Under the pieces are notes generated by a model that was not told the origin of the DNA, ran no database searches, and saw only the letters and a list, made by a program, of their open reading frames with translations. DNA of 64,000 nucleotides from Bugulina stolonifera (Eukaryota > Bryozoa > Gymnolaemata > Cheilostomatida > Bugulidae), in contig OW285196.1 of the NCBI GenBank assembly GCA_935421135.1, positions 4,879,001-4,943,000 of the forward strand, written 5' to 3'. This document shows, one piece after another, positions 1 through 64,000 of the stretch (position 1 is the first letter of the stretch; every line of letters begins with the position of its first letter). Position numbers and translations under genes: made by a program.

Positions 1-265
1 TACCATAAGATTAATTGGACAGCTATACAATACTAGTCTGTAAGATTGCATGTACAGTGTACCCGCCTCAATTTTTCCACTTCGAACACTGCTTTGAACA
101 CACATTAGCAATTGACCAATCAGAGTTGCTAAATAGTATTCAGCTAGATAAGTATCAAATGAGAAGGTATTCATAATTCCACAACCACTCATGTGTCTGT
201 TAACAATACAGAGAATAGTAAATACTTGCAAATAAATAAAGTCAGTAAGGTACATGTAGTTGTAC

Positions 266-3200
266 CTGAGGAGCTGTAGCTGCAGAAGAGTCACTCCTTA
301 CACTGTTCTGAGGAGGGTATGTCTGGGTGGGTGTCATATCTCCCCCACCTCGCTCTAATCGGCCAGTCCGTGCTCCATACCCACTTCCTGTTTCATTCAT
401 CTTATTCCTCAGCTCTGAATTGGCCTCCCATGCTGGTCGTGGTCCTATAAGTTAGTAGCATAAAACTTATGAGGATAACTAAGCAGATACACACATTGAG
501 AATAAATGTTTATTAGTTATCTAGAGGCAGGTGAAATATGGTAGAATGAGGGCTAATAGCACACAACTTGCTTATTTATTAAAATAAATGGTATTGCGCA
601 TCTAAGTTAACATAAAGGGCAATTTGGGTCCCTCTTAATAACTACAATGTATGACATGACTAGGCATCATGCTGGTGACTTGTTTGCATGCCCTATCCAC
701 TGTTTTATTTCCATGTTACGATGTGGAACGTCATTCTTGTTCGACCATGAAGTTAACCTAGGTACATCTCATAGGGTGGGATCAGCCTAATCTGATGATG
801 TCCACACAACACAGCTGTAAAGCTCAGAACTTGACTCACTAAATCCCTTTTTAACGCAAATCATAGCCTTTACACATACTAACCTTGTCTACTCTCAGGA
901 CGTGGTCCCCATGCACCACCTGGTCTGGCCCACAGAGGGAGCCCAGCTAGGGCATCAGCTGAAGTATCAGGTCGTAAAGTGGACTGAGATGACTCTAAAC
1001 CTGAATAGAGTATACAACAGCAGGATAATAAACAGCATGTTAGAATTATCAGTCTAGTGTGTCAAATATATGAGACATCTATGGTGATATCAGGCCAATC
1101 AAAACGTAGCAAACGTGATCTTATCCGTACAACCATCACTAGAGAGTATATCCAACAGATAACATTTACTACCCTAGCCTCTGTTCCCATAAGTAGGGAA
1201 GTAGCTTAGAAATTCCCTGTAGTAATAAAATAGTGTATACTTAGGCTATATTTATAGTTACCTGCACTATCTAGATGCTGAGTGATAGCATATACTTGGT
1301 CTATGGTTACTTTCAGAGCCGACTGCATGTCTGTGACTTGAGAGAAAAGTTGATTGATGGAATAAATGAGTCTATTCTCCTGCCATGGTTCTGTCTGACT
1401 GTAGTCACCTGAGGAATATATGGTATATACAGTAGATCTACACCAGGGTAACATAGTGTATATACAGTAGATCTACACCAGGGTAACATAGGGTATATAC
1501 AGTAGATCTACACCAGGGTAACATAGGGTATATACAGTAGATCTACACCAGGGTAACATAGCGTATATACAGTAGATCTACACCAGGGTAACATAGGGTA
1601 TATACAGTAGATCTACACCAGGGTAACATAGGGTATATACAGTAGATCTACACCAGGGTAACATAGGGTATATACAGTAGATCTACACTAGGGTAACAAA
1701 GAGTATATACAGTAGATCTACACTAGGGTAACAAAGAGTATATACAGTAGCTATACACGTAAATAGGTAATATAGGGTATAAGCGTATACAGCTGATATA
1801 CACATAGGTAGGTAATATACCAGTGTACTATATAGTAGGCATACCTCTCATCTGACACTGAAGTCTACGCTGTTCCTGTAGAAGGTGCTGACACATCTCA
1901 GTGGTGGCGTCTAACTGCTCCTTCATCTTAGAGATCATATGAGTACCAGATCCATGAGCTGCCATCGCATCACTCGTCTCTTGATTGGCTGCTATCAGAG
2001 ATGAGGCTGTCCTATCTTTGCGTGATGGTTTCCAGTAGTCTCCAGCTAGAAGTAACAGGAACACTGTCATTGTATACACACAGACATGTGATACTTCTCC
2101 AGTAACAAGAGTATATGAGCATCACAACCATCTCATTGTATCTCTAAGAACTGTAGTGAGTGTTTAATATGAAACAAAACAGAAAAGTTGCCTCACCAGC
2201 AGGTTTTCCCGCTTCCTTCAACTTGTGAGTGTGGGGACGTCTGTTTCTGCCCGACTTAGAGTTCATTGTCTGAGGGTACCTCTGTCTAAGCTGGTAATCA
2301 TCCTCTATTGTATAGGTGTCTCTATCTGAATCCTTATTGGCTTCTTCCTCCTCCTCCACTTGCATGATACCATCACTTGGGTAACCTAGCAACAGATGGG
2401 AAATACATTGCAACCTAGCAACAGATACACCGTAACCTAGCAACACCTAAACAGTACCCACACAATACACCATAACCCAGCAACACCTAAACAGCACACA
2501 TTCTATACACTGTAACCTAGCAAAACATAAACAGTACATATAATAGTATACACAGTAACATAGCAAGGCATAGACAGTACATACATGTATATAGTATACA
2601 CAGTAACATAGCAACACCTAAACAGTACATAATTATATAGTATACACAGCAACATAGCAAGGCATAGACAGTACATACATGTATATAGTATACACAGTAA
2701 CATAGCAACACACAAACAGTACATAATTATATAGTATACACAGTAACATAGCAACACATAAATTGTACCATCGTCATCCTCGTCTATCTCTGCCTCGTCG
2801 TTGGGCGTATCCTCATCCTCTTCACTTGATTCGTCTTCAGACGACGAAGAGGAAGTATCAGAGTCTCCCCAGGTAGCCAGTGTCGTTACGTCGGCAGTCA
2901 TCTGATCCTCATCACCTAGCAACATGACAAACAATATAATCACCTAGCAACAGCACCAGAGATAGCAGCAGTATAAACAACTAACCACTTGGGAACTTTG
3001 CACAAATTTAGTAGAAATAACACTGTTATCTACATGTAGATATTTTAAAGAGATATAAACACCACAGTGCAGTGGAGAATAGATATAATAGTCTAGTTAA
3101 CATAACATTACACAGATGCGTTGTATATTCACCAAGGACCTCTGGAGCCTAACCAACATATAATAAATAAATATAACACAGACCTCTAGATTTACGAGAT

Positions 3201-6200
3201 TCCTGTCTCTTCATCTTCTGCTCCATCATCCTGCTGTAGAGCTCAGCATTTGAAGGTTCCTCAGCTAAAGGAGTTATAGTACAGATATGAAATTAACTAC
3301 ATACACACATGGAAATAGACACACACACCCATTCATATGACGTACACATGTACATAGATGCAAATACTCTTTAACTAGTACTTACTGTGTAACACTGTAG
3401 AGAACTTAACCCCGCTCTTGGGCATAGCTCTCCCTCCATTGTTAGTAGAACCTTTGCTAACTCTTTGGTCCTGAGGCTGGGCAGCTTCGGCTCCAGCTCT
3501 ATCTGTAAGCAGCTGGCCCAGGTCCTACAATACAGTGAATACCCATACAGGCTACTACAGTACAGTGAATACCCATACAGGCTACTACAGTACAGTGAAT
3601 ACCCATACAGGCTACTACAATACAGTGAATACCCATAACTACCACGATTCATAACAAAGAGATGGACCATGTCCTCTCTCTACTGCATATGCAAACCATA
3701 TTATTCAAATGACCAACATAGGGGTATTATTCAACCAATGAAAGTGTAGTGAGAGATCAACTATATTCCAGGACTACAGATTACTACAGACATTTTACTC
3801 ATGCATAGTTCAGGAGCTAACTGTACAGACAATCTCACAAGCAGATATACTATATACTATGTACATGTATATAGAACTCTAATGTTATGCATACAATCAT
3901 GTAGACTAGATTGTAAGTAACTTGAAATACAAAGGTAAGTGAGCACTACACTTACTTATACTTACAGTAAGTACTGCATAACTTACTTCAGGGGTTGACT
4001 GTGTGTACTGCTAGTGTACTATATAACTTACTTCAGGGGTTGACTGTGTGTACTGCTAGTGTACTATATAACTTACTTCAGGGGTTGACTGTGTGTACTG
4101 TTAGTGTACTACATAACTTACTTCAGGGGTTGACTGTGTGTACTGCTAGTGTATTACATAACTTACTTCAGGGGTTGACTGTGTGTACTGCTGGTGTAAT
4201 GACTTGAGTTCATTCTGAATAGAGAGCAACTTATTTCTCTCCAACATCAAAGAATGTAGCTCTTCTTTCTGCTCTTCCATTCGTTGAAGGTAAAAGGCTT
4301 CCGACTCTGCCCGGCTATGTACAACAGAGAAAATAAAATAAAACAATATGGTAATAATCAACGCCAACATACACAATCTACAGCAGAAATCCGATGAACT
4401 GAGTAGTGAAAGGAAATAGAATTGTGATGAAACTAGGAGAAGAAATGAAAAGGAATAGAACTAGGAATGAGTGGACGGTTACACAACTTTGTACTGTAAC
4501 ACAGGAGAGCAAGTGTGAACAATGAGCCCTGACAACTATAGACTGAGTCATAACAGCTCAGGGATCATGTGGGATACATGTACAGGTAGTACCACTGAAC
4601 AGTATAATGAGAGGAGCATACGCTATGCATATAGAATACATAGTAAATAGAGCACAAGTCATGTCATACCTGTCAGTAGTAGAATCAGGTAATGATGAGT
4701 CATCCCTCTCTCCTTTCATTTGCTGATTGGACAATTGATTGTTACTAGCATTTTGATTGGATAAGATAGACTGTGGGTGCCTCTGTCTACTTTGATTATA
4801 CAGATTTGAGAAGCTCTGAGCTCCAGAGGTGGTTGAGGCCTAAAACAGGTTAACATTAGTAATTAGCTGGTATACAAATGGACAATATTACTTTTTCATC
4901 ATGTTATCGTACATGTACAAATATATGCAATAACATAATATAGCAATATCACGTAATGGCAATGATTATATTACATGCACTTCTATACAAATAAACACAA
5001 TATTTATAATAAAATTGTGTTACACCGTATAACATACTCTAGACGTAGCAGAGCACTCTGACATCGTATCGTCCATAGCAGTAGCTGCCAGCTCAGCCAG
5101 ATCCTCTGGCAGCACCTCGGCAGACTCGGGCCACTGCTGTACCATACTTACTAAAGACTGTAGCCTAGCTAGCCTCTCTCTCGCTGACTGCAGTTTCCTG
5201 TCATGTGATATACACGGAGACAGATGTAAACATGGTGCATTAGCATGAATAAGAGAGGAGCATGATAAGGTGATAAGTCCATCAGTAATGTGAGTGCGTA
5301 ACAAAATATGGTAGACCGAGAACCTACTTGACTTTATCCTGTATTTCTGGGTCGTCTCCAAACTCTCCTAATGAAATGTTAGATGCTACATCACTGCTAT
5401 CTTCCATTGAGACAGACTGTGTGTTAGACGAACCTCTCCCATTATGGGACTGTGCAGCACCTCCCCTGAAGCAAACAGCAAACATAAAAACCAGCTACAA
5501 GCTACAATGTAGAAGTTACATAGTAGTGGGTCAGCATTAGAAGTCGGTCTGGTAAATCTAAATTTTAATTGAAATGGATTTTGCATCATAAACAGCCGGG
5601 CTAGAGATGGATAAACAGTTCATTGTTGGGAAAATATACAGGATATTACATCGAGTCTGAGGCATGCATCAGTGAGTTAACCAAGGCGCTACTGTAAAAT
5701 GTAATTACATAGCTAGTGTTAACTTACACCAGGTTTCCTATGAGAGACATGTCCTGAGCCGTGTCGCTCTCGATATTTGAGATAGCATTGTTGTCCTCTT
5801 CACTCCCCAGCTCGTCATTATTAGCGTTTCCGACCTCATTTCCTGCCTGGTAGTACTGAACGAGGTTTCTCAACTGGTCCAGCCTACCCCTCACCTCTTC
5901 CAGTTTCCTGTTAGACAGTCAATATACAAGTACATGATACCAACTGAGCACTAGGCGGCTATTACACCTTAGAACTACAGAGACATCTACAAGTAAGTCC
6001 ATCACTACAGAGTGAAGAAGAACTGGGCTATAGAACATTGGCTATACAGCTAGAGCTCATCGCTACAACAATATCTAATCAACGGGGTATGGAAGGGTAC
6101 AGTTCATAGGTAATATATCACGCAGTATAATCACTATTTAGGGAATCCCTAGTTTGTAATAAGTTGTCCTCTCTTTAAGACGCATGAGAGTAGATATCAG

Positions 6201-9200
6201 AATATGTCATCATTTAACAACAGCATGGTTTAATATAAAGCAAGTGACCAACTAACTGACTGCCTACCTGAGTTTGCTCTCCTGCTCCATAACATCTAGT
6301 ACTGTCTCAGCTTGGCCAGCAGTGAGGGCAGCATTCTGTGTTAGCTCCTGCTCTTCCCTTATGATACCCCCACCCAAAGTAGATACAGAGGTGGTGGTAG
6401 ATGCAGACGTATCATCATCACCATCTACTAATTCAAATAGAGTAATAGACTGTGCATCCATGGAATAACAAGTATGGTACACAGTAGGTAAGGAGACAGC
6501 TTCGGTATGTAATATGCTAAGTAAACACATGTAAACACACTCAACTTGATAATATTATACTGAGTTAGTAACGTGTAACAAAACAGAACCATCAATGCAG
6601 ATCATAAGGATGGCGAGTATTGAGTATTCAAATAATTGGTGGCAAAACAACTAAATATACATGGGCAACAGACATGGACAACAAAACACATGCAATGAAT
6701 GGAAGTTTAATAAATAAATCATCCAAAGTTTGATAACAAAGTAAATGTTTGGTGAAGTTAAACTGATAAACACAAGGTTGAAGGGAAAGCATATAGAATA
6801 TGATGATCATTAAAAAGGTACATGTACGAATAAAGAGGAGGTGAAGGTATAGAAATCCAATAAAAATAAAACCATAGCCAAGTGAACCGTGTAAAGCAGC
6901 TAAGCTATCCGACAATCATTTACCTGCATTAAGCCCATCGATTCTTTTACCTAAGCATTACCAGTAAAGGATTAATAATGTTGTAGATAGAACCACTACT
7001 AGTAATATCATACTATTCATGTAGGACATGTAAATGTGGATTCAAACTATTACCTACTACTAATGTACTCATAGACTAAGAGCCTACCATTATGCTTTCT
7101 GTATTGTCGCAGTGTCTGTAGGTCCCTCAACAGAAGCTCCATCTTCTGTTTCTTGTCTTGTAACTCATGTAGCCTGAGTCTCAGCTGTTCTCTCTCTGGG
7201 TTGGAGACGTCTGACTGGGCCTCCTCCATCTCCACTTCATCTGCTTTACTGATAGCGTCCAGCATAGCCTCCCTCTGTACTGTAGCTTGCATCTTCCTTA
7301 ACGCCTACAAAAGTGCATAAACAGAAGTAGACACTCTATTCTATTTGTATGTACATTTATCTGTAACATTGCGTGCTCAAAAGCTATAGCAATATAGACT
7401 CGTTGGACACACAACCTAGGAGGAACACTAGGCTGCTAGCCTTGTACAGTTCTTACAATCTTTGATTGCCCATGAACTTGTTTTGCTGCAAATATGCACT
7501 CTGAGCTGCACTGATGAGGTGTTAAACACTGAAACAGTACACTGTATGCAGAATGCATAGTATATTATTCACTTTAATGCATATATATATACATGTATAT
7601 ATAATGCATTCACACCTACTACTATGTACAAGTACATAGAGATAGTTCACAGGCCTGTTCGTCTACTGACTCACCTCTAACTTCTACTGATTCACCTCTA
7701 ACTTCCACTGACTCACCTCTAACTTCTACTGACTCACCTCTAACTTCTACTGACTCACCTCTAACTTCTACTGATTCACCTCTAACTTCCACTGACTCAC
7801 CTCTAACATCTACTGACTCACCTCTAACTTCTACTGATTCACCGCTAACTTCTACTGACTCACCTCTAACTTCTACTGACTCACCTCTAACATCTACTGA
7901 CTCACCTCTAATTTCCACTGACTCACCACTAACTTCTAATGACTCACCGCTAACTCCTACTGACTCACCTCTAACTTCTACTGACTCATCTCTAACTTCT
8001 ACTGACTCACCTCTAATTTCCACTGACTCACCACTAACTTCTAATGACTCACCGCTAACTTCTACTGACTCACCTCTAACTTCTACTGACGCATCTCTAA
8101 CTTCTACTGACTCACCTCTAACCCCTACTGACTCACCACTAACTCCTACTGACTCACCTCTAACTTCTACTGACTCACCTCTAACTTCTGCTGATCATCC
8201 TGCTGCTGGCTGAGTTTCTCGTTAAACACGGTCTTAAGATGGAGGAGTTTCTGTCTGAGAGCCTGAAGTTCAGCAGGTACTTCACCTTCCTCCTCCCCTT
8301 CCTCTTCAGTAGGGGGCGGTTCATCACATGTCCCGTCTACAGTCGACTCGTCTCCCTCAGTCTCAGACTCACTGCTCTCTCCTGAATCGCTCTCCTATAC
8401 ACAAAGATACAACAGAACTATCATACCTCTCATTCAGTATGTTATACGATGTTATACGTACGTATGTCAGTACATGTACATTGTATGCAATTCTCTCTCT
8501 AGTTGCAACATGGAACATCAGAAAGATTTTATTGCTCCTTAGGGTGGCTGAGAGGCAAGTTATTTTTAAAACAAATATGTAGACTGTGTCGGTCCTATCA
8601 TGACGATGCCTATGAAGAAAGGGTCAAGTCCAAATGATTCCCTACAGTTATGATCTTCACCAACTACTATTTACTAGATAGCGCAATGTTATCTGACTAA
8701 GAATACAATATAATCATAATATACATGTAAAGCAAAGTAGGGCCTATACAATGAGACTATATTCAAACCTCTTCTTTCTCATCTCTATCCTTATCCTCAT
8801 CACTTGGCATATTATTTCTCCTTCTTCCTGTTAGATTTGTATCTCCACGGCTACTGGTACCATTAACTGGTACATTGCTGGATGCGCTATCACCTCCACT
8901 AATCAGATTCATCTTAGGAGATGCAGAGGGAATTCCATTAGATGAGGCAGCTGACGTATTGACTACTTTGTGATTGTTTAGTTCCTCAGCATTATCTGTA
9001 CGTCTTTGGAGCTCCAGCAATTCAGCTTGCCTCTCGTGTAAGGATTTGAGCTGTAACACATGGAAACTAAGGTGATGTAACACACAAACATCTAAGGGAT
9101 ACCACACATTGGGAATAGAGTTCTGGAATCTGGAGTGTGTTTATCCCACAAGTATAAGGTCACACCTTTAGTACTACAATTCACACGATAATAACAATGT

Positions 9201-12200
9201 GATGCTGATGGTATGAGTATAAATATGTAATAAGTATTACATAGTACATGTATTACATAACACATAAATTACATAATGCATGTATTACATAATGCATGTA
9301 TTACATAATGTGTATTACATAATGTATGTATTACATAATACATGTATTACATAATGCATGTATATATGCAACTATAATAATATACATTATAGTGCACAAG
9401 TCATGCACATATGAGCAAAACATGTATTGTATAGCCTATATAATATACAGTGTAAAACCTTGCATGCCCATTATCTATTGAACTATGCTAAGTATCAGTA
9501 CATGGAAAGCTAATAAATGTTGGTTATAACATTGCAAGCAGTTTCCATGTTCAGATACATAAGAAGTAAAGTGTCATTTGCAGGCGGTTGACAGCTCTTG
9601 GGATGGAAAATCTCGATTGACAATGTCAGGAAATTATAAAGAAAATGTTCATTTAGAAAACACCTATTCGACTTACCATCCTTTGCTGATCTAACATCTT
9701 CTTCAGCAAGTCTCTCTGCTTCCTCAGCGCTTTAACTTCTGTCTCTTTATCTGACTGCTACCAACCAGATATACGTCATGTTATACAATGTAGAGCAGTA
9801 GTAAAGGCAACAATTAGAATTAGAACTACTCAACATTATCATGATACCTATATATGTATATCAGCATCCAGAAAAACAGTTACATTACAAATTCACCCAC
9901 AGATGATTCCATCACTTCCTTTGAGTGTATAATAAGTTATCAGAATTAAATAGCCAATTGAAGAATGTTTTTGCTGCCCATCTAATAGTAGTCATATCTT
10001 ATACTGCATGTATCTATCCACGGCATTTAAATCTGCCACAAAGATACCATCAATGTTCTATTTCAGGTGAACAAAAATAATAATGAAATTTTTAATAAAC
10101 CATTATATTCCTTTTTATGGAAATATAACAAGTTATCTCAATAGTTTGAATAACTGAGTCAGGTGTTAGCTGTTAGTACTAGTGAACATAAATAAATGAA
10201 TTACCGAGACAAAAGGGATAGGGACAGTGATAGTTTCTTTTAACAAATGAACAGATCAACTGTATGCATACATGTAGGCCTATTAATAAACCCTTATGGA
10301 TGCTGCTTTTAACTGTGGGCAGGCAACCAATATAGGCCAAGCTGAATAATATATGAGTAAGCACATTCACATGGACCTACAGTATGGCAGACATGTTGTT
10401 TATATGGTCGCCATAGAAACATGCCAGATATCAACCATGAACACAAAGTGTGTTATATTCAGTGCAACCACCAGGCTAGTATATTACAAAGTGAATAGAT
10501 GGATTACCCACGCTCACCTGCCCCCAAACACAGCAACATAAAACACTGCAGAAAGCAATAAACATACAAACGAGAGTGAAATCGGCCTCCATTGAACTCG
10601 GAGATGTGTTGTCATTCACTTCAATAGTGAAAGAGGGAGAGAGAAGAAGAAATGGAGATCAGTGCAGGAACACATAAGATGTATAAATATAACATGTGGA
10701 ATAGTGATCCACTCCTAGCAGGCAATGAGGGGGCATGGAAGCATGAGCCGCAAGAAGTAAACCGACACCATGACACCCTTCCCATCATGCATAGCTAGCT
10801 GTTCCCCTCCCAGCCTGCCTAGCTGCCTATGCTGCCTTGTGAATGTGCTTACCTCATCATCAACGGACTGTCCGACAGATACTTCGAATCCATCTGACGA
10901 CGACGCAACGTCCTCAACAAACTCTACTCCCATGAGCTCGTCAAATGGTTGGTTTGCCATATTCATTATAGGTAAGTTAGTTTGTTTTAACCTCGGAGTC
11001 GTTGGATTGGAGCGACTCTTTGATATTGAATGGTGAGTGAAGCTACCATCAACTTCATCTTTCATGAATAAATCAACATTGGATTGAACGGCCTTGGTCG
11101 GCTGGCGACCGATAGAGTTAGAAGGTGGCATTACGCCAACTATCTGATCACGTGTAAGCGTGTCAGATAGAGTGGATATCGTACCACTCCCTACTACTGC
11201 CAACGTAGTACTCGGATTACTAGCACTGCCGCTAGACGACGTGGGAGTAGAGTTTGGTAGAGAGGACATGTCAGAATGGAATCCCATATGAGACTCAATG
11301 TGTGGTCTGTTGTATGCATTCCATGTTAGCTCCTGGTAAAACCACCTCACTATGTATGTATATACCTACTACATGTCTTACTACTGCATGGGTTTTTTTT
11401 GGGGGGGTTGAAGCAAGGATTTATAGTTATAGGTTGCTAAGTGGTAACGCGTTCTGTCCACTGTGCTAGGCAATCATGTGCCGTAGAGGCCTTGGGTTAA
11501 AATCCCAATCAGGGATGGGCATTTTCACAGATGTAAAATTGAGTCCCCGACTGCTCAACTGACTGCATAAACTAACATCACATAAATACCGTATGTATTG
11601 CATACAAGTGTGTACTGCATGTATTATCTAATTACCACGATTTTATACATGACTGTATTATATGCCATATATGTACAGTACATAGCACATAAGGATGTGT
11701 AGAAAAGCGAAGGGCTGTGAACAGAATAAACATTCCTCACCATGCAGATTTTATATAACAAGTTTTAAATGTATATATCTCTTTGACGGTGAAGTTAGAC
11801 CAGATTTTCTGCCACACCAACAGTTTAAATCATGCCTAACAGTCTATACATACTTACAATGGGAGATATTAGACATTCACACATACAAAGTATAGTTCTC
11901 TCCACTTACCGTTGTACATTCTGAGACTTCGCTAGCTCCGTCAACATCAAATGAAACCTCAGAGTCATATCCTGTTGCCGCGTCTGCACCATTGGATGCT
12001 TCACCATTAGTCAATACATAGTTATTGGGCAGCCCTGCAGAGCTTGCATGGTTCAACTCTCTTTGGTTGTTCAACATCTCCCCACCTAGAGATACATGTA
12101 CAGTGACAGCGAATGGATATTACTAACATATCAACACGTACATATACATGTAGCCTATTCTACACAGCAGAGCACATTAAATATTAGACTTGGGTGTTGA

Positions 12201-13718
12201 GGCGTTTGCACAATAATTATGGACTACTGATTGTAAACTTCCATAGTACATATCAATAGAGCGGCTAAGAGACACACTGAGCTTACCTGACTTCCTGTCG
12301 GCTAACATCTTCTGGAGAAGTGCCAAGTAACCTTCTTCCTGTTCCCCAAGGTGGTGTACGAGTTTGTTCAGTCTACTTAGCTGTTCCTGACTGTTGGGCT
12401 ACATTATAGTAATAGTAACATGAGCTAATAGTTCTGTACAGCTACTCCTATTCAATAGCACTGCGCAAATAATTGTTTGGGTAGAACCATTTCTTCCTTG
12501 CGTTCACACAAACCTCCACTTCCCTTTGAACAACTGAAAAGCTCATAAAACTTCTGCTGCTGTTAGCAAGACAGAGTTCAATTAGCTCTAACAACCTAGT
12601 ACATATTCAGCACCGGATTATATATAACAACATGGTCTATAGAGATCTTTACTCACAGAGTTTTTGTTGAGCGACTCTTTGATGCTGGTAGCTTGTTTCA
12701 GATAGTCTCTGATCTGCATAAGTCTACCAACAATTTGGTTACTGTCAGGGGTGGAGTCTTGAACCCCGCTGTCCTGTGACTGGCTGCCTTCAGAATGCAG
12801 GCTAACTATATCAAGTTGGTCGCCGTTCTCTGTGCCGCTAGTCTGCAATGAGTATTTTATGTTTCATTATTAATGTTTGATGATATCTTTATACCATCTG
12901 TTAGACTAAAGCTTGCCAGGGCAACAGGAAACGGGTTCAGTGTGAAGAGCTCATATTCAACAACTTAAATTTCTAACCATAACCATATTAGTCACTGTAT
13001 CATACAGCTGCCCACCATGCAGTACCGTGTGTGAAATATCTTTGTATAATATAACATAGGTCGAACAAGCAATAGTTCGTATAATCAGAACACATGAAAA
13101 GCAGAGATATCAGTGGTTAGTCGTACCTCGTCATCGAATAATATGGCGTGCCGGAGAGAGTCAAGGTTAGGCATATGTGATGACACCGTCTGTTTAGTTC
13201 TAGGGTATGTGTGTGGTGTATGTAATCGAGCCTGGCCACTAAAGGTGGGTGTCGAGTCCCGAGACAAGGTAAACTCTCTCTCACGTTCTGGGTTATCTTT
13301 TTTCACTGAACGGGTCTGTAACAAGCATTTAACTCAAGTTTGCCAGTAGACCGCCAGGAATGTAAACAATCTGGATTAGCTGACATTACCATACTGGTCC
13401 AGTTTATTACTGAAGCCAATAAGGCCTTTACACTATCCTCCAAAGATCAAGGTAGTGGAGTATGTGCATGAGTAACAATAGAGCCACACAATAATGCACA
13501 ACATAAGTGCAGGTAAATTCTAGCATCAACACTTTGAATACCCATTAATATGCACGAAAGTTATGTAATTATTATGCAATGAAACAACAATTGTTCTTAA
13601 AATAATTTAGTTATGTAACACTAACCCAATTATTCATGACAACATCTTCATTGTTGGGTAGATACAGACTGCTCCTAATGTTGCTCCTAGGATCTGTACG
13701 GGACTTGTATGAGGCCAT
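266..13718 (-). CDS. PCM1: Pericentriolar material 1 (PCM1) orthologue, 24 coding exons, C-terminus off the left edge
   Basis: Scaffold of centriolar satellites, needed for traffic of centrosomal and ciliary proteins. Exons in transcript order: 13718-13626, 13315-13127, 12842-12657, 12398-12287, 12085-11910, 11332-10853, 9754-9677, 9050-8769, 8394-8179, 7304-7088, 6427-6268, 5907-5728, 5465-5328, 5197-5038, 4839-4670, 4314-4167, 3524-3386, 3264-3184, 2915-2769, 2385-2197, 2045-1845, 1408-1262, 1000-884, 444-266. Together they give 1,395 codons without a stop. Vertebrate PCM1 landmarks occur in order: TPHTYP, QIVGRLMQIRDYL, EQEEGYLALLQKML, LHELQDKKQKMELLL, RGRLDQLRNLVQYY, ARLQSLVSMVQ, TLATWGDSD, EMCQHLLQEQRRLQ. 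Coiled coils alternate with acidic or Ser-rich linkers. The start MASYKSRTD has a methionine just after the last upstream stop-rich sequence, but no 5' UTR was defined. Four exon borders carry tandem arrays of the splice site (see findings). The conserved PCM1 C-terminal region must lie left of base 266. Confidence 0.93.
1425..1749. repeat. 35-bp minisatellite, about 9 units, PCM1 intron 21
   Basis: Direct tandem copies of a 35-bp unit containing cagtagatctacacc and agggtaacata. The copies are nearly identical on the right side of exon 22 and decay beyond base 1700. The array begins 17 bases from the acceptor of PCM1 exon 22 (exon edge 1408), so it occupies the intron side of a splice site. 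Confidence 0.9.
2386..2768. repeat. Degenerate tandem array made of acceptor-like units, PCM1 intron 19
   Basis: The whole intron between PCM1 exons 19 and 20 is built of cctagcaacac, taaacagtac and atagtatacacagtaac blocks. On the coding strand each cctagcaac block reads GTTGCTAG|GTTAC, identical to the acceptor of exon 20 and its first exon bases. The exon 19 acceptor at 2916-2917 has the same GTTGCTAG core. Confidence 0.8.
3525..3640. repeat. 30-bp array carrying the acceptor of PCM1 exon 17
   Basis: About four copies of a 30-bp unit (tacagtgaatacccatacag plus gctactacag). On the coding strand each copy ends CACTGTACTGTAG, matching the real acceptor CACTGTATTGTAG that abuts exon 17 at base 3524. 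Confidence 0.85.
3974..4199. repeat. 45-bp array spanning the donor of PCM1 exon 16
   Basis: Five copies of a 45-bp unit containing acttacttcaggggttgac and tgtgtgtactgctagtg. The rightmost copy is partly coding: it supplies the end of exon 16 (QQYTQSTPE) and its donor GAA|GTAAGT at 4166/4167. The other copies repeat the same coding sequence and donor inside the intron. Confidence 0.9.
7665..8190. repeat. 21-bp array of about 25 units spanning the donor of PCM1 exon 9
   Basis: About 25 head-to-tail copies of a 21-bp unit (tctactgactcacctctaac with small changes). On the coding strand the unit reads GAAGTTAGAG|GTGAGTCA. The copy nearest the exon ends exon 9 at 8179 and supplies its GTGAGT donor; most others preserve the same donor. 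Because the unit is a multiple of three, a 133-codon frame stays open by chance on the minus strand. Confidence 0.92.
9232..9365. repeat. Short imperfect tandem repeat (ttacataatgcatgta), PCM1 intron 7
   Basis: About eight imperfect copies of a 15-17 base AT-rich unit ending in the palindrome atgcat or acatgt. Lies well inside the intron between exons ending 9677 and starting 9050, away from splice sites. Confidence 0.7.
11405..11560 (+). mobile_element. tRNA-derived SINE
   Basis: Polymerase III promoter-like boxes: an A-box-like ggttgctaagtggtaacgcg at 11432 and a B-box-like gggttaaaatccc at 11494. The first and last segments do not pair as an acceptor stem, so this is a SINE rather than a tRNA gene. 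It lies in a PCM1 intron, antisense to the gene. Confidence 0.6.
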
Positions 13719-14901
13719 ATTGACATGTGATCAGTGACATGTATGTATGTTCAATCTAAGCACATCTACAAAGAAAATAGGATAACTTCCCAGTCAACAA
13801 TAAATACTACAATGAGCTGAGATCCAATCCCCGCCTCGAATCGATTGATTAAAACACTGTTTCCAGAATAGGCTCCTGCATAATATGAGGTTCTAAGTCC
13901 AAAAGAGGTTTGTTGGGATTGAGCTACTCATTTGTAGTTATTAGTAGAGCATATCAGCCTTCTGGTAGCCACCAAGTAGTCCATACATACATTGTATGAA
14001 GATGAAATGTCTTACTTTTAAACCAACATGGTTTCTAGCAACGTAGGTGATGCAAAACATAATAAGCTAAAAATCGGTGTTAGTAGTGGAACAAATGCAC
14101 TTGTGATTCTGAAGTAATATTATGCATCTAGTATTGAATTTAGAGACGGTTACAATCCATGTACCCTTATTCTTGATACAGGCTAAAACTAATAACTATA
14201 TTACTACATTCCATGCTGATGATAGTATACGCATGTACTAAGCATGTGGTGTACAGCCTGCCATCCGAGTGTTTTTTGAAGTGCTGAAGTACTGAGTACA
14301 TACTTAGTGCATACAAGTATTGCTGTACATCATTGTACTGAATTCAGGAATATTTTCAAGTGGCTTAGTTAGAAAGTCTCATGGAGCCCGAGTTCATGCG
14401 TAGGCCTAATTCAGAATATATCGCATCAAAGAAGTGCAACCAAGCCAGATATTAGGCTATTTGATATGAATACAAAACTTAGGGCTAGGAGAGCTTTAGA
14501 GGATGTAGATGCATTATGATAACAAACTGAATAGACCCAGGGTTATTCATGAAAATTCCAGATAGTGAATCTAAAATTGAAACATGGCTGTTCCAATTGT
14601 GTTGAATTGGGCAGGTACTCAACAATAAAATAAAGTTAAAACTCATAACTATATTCCTATATTATTCATTTAGTATATGAAAATTTATAATATGTTTATT
14701 CTGGTGATTGCAGGATGTGATGAAAAAAGTTCAGATTTGAGATGAAATTAAATTAACAATAATATACCTTTTAGGTCAATAGTAATAGTTATAATACAGT
14801 AATTATATAGCCACATCATATCATAGACAGGTCTGCCTAAGATAAAGATCAGATAATATCATTCAAAGTAAGTAATAGGCCTAATCTAATCAGTAAAGTA
14901 A

Positions 14902-14960
14902 CACTAGCGATTAGAATAGCAATCGCTAGTGAGTAGAGTAAAGTAATCCGATTACTCTAC
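14902..14960. repeat. Two adjacent perfect hairpins
   Basis: The first stem is cactagcgatt / aatcgctagtg (11 bp, 8-base loop). The second is gtagagtaa / ttactctac (9 bp), immediately following. Both are perfect. Function unknown; possibly a small mobile element end. Confidence 0.6.
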
Positions 14961-15048
14961 CCTAAATGGCTAAACCAAATTCTGCAAGTGAAGCCAGGTG
15001 ACAAATCAATAATAATTAATAATGATCACTAACATCATCATGACAATT

Positions 15049-15595
15049 AATGGTAAAATTTTGAATGAACTTTTTGTTTTGCAACTCAGTTGTTATTAAT
15101 TTTCTAATTTACGTTGCAGCTAAAGGCTTCAAACGGGCTGTGCTAGGACTCCATTGCACTGACCAACTTATGGGTTAGAAAGTTCGATTGGTTTAGAATT
15201 AGTTTCTGCAAATAACAGAATATAAATAAATATTGATTGACTAGAGGGACTCATTGATGACTAAGAGCTGAGAGGAAGAATAGAATTGGTTGATTTGATA
15301 AATTGTTATAATGCTATGATAATTATCATAGCATTATAAAAATTTATCAAATCAACCAATTCTATTCTTCCTCTCAGCTCTCAGCCATCAATGAGTCCCT
15401 CTACAATTATGTAGTTTGTAATCGCAATCAATATTCTGTTATTTGCAGAAACTAAACCAATCGAACTTTCTAACCCATAAGTTGGTTAGTGCAATGGAGC
15501 TCTAGCACAGCCCCTTTAAAGCATTTAGCTGCAATACAAATTAGAAAATAACAACTGAGTTGCAAAACAAAAAGTTCATTCAAAACTTTACCATT
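15049..15595. mobile_element. 547-bp foldback element with 273-bp arms
   Basis: The left arm starts aatggtaaaattttgaatg and the right arm ends cattcaaaactttaccatt, its near-perfect reverse complement. The centre is gataattatc at about 15322, with almost no loop. Arm identity looks above 90 percent, with a few indels such as the extra bases near 15400. There is no coding capacity. A foldback/MITE insertion fits best; transcription would give a long hairpin RNA. Confidence 0.85.
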
Positions 15596-16786
15596 CATAC
15601 CGACTAGTGCAGGATCGGATGTTGATCATCCGCCATGATTGTTTATATTGGCGTAATGATATACTGTTGCTATTATTTTGAATTAGCTGCTATTTTAAAA
15701 CTACATCAATACAACCGCGTTTCACAAAATTATGCAACCCAAGTAATATTTCTTTTAATTCTTTTGCTTAAAATCTCAAATACTGTCAACAGTATGCAAT
15801 TAATAAGTTACAGCTTATTTCACGATGACCACTTTTGTTGCGAGCGTGTATATCAAACCGAGTGCAATTAATAGTTTGTCAACCTACACGTACTTCGGAG
15901 TTGTCTACCCACTTTGTTAGAACTACCCACGCGTTTTTTTCCAAAACTCCAATTTGGAACCATGGTGTTATTCAGGCCTACAACAGGTACATGTACATGC
16001 TATAGAAGGGAACTCTATGATAGAGGTTTATTTGGGGCTGCTTGTCAACAGCATCCATCTATGGACTGCTGCATGTACCCTAAAGTTTGAATGTGGATAA
16101 TATGTTATGTAACTTTAGGGTGCTCTGGATACTACATGATCAATATCTTATTCAAGACAAATCATACAATATTTATTTATGTGTGGTGTACTTTTCTTTA
16201 ATTTTACAACCAAGGAGCAGGGAGATATTTTTAGAATTTCACAGTTTATTGTTTGTTAGCCATTATATCAATAACCAACTCAAGTTAATTCTCAAAATTA
16301 GTGTTTTCCAACTATTATAATGTTACTACATGGTACATGTATGTTTAAAAATAATATGATGCTAAAATAATATAGAGAATATTATGTATTTTAACAGTAT
16401 AAAATAGATACAACCATGCAAGGTAAATGTACACGTTAGATATTATACATTCCAAAAAGTTGCTTTAATTATTGATACAACATAATTATTATCCTTTCTT
16501 TATTCCTTTACCTTCAGCAGACAACACATTTGAACTATATGGTTGGCTAAATAAGCTTCACAAAAAACTGCAAATAAAACTCCCATGTGGGTGATAAAAA
16601 GGGAAGGAAGAAAGAAACTAGAAAGGATAATATTGCATAGAAGAGAATAATACACAATGTATACTCTTGTACATGTATGAAAGAATAAAAACAGTATAAT
16701 ACATAGGCATGTAGGAGTTGTGTGCTCTCTATACCTGTAATACAATCATGGATTTGTCATAGAAAGTGTGTTGTAGGTCTGTCAGT

Positions 16787-19700
16787 TCATTGCCTTGAGC
16801 AGTCTATCATTACTTTGATACCAGTTCCACCCATGGCAGCTTTGTAGGCATCTAGACTCTTTTCCAGTGTGAATCGGTGTGTGATGAGAGGTTTGACATC
16901 GATACGCCCTGTGGCTATCATGTCCAAGGCATTCTGGTACCTAGGTAATTATACATACAATAACACATGACTTGATGTAATTCAATACAATATAAAATCA
17001 TGGAGTGCTTAAACTGTGTGATGAACTAGGAAGTAGGGTTCTCAAGAAAAATGATTGGAGTAAGTTAAAATCAAGCAAAGTCTTTAGTCCTAACATAAAT
17101 GACCTACTGTGTTCCAGGACATCAGCAATCTAGTGGAATCATGCAATTTGATGATAAATCATGTAATATATCTTATAGACTAATATATTACTAATATAGT
17201 AGTTGTGACATGAGTCATCCAACACTATTGATGGACACACTGATCATCTTCCAGAGACACAAACAACTTACGAATTACAGTATCTGAACACTCCTCTGAT
17301 ATCGACCTCCCTAACGGCGGCGTTAACAATGGGTATGCTGACTATGGGTGGTCCCAGGCCAACTAGACATACCACCCCGCCTGACTTTGTAGCCTAAAAC
17401 AAACATGCATAGTTATGAATTTTTAAGTTGTAAAAGGTGTTGTAACGAAGACAGTTCCCTGGACATCGGCTTCTACTAGTATATACCCCGGATATTTGTA
17501 CAACAAACATTAGTTCCATACATGAGCTAGTCACTCCACGACATGGTTTAGTTGAAGTTGTTCTGCCTCCACATACATTTGAAAATCAAAAATGAGACAA
17601 CTCCAAATGAATGACACTGGTATGGGCAGTGTTTTTGCTGCCACATAATACGAGGTGCTATATTAAATGATACTAGCAACCCATACAACAGTGACACCTA
17701 GAGTCAAGTGCTACCTGCATAGATGTGACAGCTAGAGTCAAGTGCTACCTACATAGATGTGACATCTATAGTCAAGTGCTACCTGTATAGATGTGACACA
17801 TGGAGTCAAGTGCTACCTACTGCACATAGTGATGTGACACCTAGAGTCAAGTGCTACCTGCATAGATGTGACAGCTAGAGTCAAGTGCTACCTACATAGA
17901 TGTGACATCTATAGTCAAGTGCTACCTGTATAGATGTGACACATGGAGTCAAGTGCTACCTACTGCACATAGTGATGTGACACCTAGAGTCAAGTGCTAC
18001 CTGCATAGATGTGACAGCTAGAGTCAAGTGCTACCTACATAGATGTGACAGCTAGAGTCAAGTGCTACCTACATAGATGGCTAGCTGTATAGCACTCTCA
18101 GCCCCACTACATTCTATACTGATGTCAGGCATGTGTCCTCCAAAGGTGCTCTTCACTCTGTTAGCCACTTCCTGTGCGTCCTTAGTATCGACCAATAGCA
18201 CGTGATCAGCTCCCATCTTCTTAGCAAAATCCAGTCTTGATTGTGAGATATCTGGAGAAAAAACAGTTCTGTGGCTTATTATAATGAATTATTCGACCAT
18301 AGACAAACCAGAGATGGGTAACCCTAGAGATTTCTGTAATAAATACCACATGTAGGTACACAAAACATGTCTTCCTCCATATATGCACCATATGTGCTAT
18401 TACATCCATGTGTTATACCAATCTAAGGTCAAACTTGCAGATGTATGTTTCCAGCACTCATCTATACACAACTGGGTAGAAGCACTAAGCACCCAGAAAG
18501 CAGTACAGCTGTATAGATCAATAATAAAAATAAACAGAAGGACAGCAAAGAATACCAGCAGTTACTAAATAAATACACAATAGTGGACCAATAAGAAATG
18601 ATACAAGTAGGTCAGACTGACCTGTAACCACAATCTCACTAGCACCATATGCCCTGGCACTCATCATGGAGAGAAGGCCAATAGGTCCAGCTCCAGCCAC
18701 CAACACTCTCTTGCCGATAGTAACCCCAGCTCTAGTACAGGCATACACAGCCACTGAGAGGGGCTCGAGTAACGCCCCCTCCTCCATAGACACATTCTCC
18801 GGTAACCTGAACAAAATATAACTTTAGCTCATAGTTTGGCATGCAAGTCCGAAAAAACTAGGTCAATATATGTTATGAAGGGCATAATAGCAGTGTTGTT
18901 ACCTGCCAACTAAAATAGTTGAAGAGTATGTAAATACATATATGTATAAATAATACAAAACAAATAAATATATAAATAAAACATTTGAGGATTCACCAAG
19001 GAGTGGTGAAAAACTGAGAACCCAGAAGAGTGTGGGGTAGACAACTCCTGATCAAACCAGACTCAACTAGTGATTGCTCTATACAGATAATAGACATGTA
19101 AAGTACTATAGAGAGTACAGGCTACTCGATGTGATGTGGTCAGTGAAACTTGAGTCCTACATTATTCATTAAACAGGGTTGATGATTGAGAACCAATGCG
19201 AATAGAACTAACTTGAAACAGAAGTCGGAAGCAAGAGTCGTGAACCTGGTCAATGTGCCATGCACTGGTGGAGTGGCATAGAAGATGACATCAGGACACA
19301 GGTTGTATTTACCTCCTTTACAGTGCTCGCACCTTCTGCATGGCACACCTGGCTCCATTGCCACTCTGTCACCTGCACAGACATGTATAGCAAGTGCTTG
19401 ATACTCGGCAAACATTCATTTATATGTCAAAATTGAACATTTGGTAAGTGGGACAACGAGCCAAAACAGCTCGCTCCAACAACAGATATAAATATCATTC
19501 ATTGGCCACCAAAAATAGTTATACATGCACTCGCACATTCGGTTACAAAATGTATTTCAATACCCTGTACTCGTTGTATCTCATCATAATGTACATGTAT
19601 GACTACAGCCACATGCTAATGCCATATATATACATTCACTTGCACAAAAATATGTACAAATACTTGACACTTATCTCTCAATCAGTCTTATGTGTATGCA

Positions 19701-20997
19701 CATTACTATAAGTAGTAGCAGCTGCTACACACATAGTAGAGATGTGCAAATAGAAATGCTACTCAATGGCTCAATGATGAATGATGTGTTTTATAAGAGC
19801 AAAGAATTTTGAGGTCATATGTCTGTGGCCTATTCCCTACATTGATAGCTGCACAACCTACCCTGGATATGCCCTGGATATGCGCACATTCCACTTGTGG
19901 CAGACGCATCACTACAACCATGTTTTACTAGTAAAACTAAATTAACATCTACACACTAACAGCTAAATGAATATTACACATTGGGCTATAACACTGAGTA
20001 ACATATAGTCATTATATACACATAGTCCTGAGCTGTATGTAGCCTACAATGTGTAGGTAAAGTGAGAAGATGGCATACTAACCCACTCTGAGGTTGGTAA
20101 CTCCTTCACCGAGTTTACTCACTATACCAGATGACTCGTGGCCCAATACCATTGGCTCCTTCACCACAAAGTCTCCAATGTAACCCTTTGTGTAGTACGA
20201 AACATCTGACCCACATATACCAGTAGAATGGACAGCTATCTGCACCTCTACATACATAAAATCACATGTCTATGCAGTACATTCGTGCGCATTGATATAT
20301 AAATAACATTATGTCTATGAGGTGTATGTATAGATGCGACAATAGTATAATATAGGCCTACAATGTACATGCATGTTTGGGGAGTACATTTAGGCTACAT
20401 GTCATCACTGATTGCATATAACGAGCACTGAGGCCAACAACCAGGCCATCAAGCCCTCTTATTGATGTGTAACGGTAGAGATCAACATTCTACTGCCTTC
20501 TGACCAGTTTTTACCTTAAGCCATAAGTAGGTTTACAAGGAGACACCAAAATATGGAGCTAGGTGCAGAAGTGGGAAAACTTTAGATAGCCTTTGTTCTT
20601 CGTCAAAACTAGAACAGGGCAAGTTACCTTCTCTACATTTTATTGGTTGGTCGGCTTCACCCCAAACTACACTCACAAACAAGGAACTAAAGCTACTGCA
20701 CCTCACAGAGAACACTGTACATCATAAATTTGTTCCGTTGGGTTATTGGTAGAAATATTTTATGTAGCTATGTGGATTCAGAGTGGCTTTTCAAGTTGCT
20801 ACCAACATCAGCGCAGCGACTATTTCAAGCTACAGTCAAGGCACAAATTTAATACCTAAGAGTAAACAAGTCGCTTGCTAACTCATCAATGGTACGGAAT
20901 CAAGAGCACAAAACTCCTTGTCACCAAAGAGACGATTTCTGAAGAGTAGGTCTATGTACTTACCACCAGCTTTCGGCTCAGGTACTGGCCATTCTTC
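16787..20997 (-). CDS. SORD: Sorbitol dehydrogenase (L-iditol 2-dehydrogenase), first coding exon not found
   Basis: Zinc-dependent medium-chain dehydrogenase that oxidises sorbitol to fructose with NAD in the polyol pathway; cytosolic in animals. Exons in order: 20997-20964, 20247-20083, 19372-19213, 18806-18622, 18251-18073, 17393-17272, 16940-16787. They give 332 residues in frame and a TGA stop. Catalytic-zinc motifs are ICGSDV and GHESSG, with Glu in LLEPLSV. The cofactor loop is GAGPIG, and VVTD at the end of strand 2 carries the Asp expected for NAD. The cysteine series PCRRCEHC...NLC keeps all four structural-zinc ligands, which human SORD lacks. By length about 20-25 N-terminal residues are missing, and must come from an exon right of 20997, ending in phase 0. 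The donor at 18073 is the first member of a tandem array. Confidence 0.93.
17691..18078. repeat. Higher-order minisatellite carrying the donor of SORD exon 5
   Basis: Eleven short units of about 30-37 bp, each with agtcaagtgctacct, arranged in a longer period of about 143 bp (starts 17691, 17833, 17977). On the coding strand most read CATCTAT|GTAGGTAGC or a one-base variant. That is the last six exon bases plus the donor of SORD exon 18251-18073. The copy touching the exon is the one that keeps the frame. Confidence 0.9.
20553..20706. mobile_element. MITE, GGTGCAG family, copy 1
   Basis: Begins taggtgcagaagtgg and ends tactgcacc. The interior shares atagcctttgttcttcg, attggttggtcggc and acaaacaaggaactaa with the copies at 24869 and 26776. 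More diverged than the other two. Lies in a SORD intron. Confidence 0.7.
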
Positions 20998-22559
20998 CTG
21001 AAATTAAAAAAAAATAGTGTAGGGTGATTCTTAGTCTCGTACAGCTATGTGCAGTTCCAATCTCATGCAGACAACACAACCATATCTACAGAATTCATAT
21101 TCTGCAGATATGGTTCGATATGCACTTGTGGACCAATCTAAGGAATAGGTGAGCAATCGCTAATATAGTAGAAACAGAGTAAATCACATGGTAGAGGGTC
21201 CCACACCGCACTGAAGCATAAAGAGTGGCTAAAATTTAAAATACTATGTTAAGCAAATGTGTTGGCATGACATAAAACTGATCGCCTTTCTGTGATGTTT
21301 GTCCTGTTCATTCCTATCGGGAGATGAATGATAATTGTACAAGTCAAATATATAACGATCAGGTCTTGCCCCAAAAAAGCATTATAGAACCTTAAGGAAC
21401 ATTGTTGCAATCCTGTGGGAGTGATCTACATCATTCACATTGAATTGCCAACTGACTTGGAGGAAAAACTTTACATCAATGCACCATCGTAAATCAATCG
21501 CAAATTTGCATTACAAAATCCGTCACAGAACTAAGCTTTTTAGCCTGTGTGATCTAGCAATGATGAGCCATATGCTGCCAACCCAAAGGTGATTATTCGA
21601 CTAATGAGAAAGTAATCTCAAAAGTCAGCCAATGATCCAGAAATTTAAAGGAAAAACTAGACTTGCATTGCATGTGCTGATGCATTTCCCAAAAATATCA
21701 ATAGAATTTTGGATAGTCACAATGAATTTGTTTGTTTATTTCACCAATAATATATATATGCAATAGAAAAAAGGAGCTATGAAAAGGAGCAACCCTAATG
21801 AGGTGATGATATGGCCCCGTTGCGCTGTAGCAAAGCTAATGAAAACGCTGGCCCAAAACAGTCAACAGAAAACAGTTCGTCCAACTCACACTTCCCCGGT
21901 TAGGAGGCAACACCTCACAACCGCCCTGAATGCAACCGGATCTGACTAGCTCTTGAGTTCACAACCCAACCTGTTCCATAGCACTGACTCCCGACTCCTG
22001 TGAACTTCATTGACCTGTAGTAGTGGAGAAAATGGGTAGAGGGACATTGGATTTTGAAAAACGTGTGCTGTAGATGTGATTCACAACTTTTTAGAGTGGC
22101 ATAGCTGGTAACTTTTATGAGACTTGGTAAATTTTGAATTTATACAAATTTTGTACTTGGAGAATGTTGGCTTTTGTAAATAAATGTGATATGTACTGGA
22201 GAAAGTGTTTTTTTCCTAATACGGTGTACTTCTTTTGTAGCAGAAAAAATTTGATTGTCATTAACCCATGAACTAACACAAAAACTTAGTTGGAAAATTT
22301 GTAAGGATGTTGTACATTATTATCATTTATCAAAATGTTTTTTGGTAGATATTTGGAACAACGATATCTTAGACGTGATAAAGGTCTTATTTGTTTTAAT
22401 AAAGTATCAATATGGCTTTTCTAGCTTCATTGTGAGTCAATAGTTATTCCAAGAAATTGGATGCTATTTGACTTATTAGACATTAAATCTAGTTTGCTTT
22501 GTGAGTTCTTGGAACAATATAATGAGTTTTCTACATATTTTTTAATAAACCAATTGTGA

Positions 22560-23060
22560 AATTAGTAAAGGTCTAAATTTATTTCGGGAACAATATATTT
22601 AGATCTTCGGACTGAACAAATAGATTAGTATCGTCTGTATAGAGATACACGGTTATAATTTTTCTCATATCCTTTATATAAATAAAGAGTAAAGGCATTT
22701 CTAGCCCAGAACCTTGGAGTATGCCACAGGCAATATTTCTTGATTCTGATTCCCTGATACAGATCTTTTGTTGTGTGAGTTTAGCATGATAAGTAGCCCT
22801 TTATCCATAACCGTGCAAATCCAACTTTCTTTAATTTCTGTATTAGAATTACATGGTTAACAGAATGTTTGACTAAAATCAATAAACAACCCTAGAGCTG
22901 AGTTTCCTTCATCAAATGCTAAGAGTGTATTGTTGGTGAATTCTGCGAGTAGGCTACATCTACTGTCACACGATTACTTCTAAATCCATATTGGTTATCT
23001 ACCTTCAAATAATTTAAGAGCTGTCATTTATCAACTTTTCAAAGATCTTACTTAAAATGG
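22560..23060 (-). pseudogene. Decayed non-LTR retrotransposon reverse transcriptase fragment
   Basis: Reading the minus strand across several frameshifts gives the landmarks of a Jockey/CR1-like LINE reverse transcriptase in order: KIFEKLIND, NQYGFRSN, LGLFIDFSQ, ILIQKLKKVG, CGILQGS, and the catalytic box YTDDTNLF (YxDD type). Stops and frameshifts break it, so it is inactive. The clade is uncertain. Confidence 0.75.
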
Positions 23061-23499
23061 CGATAGGGCCATTCCATGGAGACTGATAAAATTCACATGC
23101 TGGCCCGACTCAGATCCTTGTAAAAATTCCCAGGTAAAAGAGCACCCTTGAATTAGTGGGAAACCAGCAATCTTTTTCTTTATATGAACCCTGTGGTTCT
23201 GGCAGCAGCTCGTTGAAAATTGAGAAAATGTGGTGGAGACAGCTTCAACTGGAACTTTTTGAAATTGCTGAACATTTATATTAGGGCCTACTACTGTGGC
23301 CACTGTATGATGCCTGGAGCTGTAAATTTTGCTACATAGCTACTTTCACTTGCGTGCTTTTAAAAAATGGGTTAAGATTACCATACAGACACTGGCGATA
23401 GAATTGATGGTACAAGGCTGTAATGGCTGCGCCAAGTTTTTTGCTCTCAGTTTGTAGGCAAGTCGGAGCACACCTGTGGTACAAAGACCAAGTAGTCAG

Positions 23500-23583
23500 T
23501 AGACATCAGCGGGATTTGAACCCTGAACCTTCAGCACTTCCGCGCTTCACAGCAGGCGCTCTAACCCACTGAGCCACCTCCTA
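23500..23583 (-). mobile_element. tRNA-derived SINE (tRNA-like head)
   Basis: On the minus strand an A-box-like ggtggctcagtgggttag and a B-box-like gggttcaaatccc are correctly spaced. The 5' end ggaggtg has no complementary 3' end, so a functional tRNA is unlikely. Probably a SINE head. Confidence 0.6.
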
Positions 23584-24868
23584 CTTCAGTTTCGTTACTC
23601 ATTCAAGCCTATATGATCATTATAGTTATAGTTATAGTAGAAGTCAGAGCGTAGAGGTCACCGATAACACTTCCCGGGACTAGTTTGACCCAAATTCACT
23701 GAAAGTCGACCAAATAGATACTGCTGGATCTGATGAAAAACAGGTTGATATGCAATAACTAAATTAATAGCTTGACAACCATATTGATATCGCAATTATT
23801 TATATAATTAATCATATTTATATTAATATAAATATGATATCATATCATAATTATAAATAATTATATTTATTAATATTTATTATATTATTACCATTCGTAT
23901 GTCCATCTTGGAGTGCAGCACAGCTGATAGATTGGTGTCAATCATTGTCCGTATCTTTTTGTTTCAAAAGAGTGAAAGATTCAAGTTGTGGAATAAGAGT
24001 GTGCTCTAGCTGATTTAACGTATATGTGACAAGTTTCACACCACACTAGATGTCTCCCACCTTCTGCAACAGCCAAAGCGAAAGTAAACTTTACATGCCG
24101 GAGTTCTAATTTTATGTGTTGACTCTTTTGGGGGAGCCCCGTAACAACACTTGACTGATATTGGTGCAAGACTAGGGTTATAGGTCAAAATGCTGTATAG
24201 CGATTCCAATAAATACAAGTTCAGAGTTAAAAAATAAACTGAGAACTATGTATTTAAAAGTGGCCGAGTGTTGAGCTTTAGCCCCCGAAATGGCTCAAAT
24301 CCAGTGTATAGAACAGCGGACTTTATTTTTATTGCTTGGTTGATCAGTTTATTATCGCGTTGCCTTCCCACTGGCCACTCATTGTCCAATTTAGTCAGCA
24401 AAATGCACACTTGTGCGTTTTAATACGAGGACACAAAATTAGTTGGCTTAGTACTCCTTGGTACAACAGTGTTATAACTTTATCTCTAACTTATCCATGA
24501 ATAACAACAATATTAATATATATATTATATATATAAAATTAAATAAATAAGTTACTACTTTTTTTGTTTTTTTTTTTGTATTCACTTCTAATTCTTTTCT
24601 ATTCTTTTTGCTATTTATCATCATCATCGTCTGTCATCGCTGTTGAACACTGGCACAGTGTTTATTGATGCGATTTCTTAGTACATCAGGGATAGTGGCA
24701 GAGACTGTAAAGTATGCGATTGTTTGTAGAAGATATAGAATGAGTGTTGTCGTTTATATCGTTTTGTAGTTTAGTGTTATAAGTTAGTTGATGAAGCCTA
24801 ATCCTTCGACTCACAACAGGGTCACTCTGGGAAAATGGTGCAGGCTACAAGACCAGCAGGCGGCCTGT

Positions 24869-25030
24869 TAGGTGCAGTAGTGGAGAAATTTGGATAGCCT
24901 TAGTTCCTTGTTTGTGGTTGGGGCTTGGGGTAAGGGCGGTCAACCAGCAAAATATAGAAAAGACAACTTCTCCTGCTTCATTTTTGGCGAAGAACAAAGG
25001 CTATCTCAAATTTCTCCACTTCTGCACCTA
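24869..25030. mobile_element. MITE, GGTGCAG family, copy 2
   Basis: 162 bp with terminal inverted repeats taggtgcagtagtggag / ctccacttctgcaccta. The ends suggest a TA target duplication. The interior is the reverse complement of the copy at 26776. No coding capacity. Confidence 0.85.
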
Positions 25031-25329
25031 ATTCCAGGCGGCACAGGTGCTAGAGGCACAGAATGAAGTGGGTTGTTAATGTTGGTGCATAGGTACATAA
25101 GTGCCGTAAAAATCTACTTTGTCCATGCACATCCAGACCGGCTGCTCCGGAGGCAGCGCAGAGCCGTGTTGCTGCAGGACAGACCACAAACCAATGGAAA
25201 GCAGAAGAGTCATACTGCCTGATTCGGGGAGTGGGTAGATAGGGACTTTTAGGGCAGATAAAGCTTTTTGTGGACACGGACAAGGAATGAGAGTTTCTTG
25301 ACATCTTGGCAACTATTACTATACTAGGT

Positions 25330-25480
25330 ATCCCATTACTAGACTTTTTGATGAAGTTGTTCACTCAATTTCAATTAACAAATTAACTAAAGCAAAGCTA
25401 AATAAGAAATTTGTTAAATGGATTTGGCAATTCCTCACTAAAAGAACTAAAAGGGTAATTGTTGAGGCATATACTCTGAA
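25330..25480 (+). pseudogene. Short LINE reverse transcriptase scrap
   Basis: One frame reads DEVVHSISINKL, then KFVKWIWQFLTKRTKRVIV. This resembles the FDxVxHxxLLxKL...WIxxFLxNRTQxVxV segment of non-LTR reverse transcriptases. It is open but short and isolated just upstream of GNPDA. Confidence 0.6.
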
Positions 25481-25589
25481 ACTCTTTAAAAAAATCACCC
25501 CATGAGTTAGATGTAATCGTAAATTTGGTTGAAGTTGTACTTTTCAATCTGTACTCTTTTTTGCATGTTAGGTTATTAGAGGCTGAACG

Positions 25590-28500
25590 ATGCGACTGGT
25601 TATATTAGAAGATCTAGAGGGTGTGGCGGAGCATGCAGCTCGATATATTGTCAAGCAGATCAACGCTTTTAAACCAACTGCAGACAAACACTTTGTAATG
25701 GGGTTGCCTACAGGTCAGTTTACAATCATAATATGATGTACCAGCTGTGGAGGACTGGACAGTTCCCAAACTTCGAAACTCATCGTCATAAACTGTTGGG
25801 TTTTATAACAATACATAATTCTGTATGTTGGTTTTATTTCACATTTAGGTGTTTTGAGCAGGTGATTTCCTGTGTAGATGTATTCATTTGTACAATGTAT
25901 ATATATGGTTACTAATGATGCACTAGGCTACACATGTTCTTGGTTACACCTGTTTGTAGGCTCCACTCCACTGGGAACTTATAAAAAGTTGATTGAATAT
26001 TATAAAGCAGGACAAGTTTCATTTAAGCATGTCACAACATTCAACATGGACGAGTACTGTGGTAAGATTATATTATTCAGTGGTATCAGATGGTTCCGCT
26101 TTTTAGCACTATGAAGCATTATACTGTAAACAAAATTTGCTTTTTACACTGTAGATTCAAATATGTATACCTACATTGTAATTGTATGCTCTGGCTCCTG
26201 CTATGGCAAATTGGTAAGCAGTGTAGTAGTGCTACCTACCTGTCTGAGGTGTTAGTGTGGTTCAATCATGGAAATTCATTGAATATGACAATTCAATAGT
26301 TAACCATGGAAACCCAACGAATATGAATTAGGTGCAGTAATGGAGAAGCTTTACAAGAGACACTCAGTACCTGCTACATTGTCTACAAATCTGTCTCTGC
26401 TGCATAATGCAATAACAATGTTCTTGAATCAATTAGATTCTACACAATCATAATTGATACAATGTTTCTAAAGCAATTGTGCATGTATTTAATATTGTAC
26501 ACTAAATTGTATAAATATGTGTGTAATGTAGAGAATCCCTTATTTTATAATGATGATAGTGGTGATAATAGACACAAATAGATGTACAAATTTCTGCAAT
26601 GTGTATCTATATTGTGACAGGCCGACATCAAGTGGTGCAATCATGTCGGTTGCCATCATGGGGCCAACTGTCGTGTATCTTATTTGTAACATATATATTA
26701 CTTCTGTTTGTTGGTGACTGCCAGGAACTACCTGTTAGCTACTGACTGGTAAATACTGACTGTTGTTACTGGAGTTAGGTGCAGAAGTGGAGAAATTTGA
26801 GATAGCCTTTGTTCTTCGCCAAAACTGAAGCAGGAGAAGTTGTTTTCTCTATATTTTGCTGGTTGACCGCCCTTACCCCAAACCCCAACCACAAACAAGG
26901 AACTAAGTCTATCTAAATTTCTCCACTACTGCACCAATAAGTGTTACTGGCACATGTTGACACTTGGCACTATATTCTGTTGACAGCTATACCACGAGAT
27001 CACCCAGAGAGCTACCATTCATTTATGTGGAACAACCTGTTCAAGCACATTGACATACTTGCCGAGAATGTCCACCTACTGGATGGTAATGCAGATGATT
27101 TGGTGGCAGAATGTGATTTGTATGAAGAAAAGATCAAGCAGGCTGGGGGGATAGATCTGTTTGTTGGAGGTGAGAGGCTTTGTTAGGTTGTATCCTCCTT
27201 GTTGTGTCCTCCTTAGTATGCCTCAGTTCCATAAGTGAGGCATACAGAATGTTATCTCCACTACTGCATTGCATGGTGCACTAGACTGAGTCCAATAAAT
27301 GAGCCTGCAGTTGCTCAGTTGGACTTTGGTGAAGTAAATAAACACAAATATTATGTAATACTTGTCAATATTATCATAAATAGTGGTATAGCTAGTGATA
27401 AATGTTTGTATTTATACAAATGCTATGTATCACTGTATACTTGATAGCTGTGTGTGTTTACTTGGAATTATAATATTTCTATTGTAGTATACTTATCACT
27501 AAACATCATGTGACTTGTTATAACATAATGGTTGTTATGCACCAAATCTTCCTCTGGTTAGTTGATTGGTTAGAGACAGTGGAACCATGTACATTGCACC
27601 ATGTAATATGTACAATGTACATCATAAGTAAATACATACCTGTGATTGTGGACTACTAGTTTCCAATGTGACAGATGTCTAATTGCAGTCTTTAAATTCA
27701 GTTCTACAAATACATTGTATTGTGCAATGCTTTGAGTGCTTCTCCCCTTAGTATTCACCATTCCTTCTTCGTTTCCATGTATACACACCTTTGTCTACCT
27801 CTTTGGTCATAGGAGTGGGAGTGGATGGTCACATGGCCTTCAATGAACCAGGATCTAGTCTGGTCTCCAGAACTCGTGTGAAGACTCTTGCCAGGAGCAC
27901 AGTGGAGGCCAATAAAAGGTTCTTTGGCAATGATGAAGTACAGGTGAGTGTGTGGGAAGTATTTACTACATAGCCTTAGTTATAATCACAAACAAAGATC
28001 TAAGGCTAACCTAGTTTTTCTACTATTGCATATGACTATATGATGGGTTGTTGCTCATCCTGTTAGTTAGTGTAATGCTACTACAATTTAAACAAGAAAG
28101 TTATGTGGAAATTTAAAATGGGTGTCATTGTGGAGAAATTCATTATTTTGTCTATGAGAATAGAAAGCAATGTTAGAATTGAATATATCATTGGTCAGAT
28201 GATATCAGAATAAGCAGAACATATTGCTAAATCAGGCATATCTTTGCTATGTACATTGTTTTGTAAGCAAGCTGTCAGTTGGACGATTACAACATACATG
28301 TGTGCTACCACAATTTCTCAAAATCCCTTCTATTGGTTTGATGTGACTTGGTGTTTCTAATATGAATTATTCTCTAATGCATACATGTAAACATATAAAT
28401 AATGTAAATATGCCTCCTCCCTCATATATACACACATATTCTATGTATTATATAATATTGGCAGGTGCCCAAACAAGCACTGACTGTTGGTGTCGGCACT

Positions 28501-29171
28501 ATAATGGATGCTAGACAGGTGATGATACTAATTACTGGTCCTCATAAGGCCTACGCACTCAAGATGGCCGTGGAGGAAGGCGTGTCACACATGTGGACTC
28601 TCTCAGCCCTTCAACAGCATCCTAAGGTGAAGTATTGCATACAGAATTTGCAGGTAGAGCTTGAATGGCACCCACACTTGATAGTGCTAACAATATTGCT
28701 CAAGCTTTCCCAGCTCAGGAGTCAGTGTTGTGCTATAGTTTGTGAAGACCGTGTGAATATATTAGAACAACAATATTCTAAGTTAGCATTACTCAACTAC
28801 TAAATACGGATGTTGACTGTAACATTATTATTAATTTGCAGTAGAGTATATTCACAGTCTAGCGTTTTGTGCAAAATATGTATACACTGTTTAATCTTTT
28901 TATCTTACAATTACTGTGGATGGGGGATGCTTTCTGGAAACTCACATAACACAAACCAACTGCTGCTTATAAAACAAGTACCACATAGCAAAATTATTTG
29001 AATGCAAGCAGGTGCAAGTTGAATTTATTTCGATATACTCTATATTCTATGCTATTGTAGGTTCTATTTGTTGTGGATGAAGACGCAACGTCAGAACTGA
29101 GGGTAAAGACTTATAAGTACTTCAAGTCTCTCCAGGACTGTTTCAAGAAGACAAGCGAACTCGAGTTCTAA
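25590..29171 (+). CDS. GNPDA: Glucosamine-6-phosphate deaminase (isomerase), complete, 6 exons
   Basis: Converts glucosamine 6-phosphate to fructose 6-phosphate and ammonia, linking amino-sugar turnover to glycolysis; cytosolic. Exons: 25590-25713, 25960-26061, 26987-27169, 27813-27943, 28465-28626, 29061-29171, giving 270 residues, slightly shorter than human GNPDA1 (289) at the C-terminus. Conserved blocks in order: [61 protein letters not shown] with the catalytic His, [32 protein letters not shown] and [18 protein letters not shown]. The ATG is the first in frame and aligns with the family start. Intron 2 contains a MITE. Animals often have two paralogues, so I do not assign 1 or 2. It lies head to head with SORD about 4.6 kb away. 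Confidence 0.95.
26776..26937. mobile_element. MITE, GGTGCAG family, copy 3 (GNPDA intron 2)
   Basis: Ends taggtgcagaagtggag / ctccactactgcacca. The interior is collinear with copy 1 and inverted relative to copy 2. About 162 bp, with no coding capacity. Good identity to copy 2 suggests fairly recent movement. Confidence 0.85.
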
Positions 29172-30542
29172 GACTTCATTCAGAGATTGACTCGGTGCTC
29201 AGCTCTACCCTGTTGCTCATCATCCTTATGTGACTCAAGTGACATTTTATTCTTGTATCTAGCATGTACATTGTACACATATAACTAGAGTAGTAATGTC
29301 ACTCGTTGATTTTCAATCATGTTGTATCTAATTTGAATTTGTCTTCTCTTGTATTTGGATCATACATGAGCAGATAACTCCTTATTTAATGTTGTTATGC
29401 ACATTGTAGTTTTCATGACTAAGTACTGTATAGCAATTGTAATGGATCATTCAAGTCATAATAGTACTATTCTCTTCTTCTCTCCATACTACCTCTATAT
29501 AATCTATTGCATGTACATGTATATTGTATACAGTACTATAAAAATTATAGTGATATGGAACATGTAGTATCTACTCTTTATTGTTTTGGTACTAACAATG
29601 AATTTTAATCGATTAATTGTTTTTTTTTCTGTATATCTAATATACAATATTATTACAAATTCAATTCAATGTGTTTTGTTTATGTGAAACATGGTACTTG
29701 TTGTTACTACAGATTATATTGAGTTGTGAGTAGCTGCCTGATTACAGCATTCAATAATTATTGTATACATGGGTGGGTTGGTACCCATAAGCTAATTCAA
29801 AGACCATATTAAGAAAATATCATCTCCCGATCTTTGGTTCAATGAAAATTGGGGCGAGGATGACTTTCTTGCAAAACTATCAAGCTGGTATCTTGCTAAT
29901 AGATGACCATAATTAACATGTTTCTTTAAAGATTCACACAATTTCAACCATATATTGTTGTGCATCTAAGTGGCCATTGCCCAAAAGCAGCTGATACAAA
30001 CAGTATACTTGAATTCTTCCTATTCATAAAACAAAAACTTTACTTACCTTGGTTCTTTTCTTTCTGTAATGATATCATTAACATGTATATGCATATAGTT
30101 ACATATTATAGATAAACAGCTAAACTATGTATATCACAGTGTTACATCAAACATAAAAAATAGTTACATGTACAAATCACACATGGCTACTTATCCCATA
30201 AACAAAATCTAGCAAAAATACAAGCATAGAAACAACTAATGTGCTTACAAAGTAGTGTAAATCTCAAAATGGCCTTGTTTCATAACATTATCACATGCAG
30301 TGAAACAGTAAAATATTGGCTAACTATAAAAATGTGATACTAGACTACAAGCAAAAGCACTCAACACTAGTTTACCAAAAGATAGTAGTTTTCATCACAT
30401 TACTTACAAGTTGATCTGAACAGTTTAAAATTAAAATTTTATGGCGTAAAGCCTGATTGTAGTGCTTCGACAATAATGAGCAATATTAGCCAGTATAGAA
30501 CAAACTTTCACGAACTGGAGATAGCCTTTGGTTCCTTGCCCT
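29172..30542. other. Convergent 3' spacer between GNPDA and FBXO36
   Basis: AT-rich sequence between two genes whose 3' ends face each other. It presumably holds both 3' UTRs. I see no coding exon or clear repeat here beyond simple AT tracts. Confidence 0.55.
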
Positions 30543-32507
30543 CTAAGTTCTACAGGAGCGGCGGGGTCGGCTACTAGAGCTAGGGGCGCTAGAGGGAGCC
30601 ACCGCTGTTCTTTTCCTCTTTCTGCTCAACTGCAACTACAATAAAATAAAAATACTATATATGTTATCATACCCCATGTCACGTGGGTATGACAATTTGG
30701 TCAGTATTAGAAACTGGAGCTGGGCAATGGTCAGCTGACAAATAATTCTCTTGACTCACACCAAGCCAATACACAAATATTTGACTTTTAGTCCTACACG
30801 AGTGCATACTGAGGCTACGTGCTGGTTGAGCTCGCTAAACAACTCAATATACATGTAAGTCATCACTCATCTCATAGGTCAAGATGAGCTCAAACCATGG
30901 AAACTGACTGTATGTGGAATAAATAGTTGTGTCCGTGGGAACACAAAAAATAACTACTGTGTAGTTATTGTATAATCACCAATACCATAAATCTTTAATG
31001 ATACTGTGCATGATACATGTAAATAGTTTTACTAGGATATACCTGTATATTGAGCTTATCACTGAAATACAGAGATTTCCAGCTTTTTTGTCTAGCAAGG
31101 GAAGACAATTCATCTGTGATATTTGCAGTCTCTTCAAACTTCATTCTCCACAGAGAATCTTCATTGCAGAGCTATTCAAAGTAAATTAAAATGAAAAGTC
31201 TATGCACACAAACACCTTTTTGTAATATTTTTTTGATTGAAACTCAAAATGCAGATTTTTATTTCCACAAAACACCTGAAATTTCTAGATCCTTCAACAA
31301 TGAGTAAAAATAAGGATTATTGAAGTATCTCAATAATAACGAGTTGAGGTCTTGCTATATTCCATATGTTAGTCTAAAAAATTCTGTGTATTATTTTTCT
31401 TTTTAATTAGAATGATACAGTATATACATTTTTTATGTTTTACGATATAATCTGTAGAATAAAATAAAATGCTTACTCTATTGAAATGCTTGTTCAGCTG
31501 CGACATTCGACCAATATCTTCTAGATCTACTCTAAGAAGTATCTGCTGAATCACTTTATCTGGAAGTCGCTCCAAGTAATCAAGCTTCCCACTACACAGA
31601 TTTATGACATAGTCTGTCATGTGCTGGCCAAACGCATTCGATATCTTTACTAGAAGAAATATCAACAGTAGGTAATTGCTAACTAATAGGCAAATTATTC
31701 TAAATATTAAAATTCTAATTTCAATCACATTGAAAAAGAAAGCACCTTGTGCATGTACATATGACAAGAAAAACCAATTGACGATATTAAAGAAACATTG
31801 GCAAAAGCTAGACTAAATGTAAAAGTAAGGGAAACTCGGCATTTGGGTGGAGTGTGTGCAAATAGAGAATCTGGGTTGAAAACTGAAAAATTTCCCGCTG
31901 AATCAGGAAGATTTTAATTTACATGTATGGCTACTTACTTTGAATATCACCTTCATCCTTTATGAATTCCATATGGCTACACTTTAGTTCTCCAGGATTC
32001 AACCTTTGTGCATCTGTTGACCTCAGAGAGATTTTCCACCATCGGAATATAACCTGTTACAGCAACCTATTGTAATATTCTGTGTGCGGGTATGATGTAC
32101 GAGCGTGAGAGAAAATTAAGAATGATTGGTTAATTTCACCTTATCACATGTACTGAGTGAGAAAGAATTCACTGTGCTGGCTCAAGTGCTGTGCTTGAGT
32201 GCTGACCCATAGGTTCGAGTGTCCTAGTGTGTACATGTAGACAAATTTTGTCTATACCTAGTCTATTCTAGCACTCTAGCATATAGTCCCGAGTGACCTT
32301 GGTTAAGAGTCTACTGGTTTAGAAGAGATAACTCCGGTGTTTTATATAGAACATAGTTGTGGTCTTATTGAGTTCCAGCAGACAACTGAACTGCATACAA
32401 AAATATCGCTGCTTATATACAAAATCTGTTTGCGGCAACTTCCGTAGCATTAGCATCAGCAGCAGCTGCATTAGCATTAGCAGCAGCAGCTGCAGCAGCA
32501 GAAGAAG

Positions 32508-32540
<33 letters not shown>

Positions 32541-32795
32541 TCTAAAACTAACAAGCCCTCCGCATCGAACATGAACATGCAGCTAATTATTATAAGAAAG
32601 ATAGGGATTACCATAATGTTAGTATCTACTATCATCATGAGGAAACAGAAAAGCACAGATAGCAGTTACCTGTGTTGGGGAGACTACAATTTGATTGAAA
32701 TTTTTGCTTGGTGCAGGAGACTGGGCCGAATATTCGTATAATTCGTCTTCATCATCTAGCCAGACGTTTGTTGGAATATCTACCTTTGCAGCCAT
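30543..32795 (-). CDS. FBXO36: F-box only protein 36 (FBXO36)-like, complete, 5 exons
   Basis: F-box proteins recruit substrates to SCF (SKP1-CUL1-F-box) ubiquitin ligases; the substrate of FBXO36 is not established. Exons in order: 32795-32670, 32053-31939, 31649-31477, 31171-31043, 30629-30543, giving 209 residues and a TAG stop. Human FBXO36 has 188. Diagnostic segments are VIFRWWKISLRST (human VIFRWWKISLRSE), MTDYVINLCSGKLDYLERLP just before the F-box, LLRVDLEDIGRMSQLNKHF inside it (about residues 100-138), and a C-terminal KSWKSLYFSDKLNIQ. The tail SRKRKRTAVAPSSAPSSSS is a basic, Ser-rich extension. All exon phases agree. The start ATG opens MAAKVDIPTNVW. Intron 1 holds a CTG/CAG microsatellite. 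Confidence 0.93.
32447..32540. repeat. CAG/CTG-type microsatellite in FBXO36 intron 1
   Basis: A run of gcagca units interrupted by attagc and agaagaag, ending in about eight clean cag triplets at 32510-32540. The gene is on the minus strand, so the transcript carries CUG repeats. Confidence 0.85.
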
Positions 32796-34126
32796 TTTAG
32801 CGTTGAATCACCATGCAAACAGATATCCTTTATACCTAGGCTTGCGATACGCGTACCGACAACTGCTTGATAAATAAGATCATCTTAAAGTAAAGTTGTC
32901 GGGGACTATTGAACGGAGGCTACATATCGCTCTCTTATGCTAAAGATCAATTTCAAATTCTTCCTTGTGTTGGCAAGAAAAGCAATATTATTATTATAAT
33001 ATTTATTATAATTAATATAATAGTTGTTATTTTTTATCAAAAATCATTTTATATTCATCATAAAAACTATAAATTTTAACTTAGTATGATATATTTTATT
33101 TAAATAAAGTATCGTAATAAGGACTATCTATTAAATAAATGATTATATATATTTATATTAATATTTATATTATAATTATAATAATTTAACTATAAATTAA
33201 ATTAAAAATTATAAAATAATTATTATTATTATAATTAATATAAATATTTTATATTATAATTGGATAGTAAGCTGTGCTGTTGCAAAGAAAATATGTAGCC
33301 TAGGCTTATTCATTGGTAGCATTTAACTTAGTTCACTCACCTCATAGTTGACTCAGTTCGATCTTTGATATACATGTATACAGGGTTGGGAACTTTGATC
33401 CACTTTTGCATTCGATTCTCGATTTTCGATTATGCTGATTAAACCAAAGAATACAAGCATTCGATTGTTACTTTACCAAATTAATGATTGTACTTCAATC
33501 GATTTTACAATCGATGACGATTTTAGAAAATGCACATGTATATGGGTATAATTTTTGTAAAAATAGAGAAACTTATTGTCTTTACTAATTCTGTCTATTA
33601 CTTTAAAATGTCAAGGGCGTTTCTAGCTATTGTCGCAGGAGTCGTGCGACCCCCCTTTGCACTAACCAAAAGTCAAAACGGATTATGTACTACATTGTAT
33701 TTAGCCTTGTTGGTTGTCAGGGCAACCAGCAATAGCCTGTGTGCACCGTCTAAAATGGAAAGTTGTGTCACCCACGATACCTATTTAGTATACCAAATCT
33801 TTGCTAACTTGATCCTTCTCTCAATCATTGTGAGTAGCATAGAAAAAACTACCATTCTTCGTTTGGATTGAGAGTTTTATGACAAATTTGCTGCCACTAC
33901 TATTCTACTTGACTTTTTGAAGTGAGAATGCAACATTTTGTGTCCATATAATATATAACTGACTGGTGACTTTTATTGTAGTAGAAGTAGTCTAATACTA
34001 CTGATAATAAAATAATATAATCAATAATTAATAATTATAATTTAAATTTTAATTTGATAAATATAAATAAATAATATCAATGTAGACAATTACTGAATTA
34101 GTAATAATTGTTTATAATTATAATAT

Positions 34127-34376
34127 AATTAGTAATTTTTGTTGTCTTTTTATCGCTTTAATTACACAATTTGCTTATTAGTTTACTAGCAAAAGCTGTG
34201 CAACAACTAAAATAATACAGTATGAATATTTATTAATTTAATATTATTATTAATAATAATATTAAATTAATAAATATTCATATTGTATTATTTTAGTTGT
34301 TGTACAGCTCATGCTAGTAAACCAATAAGCAAATTGTGTAATTGAAGCGATAAAAAAACAACAAAAGTTACTAATT
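34127..34376. mobile_element. 250-bp foldback, about 125-bp arms, nested in the hAT-like element
   Basis: The left arm begins aattagtaatttttgttgtc; the right arm ends acaacaaaagttactaatt. The arms are near-perfect reverse complements meeting at attattattaataataat (about 34251) with no loop. No coding capacity. Confidence 0.85.
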
Positions 34377-34834
34377 ATAATTAAATTAAAAATAGCTATT
34401 TATTTTATTGTATTGTTTATTGATGTTAATAATAATAGTAATAATAAATTTTAAAAACATCTTTTATTATAATAAAAATAATAATATATAATAAGTAAAC
34501 TAAAACTACTACTAACTGTCACTGTGGTGACCCTTATGTATATTCATCACAACCTAAGAACTCAGGGAAAAGATAAGTATTGATGTTAGCCTTAGATTAA
34601 CGACTGACTTTGTACGCTTCTCTATAGTAACGTAATAAAGCTGTGCTATGATATAATCTACTAGTGCTCAGGCAGAGAGAAAATCTGAAGATAAAATAAA
34701 TAGAAATAATATTGGCTTCTATTATAGATAATATACTAGCATTTTCATAATTTTTTTCATTGATTTGATGGTAAGTGGATGTAGACTAACCTTAGGGATA
34801 ATCCTTATCTGTTATTAAAGCCCTCAAGGCTTGT

Positions 34835-34965
34835 TTAGTGAAGGGTAGGTGGTATCGAAGGTAGGGTAGGTGGTATCGAAGGTAGGGTAGGTGGTTTCGT
34901 ATGGGTAGGGCAGAGTAGGCAGTTTTGTGGGTAGGGTAGGGGTAGGTGGTTTCGCTACACCCCTA
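34835..34965. repeat. GGTAGG-rich tandem repeat
   Basis: Copies of a roughly 20-base unit ggtaggtggtatcgaagg, then degenerate ggtagg/tttcgta variants. Lies inside the hAT-like insertion. Confidence 0.7.
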
Positions 34966-36354
34966 AGCGGGTGTAACGTGCGATGCCTGGATAATCTGTT
35001 TGTAACCACTTGTCTTGTTCTCTTTAGGTTTTGAATATGATGTAGACCTATTTTATATTTGAATACTTACTAGTCTTTAAAAGGTCTGGATATATTTACA
35101 TGTATATTTACATGATGATACTCGGATAATCTTTTTGTAACCGCTTGTCTTGCTCTCTTTAGGTTTTGAATATGATATAGACCTATCTGATATTTGAATA
35201 CTCAATAGTCTGGTCTGGATATATTGTAATGGTTTGAGGTATTTCGTTCGGTCGTCCTTGGACGACTACCGATCCAAAACTGAAGTGCCTATGAGTGGTG
35301 CTAGGCCTTCTCATTACATGAAAGATCGAGCGGTCTCAGTAGTCCAATAACTACCAGAGACGACCCATCTGGTCCCAAGTCTGACCTTCAGACTATACCT
35401 TGAAAGAGAGTGATCCGACCTAGTAGGCGGTTCGCTAAGCAAATGACCTGACAAAAGGAAGTGAAAGTCTCTGTATCAAGTATAGATGTGTCTTTATTGA
35501 AAGCCAAGTGAAGACTGAGAGGTCGGGCCTCTTTACATGGGTATAAAAGGTACCAAAAGACTTAGTAATTATCATACAAGTATATACAATGACATAGTAG
35601 TTAAGCAATGTAGAATGCAAGCAGGTATATACATATAAGCACACACAATAATGAGTGTCAGGTGATAAGAGACGACTGTGCGTACCATCACAATATTTGC
35701 ATTTATATCTTAATTTCTCGTAATTAGTAAAGAACACATTTGGTGTATTCCAACTATAAGTTGTGTTAAACATGGTTTTGTATTACAATAAATACCAGCC
35801 TACATAATATACGCCTACTGCAGTCGTAGAACTTTTATAATTGTAATCAGTGCTTGGAAGTATGTACATGTAAACTGAAGTATCTAGCCAAATTGAACAA
35901 CCAATATACTTTAGCCCGTATCTAATCTGTCTGTCTATACTGCATGATTAAATCTAGACATTATCATTCCAAAAGTTACCCTTCCTATACCTGGCTGGTT
36001 TATAGTAAAGAGAGGGAAACTCCTTAGAAAGCTTGAACAGGCCAAGGCAACTCCTATGATAAATGATCAGCCTATGTCTAGGTGAGAATTGTTTTGTGGC
36101 TAGCAGTTACTTAGCTACACTAGGAAGAATTAGCTGCATGCACTCTGTTCATACATACAAGGTCGTCTAAAATATATTGATGAAGCACTGAGGTTTGCAT
36201 AGTTCGATGTCTGGGGATTACCATGGCTGACATGGATTACTCGTCCATTTTGACAATATTTTTCACCGGCATCCAGTAAAGAGCTGTTTGAAATACCACA
36301 GTTTTGTCTTTTAGATGAGCTCTGGATGCAGCTTTGGACACTGAAATGCGCTCA

Positions 36355-36425
36355 GCGGCTTCAGCGGCCGGGGCGCTGCCCCGGACCCCGCCAGGGGGCC
36401 TAGGCGGCCCCCTGGACCCCCGGCC
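36355..36425. repeat. GC-rich self-complementary block
   Basis: A run of about 70 bases with very high G+C in an otherwise AT-rich window (cggccggggcgctgccccgg, then ccagggggcctaggcgg). It contains interlocking palindromes such as gggggcctaggcggccccc. It belongs to the right part of the inserted element. Confidence 0.75.
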
Positions 36426-37773
36426 TGCTGATTTCGCCATCCCTTTGATAATTTTCTAGAAACGCCCCTGAATGTTATAACAAACGTGCCTAATATTACC
36501 AGTTTTATTTTCATTTTCTCATAGCTGAGAGCTATCTCCTCTACCTTCATGTTTCTTTTTAACCTCCAACTATTTATATGTACAGCAAATCTTAGCCAAA
36601 ATACCAGGCTATTATTTCTTATTTATTGCTAGCCACTCACATTTCATCCTAGCTTGCAAATAGAGGCTATTATTTTATTATTAATATAAAACAGCTCATC
36701 ATCATTTTTTTTATTAAAAAGATAAGAACTAAGCTACGAGGCTTTTTATTTATTGCCTGTACTAAACATTACTAGCAGATCAATTAGCAGTTTAGTGACA
36801 ATCGAATGCAGCTGTAACTCTATAAAACCAACGAATACATGCATTTCGATGGCTTCGTTGGAAACCAACGATTAGGTGGAATCGATGGTGAATAGACCAA
36901 CGAAAACCACCATCGAACATCGAATGCTATTGGCAATTCCCAACCCTGCATGTATATTAGCCTATATTTAAATTATATTTATATGCGATGTAAAATTAGA
37001 ATTAAAATAGTGAGATAAAACGCTACACTCACTCACTGGACTGTAGGGGTACTCACTTGGATATTAGCTGACTATCATGCATGATGTCCATGCCTTATTC
37101 TTTCTGATATAGGCCTACTTGTAGGCCTCTACTATAATGTGAGCCGATAGTCGGATTCATACTGTTATCATTGTAAAATGTTACATAAATGCGTTGTACT
37201 GTTTTTACCTACATCGCAATCGTTCACCAGACCTTAATGGGCTAACCATATACCATAAGTCGTACCCCCTCGGGGTGCTCATTGCATTAGGTATGTGATT
37301 ATGATTGAATTATCATAATTGACATTGTCCATGACAGAAATATTTACATCTAAAACTGCATTTTGTCTATGAGACCAGTCCCCAAGATAAGAAAACACAC
37401 TATGAATGTGATTAACCGCACCACTAGTTGAGTATTGTTCACCATTGATTGTCTTAGGAACCGGAAACAAAATAGAAGCAAGCTACCTATAATCTCTGAA
37501 ATTGGAGAAGTTGTGGATCTACACAAGATTATAAAATTATAGTAAGCCTAGGCCGGTATACTGTAAGCCTAAGTTAAGCAGTAATATAAAATGAGTGTCA
37601 ACTGTCACACTGACTCACTGGTTGCCATGTAGACTTGCTTCACTGTCACCTACTTCACACCGATAGGTAGCCTTAGATGCTGAATATTCCTTTTTTCTAG
37701 AGATGCGTGTAATTAGTTAGTATATCTGTATGGTTATAGTTTATTGGCGTAGGGAAAAAGTAGAGGTGAGACT

Positions 37774-40700
37774 ATGGGAGACACTAATGTTGATATGTCA
37801 GCTGTTGACACCTCAGAAGTCTCTTTAGAGGGGAACATGCAGCTGCCATCGACTGACAATGCTGAGCCACAGAATGGACAAATCTCAACCTTGGATGAAC
37901 CCGTATCCACAACAATAGTGAGACTAATAATTATATACACTTACATGCGGTAGAATCACTGTATTTACTTACATAATCTACTGACTCCACATGTACCAGT
38001 GGCCTACTATTTCCAGTGGTACATTTGCACTTGGGAAGTGATGACTTGGTTGTAATCCTGCTTATAGGCTAAGCCTACAAGATATGGACATTTTATATCT
38101 TTTCAGGAGACTATGATGAGAATAATGTAAGTTATCAGCCAGGAGCCCGTGTCTCTATGTATTATTCTAATATTATATAGTTCATTATGTAGCCTAGGAA
38201 CTACATAATCGACCCCTTTAAACCATCAGTATTAGGTACACAGACTTGATTCAATTGCTTTTATCTTTTTAGAAAAGAGATTTAAAGATGATCGGTGAGA
38301 AATTCTTCCATGTTCTTGTACCCAGACAGAGCACCAAGTTACTACGTGACTGTGAGTACTACATCACCTCACAGCGCTAAAGTATCTAGAATTCATTTTA
38401 GGAGTTGTCTTCTATCATATGGCACGCCGGAGTAGTAAAATTGCTCTTTTGTTTGATATAATTATTTGTATGTGGTATTATAACTATACCATGTACAATG
38501 TCGAAAATGAAAATTTTGTATCAAGTGATGTGACGCTACTTTGTGTGGATTGATAACGCAGGAACTTAGTTGTTCATAGAAGATTTACACTTGACCACTC
38601 TCTGCAAATTGTTAGCCCTATAACTGTTTGAATTGATGCCGTGTTTTAGGGGATCTGTGGGGACCACTCATACTATGTATGTTTATGGCAATCATGCTAC
38701 AGAGCAAACATTCTCTAGAAAATATGAGTAGTGCGGACGGAGGCCCAGAGTTTGCTACCTTCTTTCTAATATACTGGGTGGGAGCACTGATCATAACTAT
38801 CAACACTATACTTCTGGGGGGATCAATGTAAGTCTATTTCATATTTTGTTTTATCTAGGCTTAGCAGCTATCTGTATTCTCGCTGTATTCTACTGATCCT
38901 TATTCTCGAACAAACTCCTTTCATTGTGGGAACAACTGCACAATGTCAATGAAAGACCCAATTCTTTTTACTACATTTTTATAGGTGACTAGTAAATAGA
39001 TTAATTTCATCACCTTCGAGCCTTTATGGCAAATAATACATGATGATTATGTAATGTAATGGACATACCTTCATAGGATTAGGTGTACATGTAAGACCAC
39101 CATTGTCTGCATGGGAAAACCAAGAAAGGCATCACTCCCTTATAAGTAGAATATCACTATCTAATATATTTTTAACCAGAGCTCAGAATAATTGACAGTA
39201 TAACAAAAAGTGGTCAGAAGTATTAGGGATATAATGGAATGAATATAACGGTAACTTGCAAGTAAATACATGTTACATCTGCAGTATCTGTATCTCTATA
39301 ACTGTTGCAAGGATATCCCATCTGTGTCAACTCCAACTTTTTCAGTTCTGCAAAGAAATTGAAACCTTAGCAACTTTAGCATAATTTCGGTCTTGTGGGC
39401 GCATTCAGTTATTCATTTGCCAATGCATTGTTCTCAGATTTTCCAAGAAGGTAGCAGATATATCTACATGTACATGATTGAACAAAATGCCAACCTGGCC
39501 GTTGAGCTGAATTTCCTTCTGCTGCATAATATTCGTGAAACACTAGTGAGCACTTGGCGATGCTAGTTCTTCGATATTAGTAATTTTGGTAGTCATGATT
39601 TGCTAGAGTCCCAAGAAACAGGAGAAATTAAATAGCTCTATAGATCTTACCAATAACGTGGTTGACATTAACAATGCATTAATTGTAATAGCTGTGCCAC
39701 TACAGTACGAGTGGCCGAACTCTCATGTTTTTATGGCTACATGTATAACCCAAAGGATTAGTATCCATACGCAACACTGAGTCATCACTCACCTTTTTTG
39801 TGTCTCCTCAGTATTTATTGACCTTCAGGCACTTCCACGGGACTCATGACCTTTGACTTTATGTACCATATTACCTACTCTCTGCCATTATGTTCCATTG
39901 CATTACTAGAATCTCCCCGTGCCAACTCCACTTGATTTCACTTCTACAAAGCAAAGTAGAACCCAAGGAAGCCTGCACAGTTTAATTCGCAGCTCCCTGT
40001 AACACCGTATCCCTATCACAGAGAATGTGATATATTATATTCATCAGAAAAGCTGCAGTTTTCATCAGTGATAGTTCAACCGCACATCACATTGACATTG
40101 CCTGGTTTCTGACTGTGTTGCTATAATTCTACAAGAGGGTGGGGACAAGAAAGCCTCTATAACTAAGGGATAGTTCCAACCGATATTTCACAGTTGTTAT
40201 AGGGACACCCCAGGGTTTCCAAAGTTACACTGGTATCTCACAGTGCTGACAACAGTGGTCACCCCTTGAGTATGCTCAGGGTGGGCTGCCAGCAACCAAT
40301 GAGACTTGGGAGAAGTCTGTGATCAATCGACTCAGCATCAAAGTGCCGGCAGCATCAAGGTACTGTCTAAATCAAAGCGCTGGTTGGTCAGGGCACTATC
40401 CACCCGCCATCCTAGTGCCCAATTAGTCAATTCATATTTAGTGGGTTTGGTTTTTTGCTTCATCTCATCGAGTTCAAGGCAAGTCAGGTGTGTGATACTC
40501 TCATTATCATACACCTTGATATCTTGCCGAACTTTTTTATTTTTCATTGACCACAGACCTGTTAGCTCAACCGTCGTAGTCACATGGGCCTTGGGGGTGA
40601 CATGGACAGGAGCCCACCTGACTAAACACCGCCAGTATGAGAGGGAGAATGGCTACACCTCCTGCCAATGTTCAACAGTGTTATTGGCAGCAACAACTTC

Positions 40701-43091
40701 AGTAGACGTAGCCGGACAGTCGCTGTGAGTGCAGTACACTAGTGCTATTTATGCTGCCTGTCATCACTTGGATATAGTGTATGGTAGTAAAATGTGATGC
40801 GTTATATTGAATTACCGCTCGGCAGCCAATCGTAAACCATCTCAGACCTTAGTAAATCAGACCTGAGGAAATCCGCTTAGTTTTGAACTCATACTATCAG
40901 TTATTCATGCTTCGGTGCATTGTTGGACTTGTTGTGTTCTCACAGCCTGCAAGAGTATAGCTAATATTTAATATTCCACTTTACCAATAACTGGAACACT
41001 GTCAAGTCGATTCTGCCATCAGAGCTAGCGATGTTCTGCATTGAAACGCTGGCATGCACTAAATGATGCTAATTCTTCAACATCAGTCATTTTGAATCTT
41101 AATATTCTGAGATCCAAGAAGTAGAAGAGAAGCAGAGGCAGCATACACTTGACTGGGGGTCTACTATAATAGCTGTACAGCTAGAGTATGAATCACTGAA
41201 CCACACTACCATTACCATTATAACCCAAGTTTTCATAGACTAGTATCCACGGGTATGAGGTGTTCGCTACGTCAAACAATCAGCACTTACCTTTCCTCAG
41301 CATTGGCATTAGCTTCACTGACATTACAATCATGATGTTTATCTACCATATTGCCTATTCTTTGACTAGTCTGTGTAGAGATTGTGACATACCAATAGTA
41401 GAAACAGTGGTCCTCTAGCAAACCATCTAGTCAAATGTTAGTCACAAACAAGACTGGCCAACAGAGAACGGGCATTGTTGGACTATGACGTTGTTCAACA
41501 CTTCACTATAACAATCATTTTTGTACTATACAATCATGTATTATTTAATAACATTTTCTATATTGTTGAATTATTAGTAGTTACTTGGTAACAAATTGTT
41601 CTGCATTATCTCTTCCATTAAAGTACATGTAGGTGTTGTAGTAGACTATAATGGTTTCATCCTCCTTTGTCTGACTTTATAGACTCCATCCAATCCATCT
41701 AATAGCGAGTGAACCACACGTAAAAAGGCCAAATTAGAAAACAGTTTCTATTTCTCTGTTATTTCTAGTCGTTCTGTCATGCAAGCTGCTGTGTATCTTC
41801 GATGTTATGTGAAGCAGTACATAGTTAGTGTGGGAGGGGGCAATAGATGCAACCGTATTAAGCAAGTGACCATAATTCAAAGTTGTCCTCTCTCAATTTA
41901 TTTACCATTTTATCCCTGGGTGTGTGGCACATTTTTGTAAAATTATTAATCGCTCTACTGGCAAATGCAATCACAGTTTTAACCAGGGTTTAGCTAAAGT
42001 AGATGTTAGGATTTCTTAAGATTTATTACGACATTTACCTATAGGAAATGACTCTGACAACAGTTAGTCACTTGTTTGGGCAATTTGGAGTTGTTTACCT
42101 CCAACACTGCTATCATAGATTTATATTAAATCTATGACTGCAATACAGCCTAAGACAAATATATACAAATTGATATACAAATCGAGTAATTTTTGTAGTC
42201 TTAATTTTTTGGTGCAGAGTAAAGATAAAACAACTCCAAATTTGGGAAGTACCTTGCTCCAAGTGAGCAGTCCAATCCATTATTGATTGGGATACTTTTT
42301 ATTATTATAATTACAACCATATGCTACTGAGTTGCATCTCTATTTCACATGTATTTATACAATAAATTATACATACAGCTGTCTAATATTCTGTATTTGC
42401 AGCTCTATATTCCAGTGCATGTGTGTACTAGGCTACTGTGTAGTACCACTAGCTGGAGCCCTTACTCTCTGTAAGGTCATACTATTGGTGGACGATGAGA
42501 GCACTGGACTGTTTGTAGTTAGATCTATTATAGTACTGCTAGCCTTCGCCTGGTGTGTCTTTGGTGAGTTGGTTACACCCCCTCTCCCACTCCTTTTCTC
42601 CCAACTTATAGTAGGAATTTAGGCTATGGCATATTAGCTAAGGTATTGCATTAAATGTAAATGTAGATTGCCATAAAAATCGGAAGTTGTGTATTCCGAT
42701 ATTTGTGCGTTGAGAAGTACATGCATGTATTTGCTCTGCTGTGATGGGCACAGTATACAATTCTATTGTGTCCATGGTGTTAGGAGTTATGTTCCCCTCT
42801 TGCACTTGAACCCAGTTAATATGTTGAACTAATAATACAGTATATAAATTATAATATATGTATTGTACTAATTATTGTTGAAATATTAGTGCCCTTGGTG
42901 CAAGTACACAGTTGTAGGAGTTGTCCTCTCTCTTGATGCAGTGTAACCTGTTTAGTATGTCATGTCTATTTATAGCATCGACAGCATTCCTAGTAGAGAG
43001 TCAGCCGTTGAACAGGAAAGTGTTGGTTCTCTACCCCATTGGACTCTTCTACTTTGTCATCAGCTGGCTAGTCATCTCTCATAATGGATAG
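37774..43091 (+). CDS. YIPF6: YIPF6 (Yip1 domain family member 6), complete, 5 exons
   Basis: Multi-pass Golgi membrane protein of the Yip1 family, which binds Rab GTPases and other Yip proteins in ER-Golgi traffic. Exons: 37774-37917, 38273-38351, 38650-38827, 42403-42563, 42976-43091, giving 225 residues (human 236) with consistent phases. A polar cytosolic N-terminus (about 1-80) ends in STLDEPVSTTI|KRDLKMIG, matching human STLNESVRNTIMRDLKAVG. Five hydrophobic segments follow, beginning DLWGPLILCMFMAIML and including FLIYWVGALIITINTILLGG, CMCVLGYCVVPLAGALTLC, SIIVLLAFAWCVF and VLVLYPIGLFYFVISWLVI. The last matches the human FYFVISW ending. Intron 3 is 3.6 kb and contains diverged internal duplications. 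The gene is convergent with the secreted gene on its right; only 620 bases separate the stops. Confidence 0.94.
38828..42402. other. Large YIPF6 intron 3 with diverged direct repeats
   Basis: Two segments about 1.5 kb apart (39540-39900 and 41050-41380) share a diverged order of motifs: taatagctgt, ataaccca, ctagtatcca/ttagtatcca, accatattacct/accatattgcct. Between them, 40300-40740 is less AT-rich and open in a minus frame of 81 codons. I recognise no family. This may be an old element or a decayed duplicated gene. Confidence 0.45.
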
Positions 43092-43711
43092 ACTGTGCTC
43101 ACCTACATTCTCAGAATTTTATCCTAACAATATTATATAAACTATGTTACTGTGATATGTAACCATGGACCACGTGCTAATATTGGATGATGTTATTACT
43201 GTGGATAAATTCTTGTGTACCTCATTATAGAGTATATTTATTCAGGGTTTGGGATGTATAGTAAGTTAGTTGTAACCCAGCGGATGTGATGAATACTGAA
43301 TTTTGTTGCACATATAATTATAACATTATTTATTTTACTGTAGGCCCTATGAGAATTTCATATTTACTGCTTATATTTACTAGGATACCCAGATAAATTC
43401 TACTGTTCTATTTCCTTTGTTATAAATAATAATAATATTCACTTTATTTATCCCCTGATTGAACCATGTCTCATTCTTGTACTAAATATATTATTATTTA
43501 CGTACATGTAAACATGATTATCGGGTATAATTTATTAAACTTCTAATAAATTATTCAAAATAATTTAAATTTTTGTGTCATTGAGAATTTATTACATTAG
43601 TCAGATTGCACAATGTGTTACACATAAACAACATTGTAAAGTATGTAACACGCAATATCAGCTACATGTGACCAGAGTGTTTGGTATCGCCGTTTCCATG
43701 CTCCATACTTC
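43092..43711. other. Convergent spacer between YIPF6 and the secreted repeat gene
   Basis: AT-rich sequence holding the two facing 3' UTRs. No coding exon seen. Confidence 0.55.
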
Positions 43712-46700
43712 TTACTTTCCCATGTTATACAAAGATCTACAATAATATAGTAGCAGTTAGTCTTATATACATGCTATGATAGTACTGCTATTACAGCTGC
43801 ACACCTACGTGATTGTCTAAGTAATCCCATTGCAGTTGCATACCTACCTGATTGTCTTAATAATGCTGTTACAATTGCACACCTACCTGATTGTCCTAGC
43901 AATGCTGTTACAATTGCACACCTACCTGATTGTCTTAGCAATGCTGTTACAGTTGCACACATTATACATCGCAGCTCTTATAGTGCCATCATCAAGTGCA
44001 GCAAAGAATAGTCTTAGGCTAGATTTATTCACACTGATGTTTCTAACCCTCTGAAGCAATGCGGTGGCTTTGGTAGCGTGTCCACCTACATGTATAATGT
44101 AATATACACTTAGAACTTAGTCTAATAGATGAAATGCAAACAGTACATTATAATATAATACATGTATATGCCATGGCAGGCTGGAACAGCAGAAGGTTTC
44201 ATTGGAAGCAATCTTTGAGACCCAATTAACTTATTATGTTCCACATTTGCGACTCACGAGCAAATGTTTAGCAGCCAATCATTGGAGAAGTAGTCGCTCA
44301 TCAAGTAATTCAGGACAAACTGATAAGCGGCCATGTTTGAGCGATTCACTAGCAACGTATTCATTGGCTAATAAAAACTTGGAAGAATTTTCACCTTCAC
44401 TGTATAACATGAGTGTTACAACAACTACTAGGCCTATTCAACAGTACTTTGACACGAGAGAAGTGGGTTAGAACATTCATTATCTTATCATTGCAAAGTC
44501 TTTGTTCTGGACTATAGTGCGCATCTAAACGTACATACATGTACATGTAACATGTAGTAAGAAATTACTTTCCAGTGAATTGGAGAGGGTATAACTCCAG
44601 ATAGGTCTATAATTAATGTGCTGTAATATGCATGTGCAATTCTATTGTATCTTGTAGTATTCTGTATAAACTCGATTGCAAGTCGGAAGTTGATAAATTT
44701 CTATAAGCTCACCATGCTTTCCGTTAGCGATATCATAATGTGCAGTACCCTTGGTGGCTCTTCTCACTAAAAATAGTAACCAAATACATAATTGAGCAAA
44801 AATGTGATTTCATGTTGTACAGTACAGCATTTATGTACAAGTCATGAATATATGCTATGCAGTGCAAATAAAACAGGGCGTGTCAGTCATGGGCAGCAGG
44901 CACTGATAAGCTACCGATGCTAGTTAGAAGTCGTCCTCTCTCAATAGATAAAGAAACCAAAATTGAGAGAGGACAACTTCTTATTGTGGTCAATAGCCTA
45001 CGATTGCCCATAATTTCTGTATTATACATGTAGGTGTTTTTGCGACCTAAATTTCAGACCCAAGCTGATTTGCAAAAATAGTTTTTGGCACACATCCGTC
45101 ACAGAGTCGCGAACACACCGGCCTGAGCCAGAAGCAAAATCCTCATCTTCGCGCAAAGTCAGCCAGGTGTGTCGATGAGCTAGAGATAATTTCGTCTGGC
45201 CAAGCAAAATCCTAGGCCTAATAGCCCTTCTGGCCTTGTGACTTTTATTTGCGACCCGTATATACATGTATATACATGTACAAGGAACATCAATTCCTAT
45301 GTTAGGTAGACCTTGACCTACCTCTAAGCTTATAACCTGAGAACCCAGCAGAGTTGAATTTGGGGCGAGGAATGTTTAGTGGTCTACCAGCTACTTTATC
45401 ATCCATGAGTTTCTAGAGATTGTATAGAAAAGCATGAAACAAACGATCGCCGTATGGCACAGAGGTGTTTTGTATATGCTGGTTCATAACTGCATGTCCC
45501 CTAACTGATTTAGGCAACAGAATTTAAGGTTACAAGACAGTTATTTACACAAATTCACACATACCATTCCTTCCCAGCTGTCCAGAATGTTGATGACATC
45601 ATTCACAGAGTCATCTGAGGCTTGTCTCTTTCCAAACCCTCCACTCGAGAACTTAGGATTTGGAATATCAGTAAGAGTGCCGTCTACCTCTTTCTGCATT
45701 ATTGCCTATTAATATACGTAACACATCCCTAGGTAATTGAACTAGTAATATTATAACATGCAGACATCATGCACTCTTTACCATGTGCTAGACTTGGGTA
45801 GAGCACACTCCTAAAATATCCATGTTCTTAGCCCCAGTTCTACAAACATCAACAGATTTATCTTGGACTGCTTGATTCTCAAGCTATTTCAGATTCTTTG
45901 ATCGAACTAAAGACAACAGTTAGCTGCCATTACGCAATACATTACTCGATAGAAGTACTTATTATAGTCTCTATAAAAAAACCTTCAAAACACAAGAAAT
46001 GCATCACAGGATGAAATAAATACTTCATGATATACGCACCATCCCTTCAGGTGAGTCTAATATATTCATTACTTCTGTATGAAGTTTATCCACTGTACCA
46101 GAGGTAGCTCTTTTACCAACGGGGCCAACTGGAAGTTGTCCTGGACTGCTAGCCTACAAATGAACAGGTACTATTCAGACACTGCTGTTACTGTATTACT
46201 TTGATACCGAAACTTGTCCACTAAATGAAAATATTTTTTTGCAAAGTCCGAAAGTACATGTATATAGAATAGGTACATACATGACTACAATTATGCAACA
46301 CTGTCAATATCAAATTGCTGTTTCTTTTAATGATTGTGAACTTATGCCAATGGTTCAAGTATGAAATAACTGGCCCTAGAACTAGTATCTATGAACCTGG
46401 AATTGCTGACAAGCGTTTGTGGCAGCTAGCTTTGGAGCCATTCCTTTAATGATGTTAGCTATCCCTTCGTCCATCATGTTGTGTTCAACCATGTAGATGA
46501 AGTCGTTGTTAGGTGGTGACCTGTATAGTACGTCTGTTATCAGTTTAACCACCTGAACAACACCAGTATTAATGAATTATGCTATTGATTCTAGTCTATC
46601 CTTCTGCTGAAAAAGAGCCACTAGTTTGAAGTTATTGGCACTTTGATTTGTAATTTAATCAAGCTCAGTTAGTTAGGATACAGACTTTGAATATTTGATT

Positions 46701-47284
46701 GTATGAATAATACTGTATGTACATGTAGATATTACATGCATCTTCATTGTGAATCACTGCTTGTTGTAAAAAGGTGGGGTTCAAATGACTCAACCAAAAA
46801 AGTTATTATTAATTAGTTTCACCAACGAACCATTGCAGACGGTGGCTACACAACTTGATATTACAACTAACAGCAATGAATAATCATATTTTAACATAGG
46901 AGACCCATGATAGGAATTCCCTTCTCTCCTAACCTTTCATTTTTTCCCATAGTGCATTGTTTATAACAGCTACCACAGTTTTATTACGTTTAGAACGAAC
47001 TGATAATATTACTCAACTTTATATTTTATAGCCTCCGACATATTTTTAGCAAAGGAAATATCCCATCGATTCTTTAACATTGTCAGTACAGGGAAAACAA
47101 GTATGTATCTGATGTACAATATGAATTTACATTACGCAGTTTTAATTCAACTGCCATACTAATACGTGTTATGTACTTATCAAGACGACTAACATACGTT
47201 TAAAGCTCTGGGGTCACTTTGAGGTCTAACTCCAATGACCAGTATGGCTACCAGGAAACAGCATATCACGTTCAGTTTGTACAT
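43712..47284 (-). CDS. Unrecognised secreted protein with repeated exon modules and dibasic sites, 8 coding exons
   Basis: I do not recognise this gene. Exons in order: 47284-47198, 46552-46397, 46153-46040, 45705-45565, 45412-45337, 44766-44713, 44085-43926, 43736-43712. They give 270 residues in consistent phase and a TAA stop. The N-terminus MYKLNVICCFLVAILVIGV is a clear signal peptide. Exons 3 to 6 encode diverged modules with the pattern IPxPKFxSxGF, then a basic site, then NILDSxEGM at the exon end. Basic sites are VGKR|ATSG, FGKR|QASD and SVRR|ATKG; two carry the Gly-Lys-Arg signature of amidated peptides. The 3' part (ATALLQRVRN, NISVNKS, NVCNCNS) is not modular. An untranslated exon edge near 47309 precedes the ATG. 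It could be a peptide precursor or an ordinary extracellular protein; the last 25-base exon is the least certain. Confidence 0.7.
43795..43955. repeat. 39-bp array carrying the donor of the secreted gene's exon 7
   Basis: Four to five copies of a 39-bp unit containing cacacctacctgattgtc and aatgctgttacaattg. On the coding strand each reads AGACAATCAG|GTAGGTGTGC, the end of exon 7 and its donor at 43925/43926. The exon-side copy gives the in-frame splice; extra copies would hit a TAG. Confidence 0.88.
44176..44471 (+). CDS. Isolated open frame, possible exon or pseudogene, in an intron of the secreted gene
   Basis: Following an acceptor-like atgccatggcag, the plus strand stays open for about 97 codons: LEQQKVSLEAIFETQL, HLRLTSKCLAANHW, a Ser-rich middle, then RPIQQYFDTREVG and a stop. 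The sequence looks coding in composition (coiled-coil-like start, no low-complexity AT runs), but I see no upstream exon and no family. It may be a retrocopy fragment or a nested terminal exon. Confidence 0.3.
44926..44981. mobile_element. Mini-MITE, GTTGTCCTCTC family
   Basis: A 56-bp element with ends agaagtcgtcctctctcaat / attgagagaggacaacttct. The arms are complementary except one base. Related hairpins lie at 47414, 47601 and 58296-59784. Confidence 0.75.
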
Positions 47285-47413
47285 AGCGAGTGGTCGGTGA
47301 ATATACTCAAATCTGTAACAAATTAGATATACATGTACATTGTAAATTGCATGCATATTATACATGTACGTGTAAGTAGTATTACGCAACAAACGCAAAG
47401 TTATATCTCATTG

Positions 47414-47447
47414 TAAGTTGTCCTCTCTCCAAAGAAAGGACAACTTA
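47414..47447. repeat. Small hairpin, GTTGTCCTCTC family
   Basis: taagttgtcctctctcc / aaaggacaactta, a 34-base hairpin related to the mini-MITE at 44926. Confidence 0.6.
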
Positions 47448-47600
47448 TTAACTACCTGCACAGTGCGAGGTACAATATATAAAGTATTAAAAGTTCCACT
47501 CAGTGTTCGAAGTGGAACAAATGAGGTGGGTACACGGTACCTACCTGCAATCTTAGGACCTTTCCTAAAGGGTGCATTGGTCACTCAGAAGCTGCAGATC

Positions 47601-47661
47601 ATAATTAGAAGTTGTTCTCCCATTTAAGCAAGACAAAACAAGGGAGGACAATTTCTAATTA
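47601..47661. mobile_element. Mini-MITE, GTTGTCCTCTC family
   Basis: Ends ataattagaagttgttctcc / ggaggacaatttctaattat form an imperfect 20-bp stem around a short loop. Confidence 0.7.
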
Positions 47662-48339
47662 TGGTTGATAGCTAATGAGTAACTTCATTACACAGAGTAC
47701 ATGGTACTAATGAATGTAGACCATTCCTTATATTTTAAACTACTGAGTGTGCTTTGTGTCCTTCAATTTTGTATTACTGCTGCATTGATTGTAAGAATGA
47801 ATATATCTACATTATTTAAAACACGACAACTCCCCTTATCTTTCTTTCACTGTAATAAAAGTACATGTAGTCAAAGAGAAAACAACTTCTTTATTTATTA
47901 CAAAATGCTGAACTACAACATTTCACAGTTGTATATTTTGTCAAAAGTATATAAACACAAACAACAACAGCATGTAACTGCAACTGTATGAAAACTATAG
48001 TAATTCAACAAAACAGCTATGACATTGACATCAACATTAGAGAAGGGAAGGAGTTGAAGTTTATCAACAAAATTATAATGAACAAAAGTATTATACAATA
48101 AAATACATGTATTTCCCTTGTCACAACCTACCTGTAGACTTTAATATATAACACCATTAATGTTATTTGAACAACAGCTATAAGGAAAAGGTAAAAGGTT
48201 GAAGCCTATAAAACATACATACCTGTGTATAGGAGTTTTACCAATTTATCTAGGATATATACATGTACTACTCACTGGGTTTTCTCTAGTATTATTATAA
48301 TTTTGTTAATTTAAGGAATTTATCGGTGGGAGCTGTCAG

Positions 48340-48425
48340 GTCTTGCATCAAATCCATGAAAACACCAGGCCCTGACTGGGGTTTGAACCAATGGTCTCTA
48401 CAGTGCCTAATCGCCTAGAAAAGTG
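48340..48425 (-). mobile_element. Probable tRNA-derived SINE fragment
   Basis: The minus strand has ctaggcgattaggcactg, then ggttcaaaccccagtc, resembling A and B boxes of a polymerase III promoter. No tRNA acceptor stem is visible. Confidence 0.45.
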
Positions 48426-48510
48426 AACAGAAGACATTGCCACAACACCAGTACAGCAATGTTAGAAAAAGACAGCTTCACCAGCGAGCAGTAGATATGA
48501 AAAATATAAA

Positions 48511-48705
48511 TTAGGGTATTATTTCTGCAAAATTAAATTCCTCACCAGCTTCCTTTGGATCACTAAACACTGTATTCCAAGTATCCTCACCACTTGTGAC
48601 AACATCTTCCAAAAATGCTAAATGTTTTATAAATTGGCAGCACCAGTAAAAACTGGCCTCAAAGTTAAATCCATGGCCGAATATAACCTTAGCAAGAAAT
48701 ATCAA
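48511..48705 (-). CDS. Hypothetical short open frame
   Basis: A 64-codon frame (GFNFEASFYWCCQFIKHL, then EDVVTSGEDTWNTVFSDP) with coding-like composition. No splice partners or family recognised. It could be an exon of an unknown gene or a transposon remnant. Confidence 0.2.
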   Translation of the reverse strand: MIFLAKVIFGHGFNFEASFYWCCQFIKHLAFLEDVVTSGEDTWNTVFSDPKEAGEEFNFAEIIP

Positions 48706-48799
48706 ATTATACTGACAGTAAATTCAATGTAAACTAAAAATATAGTATTGCCTAAAAGGACTATTCAGCTACTTAAAATACTCGACAAACTATCATGCA

Positions 48800-48895
48800 T
48801 GTAGGTTATTAGGCAGCATGCAAGTACACTAATAGACAGCATGCAAGTACACTAATATGCAGCATGCAAGTACACTAATAGGCAGCATACAACTT
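48800..48895. repeat. 23-bp tandem repeat, 4 units
   Basis: Four copies of gcagcatgcaagtacactaat with small changes (taggcagc, tagacagc, tatgcagc). Confidence 0.85.
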
Positions 48896-50999
48896 CATTA
48901 CCTGTGGTCTTTTGTGGACTTCTGAAAGCAATGAATCACCTCAACACAACAAAAATAGAGAATACAAACAAAACGATTACTTTAATTGCAGTCAACCAGT
49001 GAAACCAAGCTCAATCCAAATACATAGTTTCTCCTAGTACCATCTAGACTAAACAGTGACAGGATTCTTCTTAGCTCTCTGTGAATTTCAATTTGTCATA
49101 ACCTCACTCTTTGCCTCACTTACTAAACTTGGAAGTAGTTTGCAATAGTAGAGCAATACCTACAACTGTTGAAATTCAATACTTATACTATGTGCAAAAA
49201 CAAATAGTATTCCTACCTATTCTAGAATAAAAATATCAACGTTAGATTAAAATATTTTATGTAAAACAATACAACAATTGCTATATTATTTACATTAAGT
49301 ATTCGATACAATAATGATCATTAAATATAAATTAATTATCTAATTCCCTGTTCTATTAAAAACGATTTATTTCTATTCTATATTTCAATTTTTATTTATT
49401 GAATATCGACTGTTGTTCTTGTGACAATCCAGTAAGCAATATATTTATTTATACTTGATGTAGGCGTATTGCTACAACAATTATTATCAAAATAATTTAT
49501 TTCATATAAAAATTAATGAAAATATAAATAATTATGGTTATCATTATGATATGATTACTATTTGATTATCTAATTCTATTGATTCACTTCTAATTCTATT
49601 ATTTACAATATAATCACTATAATAAATAATTATTTATTTTTTTTTATATAATTAATATAATGCTTGATTTATTATTTATATGTTATATTATTGAATGCAG
49701 ATTCTTTCTCTAGTGATAATCTAACAAATGCGAATATTTATGTTATTGTTATATACAACATCATGGATGATCATATTAAATTATTATTAATATTTATTTT
49801 TAATTTTTGTTTTTTATATTTTATTAGCAAAGTAAGAAAAATACAACTATCTCCGATATTTATCACTCAGTCAAACGTCAAATTTCAATAGAGTACAAGA
49901 ATTAACTTTTGAGATTTAGGTTTAGAGCTAAAAAAAACTTTTAGATTCAACTGTTTGGCCACTGTCCTTATCAAAAAGTTTTCATGGCTCTGCAAACGCA
50001 TTCGGAAAGCTGAAAATACTAAAGAAAGTGGAACCCATATTCAAGTCCTATGAAACTATTGATACAATGACTAACTTTGTTAGTAAAGCAGAAGGATTTA
50101 TTTGTGTGCAGGTTGCTGGTCCAAGCTACTATAAACTTACTTTGACATTTCGGGATTGACTTAACACGCTGTTATCAATCAAACGATCGCTAGATTAAAG
50201 GGAAATTTTACTATCAGCAGTCACTCAGCAACCAGTAAACCTATTTCAATTGCGAAAACTGCCGTGTCTTCAGCAAAACTAGTCAATTACCATGAGGGTA
50301 CACGCCTGCTGACAGTGTACCCACTAAAATTGAGGTGGGTACACGCCGTATACTCCCGTATAACCACAATTCGAACACTGGTTCCACTACACATGGCGCC
50401 ATTGTTTTACTGTTCAGACTTCATTTTAGAATTCTAGGCATACTTGTCAGGTCTCTGCTCATTTGTAACTCAGATTTTTGCACCCTAAATTGGCACACCA
50501 TTCCATTTTTGATCACAGAGACTTGATGGGTATACCTTGATTACACCTTGACTCAAGGTACACTAACTTTTGAAGCCCATTTTATAAAATGCATACATTT
50601 GCAGCATAAACTGCCATTCACTAGATACAAAGTATACATGTAGCATTACTCATATGGATCACCTTAGACATGCTCTCATAGCAACAGATCATACACAATC
50701 CAACAGATATCTGTGGAAGTGTTACTACCCAACCCCAGCTCTCTTATTGCTTTCCTGGTTTAGATGAACACTGGCCACTGACTTTTTTAACTTGTATAAC
50801 TCTTTTATGACATTGTGTTCACTATAGACTAATAAGTAATAAAAACAGAAGTATAGTACATTTATATGTCATGTTCACACAAATGTAGTCTCGGCTTTTA
50901 AGCCCTTGTCGTATATAGGTGCTTCCCTGTAGCGATGACAACTGACACTGGTGTGTTAGACCACTAAAACCAAATTGTTGTGAAACTAACATACTTGTG

Positions 51000-51770
51000 T
51001 ACTCACCATACAAGTCCACAACCAGACTGTAAACTGCTATGTAAAGTTCCAGAAATCTTTTGCAGTCCACCACAGTAAACTCAGTACCTGTATATGGCCT
51101 GAAGTTATAGTAAGGGCTATGTCTCATATGCCCCCATCAGAACCTAAGCACGGCGTGGGAAATAACATCTGTGATTATGCATATGAAGATAATACCAAAT
51201 ACAACCCACTAGATAAGAGAGCATGGAGTGCTTCTAAAACATCCAACATATTTACCACTACATTGCATGTACATGTTCAATACATTGACATGGATAATGT
51301 ACATTTGTACACGTATGTACATACACGTACGGTGCCAGTATGAATTACAGCTAGGTGTATGTACTGTGCGTCTAATATGCATACAGAGATTGAAACTCAA
51401 CACGCATTCACACATAGAAAATTTTGTAAACCGAAGACATATTTAGCTGACAATAACGGCAGTAAAGTGAAACATTGGCATTGTATAGTTTATACATAAA
51501 TGCCAAGCAATGCAAAAATCTCAGTGAGAGAGTTACTAGTACCTTGTTACAATGAGCCACCAAAAACTAAGGGAAAGGTGACTCCACAATACCAAATATT
51601 ATATATCAGCATAATTATACTTACCACGTTGTTATATTGGAAGTTGTGCGTAAAGGAGTCAGTGTCCTGTAGAACCCTACAGAGTACACCTACTCCCGTA
51701 TATCCGAGGATATAAAATACTTTGCTCCAGAATGGAGCGCCACTATTTGGAAATTCATGCTGGTCAATCA
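51000..51770 (-). CDS. Two possible exons of an unrecognised gene
   Basis: Exon-like block 1 (about 51764-51629) follows acceptor-like ttgattgaccag and reads FPNSGAPFWSKVFYILGY, then VGVLCRVLQDTDSF, ending before a GTAAGTA donor. Block 2 (about 51089-51007) follows tatacag and reads TEFTVVDCKRFLELYIAV, then a GTGAGT donor. Both look coding and partly hydrophobic, but I cannot find a start, a stop or a family. May be spurious. Confidence 0.25.
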
Positions 51771-52424
51771 AAGTTCAAACTTGGGCTGACGAGCCTCTCC
51801 AATTTTGGCGAGGTGAAAAATGGAACTGGCTTGAATTGTTGTTGATGACCAATACAGGTTCGACTACTGGTCTGAGAGCAAACTGAACAATATTTGGTAT
51901 AAGTCAGCACACATCTAGATATTGAGTTTACTGTCATAATGATTGCTACAAGACTGAGATCTGAGTGGAAGTAAGGTGGCCTGAGTTCTTATTCTCCCAA
52001 TATTTCATAATATCTCACTTTAGGCAAAAAGTCACCATACCATGTAGTTATCAATAATTGATATGCTAGTTTGTATAAAGTTTAGGTCTGCACTTTTGGT
52101 AAGCGTATGGGAGTATATTATACAACCATAGAATTATCAAATGTTTTTTAGCCCCATCTGAGTGTTCTGATGAACAGTGCCGATTTCACAGTCTTACAGT
52201 ATATACAGATATAATACATCTAATATAATATATAATACATATTGAGTTATTATTAACAAAATATGTTACAAAACTAACTCTACTATTTATAATCAGCGAG
52301 CCTATAACATAACTCTACTCTTTACAACAGCATTGTAAACCTGATCTGTTATAACAATATAAATATCTGATTGTAGTCAAAGAGAACATCATACTTTCTA
52401 AGAAATTTCTCTCTAATATCTCAG

Positions 52425-52675
52425 CAATGGCTATCTGCAGCTAATACCTCAGCAATAGCTATCTGCAGCTAATACCTCAGCAATAGCTATCTGCAGCTAA
52501 TATCTCAGCAATGGCTATCTGCAGCTAATACCTCAGCAATAGCTATCTGCAGCTAATACCTCAGCAATAGCTATCTGCAGCTAATACCTCAGCAATAGCT
52601 ATCTGCAGCTAATACCTCAGCAATAGCTATTTGCAGCTAATACCTCAGCAATAATAATTTGCAGATAATACCTAC
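52425..52675. repeat. 28-bp minisatellite, about 9 units, downstream of ILK
   Basis: Tandem copies of tagctatctgcagctaatac plus ctcagcaa. The last copies at the right decay. It lies about 400 bases beyond the ILK stop, perhaps in the 3' UTR or just past it. Confidence 0.9.
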
Positions 52676-53056
52676 TATAGGAAGACTTGATAAAATATTC
52701 TTCCATTGTAAAATTACTAACTACTCGAATACAAGTCATGTTTAATTCAATTTAGCATATAATTGGGTTTCAATATACTACAATACAAAATAATAATGTG
52801 AAATATCTATAATAAATAGCAATAGCATATTTTATACATGTGTGAATATAATATAAAAGAGTTGTGTTCCCATGTAATGGAAATGTACACATCATGAGTA
52901 TTCCATGTATTATAATCATAGAGAGAAGTCAAGTGTCTAAATACTACAGTCTAGAAAATTCTACGACTATATGAGGATATGATATGATTCCACACCTCAC
53001 CTGTATTATAAGTATAGACCGATAGAAAATTTAGTCAGGTGGCGTATTCCCCGCCC

Positions 53057-56000
53057 CTATCTACTGTTAGTATAGTCAGCATGGATCTTGTCTAGTATAG
53101 GTATAATAGCGTCAAATCTGGGTCGTTTAGTTGAGTCTTCATTCATACAGATGTTAATCAACTTGGTGAGGTGAGAGGAGGTGCCCGGCGGTATGGTAAC
53201 TCTCAGATCTTCCAGCGCCACCTAGTGGTAAAATTAGCAATCAATCAGTTTCAAAGACACACACATAAATGAACTATTCGGTAGTTGAAAATATAAGTTA
53301 AAATTAATTATAAAATAATAACTGCAATAGAGCAGGGCGGTACTTTTGCTGGATTATATGTATATTTTAATCTAACCCTTTTTATATAATGAGTTTTTTA
53401 AAGCAATGAAAAAATTAGAAAGGTGTGGAAACCTGTGAAACTATCACTCGGAAACAACATTTTTGGTTCCGATTCTGTTTGGAGAAATAGAAGACAATGC
53501 TATAGCAAGATATATATTGCTCGGTGGAAAGTCGAGCCAATAGGCTAACAATCACTTGTACTCACTTGTCATACCGAACTCTGTCTTTACACAGTCTCAT
53601 GTGACTAGTTTACTTATCACATAATATACTGGTAGTGTATAGAATAGCCTGTGGTCTTACCTTCATGCCCACTTCCATGGGCGAGAGGTGTGAGAAAGGA
53701 ACCTCTCTGGTAGTCAACTCCCATAAAAGGATTGAGAAGCTCCACATGTCTGCTGCTCTCACATTGATATCTTCAGGCTTTCTCTGCAACGCTGTAGACA
53801 TCAACATATATATATTATATAGGTAATACATAATGCATATTTTCTACATGTGATATTTATGTATGACAGGAAAAGGGCCTCTCTTGCTGATTGGTCGACT
53901 ATAAGACAGCCTCACTATGACAATACAGAGAGATCTTATACCATCACAATGAATATCATGTTTCACTAGGAGTTGCCCTATCTCTCCTCAAGTAGCAATC
54001 ACCTGATATTGAGATTTCATTCCATACATGTACGTTATGAACACACCAACAAGTGCACATAGAATACAACATTCAGATAGATGAAATGATTACAATGTAC
54101 ATATGAGAGTAATACAGGGAAATACAACTCACCTTCAGGTGACATCCACGCTGGAGAATATTCTTTGTGCTTCTCATGGAACGAGAATTTATAATCGGCC
54201 ATATTTATCCTGGCTGTGAAATCATTGTCTATCTGTAATATAATTATATATAACATGTTAGTGATGTATCCAATAAACTATCTTAGTTCCCATCAAACTG
54301 ACCAATGAGTTTACATTTAGATACTACATGTGTGTATCATTAGTTTTCAAAGCATAACACACATTGTATATGTTATTGTATACGAGTACTTACCAATACC
54401 TACTTATCGTATACTACTAGCTTCCGCATTGTATAGGTACAATATACTTACCAGTATATGTTTACTGTTTATTGCTAAGTTTGGTATAACTGGTTCCATG
54501 GAGTGTAGAAATTCCATACCCTTAGCTATGTGTACAGCAAACTTTAACGCCTGATGAACATCCACTACTATGTCTGCAAGCAAAGCAGAGATAATACTAT
54601 AATATACACTACAAGTAACAGAGATAATACTATAATATACACTACAAGTAACAGAGATAATACTATAATATACACTACAAGTAACAGAGATAATACTACA
54701 ATATACACTACAAGTAACAGAGATAATACTATAATATACACTACAAGTAACAGAGATAATACTATAATATACACTACAAGTAGTAACAGAGATAATACCA
54801 TAATATACACTACAAGTAACAGAGATAATACTATAATATACACTACAAGTAACAGAGATAATACTATAATATACACTACAAGTAACAGAGATAATACTAT
54901 AATATACACTACAAGTAACAGAGATAATACTACAATATACACTACAAGTAACAGAGATAATACCATAATATACACTACAAGTAACAGAGATAATACTATA
55001 ATATACACTACAAGTAACAGAGATAATACTACAATATACACTACAAGTAACAGAGATAATACCATAATATACACTACAAGTAACAGAGATAATACTATAA
55101 TATACACTACAAGTAACAGAGATAATACTATAATATACACTACAAGTAACAGAGATAATACTATAGTATACACTACAAGTAACAGAGATAATACTATAAT
55201 ATACACTACAAGTAACAGAGATAATACTATAATATACACTACAAGTAACAGAGATAATACTATAATATACACTACAAGTAACAGAGATAATACTATAATA
55301 TACACTACAAGTAACAGAGATAATACTATAATATACACTACAAGTAACAGAGATAATGCTATAATATACACTACAAGTAGTAACAGAGATAATACTATAA
55401 TATACACTACAAGTAACAGAGATAATACTATAATATACACTACAAGTAACAGAGATAATGCTATAATATACACTACAAGTAGTAACAGAGATAATACTAT
55501 AACATACACTACAAGTAACAGAGATAATACTATAATATACACTACAAGTAACAGAGATAATACTATAATATACACTACAAGTAACAGAGATAATACTATA
55601 ATATACACTACAAGTAACAGAGATAATACTATAATATACACTACAAGTAACAGAGATAATACTACAATATACACTACAAGTAGTAACAGAGATAATACTA
55701 TAATATACACTACAAGTCTTGGTGGCTAAGTAGTTAGCACTTGCTGTCACAACACAGATTTTCCCGCTAATGATTACAGAAGTTGAGCCCAAAGAAGATT
55801 TCTCTGTACAATTTAACCAAATCGTGCAGCTAACATCTGTCCAATGAACTCCACTTAGCACATAGTCACGATAAGATGACAAAGACTACTATCAGTAGAC
55901 ACACCCACCTGTCTGTGCTCCGTGCAAAACATGGTAGAGAGAGCCTAAGTTCATGTACTGACTGATCATGACGAGATGCGGGGGTTGGGTGCTAGCCGCC

Positions 56001-57802
56001 AGTACTGCTAGTATATTTGGGTGATTGAATATCCTCAGTCTAGTGTACTCTTCACTGAAATCCCTGGCCATCCTCATTGTGCATTGCTTCACATTAAGTA
56101 TCTTAGCTACTATGTCATTTCCTTGCCATATACCTCTCCAGATCTACATGTATAATATATACACAATGTACATTAGTATTGTTTGTGTGGAGGTGAGTGT
56201 CTCATACAGGGAATATACTACATGCACATTCTACATGGAGAGAGAATTATTCGACTATAGCATTACACTGTCTTTCAGGTGAACTACAGAGTGATTGAAA
56301 CCACTCCACATATTAATGCCAGGAGTTGCCCGCTATATACTCATAGCCTCAGTCCCAACACTAGTACCAATAGCCTGAGAGCCTCAATACACTCACATCT
56401 CCACTGTGATTGTTGCTGATTCTGCCTTGCAGACTTAGCTGTTTCATGTCTAGCCCAAAGTTCCTAGATAAAGTAGCTGTAGCTCGGGTCTTGAATGTTG
56501 TGCTCCAACCTCTATCATCATAGGGAATCTTGGTTATATCTTGACCCATTTCATGAGCTTTCTCTAATGGTAACATACAATGTATGGTAAAACAGGTGTG
56601 GAACAACAGTTGAAAGTAACCCCAATAATAATCTATCCAATAGGAGCAGAATGAGGGACCTGCCCGAGGGTAGAATACAGACAGATAGACAGATAGTGGC
56701 TTGTCGTAATGTTGAATAAGGATATTTTCGATATTAATATCTGACAGCACTGTACTTGATGTTGATGCCCCAACTAAAGCATATACCTAGAACCTACGGT
56801 GAAGCTGACAAAATATCACAATATGCGATTGCACTGCATATTTGAATTGTCAGCCCTTTCTCAATCAAGAAAAGGGAATACAACTCCATAACTGTATGGC
56901 TTATGTACACACACACCTCTGAGGTATGTAGCCAGACTGTGTTTAGCTTTATCTAATGGAGTCTCATCAGATCTGTTGGAGATGGAGACGAGAGCTCCAT
57001 TTCTAATCAAGTCCTCGGCAATAGCCTCATAGCTCCAAAAGCAGGCATAGTGAAGAGGGGTGTTACCGTGTTCATTCACAGCATTCACACTCACCTTCTT
57101 TTGTAACAACTGTGGGGAAAGAAGTAAAGACAATGATAACAAATTGTACATGTATTACTGCTTGGCGTAAACAGAGCCAACACTGATACTAATTCAATGC
57201 TTATAGCAAATACATGTACATGGAAGACAAGACATTGTAATAGCTTGGAGCACTTTTGGATATCGTATTTGCAGTCTACAACTGTACAACAAGCAGCATG
57301 ACTACTGTCATATCCACCACATGGGTGGGCATATACACTACACGACATGGGTAGGCATATACACTACACTATGTGGGTGGGCATATACACTACACTATGT
57401 GGGTGGGCATATACACTACACTATGTGGGTGGACACACATACCAGAAGTACGACATCTCGGTGGCCTCTGCTAGCTGCTACATGCAGTGGAGTGTCATCT
57501 CCCATGTTAGTAGCTGTAGCCCGAGCACCCCTGCTAATCAGCATGTCCACGATATTCACATGTCCCTCAAAGCAGGCCCAGTGCAGCAGAGTCTGCTGAT
57601 GATCATCTCTATAATAACAACGTCATCTTAGAGAGTCGCAGAGAAACGATTGGTAATTATACACATAGTTAAATACACTGAACTTCTCTGAGAGCAGGTA
57701 GAATGTTACTCACGTCTCATTCAGATCATTTTCAGTGTTATCCAACCATATTCTGACGTTTAGAGAATTTCCATCACGTACTTGTGAGAAAATTCCATCC
57801 AT
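53057..57802 (-). CDS. ILK: Integrin-linked kinase (ILK), complete, 9 exons
   Basis: Scaffold pseudokinase at integrin adhesions, partner of PINCH and parvin (IPP complex). Exons in order: 57802-57714, 57608-57443, 57109-56917, 56563-56397, 56143-55909, 54573-54452, 54232-54133, 53791-53661, 53221-53057, giving 455 residues (human 452) with consistent phases. The start [20 protein letters not shown] matches human MDDIFTQCREGN. Ankyrin repeats fill about residues 30-160 ([37 protein letters not shown]). A phosphoinositide-type linker and pseudokinase domain follow. The domain keeps Lys in VAKIL, has [10 protein letters not shown] where active kinases have HRD, and MADYKFSF instead of DFG; AWMSPE replaces APE. 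The C-terminus [16 protein letters not shown] matches the human end. Intron 5 is mostly a 33-bp array, and the donor of exon 2 abuts a second array. Confidence 0.97.
54581..55717. repeat. 33-bp minisatellite, about 34 units, ILK intron 5, acceptor-like
   Basis: About 1.14 kb of nearly identical units, agagataatactataatat plus acactacaagtaac. Five or so units carry an extra agt, making 36 bp. On the coding strand the unit includes TTATCTCTGTTACTTGTAG, resembling the true acceptor TTATCTCTGCTTTGCTTGCAG that abuts exon 6 at 54573. Unit lengths of 33 and 36 leave long frames open on both strands; these are artefacts. Confidence 0.93.
57310..57438. repeat. 24-bp tandem repeat abutting the donor of ILK exon 2
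   Basis: About five copies of catatacactacactatgtg plus ggtgggc. The last copy merges into the donor region CTG|GTATGTGTGTCCACCC at 57442/57443. Confidence 0.85.
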
Positions 57803-58295
57803 ATCGACTGCAGCAACCTGCCATTAATCACAGACATCAATGTGTTACACAATCATATTCCTTACATAGCTTGTGGTAGATAGTACACACATTATCAGAT
57901 GAAGACAAGTACAATTTACATGGTGTCACAGCCTACATGTAGTATATATTTACCAGTGAGCCCCCTGACTGACTGAGGAAGACAAAGATTGCGCCAGCAA
58001 AGAACTATCTAATTGGCTAATAGGACATGATATAATGATTATACCTGACCAATGAATACTTATTACAACATAACTGATGCATCTAGTAATCTTTTTGAGT
58101 GCTCTGCCGTCTGCGTAAACTAATGTGAATAAGTATTGTACAGTAGGATACTTGCGATGCCCAACTATTCGTATTACAATGTGACAGGGGAGTTCTATAA
58201 CAAGGCAATATAGTAATCTAGAAGTTTTCTCATATCTATCAGAGCATTGACCAGTGCTGGACATGCTATTGGACAAAAAAGCCCAAATGCTGTGC

Positions 58296-59784
58296 AGTCT
58301 TCCTGAGTTGCCCTCTCTTGTATGAGCGAGAAATATAATTGGAAACCATTTATGCTAATTATAACTATTTATTTCTCTTTCGACAGTGATATTGTTTTAC
58401 CCATGTGTATTATATTATGTGTATTTTGGAGAATTACAGGAAAATAGGCCACAACAGTACTAATTCCATTCACTCATTGGAATTTATCAAAGGTATGGCA
58501 AAGTTGTATTCTCACTGTCTTCATAGCCTCAAATAAATAAAAAGTTTGCTTGTTAATTGCATTTGTTTGATGCTTGAAATAAAAAAAGGTGGCTAAGTAT
58601 CATGTTATCAAAAGCGTAAGATAATTTATTAGCTCTTGGTTATTAAAAAATTTTTCTCACTGGCTTGCTTTTGAAATATGGATATACATTTGGTTGTGAA
58701 ACCTGAATGCATATCAAACTGTCTCAAAAAGGCAGACCTATGACTGTGATTCACATGCGAATAAGCCTCATCAGCCTATACTGCATTACAATAACACATA
58801 TCCACTAAAAGAAAAAATATTTTCTTATTAGCCCAATGTGAGAGTTCTTTTAGAGTTGTCTTCTCATTAAAGAGTACTTAGTACTTAGCTACAGCTATTC
58901 AAAAAGGTCTGCCAGTACAAGGGCAGATGATGTCATTTGCCACAAATTGATCTCAAACAAAGGCAGTCTATGTCATATGAGTAACCCAGTTAACCTTGTT
59001 ATATTATAAAGCACATGGGAAGGTTTTTATTCAATAACTTTCCATTAACCTAGAGTTTATAAACTCCTTCCAAACTTTTGATAACATGATAGGCCTACAT
59101 GCACGCAAACCGAAAGGTTATGAGTTCAAACCTCCAGCTGTGTCATTTCTGGCAAAGGTCTTCAGCAAGCCTTTCACCCTAGCTGTGCCTGTTCGGATCA
59201 GGGCGTATAAATATTACAGGAGGTCCCGTGTAGTGTCTACATCAAAAACACGCACGTTAAAGATCCACCTCTGCCCTGATTCGCAAAGAGAAGCCAGATT
59301 CTGGCGGGGTATGTGACCACATTAGGGTGGCAGGGTGATGCAGTAGTCACTGACCATGCACTCCTGTTGTGGAAGGTGAGCTCTTCCACTCAGAGCCCAG
59401 CTCCTGTCGCTCATACAAGTTTCGTACTTCTGAGATCCGTTAAATAGGATGGCTAAGAGGCTCGACAGTAACCAAATAAAAAAAATATATTAATTTGTCT
59501 TTTTTATCTCTAACATCAAGGAAGTGCAATTAGCAAGAAAACTTCTCGTTTATTTGACGGTATACTACAATGAGAAGACAACTTCTTAATATTTTCTAAA
59601 AACTCCCATGAGTGAATAAAGGCCTAGTAGGTAGCCTATTTTCTAGTTTTTTTCCAAAATACACATATCTACTTGTAGTAAAACGATATTAGTACCGAAA
59701 GAGAAATAAATAGCTAAATTTAGCATAAATGGTTTCCAAATTATACTTCTCCGCTCATACAAGAGAGGACAACTCAAGAAGACT
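58296..59784. mobile_element. 1.5 kb element with long terminal inverted repeats, GTTGTCC-related
   Basis: The left end agtcttcctgagttgccctc through about 58382 is mirrored at 59700-59784 (ending acaactcaagaagact). Both ends include ttgtatgagcg and a ggaaaccatttatgc segment. A second, inner pair gagttgtcttctcatt (58853) / aatgagaagacaacttc (about 59570) suggests nested insertion. A SINE lies inside. No transposase seen. Confidence 0.7.
59086..59475 (+). mobile_element. SINE with tRNA-like head and long central domain
   Basis: A B-box-like ggttatgagttcaaacctcc is near 59115. A body with tcaaaaacacgcacgttaaa and gatccacctctgccctgatt follows, with an end gatggctaagaggctcgac. The order is like composite animal SINEs. 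The family is not assignable by eye. Confidence 0.5.
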
Positions 59785-60261
59785 ACCCAGCCTATGGGGC
59801 TTCTTCCTTTATGCATTTTAATTGACTTTAGTACAGATCTACGTAACACGCTGACTTAACTATCTGACTTGACATGCCTGCAAAATTTTTCAAATTACTG
59901 CAACTTACTGATTGAAGTCTGACTTCAATCCGGCTCTGGTATTGTTTATAAATTAGCAACAAAGTCATCACATGTTATGGAATTTGTTTATTTTCTTACT
60001 AATAAATTCTAAAAACAAAACATCTAATTTATATAGTTTGTTTGACATTTTTATTTTTATAATTCCAAAATTAAATAGAAAAACAATATACATTTACATA
60101 ATATAGGCCTATATTTAAAATAACAATTAAAATAATTATAATAAAAACTAGCAATTAAAATAGTCATAATAAAACTATTTCAAATAAACATTGATGATTT
60201 TGAATAATATAATAATTAATAATACCTTTGAACAAATAGCATACTCTTAAATGTCGATTTC

Positions 60262-60400
60262 AGTGGTACAGTGTGTTTAGCCAGTGAATCAGACAACAGC
60301 GTCCTGCTGTTTTTGAGAAGTAATGGTTCAAATCCATAGTGACGCACTCATCGGTTTCTCCCAATTTTCAATTGAGCTCTTTGTGCATGTCATGTGCATA
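60262..60400 (+). mobile_element. tRNA-derived SINE
   Basis: A-box-like tgtttagccagtgaatcag and B-box-like tggttcaaatcc (about 60327), then cgcactcatcggtttctccc. No acceptor stem pairing. Confidence 0.5.
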
Positions 60401-62287
60401 TAATAAGTTCATACTTATTAGTCTTTTAAATTAATAGTAATAATAGTTTATGACAATGATTTATTATTATAATAATTATTTATATTACTGATAACTAATA
60501 TTATTTGTTATACTTTTAACTAATAAATTTTTGACTTTTATTTTACTATATTAAATACATAACATTGTAGAACTGCTAGGCCCTACTTCTATTACATATT
60601 CTGATATTCACAATATGATATTGACATTTCACATTATGATTATGATTATTCTTGGTGTCAAAAAAATAAATTATAACTATTTATTAAATATAATTGTATT
60701 GGGAGCTAGGTAAGAGCACTAAGGCTAAGGGGATAGGTAAGATTATAAGGATAGCTTGGAGATAGCTGAGAGATAGCTGGAGACCTAAGAAGGGGACACT
60801 TTATGGTTGAGTGAATGAGAGAGGTAGAGGAGACAGACTAAGAGTACAGAGGAAGGATATATTAAACTTGTGAGTACAGACATTACAATAATAATACAAT
60901 TAAAATATATTAGTTTAATAGTATAATAGTTATAATGATTAATAGAAAAATACAAATATTAATTTTAAATAACAAATGAAATTAAAATTAAAATTATATT
61001 AATATTATTATAATTATTATTTATTATATCTCTCATTCTGATTCTCTGCAGTCTCATGTGAACGATCACGTTAAAATTACTGCTAATAAAGCATCGTGCA
61101 AGTGCACAATAGTGTAGTTTCACATATACATGTGAATAAAAATAAGGTTTCTGATTATTAATTCAAACACACTCAGAGAGTTACTCTATGGACTCGATAG
61201 TAAATTAGTATTTTTGACCTATTTCAATAATATTAAATAAGCCCGAGTGCATGATTTACTTTATCAACAGTACAAAAGATTTCTATTGGAAATGTTATAT
61301 GGAACCCGATAAACACTACAATTAACCGGATGGTTATATGGTTACGTTTTAGCGTTTGTTAACCGCCTCCGAGACCAAAGAGCATTTGATGTCTGTGCAC
61401 TAAGTGCTCTATGACAACACTGAAGATGAACAGGAGAACAACGTATTATTTTCTTCTGCTTCAAAAACCTTGTTTTACATCACAAACTTATTTTTAATTT
61501 CATTGCACAGCAACTTTGCAGACAGATGAGCACAGTCCCACGAAGTGTGTAATAGTTATAGTAGGGTTAAAACGATCAAGGATTAAATTTTTTATTGATT
61601 TGAAGTGATAATAACGGTTACATTAACATTTAACCTTGTATTGCATAGTATAGTTATAATCATATTGAAGTGATATATAATTAATAATATATATATTGAT
61701 ATTAATTAATAAATATATATTAATAAAATATTTATTAATTTATATTAGTTATATTAAATTAATTATTAAATTATAAATTTAGGTTATTATTATTGTTATT
61801 ATATTAGTTTATTCAAACTATTGCTATGTACTCATTATTAGTAATTATCTGAATATAAATTAAATAATCACAAATGTTATGTTAATGTTATGTAAAAAAA
61901 TTTAGTGTTTTGGTATGTTTTTTTTTTGGTCTCAACTGGCCTGCTTAAACAATTATTTTTAGGCAATTCAGACCAAACAAGCATTACATAAGTAATAGTC
62001 ACACCACACCATTCAACTCCCAGGAAAATAAGTTAAGTTACTGTGAGGCAGGTCTTGTGCAAGTCTGAATTACTGGGAGTAGTATTAACTAGCTGGTGTG
62101 TATACCCGTTTCTAGCTGTACGTGTTCTTGCAAGTTCACGATGTTATGGTGTAAAGTTATATAAAAAGTGTAATTTATAAAAATAATTTTAAATAAGTAT
62201 AATATCTTATCTTAAGTTTGCAGGGAAATGATGTTGCAAGTTGCAAGTAGAGGAATAATTGGCTGTATGTGAGAGCAAATTGGAAAC

Positions 62288-63969
62288 ATGTACAATTCTT
62301 CAGAGCTATCCCAAAGTTTGTTTGGAGGTTTGTCACAGTCAGCCTCTCAGGGCAGTAGTAGTGGAGGTGAGTTGACTCTATTATTCTAAATTTAACACAC
62401 ATTTTGTTGATGTCAATATGATCACTATTATTGCAAGTTGAGATAGTTGGGATCTCAATCCAATCCTGAGCCATTGCCTTTTACAGTTTTTGTTCTGTAC
62501 TTTTTTATGTATTGAGCATCGTTATGTGGTTGGTTCAAAATGGAGTGGTACTAAATGAAAACTACTGTCATAATACCCACTTAGGATTCCTGTCCTGCAT
62601 GTTGGTGGAGATGGATTTATATTGCACATTGGTTCTGTTTCTTGATGAGTTGTCATTTACCCATCTTCTACTCATCTTACAGACAATGGGTCACAGCTGA
62701 CTCAGCTACAGTCAGTGGCCACAAGTAATAGAGTTGGTCTACTCAACAGTCAGCAGTCTCAGCTCTCATGTCTGGCTCCGTCAGAGTCAGCAATGTCCCA
62801 ATCCCAGCCCTCTCAGCTCTCACAACCTCTACGTCTGGATGTTAACCATCTTCCACGCCAGTCAAAGTCTCTGACCTCTAAAAGGTACATCATGTGGATT
62901 ATGTCTTGCAACAGATAATGTAACTAGGGTACACTCTATGTTGTGTGATCTGTTTGTCTCTCTTGTTTGTAAATTATCAGTCCTGGTTATACTAGGCATT
63001 GGACTACTTACAGGATAATTATAATATTATATATAGCGCTACATACATTGTTGTAGTGATGTTACTGTTACTCAAAAACTTGGTTTGGATATAAAATCAC
63101 GATTGGTTTCCTGTACAAGACAGAAGGGGGATCAAGACAACAAGTACCACAGGCTAAGTGAAGATAGGATATATGACAATGCTGTAACATTCTTTAAAAA
63201 TTATCGGCAATTGTGCAAGAACTCAACTAGCACCTCATCTACTGCTGATAATGACCAGCATAGCAAAAAGTTATCGGTAGCCCATTTGTCGGGTAACAAT
63301 CTATATGAGACCCTGTAAGTACACTGTATATACAAGTTTATATGCGCATGTGAATGTACACATCCTATAGGTATAGTATGTACTACAACAGTACGATTTG
63401 CCTCATGTACTATTTATACATCAGAGCCATAGTACTATGTAGCGCGTCACTTACATAAATGTAGTTGCTATGATTGGTTGTGGGCCTACTGATGTGCAGC
63501 TGCTAAAATTGTGTTATCTGTAAGACGTATACGAGTACTTAATTTTTCTTCAGTTTCTGTCTTTAATTCAAGAATTTGCATGTGTGTTATGTACGTTTCA
63601 AAAATTTTTTTCATTGCAGGCCAGAGCTGAGTGTAGCTATTAATAAATTCCAGGCCCAGGTAAGTAGTACACTACAACACAATATTATGTGTAGGCTAAT
63701 TGCACAATGTCTGTTATACAGTACGTCACGTAAATGTGTATCTACTGTAATAAACACATTATTGTTCTGGTCGTCATTATATCTAGCTGGAGAAGTTTGA
63801 TGGAGTAGAGAGTTGGAAGGAGCAAGTAAATAAACTGTTAGAGCTATCAACATCTACCTCCGATAAACAGGAAGTACTTAGCAAAATGAATGAAATGTCC
63901 GACCAGCTCAAAGTTCACTCCAAAATGTTACAGTCACTCCTAGATGAACAGGAGAATAAATCAAATGGG
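62288..63969 (+). CDS. 5' part of an unrecognised Ser/Gln-rich coiled-coil protein, runs off the right edge
   Basis: Exons: 62288-62366, 62683-62884, 63120-63314, 63620-63659, 63787-63969, in consistent phase, about 233 codons so far. The start MYNSSELSQSLFGGLSQSAS opens a Ser/Gln-rich, probably disordered region (QSQLSCLAPSES, SQSQPSQLSQPL). The middle has YDNAVTFFKNYRQLCKN. From ELSVAINKFQAQLEKF onward the sequence has heptad spacing of a coiled coil (WKEQVNKLLELS, LSKMNEMSDQLKVHSKMLQS). The acceptor at 63119 has a weak pyrimidine tract, so that border is less sure. The N-terminal SLFG-type motif before a coiled coil faintly recalls IHO1/Mer2-like meiotic proteins, a guess only. The gene continues after a donor at 63970. 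Confidence 0.65.
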
Positions 63970-64000
63970 GTAATATGGCTGTGTAGTAGTATATGATGGA

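Follow-up and report, generated by a model that had tools for sequence, protein, structure and literature searches.

Tandem repeats that span exon borders are an already known phenomenon, described as 'mirages' in amphioxus (PMC3087553, PMC3902484) and as border repeats in human segmentally duplicated genes (PMC2812944). The amphioxus reports describe cases in Adh3, troponin C, the globins BflGb6 and BflGb9 and PGBD5, and suggest that introns are gained in this way (PMC3087553, PMC3902484). Haplotype copy-number differences and RT-PCR are among the evidence reported, and mirages are discussed there as possibly general in cephalochordates (PMC3087553). For human segmentally duplicated genes, tandem repeats at exon-intron boundaries are reported to form novel introns; as described, their units average ~30 bases, half of these repeats fall within coding exons, paralogs of recent duplication differ in repeat number, and 27 intron changes have RNA support (PMC2812944). 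A related route is intron gain by AGGT or border tandem duplication (the Rogers model), reported for potato RdRp (PMC4974935).

In this study, we analyzed 64 kb of the bryozoan Bugulina stolonifera (the window, meaning the whole stretch of DNA under study), in which several arrays of this kind were found (Table 1). Unlike the cephalochordate mirages as reported, they occur in a bryozoan and were read from genome sequence. They share with those mirages a unit that spans the donor or acceptor border, splice signals that recur in many of the copies, and a presumed true site in the copy next to the exon, with units of 21-48 bases in B. stolonifera and 10-160 bases in the amphioxus cases described. 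Minisatellites at exon-intron borders are also what the human repeats have in common with this locus, although the B. stolonifera arrays were read from DNA and the human study reports RNA evidence for its intron modifications. Extra splice sites arising from cross-border duplication are shared with the Rogers model and potato RdRp as reported. Unlike in that model, 3 of 6 borders have no AGGT at the splice point itself; the word marks the border itself at 8179, 43926 and 2385, falls slightly inside the intron at 18073, and does not occur in the units of 4167 and 3524. In unit length, copy number and GTA/TAC-rich composition the arrays resemble ordinary intronic minisatellites, but some of them, unlike those, take in the splice site together with as many as 35 bases of exon.

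Table 1. Repeats at or near exon borders in the window, with the number of candidate splice sites that fit the reading frame.
Feature	Position	Strand	Unit and copies	Basis	Relation to exon border	Sites fitting frame
PCM1 donor array	3971..4198	-	45 bp x5.1	TRF, exon calls	Holds donor and final 32 bases of exon 4167-4314	1 of 5 donor-like sites, the exon-touching one
PCM1 donor array	7662..8194	-	21 bp x25	TRF	Holds donor and final 16 bases of exon 8179-8394	1 of 45 donor-like sites, the exon-touching one
PCM1 repeat-filled intron	2386..2768	-	Pieces of 22-48 bp, mostly ~46	TRF, exon calls, sequence reading	Intron is repeat from first to last base	2 of 9 acceptors (2385)
PCM1 acceptor array	3525..3637	-	30 bp x3.8	TRF, exon calls, frame test	Unit ends exactly at AG before exon 3386-3524; zero exon bases included	1 of 7 acceptors
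PCM1 array	1418..1758	-	35 bp x9.7	TRF, exon calls, sequence reading	9 bases from acceptor of exon 1262-1408; unit without that acceptor	1 of 13 acceptors
Two-copy repeat TGTTGCTAGGTGAT	2911..2952	-	Spacing 28 bases	14-mer recurrence; not in TRF list	One copy across acceptor of exon 2769-2915, second upstream within intron (plus-strand positions 2913 and 2941)	
SORD donor array	17691..18079	-	34 bp x11, within 143-bp higher-order repeat	TRF	Holds 7 bases of exon 18073-18251 and its donor	1 of 20 donor-like sites, the exon-touching one
Donor array in predicted gene	43786..43960	-	39 bp x4.5	TRF	Holds donor of predicted exon 43926-44085 (score 13.7) and 35 exon bases	
ILK array	54586..55717	-	33 bp x34	TRF, exon calls, sequence reading	Stops 12 bases before acceptor of exon 54452-54573	1 of 66 acceptors
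ILK array	57322..57432	-	26 bp x4.3	TRF, exon calls, sequence reading	10 bases from donor of exon 57443-57608	

The initial annotation had proposed that at seven borders the repeat unit contains the splice site itself and in several the adjoining exon bases, that the copy touching the exon is the one that keeps the frame, and that the remaining copies are decoys within the intron. A splice site inside the unit was found at six of these borders (donors 4167, 8179, 18073 and 43926; acceptors 2385 and 3524), so that arrays occur at both 5′ and 3′ exon borders, and not at 54573 in ILK, where the array ends short of the acceptor. The used ILK acceptor CTTGCAG is absent from the 33-bp unit, and could possibly be a degenerate last copy of it (TTGCTTGCAG against TTACTTGTAG, 8/10). 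Exon bases were confirmed within the units of all four donors, one of them on a predicted exon, and by eye at acceptor 2385, where the unit passes through TTGCTAG|GTTAC and the TRF array begins 17 bases off the border. The frame test, in which a donor-like site was one scoring at least 1.5, covered the seven arrays with a count in Table 1. In six of them the exon-touching site alone is in frame, the exception being 2385, with a second in-frame, open acceptor at 2436, 51 bases upstream. This alternative acceptor aside, the proposed arrangement of arrays on splice sites, an in-frame copy at the exon and putative intronic decoys is right at the testable borders.

Protein homology across the junction supports five of the six confirmed borders, 43926 being predicted only; exon prediction found no downstream exon for 43926-44085. 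Watersipora PCM1 matches the spliced protein across the junction at 4167, the junction QQKLE|ALRKMQ at 8179 and the phase 1 junction EDDD|GYPSDGI of intron 2386-2768, and human sorbitol dehydrogenase aligns without gaps through the SORD junction at 18073. Proteins of two ILK relatives likewise match spliced ILK across its junctions. The donor GTAC and the acceptor of intron 2386-2768 each resemble unit copies. At 8179 the donor GTGAGT is present in many copies of the array, and many of the donors there equal the used one in strength (score 8.8).

TRF arrays and exon borders were called independently, the latter with a self-trained exon-chain gene finder, in the window and in a random sample of 7 blocks of 20 kb kept out of 10 drawn. 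The other three were dropped by judgement before any count, L008 and L012 as mostly 228-bp satellite and L010 for its 40.2% GC and other repeats. The 8 blocks used gave 91 TRF rows at a period of at least 9 and a score of at least 50. The placement tests use the 69 rows with a score of at least 60 and units <90% AT, merged, and the unit tests 61 arrays with units of 10-100 bases and <85% AT. Of the 204 kb analysed, 13.1% lies in TRF arrays (period at least 9), and for predicted intron bases the share is 13.6%. Borders were excluded from the tests where the exon score was <8; exons in the random blocks are ab initio predictions and the outside sample is small. The gene models were edited by hand: exon 8179-8394 replaces two predicted exons, exon 43926-44085 was added, predicted exons at 40338-41371 were removed and a false SORD-PCM1 fusion intron was dropped. 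Because the other end of its intron was not located, the array at 43786 is absent from the intron placement counts, and it is included in the whole-non-coding count. The array filling PCM1 intron 2386-2768 was counted as not touching, with TRF ends 17 and 14 bases from the borders. A search of the random blocks for exons hidden where arrays end found none with a good score. One likely missed exon was seen in block L024 (10168-10278), with no array nearby.

The claim that so many borders are far beyond what random placement would give is not supported outside the window, where 2 of 18 intronic arrays in the seven random blocks touch a border against 2.9 expected. Within introns of the window, 4 of 9 arrays touch a border (2.6 expected, P 0.21) and 8 of 9 lie at most 15 bases from one (3.3 expected, P 0.0006). 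The latter counts against growth that is blind to borders, with the caveat that the window enrichment is post hoc, the window itself having prompted the question. For all blocks together, 27 intronic arrays gave 6 border contacts (at most 5 bases away), where random placement predicts 5.5 if overhang is capped at 45 bases and 6.7 if it is not. When arrays were placed anywhere in non-coding DNA, contacts numbered 5 of 14 in the window (0.67 expected) and 2 of 48 outside it (1.5 expected). Donors stand out in two of these tests, both against a border-blind account: the whole-non-coding placement gave 6 donor contacts among 62 arrays (1.1 expected), and all blocks with overhang of at most 10 bases gave 5 (1.1 expected, P 0.003). 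Outside the window, donors alone at the strictest setting gave 2 against 0.6 (P 0.10), and the exons at both outside contacts (L016 13811 and 6090) are predicted. Contacts with donors and acceptors stand at 5 to 1 among intronic arrays and 7 to 3 within 15 bases, which are small numbers. Repeated words, measured as 14-mer recurrence, were not commoner at the border than in mid-intron. Recurrence (4 of 98 donor and 2 of 108 acceptor borders) is level across introns to the border, mostly 4-8% in the interior, and falls to ~1% or less within 15 bases of exon, and arrays lying inside exons are nearly absent.

Donor-like words in the units mostly track unit composition. Of 25 intronic units, 10 carry a sense-strand donor motif (score at least 4) and 1 an antisense one; ordinary intron segments would give 2.8 of the former and dinucleotide shuffling 4.8 (P 0.01). 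Among the 18 units without donor contact the count is 5, compared with 1.8 from ordinary intron segments (P 0.035) and 2.75 from dinucleotide shuffles (P 0.1), the latter giving no clear donor excess; outside the window the excess over such shuffles has P 0.06-0.45, depending on the threshold. Genome-wide, GGTAAGT forms 3357 tandem triplets against 160 for the reversed word, and GGTGAGT 1870 against 416 (4.5 times commoner). As a control the reversed word is unfair, since words with GTA in them tend to form arrays whatever their donor strength: the leading 6-mers of the units include GTATAT, TGTATA and TACTGT, and AGTAGTG, a poor donor with the base make-up of GGTAAGT, forms 5454 triplets against 469 reversed. 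With AGTAGTG forming more triplets than GGTAAGT, donor-word enrichment was rejected as proof of splice-directed duplication.

Taken together, these are probably border-spanning minisatellites of the mirage type whose growth is blind to borders, kept since the exon-proximal copy splices in frame. Tandem duplications of ~15-50 bases would arise throughout non-coding DNA, indifferent to exon borders. As the frame test and protein homology suggest, one that straddles a border would be tolerated because the added copies fall within the intron, leaving splice signal and frame both preserved in the copy nearest the exon, after which the array may lengthen into the intron by unequal exchange or slippage. 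The donor bias, on small numbers, might reflect that the exon-proximal donor is transcribed first, and the scarcity of acceptor contacts that extra upstream AGs compete for the branch point. The pattern resembles a tolerated side effect of a genome rich in repeats and not special intron-making machinery. A duplication process biased to donors, seeded by 5′ splice site sequence or co-transcriptional structure, would account for the window enrichment, the donor excess in placement, the sense over antisense motifs and the GGTAAGT and GGTGAGT triplets. It is nevertheless unlikely given that outside the window 18 intronic arrays show no significant border excess, that neither donors alone nor the shuffles reach significance there, and that AGTAGTG undercuts the triplet counts.

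It is quite improbable that the arrays are functional, with decoy copy number tuning splicing or yielding alternative exon ends. The internal sites all break the frame at six of the seven tested arrays, and Watersipora PCM1, the two ILK relatives and human SORD are without a repeat-coded insert for ~20 residues either side of the junctions, against which stand the open acceptor upstream of 2385, the equally strong donors in the 8179 array and the alternative splicing reported from border tandem repeats in human segmental duplications (PMC2812944). Introns newly born from tandem repeats are the least probable explanation of all. PCM1 intron 2386-2768 is the foremost candidate, being all repeat with both splice sites unit-like, and precedents have been put forward in the model for amphioxus globins (PMC3087553), the novel introns that border repeats are reported to have formed in duplicated human genes (PMC2812944) and a potato intron attributed to tandem duplication (PMC4974935); however, an older intron filled by an expanding array would look identical, and the arrays at 8179, 18073 and 4167 occupy only part of their introns. 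That expanding minisatellites continually supply this species with spare splice sites, with intron 2386-2768 caught soon after its birth from an array, is likewise very improbable.

Border arrays in bryozoan PCM1 and SORD make the choice between chance with tolerance, the preferred reading, and a new route to splice sites or introns testable because B. stolonifera has a chromosome-level genome, an alternate haplotype (GCA_935421085.1) and RNA-seq (ERR10123683). The bias of donors over acceptors is a concrete prediction. Such arrays can also be misread as coding exons by gene finders. At 8179 the array has a 190-aa open frame that the gene finder called as an exon, and an array-coded protein was rejected: the phases, the Watersipora junction and a stop met when the exon is read in its own frame all count against it.

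At six exon borders in the window the repeat unit of a minisatellite array (called with TRF) includes the splice site itself, as judged by eye in the case of border 2385, and the array overlaps the exon by 0 to 35 bases, differing among borders. The initial annotation had counted seven such borders; six of them hold, but the array at 54573 stops short of its splice site. It also held that only the copy touching the exon keeps the reading frame. When all donor-like or acceptor-like sites in seven arrays were checked for phase and stops, this was true of six arrays but not of the one at acceptor 2385.

Arrays at and near exon borders, and sites of a recurrent word (window positions unless a block is named)
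Feature	Gene or block	Position	Array relative to border	Sites fitting frame
Donor	PCM1	4167	splice site in unit	1/5, exon-touching
Donor	PCM1	8179	splice site in unit	1/45, exon-touching
Donor	SORD	18073	splice site in unit	1/20, exon-touching
Donor	fourth gene (predicted exon)	43926	splice site in unit	
Acceptor	PCM1	2385	splice site in unit	2/9
Acceptor	PCM1	3524	splice site in unit	1/7, exon-touching
Acceptor, near miss	ILK	54573	12 bases away	1/66, exon-touching
Acceptor, near miss	PCM1	1408	9 bases away	1/13, exon-touching
Near miss	ILK	57443	10 bases away	
Donor, outside window	random block L016	13811	predicted exon ends inside 34-bp array, 12 exon bases included	
Donor, outside window	random block L016	6090	overlap of 2 bases	
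TTGTCCTCTCTC	window	3669, 6164, 41883, 42921, 44931, 44965, 47418, 59761		

Exon models came from an exon-chain gene finder whose self-training drew on the window together with seven 20-kb blocks taken at random, with the PCM1 model corrected by hand at 8179. This gave an ILK model of 455 residues, a partial SORD model and a PCM1 model of 23 exons after the correction, the gene continuing past the window edge. A further gene model is, as we presume from its sequence, glucosamine-6-phosphate deaminase-like. In a protein search the closest PCM1 match was from the bryozoan Watersipora subatra (1125 bits; second match 255 bits), with 62% over 1188 aligned residues, and in a quick tree of 40 rows ILK grouped with lophotrochozoans, apart from Branchiostoma. 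PCM1 junctions 8179/7304, 4167/3524, 2769/2385 and 1845/1408 are ungapped against Watersipora, with a two-residue gap four residues past the junction at 1408; ILK junctions are likewise ungapped against relatives, except for a one-residue gap a little ahead of 54573, and human sorbitol dehydrogenase aligns ungapped across SORD junction 18073/17393. This ungapped alignment makes the predicted splice points other than 43926 well supported, by protein comparison rather than RNA. The 21-bp array at 7662-8194 lies within an open frame of 190 aa on one strand and of 202 aa on the other, and was called a coding exon by the self-trained gene finder; automatic annotation of the Bugulina stolonifera genome may contain false exons of this kind.

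The initial annotation judged the border arrays to be beyond chance. The share taken up by arrays is 13.1% in the 204 kb analysed and 13.6% in predicted introns, whose median length is 439 bases (n = 97). Repeated 14-mers (recurring within 400 bases) make up mostly 4-8% of introns, ranging from 2 to 10% by offset, and are found at 4/98 donor and 2/108 acceptor borders and almost nowhere in exons. Across all blocks 6 of 27 arrays touch a border (within 5 bases), compared to 5.5 expected when each array is shifted inside its own intron with an overhang of at most 45 bases; the counts are 4/9 in the window (2.6 expected) and 2/18 in the small sample outside it (2.9 expected). When overhang was capped at 10 bases, 6 contacts at 0 bases were counted over all blocks (2.2 expected, P 0.012), 5 of them at donors (1.1 expected, P 0.003). 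The donor contacts came mainly from the window, with 3 there (0.5 expected, P 0.01) and 2 outside it (0.6 expected, P 0.10). Compared with random placement across all non-coding DNA, 5/14 arrays touch a border in the window (0.67 expected) and 2/48 outside (1.5 expected). Within 15 bases of a border the counts under intron shifting are 8/9 in the window (3.3 expected, P 0.0006) and 2/18 outside (3.7 expected). Since the pattern was first noticed in the window, its excess must be repeated by the outside sample, which is small and does not repeat it.

The simplest account would be that minisatellites grow blind to exon borders, with arrays purged from exons but tolerated at borders. The exonic share of 0-35 bases is as expected if the duplicated segment falls at random over the border. 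Border contacts favor donors over acceptors by 5 to 1, and from this donor excess we would predict, rather than report, that an extra GT downstream is less harmful than an extra AG upstream.

Repeat units could also carry donor motifs in their own right. Donor scores of at least 5 occur in 16/61 units, compared to 5.3 expected from random non-coding segments and 9.7 from dinucleotide shuffling (P 0.03); outside the window 11/47 units have a donor motif compared to 7.0 by shuffling (P 0.08). Acceptor motifs show no excess in the units (14/61, 13.5 expected at score 4). Among intronic units, donors scoring at least 4 are found in 10/25 on the sense strand and 1/25 on the antisense strand. For units that touch no donor border the figure is 5/18, where ordinary intron segments would give 1.8 (P 0.035) and shuffling 2.75 (P 0.1). 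Genome-wide, GGTAAGT occurs singly 42,403 times versus 32,732 for the reversed word; three times in a short span, the counts are 3357 versus 160, and for GGTGAGT 1870 versus 416, these counts, like those for AGTAGTG below, being of hits, with many from a single array, rather than of independent arrays. AGTAGTG, a poor donor of the same base make-up as GGTAAGT, gives 5454 versus 469, a count that trinucleotide repeats may have swollen; one such repeat is visible among its matches. The GGTAAGT contrast is therefore largely explained by GTA-rich units. Among 100 places listed for GGTGAGT clusters, 11 of 18 in the first 16.8 Mb of contig C1 lie in its first 1.4 Mb (11/26 before nine similar places at 14.17-14.38 Mb were merged into one), as if minisatellites were crowded near the contig end. 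At about 1300-1750 of L001 (C10:15866535-15869557), a degenerate 14-bp array of CAGGTAAGTATATA and variants has many units pairing acceptor-like TACAG with adjacent donor-like GTAAGT.

Tandem repeats across exon-intron borders are described in two amphioxus papers as 'mirages' (Adh3, troponin C, globins, PGBD5) and suggested there as a possible source of new introns (PMC3087553, PMC3902484); for human segmentally duplicated genes, minisatellites that vary are reported at exon-intron boundaries, as are novel introns derived from them (PMC2812944). No report of border-spanning repeats in a bryozoan was recognized among titles and abstract openings of the open-licence literature. The strangest piece among our arrays is PCM1 intron 2386-2768, which opens with GTACAATTTATG, runs on through about eight copies of the unit and closes with TGTTGCTAG|GTTAC. 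Both ends are unit-like, and the intron may be either young, or old and overrun by its acceptor array.

Other repeats were also seen. Window 15046-15598 holds a large fold-back with nested inverted repeats of 98, 81, 52 and 25 bases (91-100% complementarity), the 81-base arms abutting directly, and resembles an element of the fold-back or MITE type. The word TTGTCCTCTCTC occurs eight times in the window with at most one mismatch (0.21 expected); two copies sit in an inverted pair at 44907-45000, which suggests the ends of a small dispersed element. A 228-bp satellite fills 1-20000 of random block L008 and 10518-20000 of L012, on contigs C2 and C7. An AGC repeat at window 32452-32539, in predicted exon 32413-32541 (-), encodes alanine runs.
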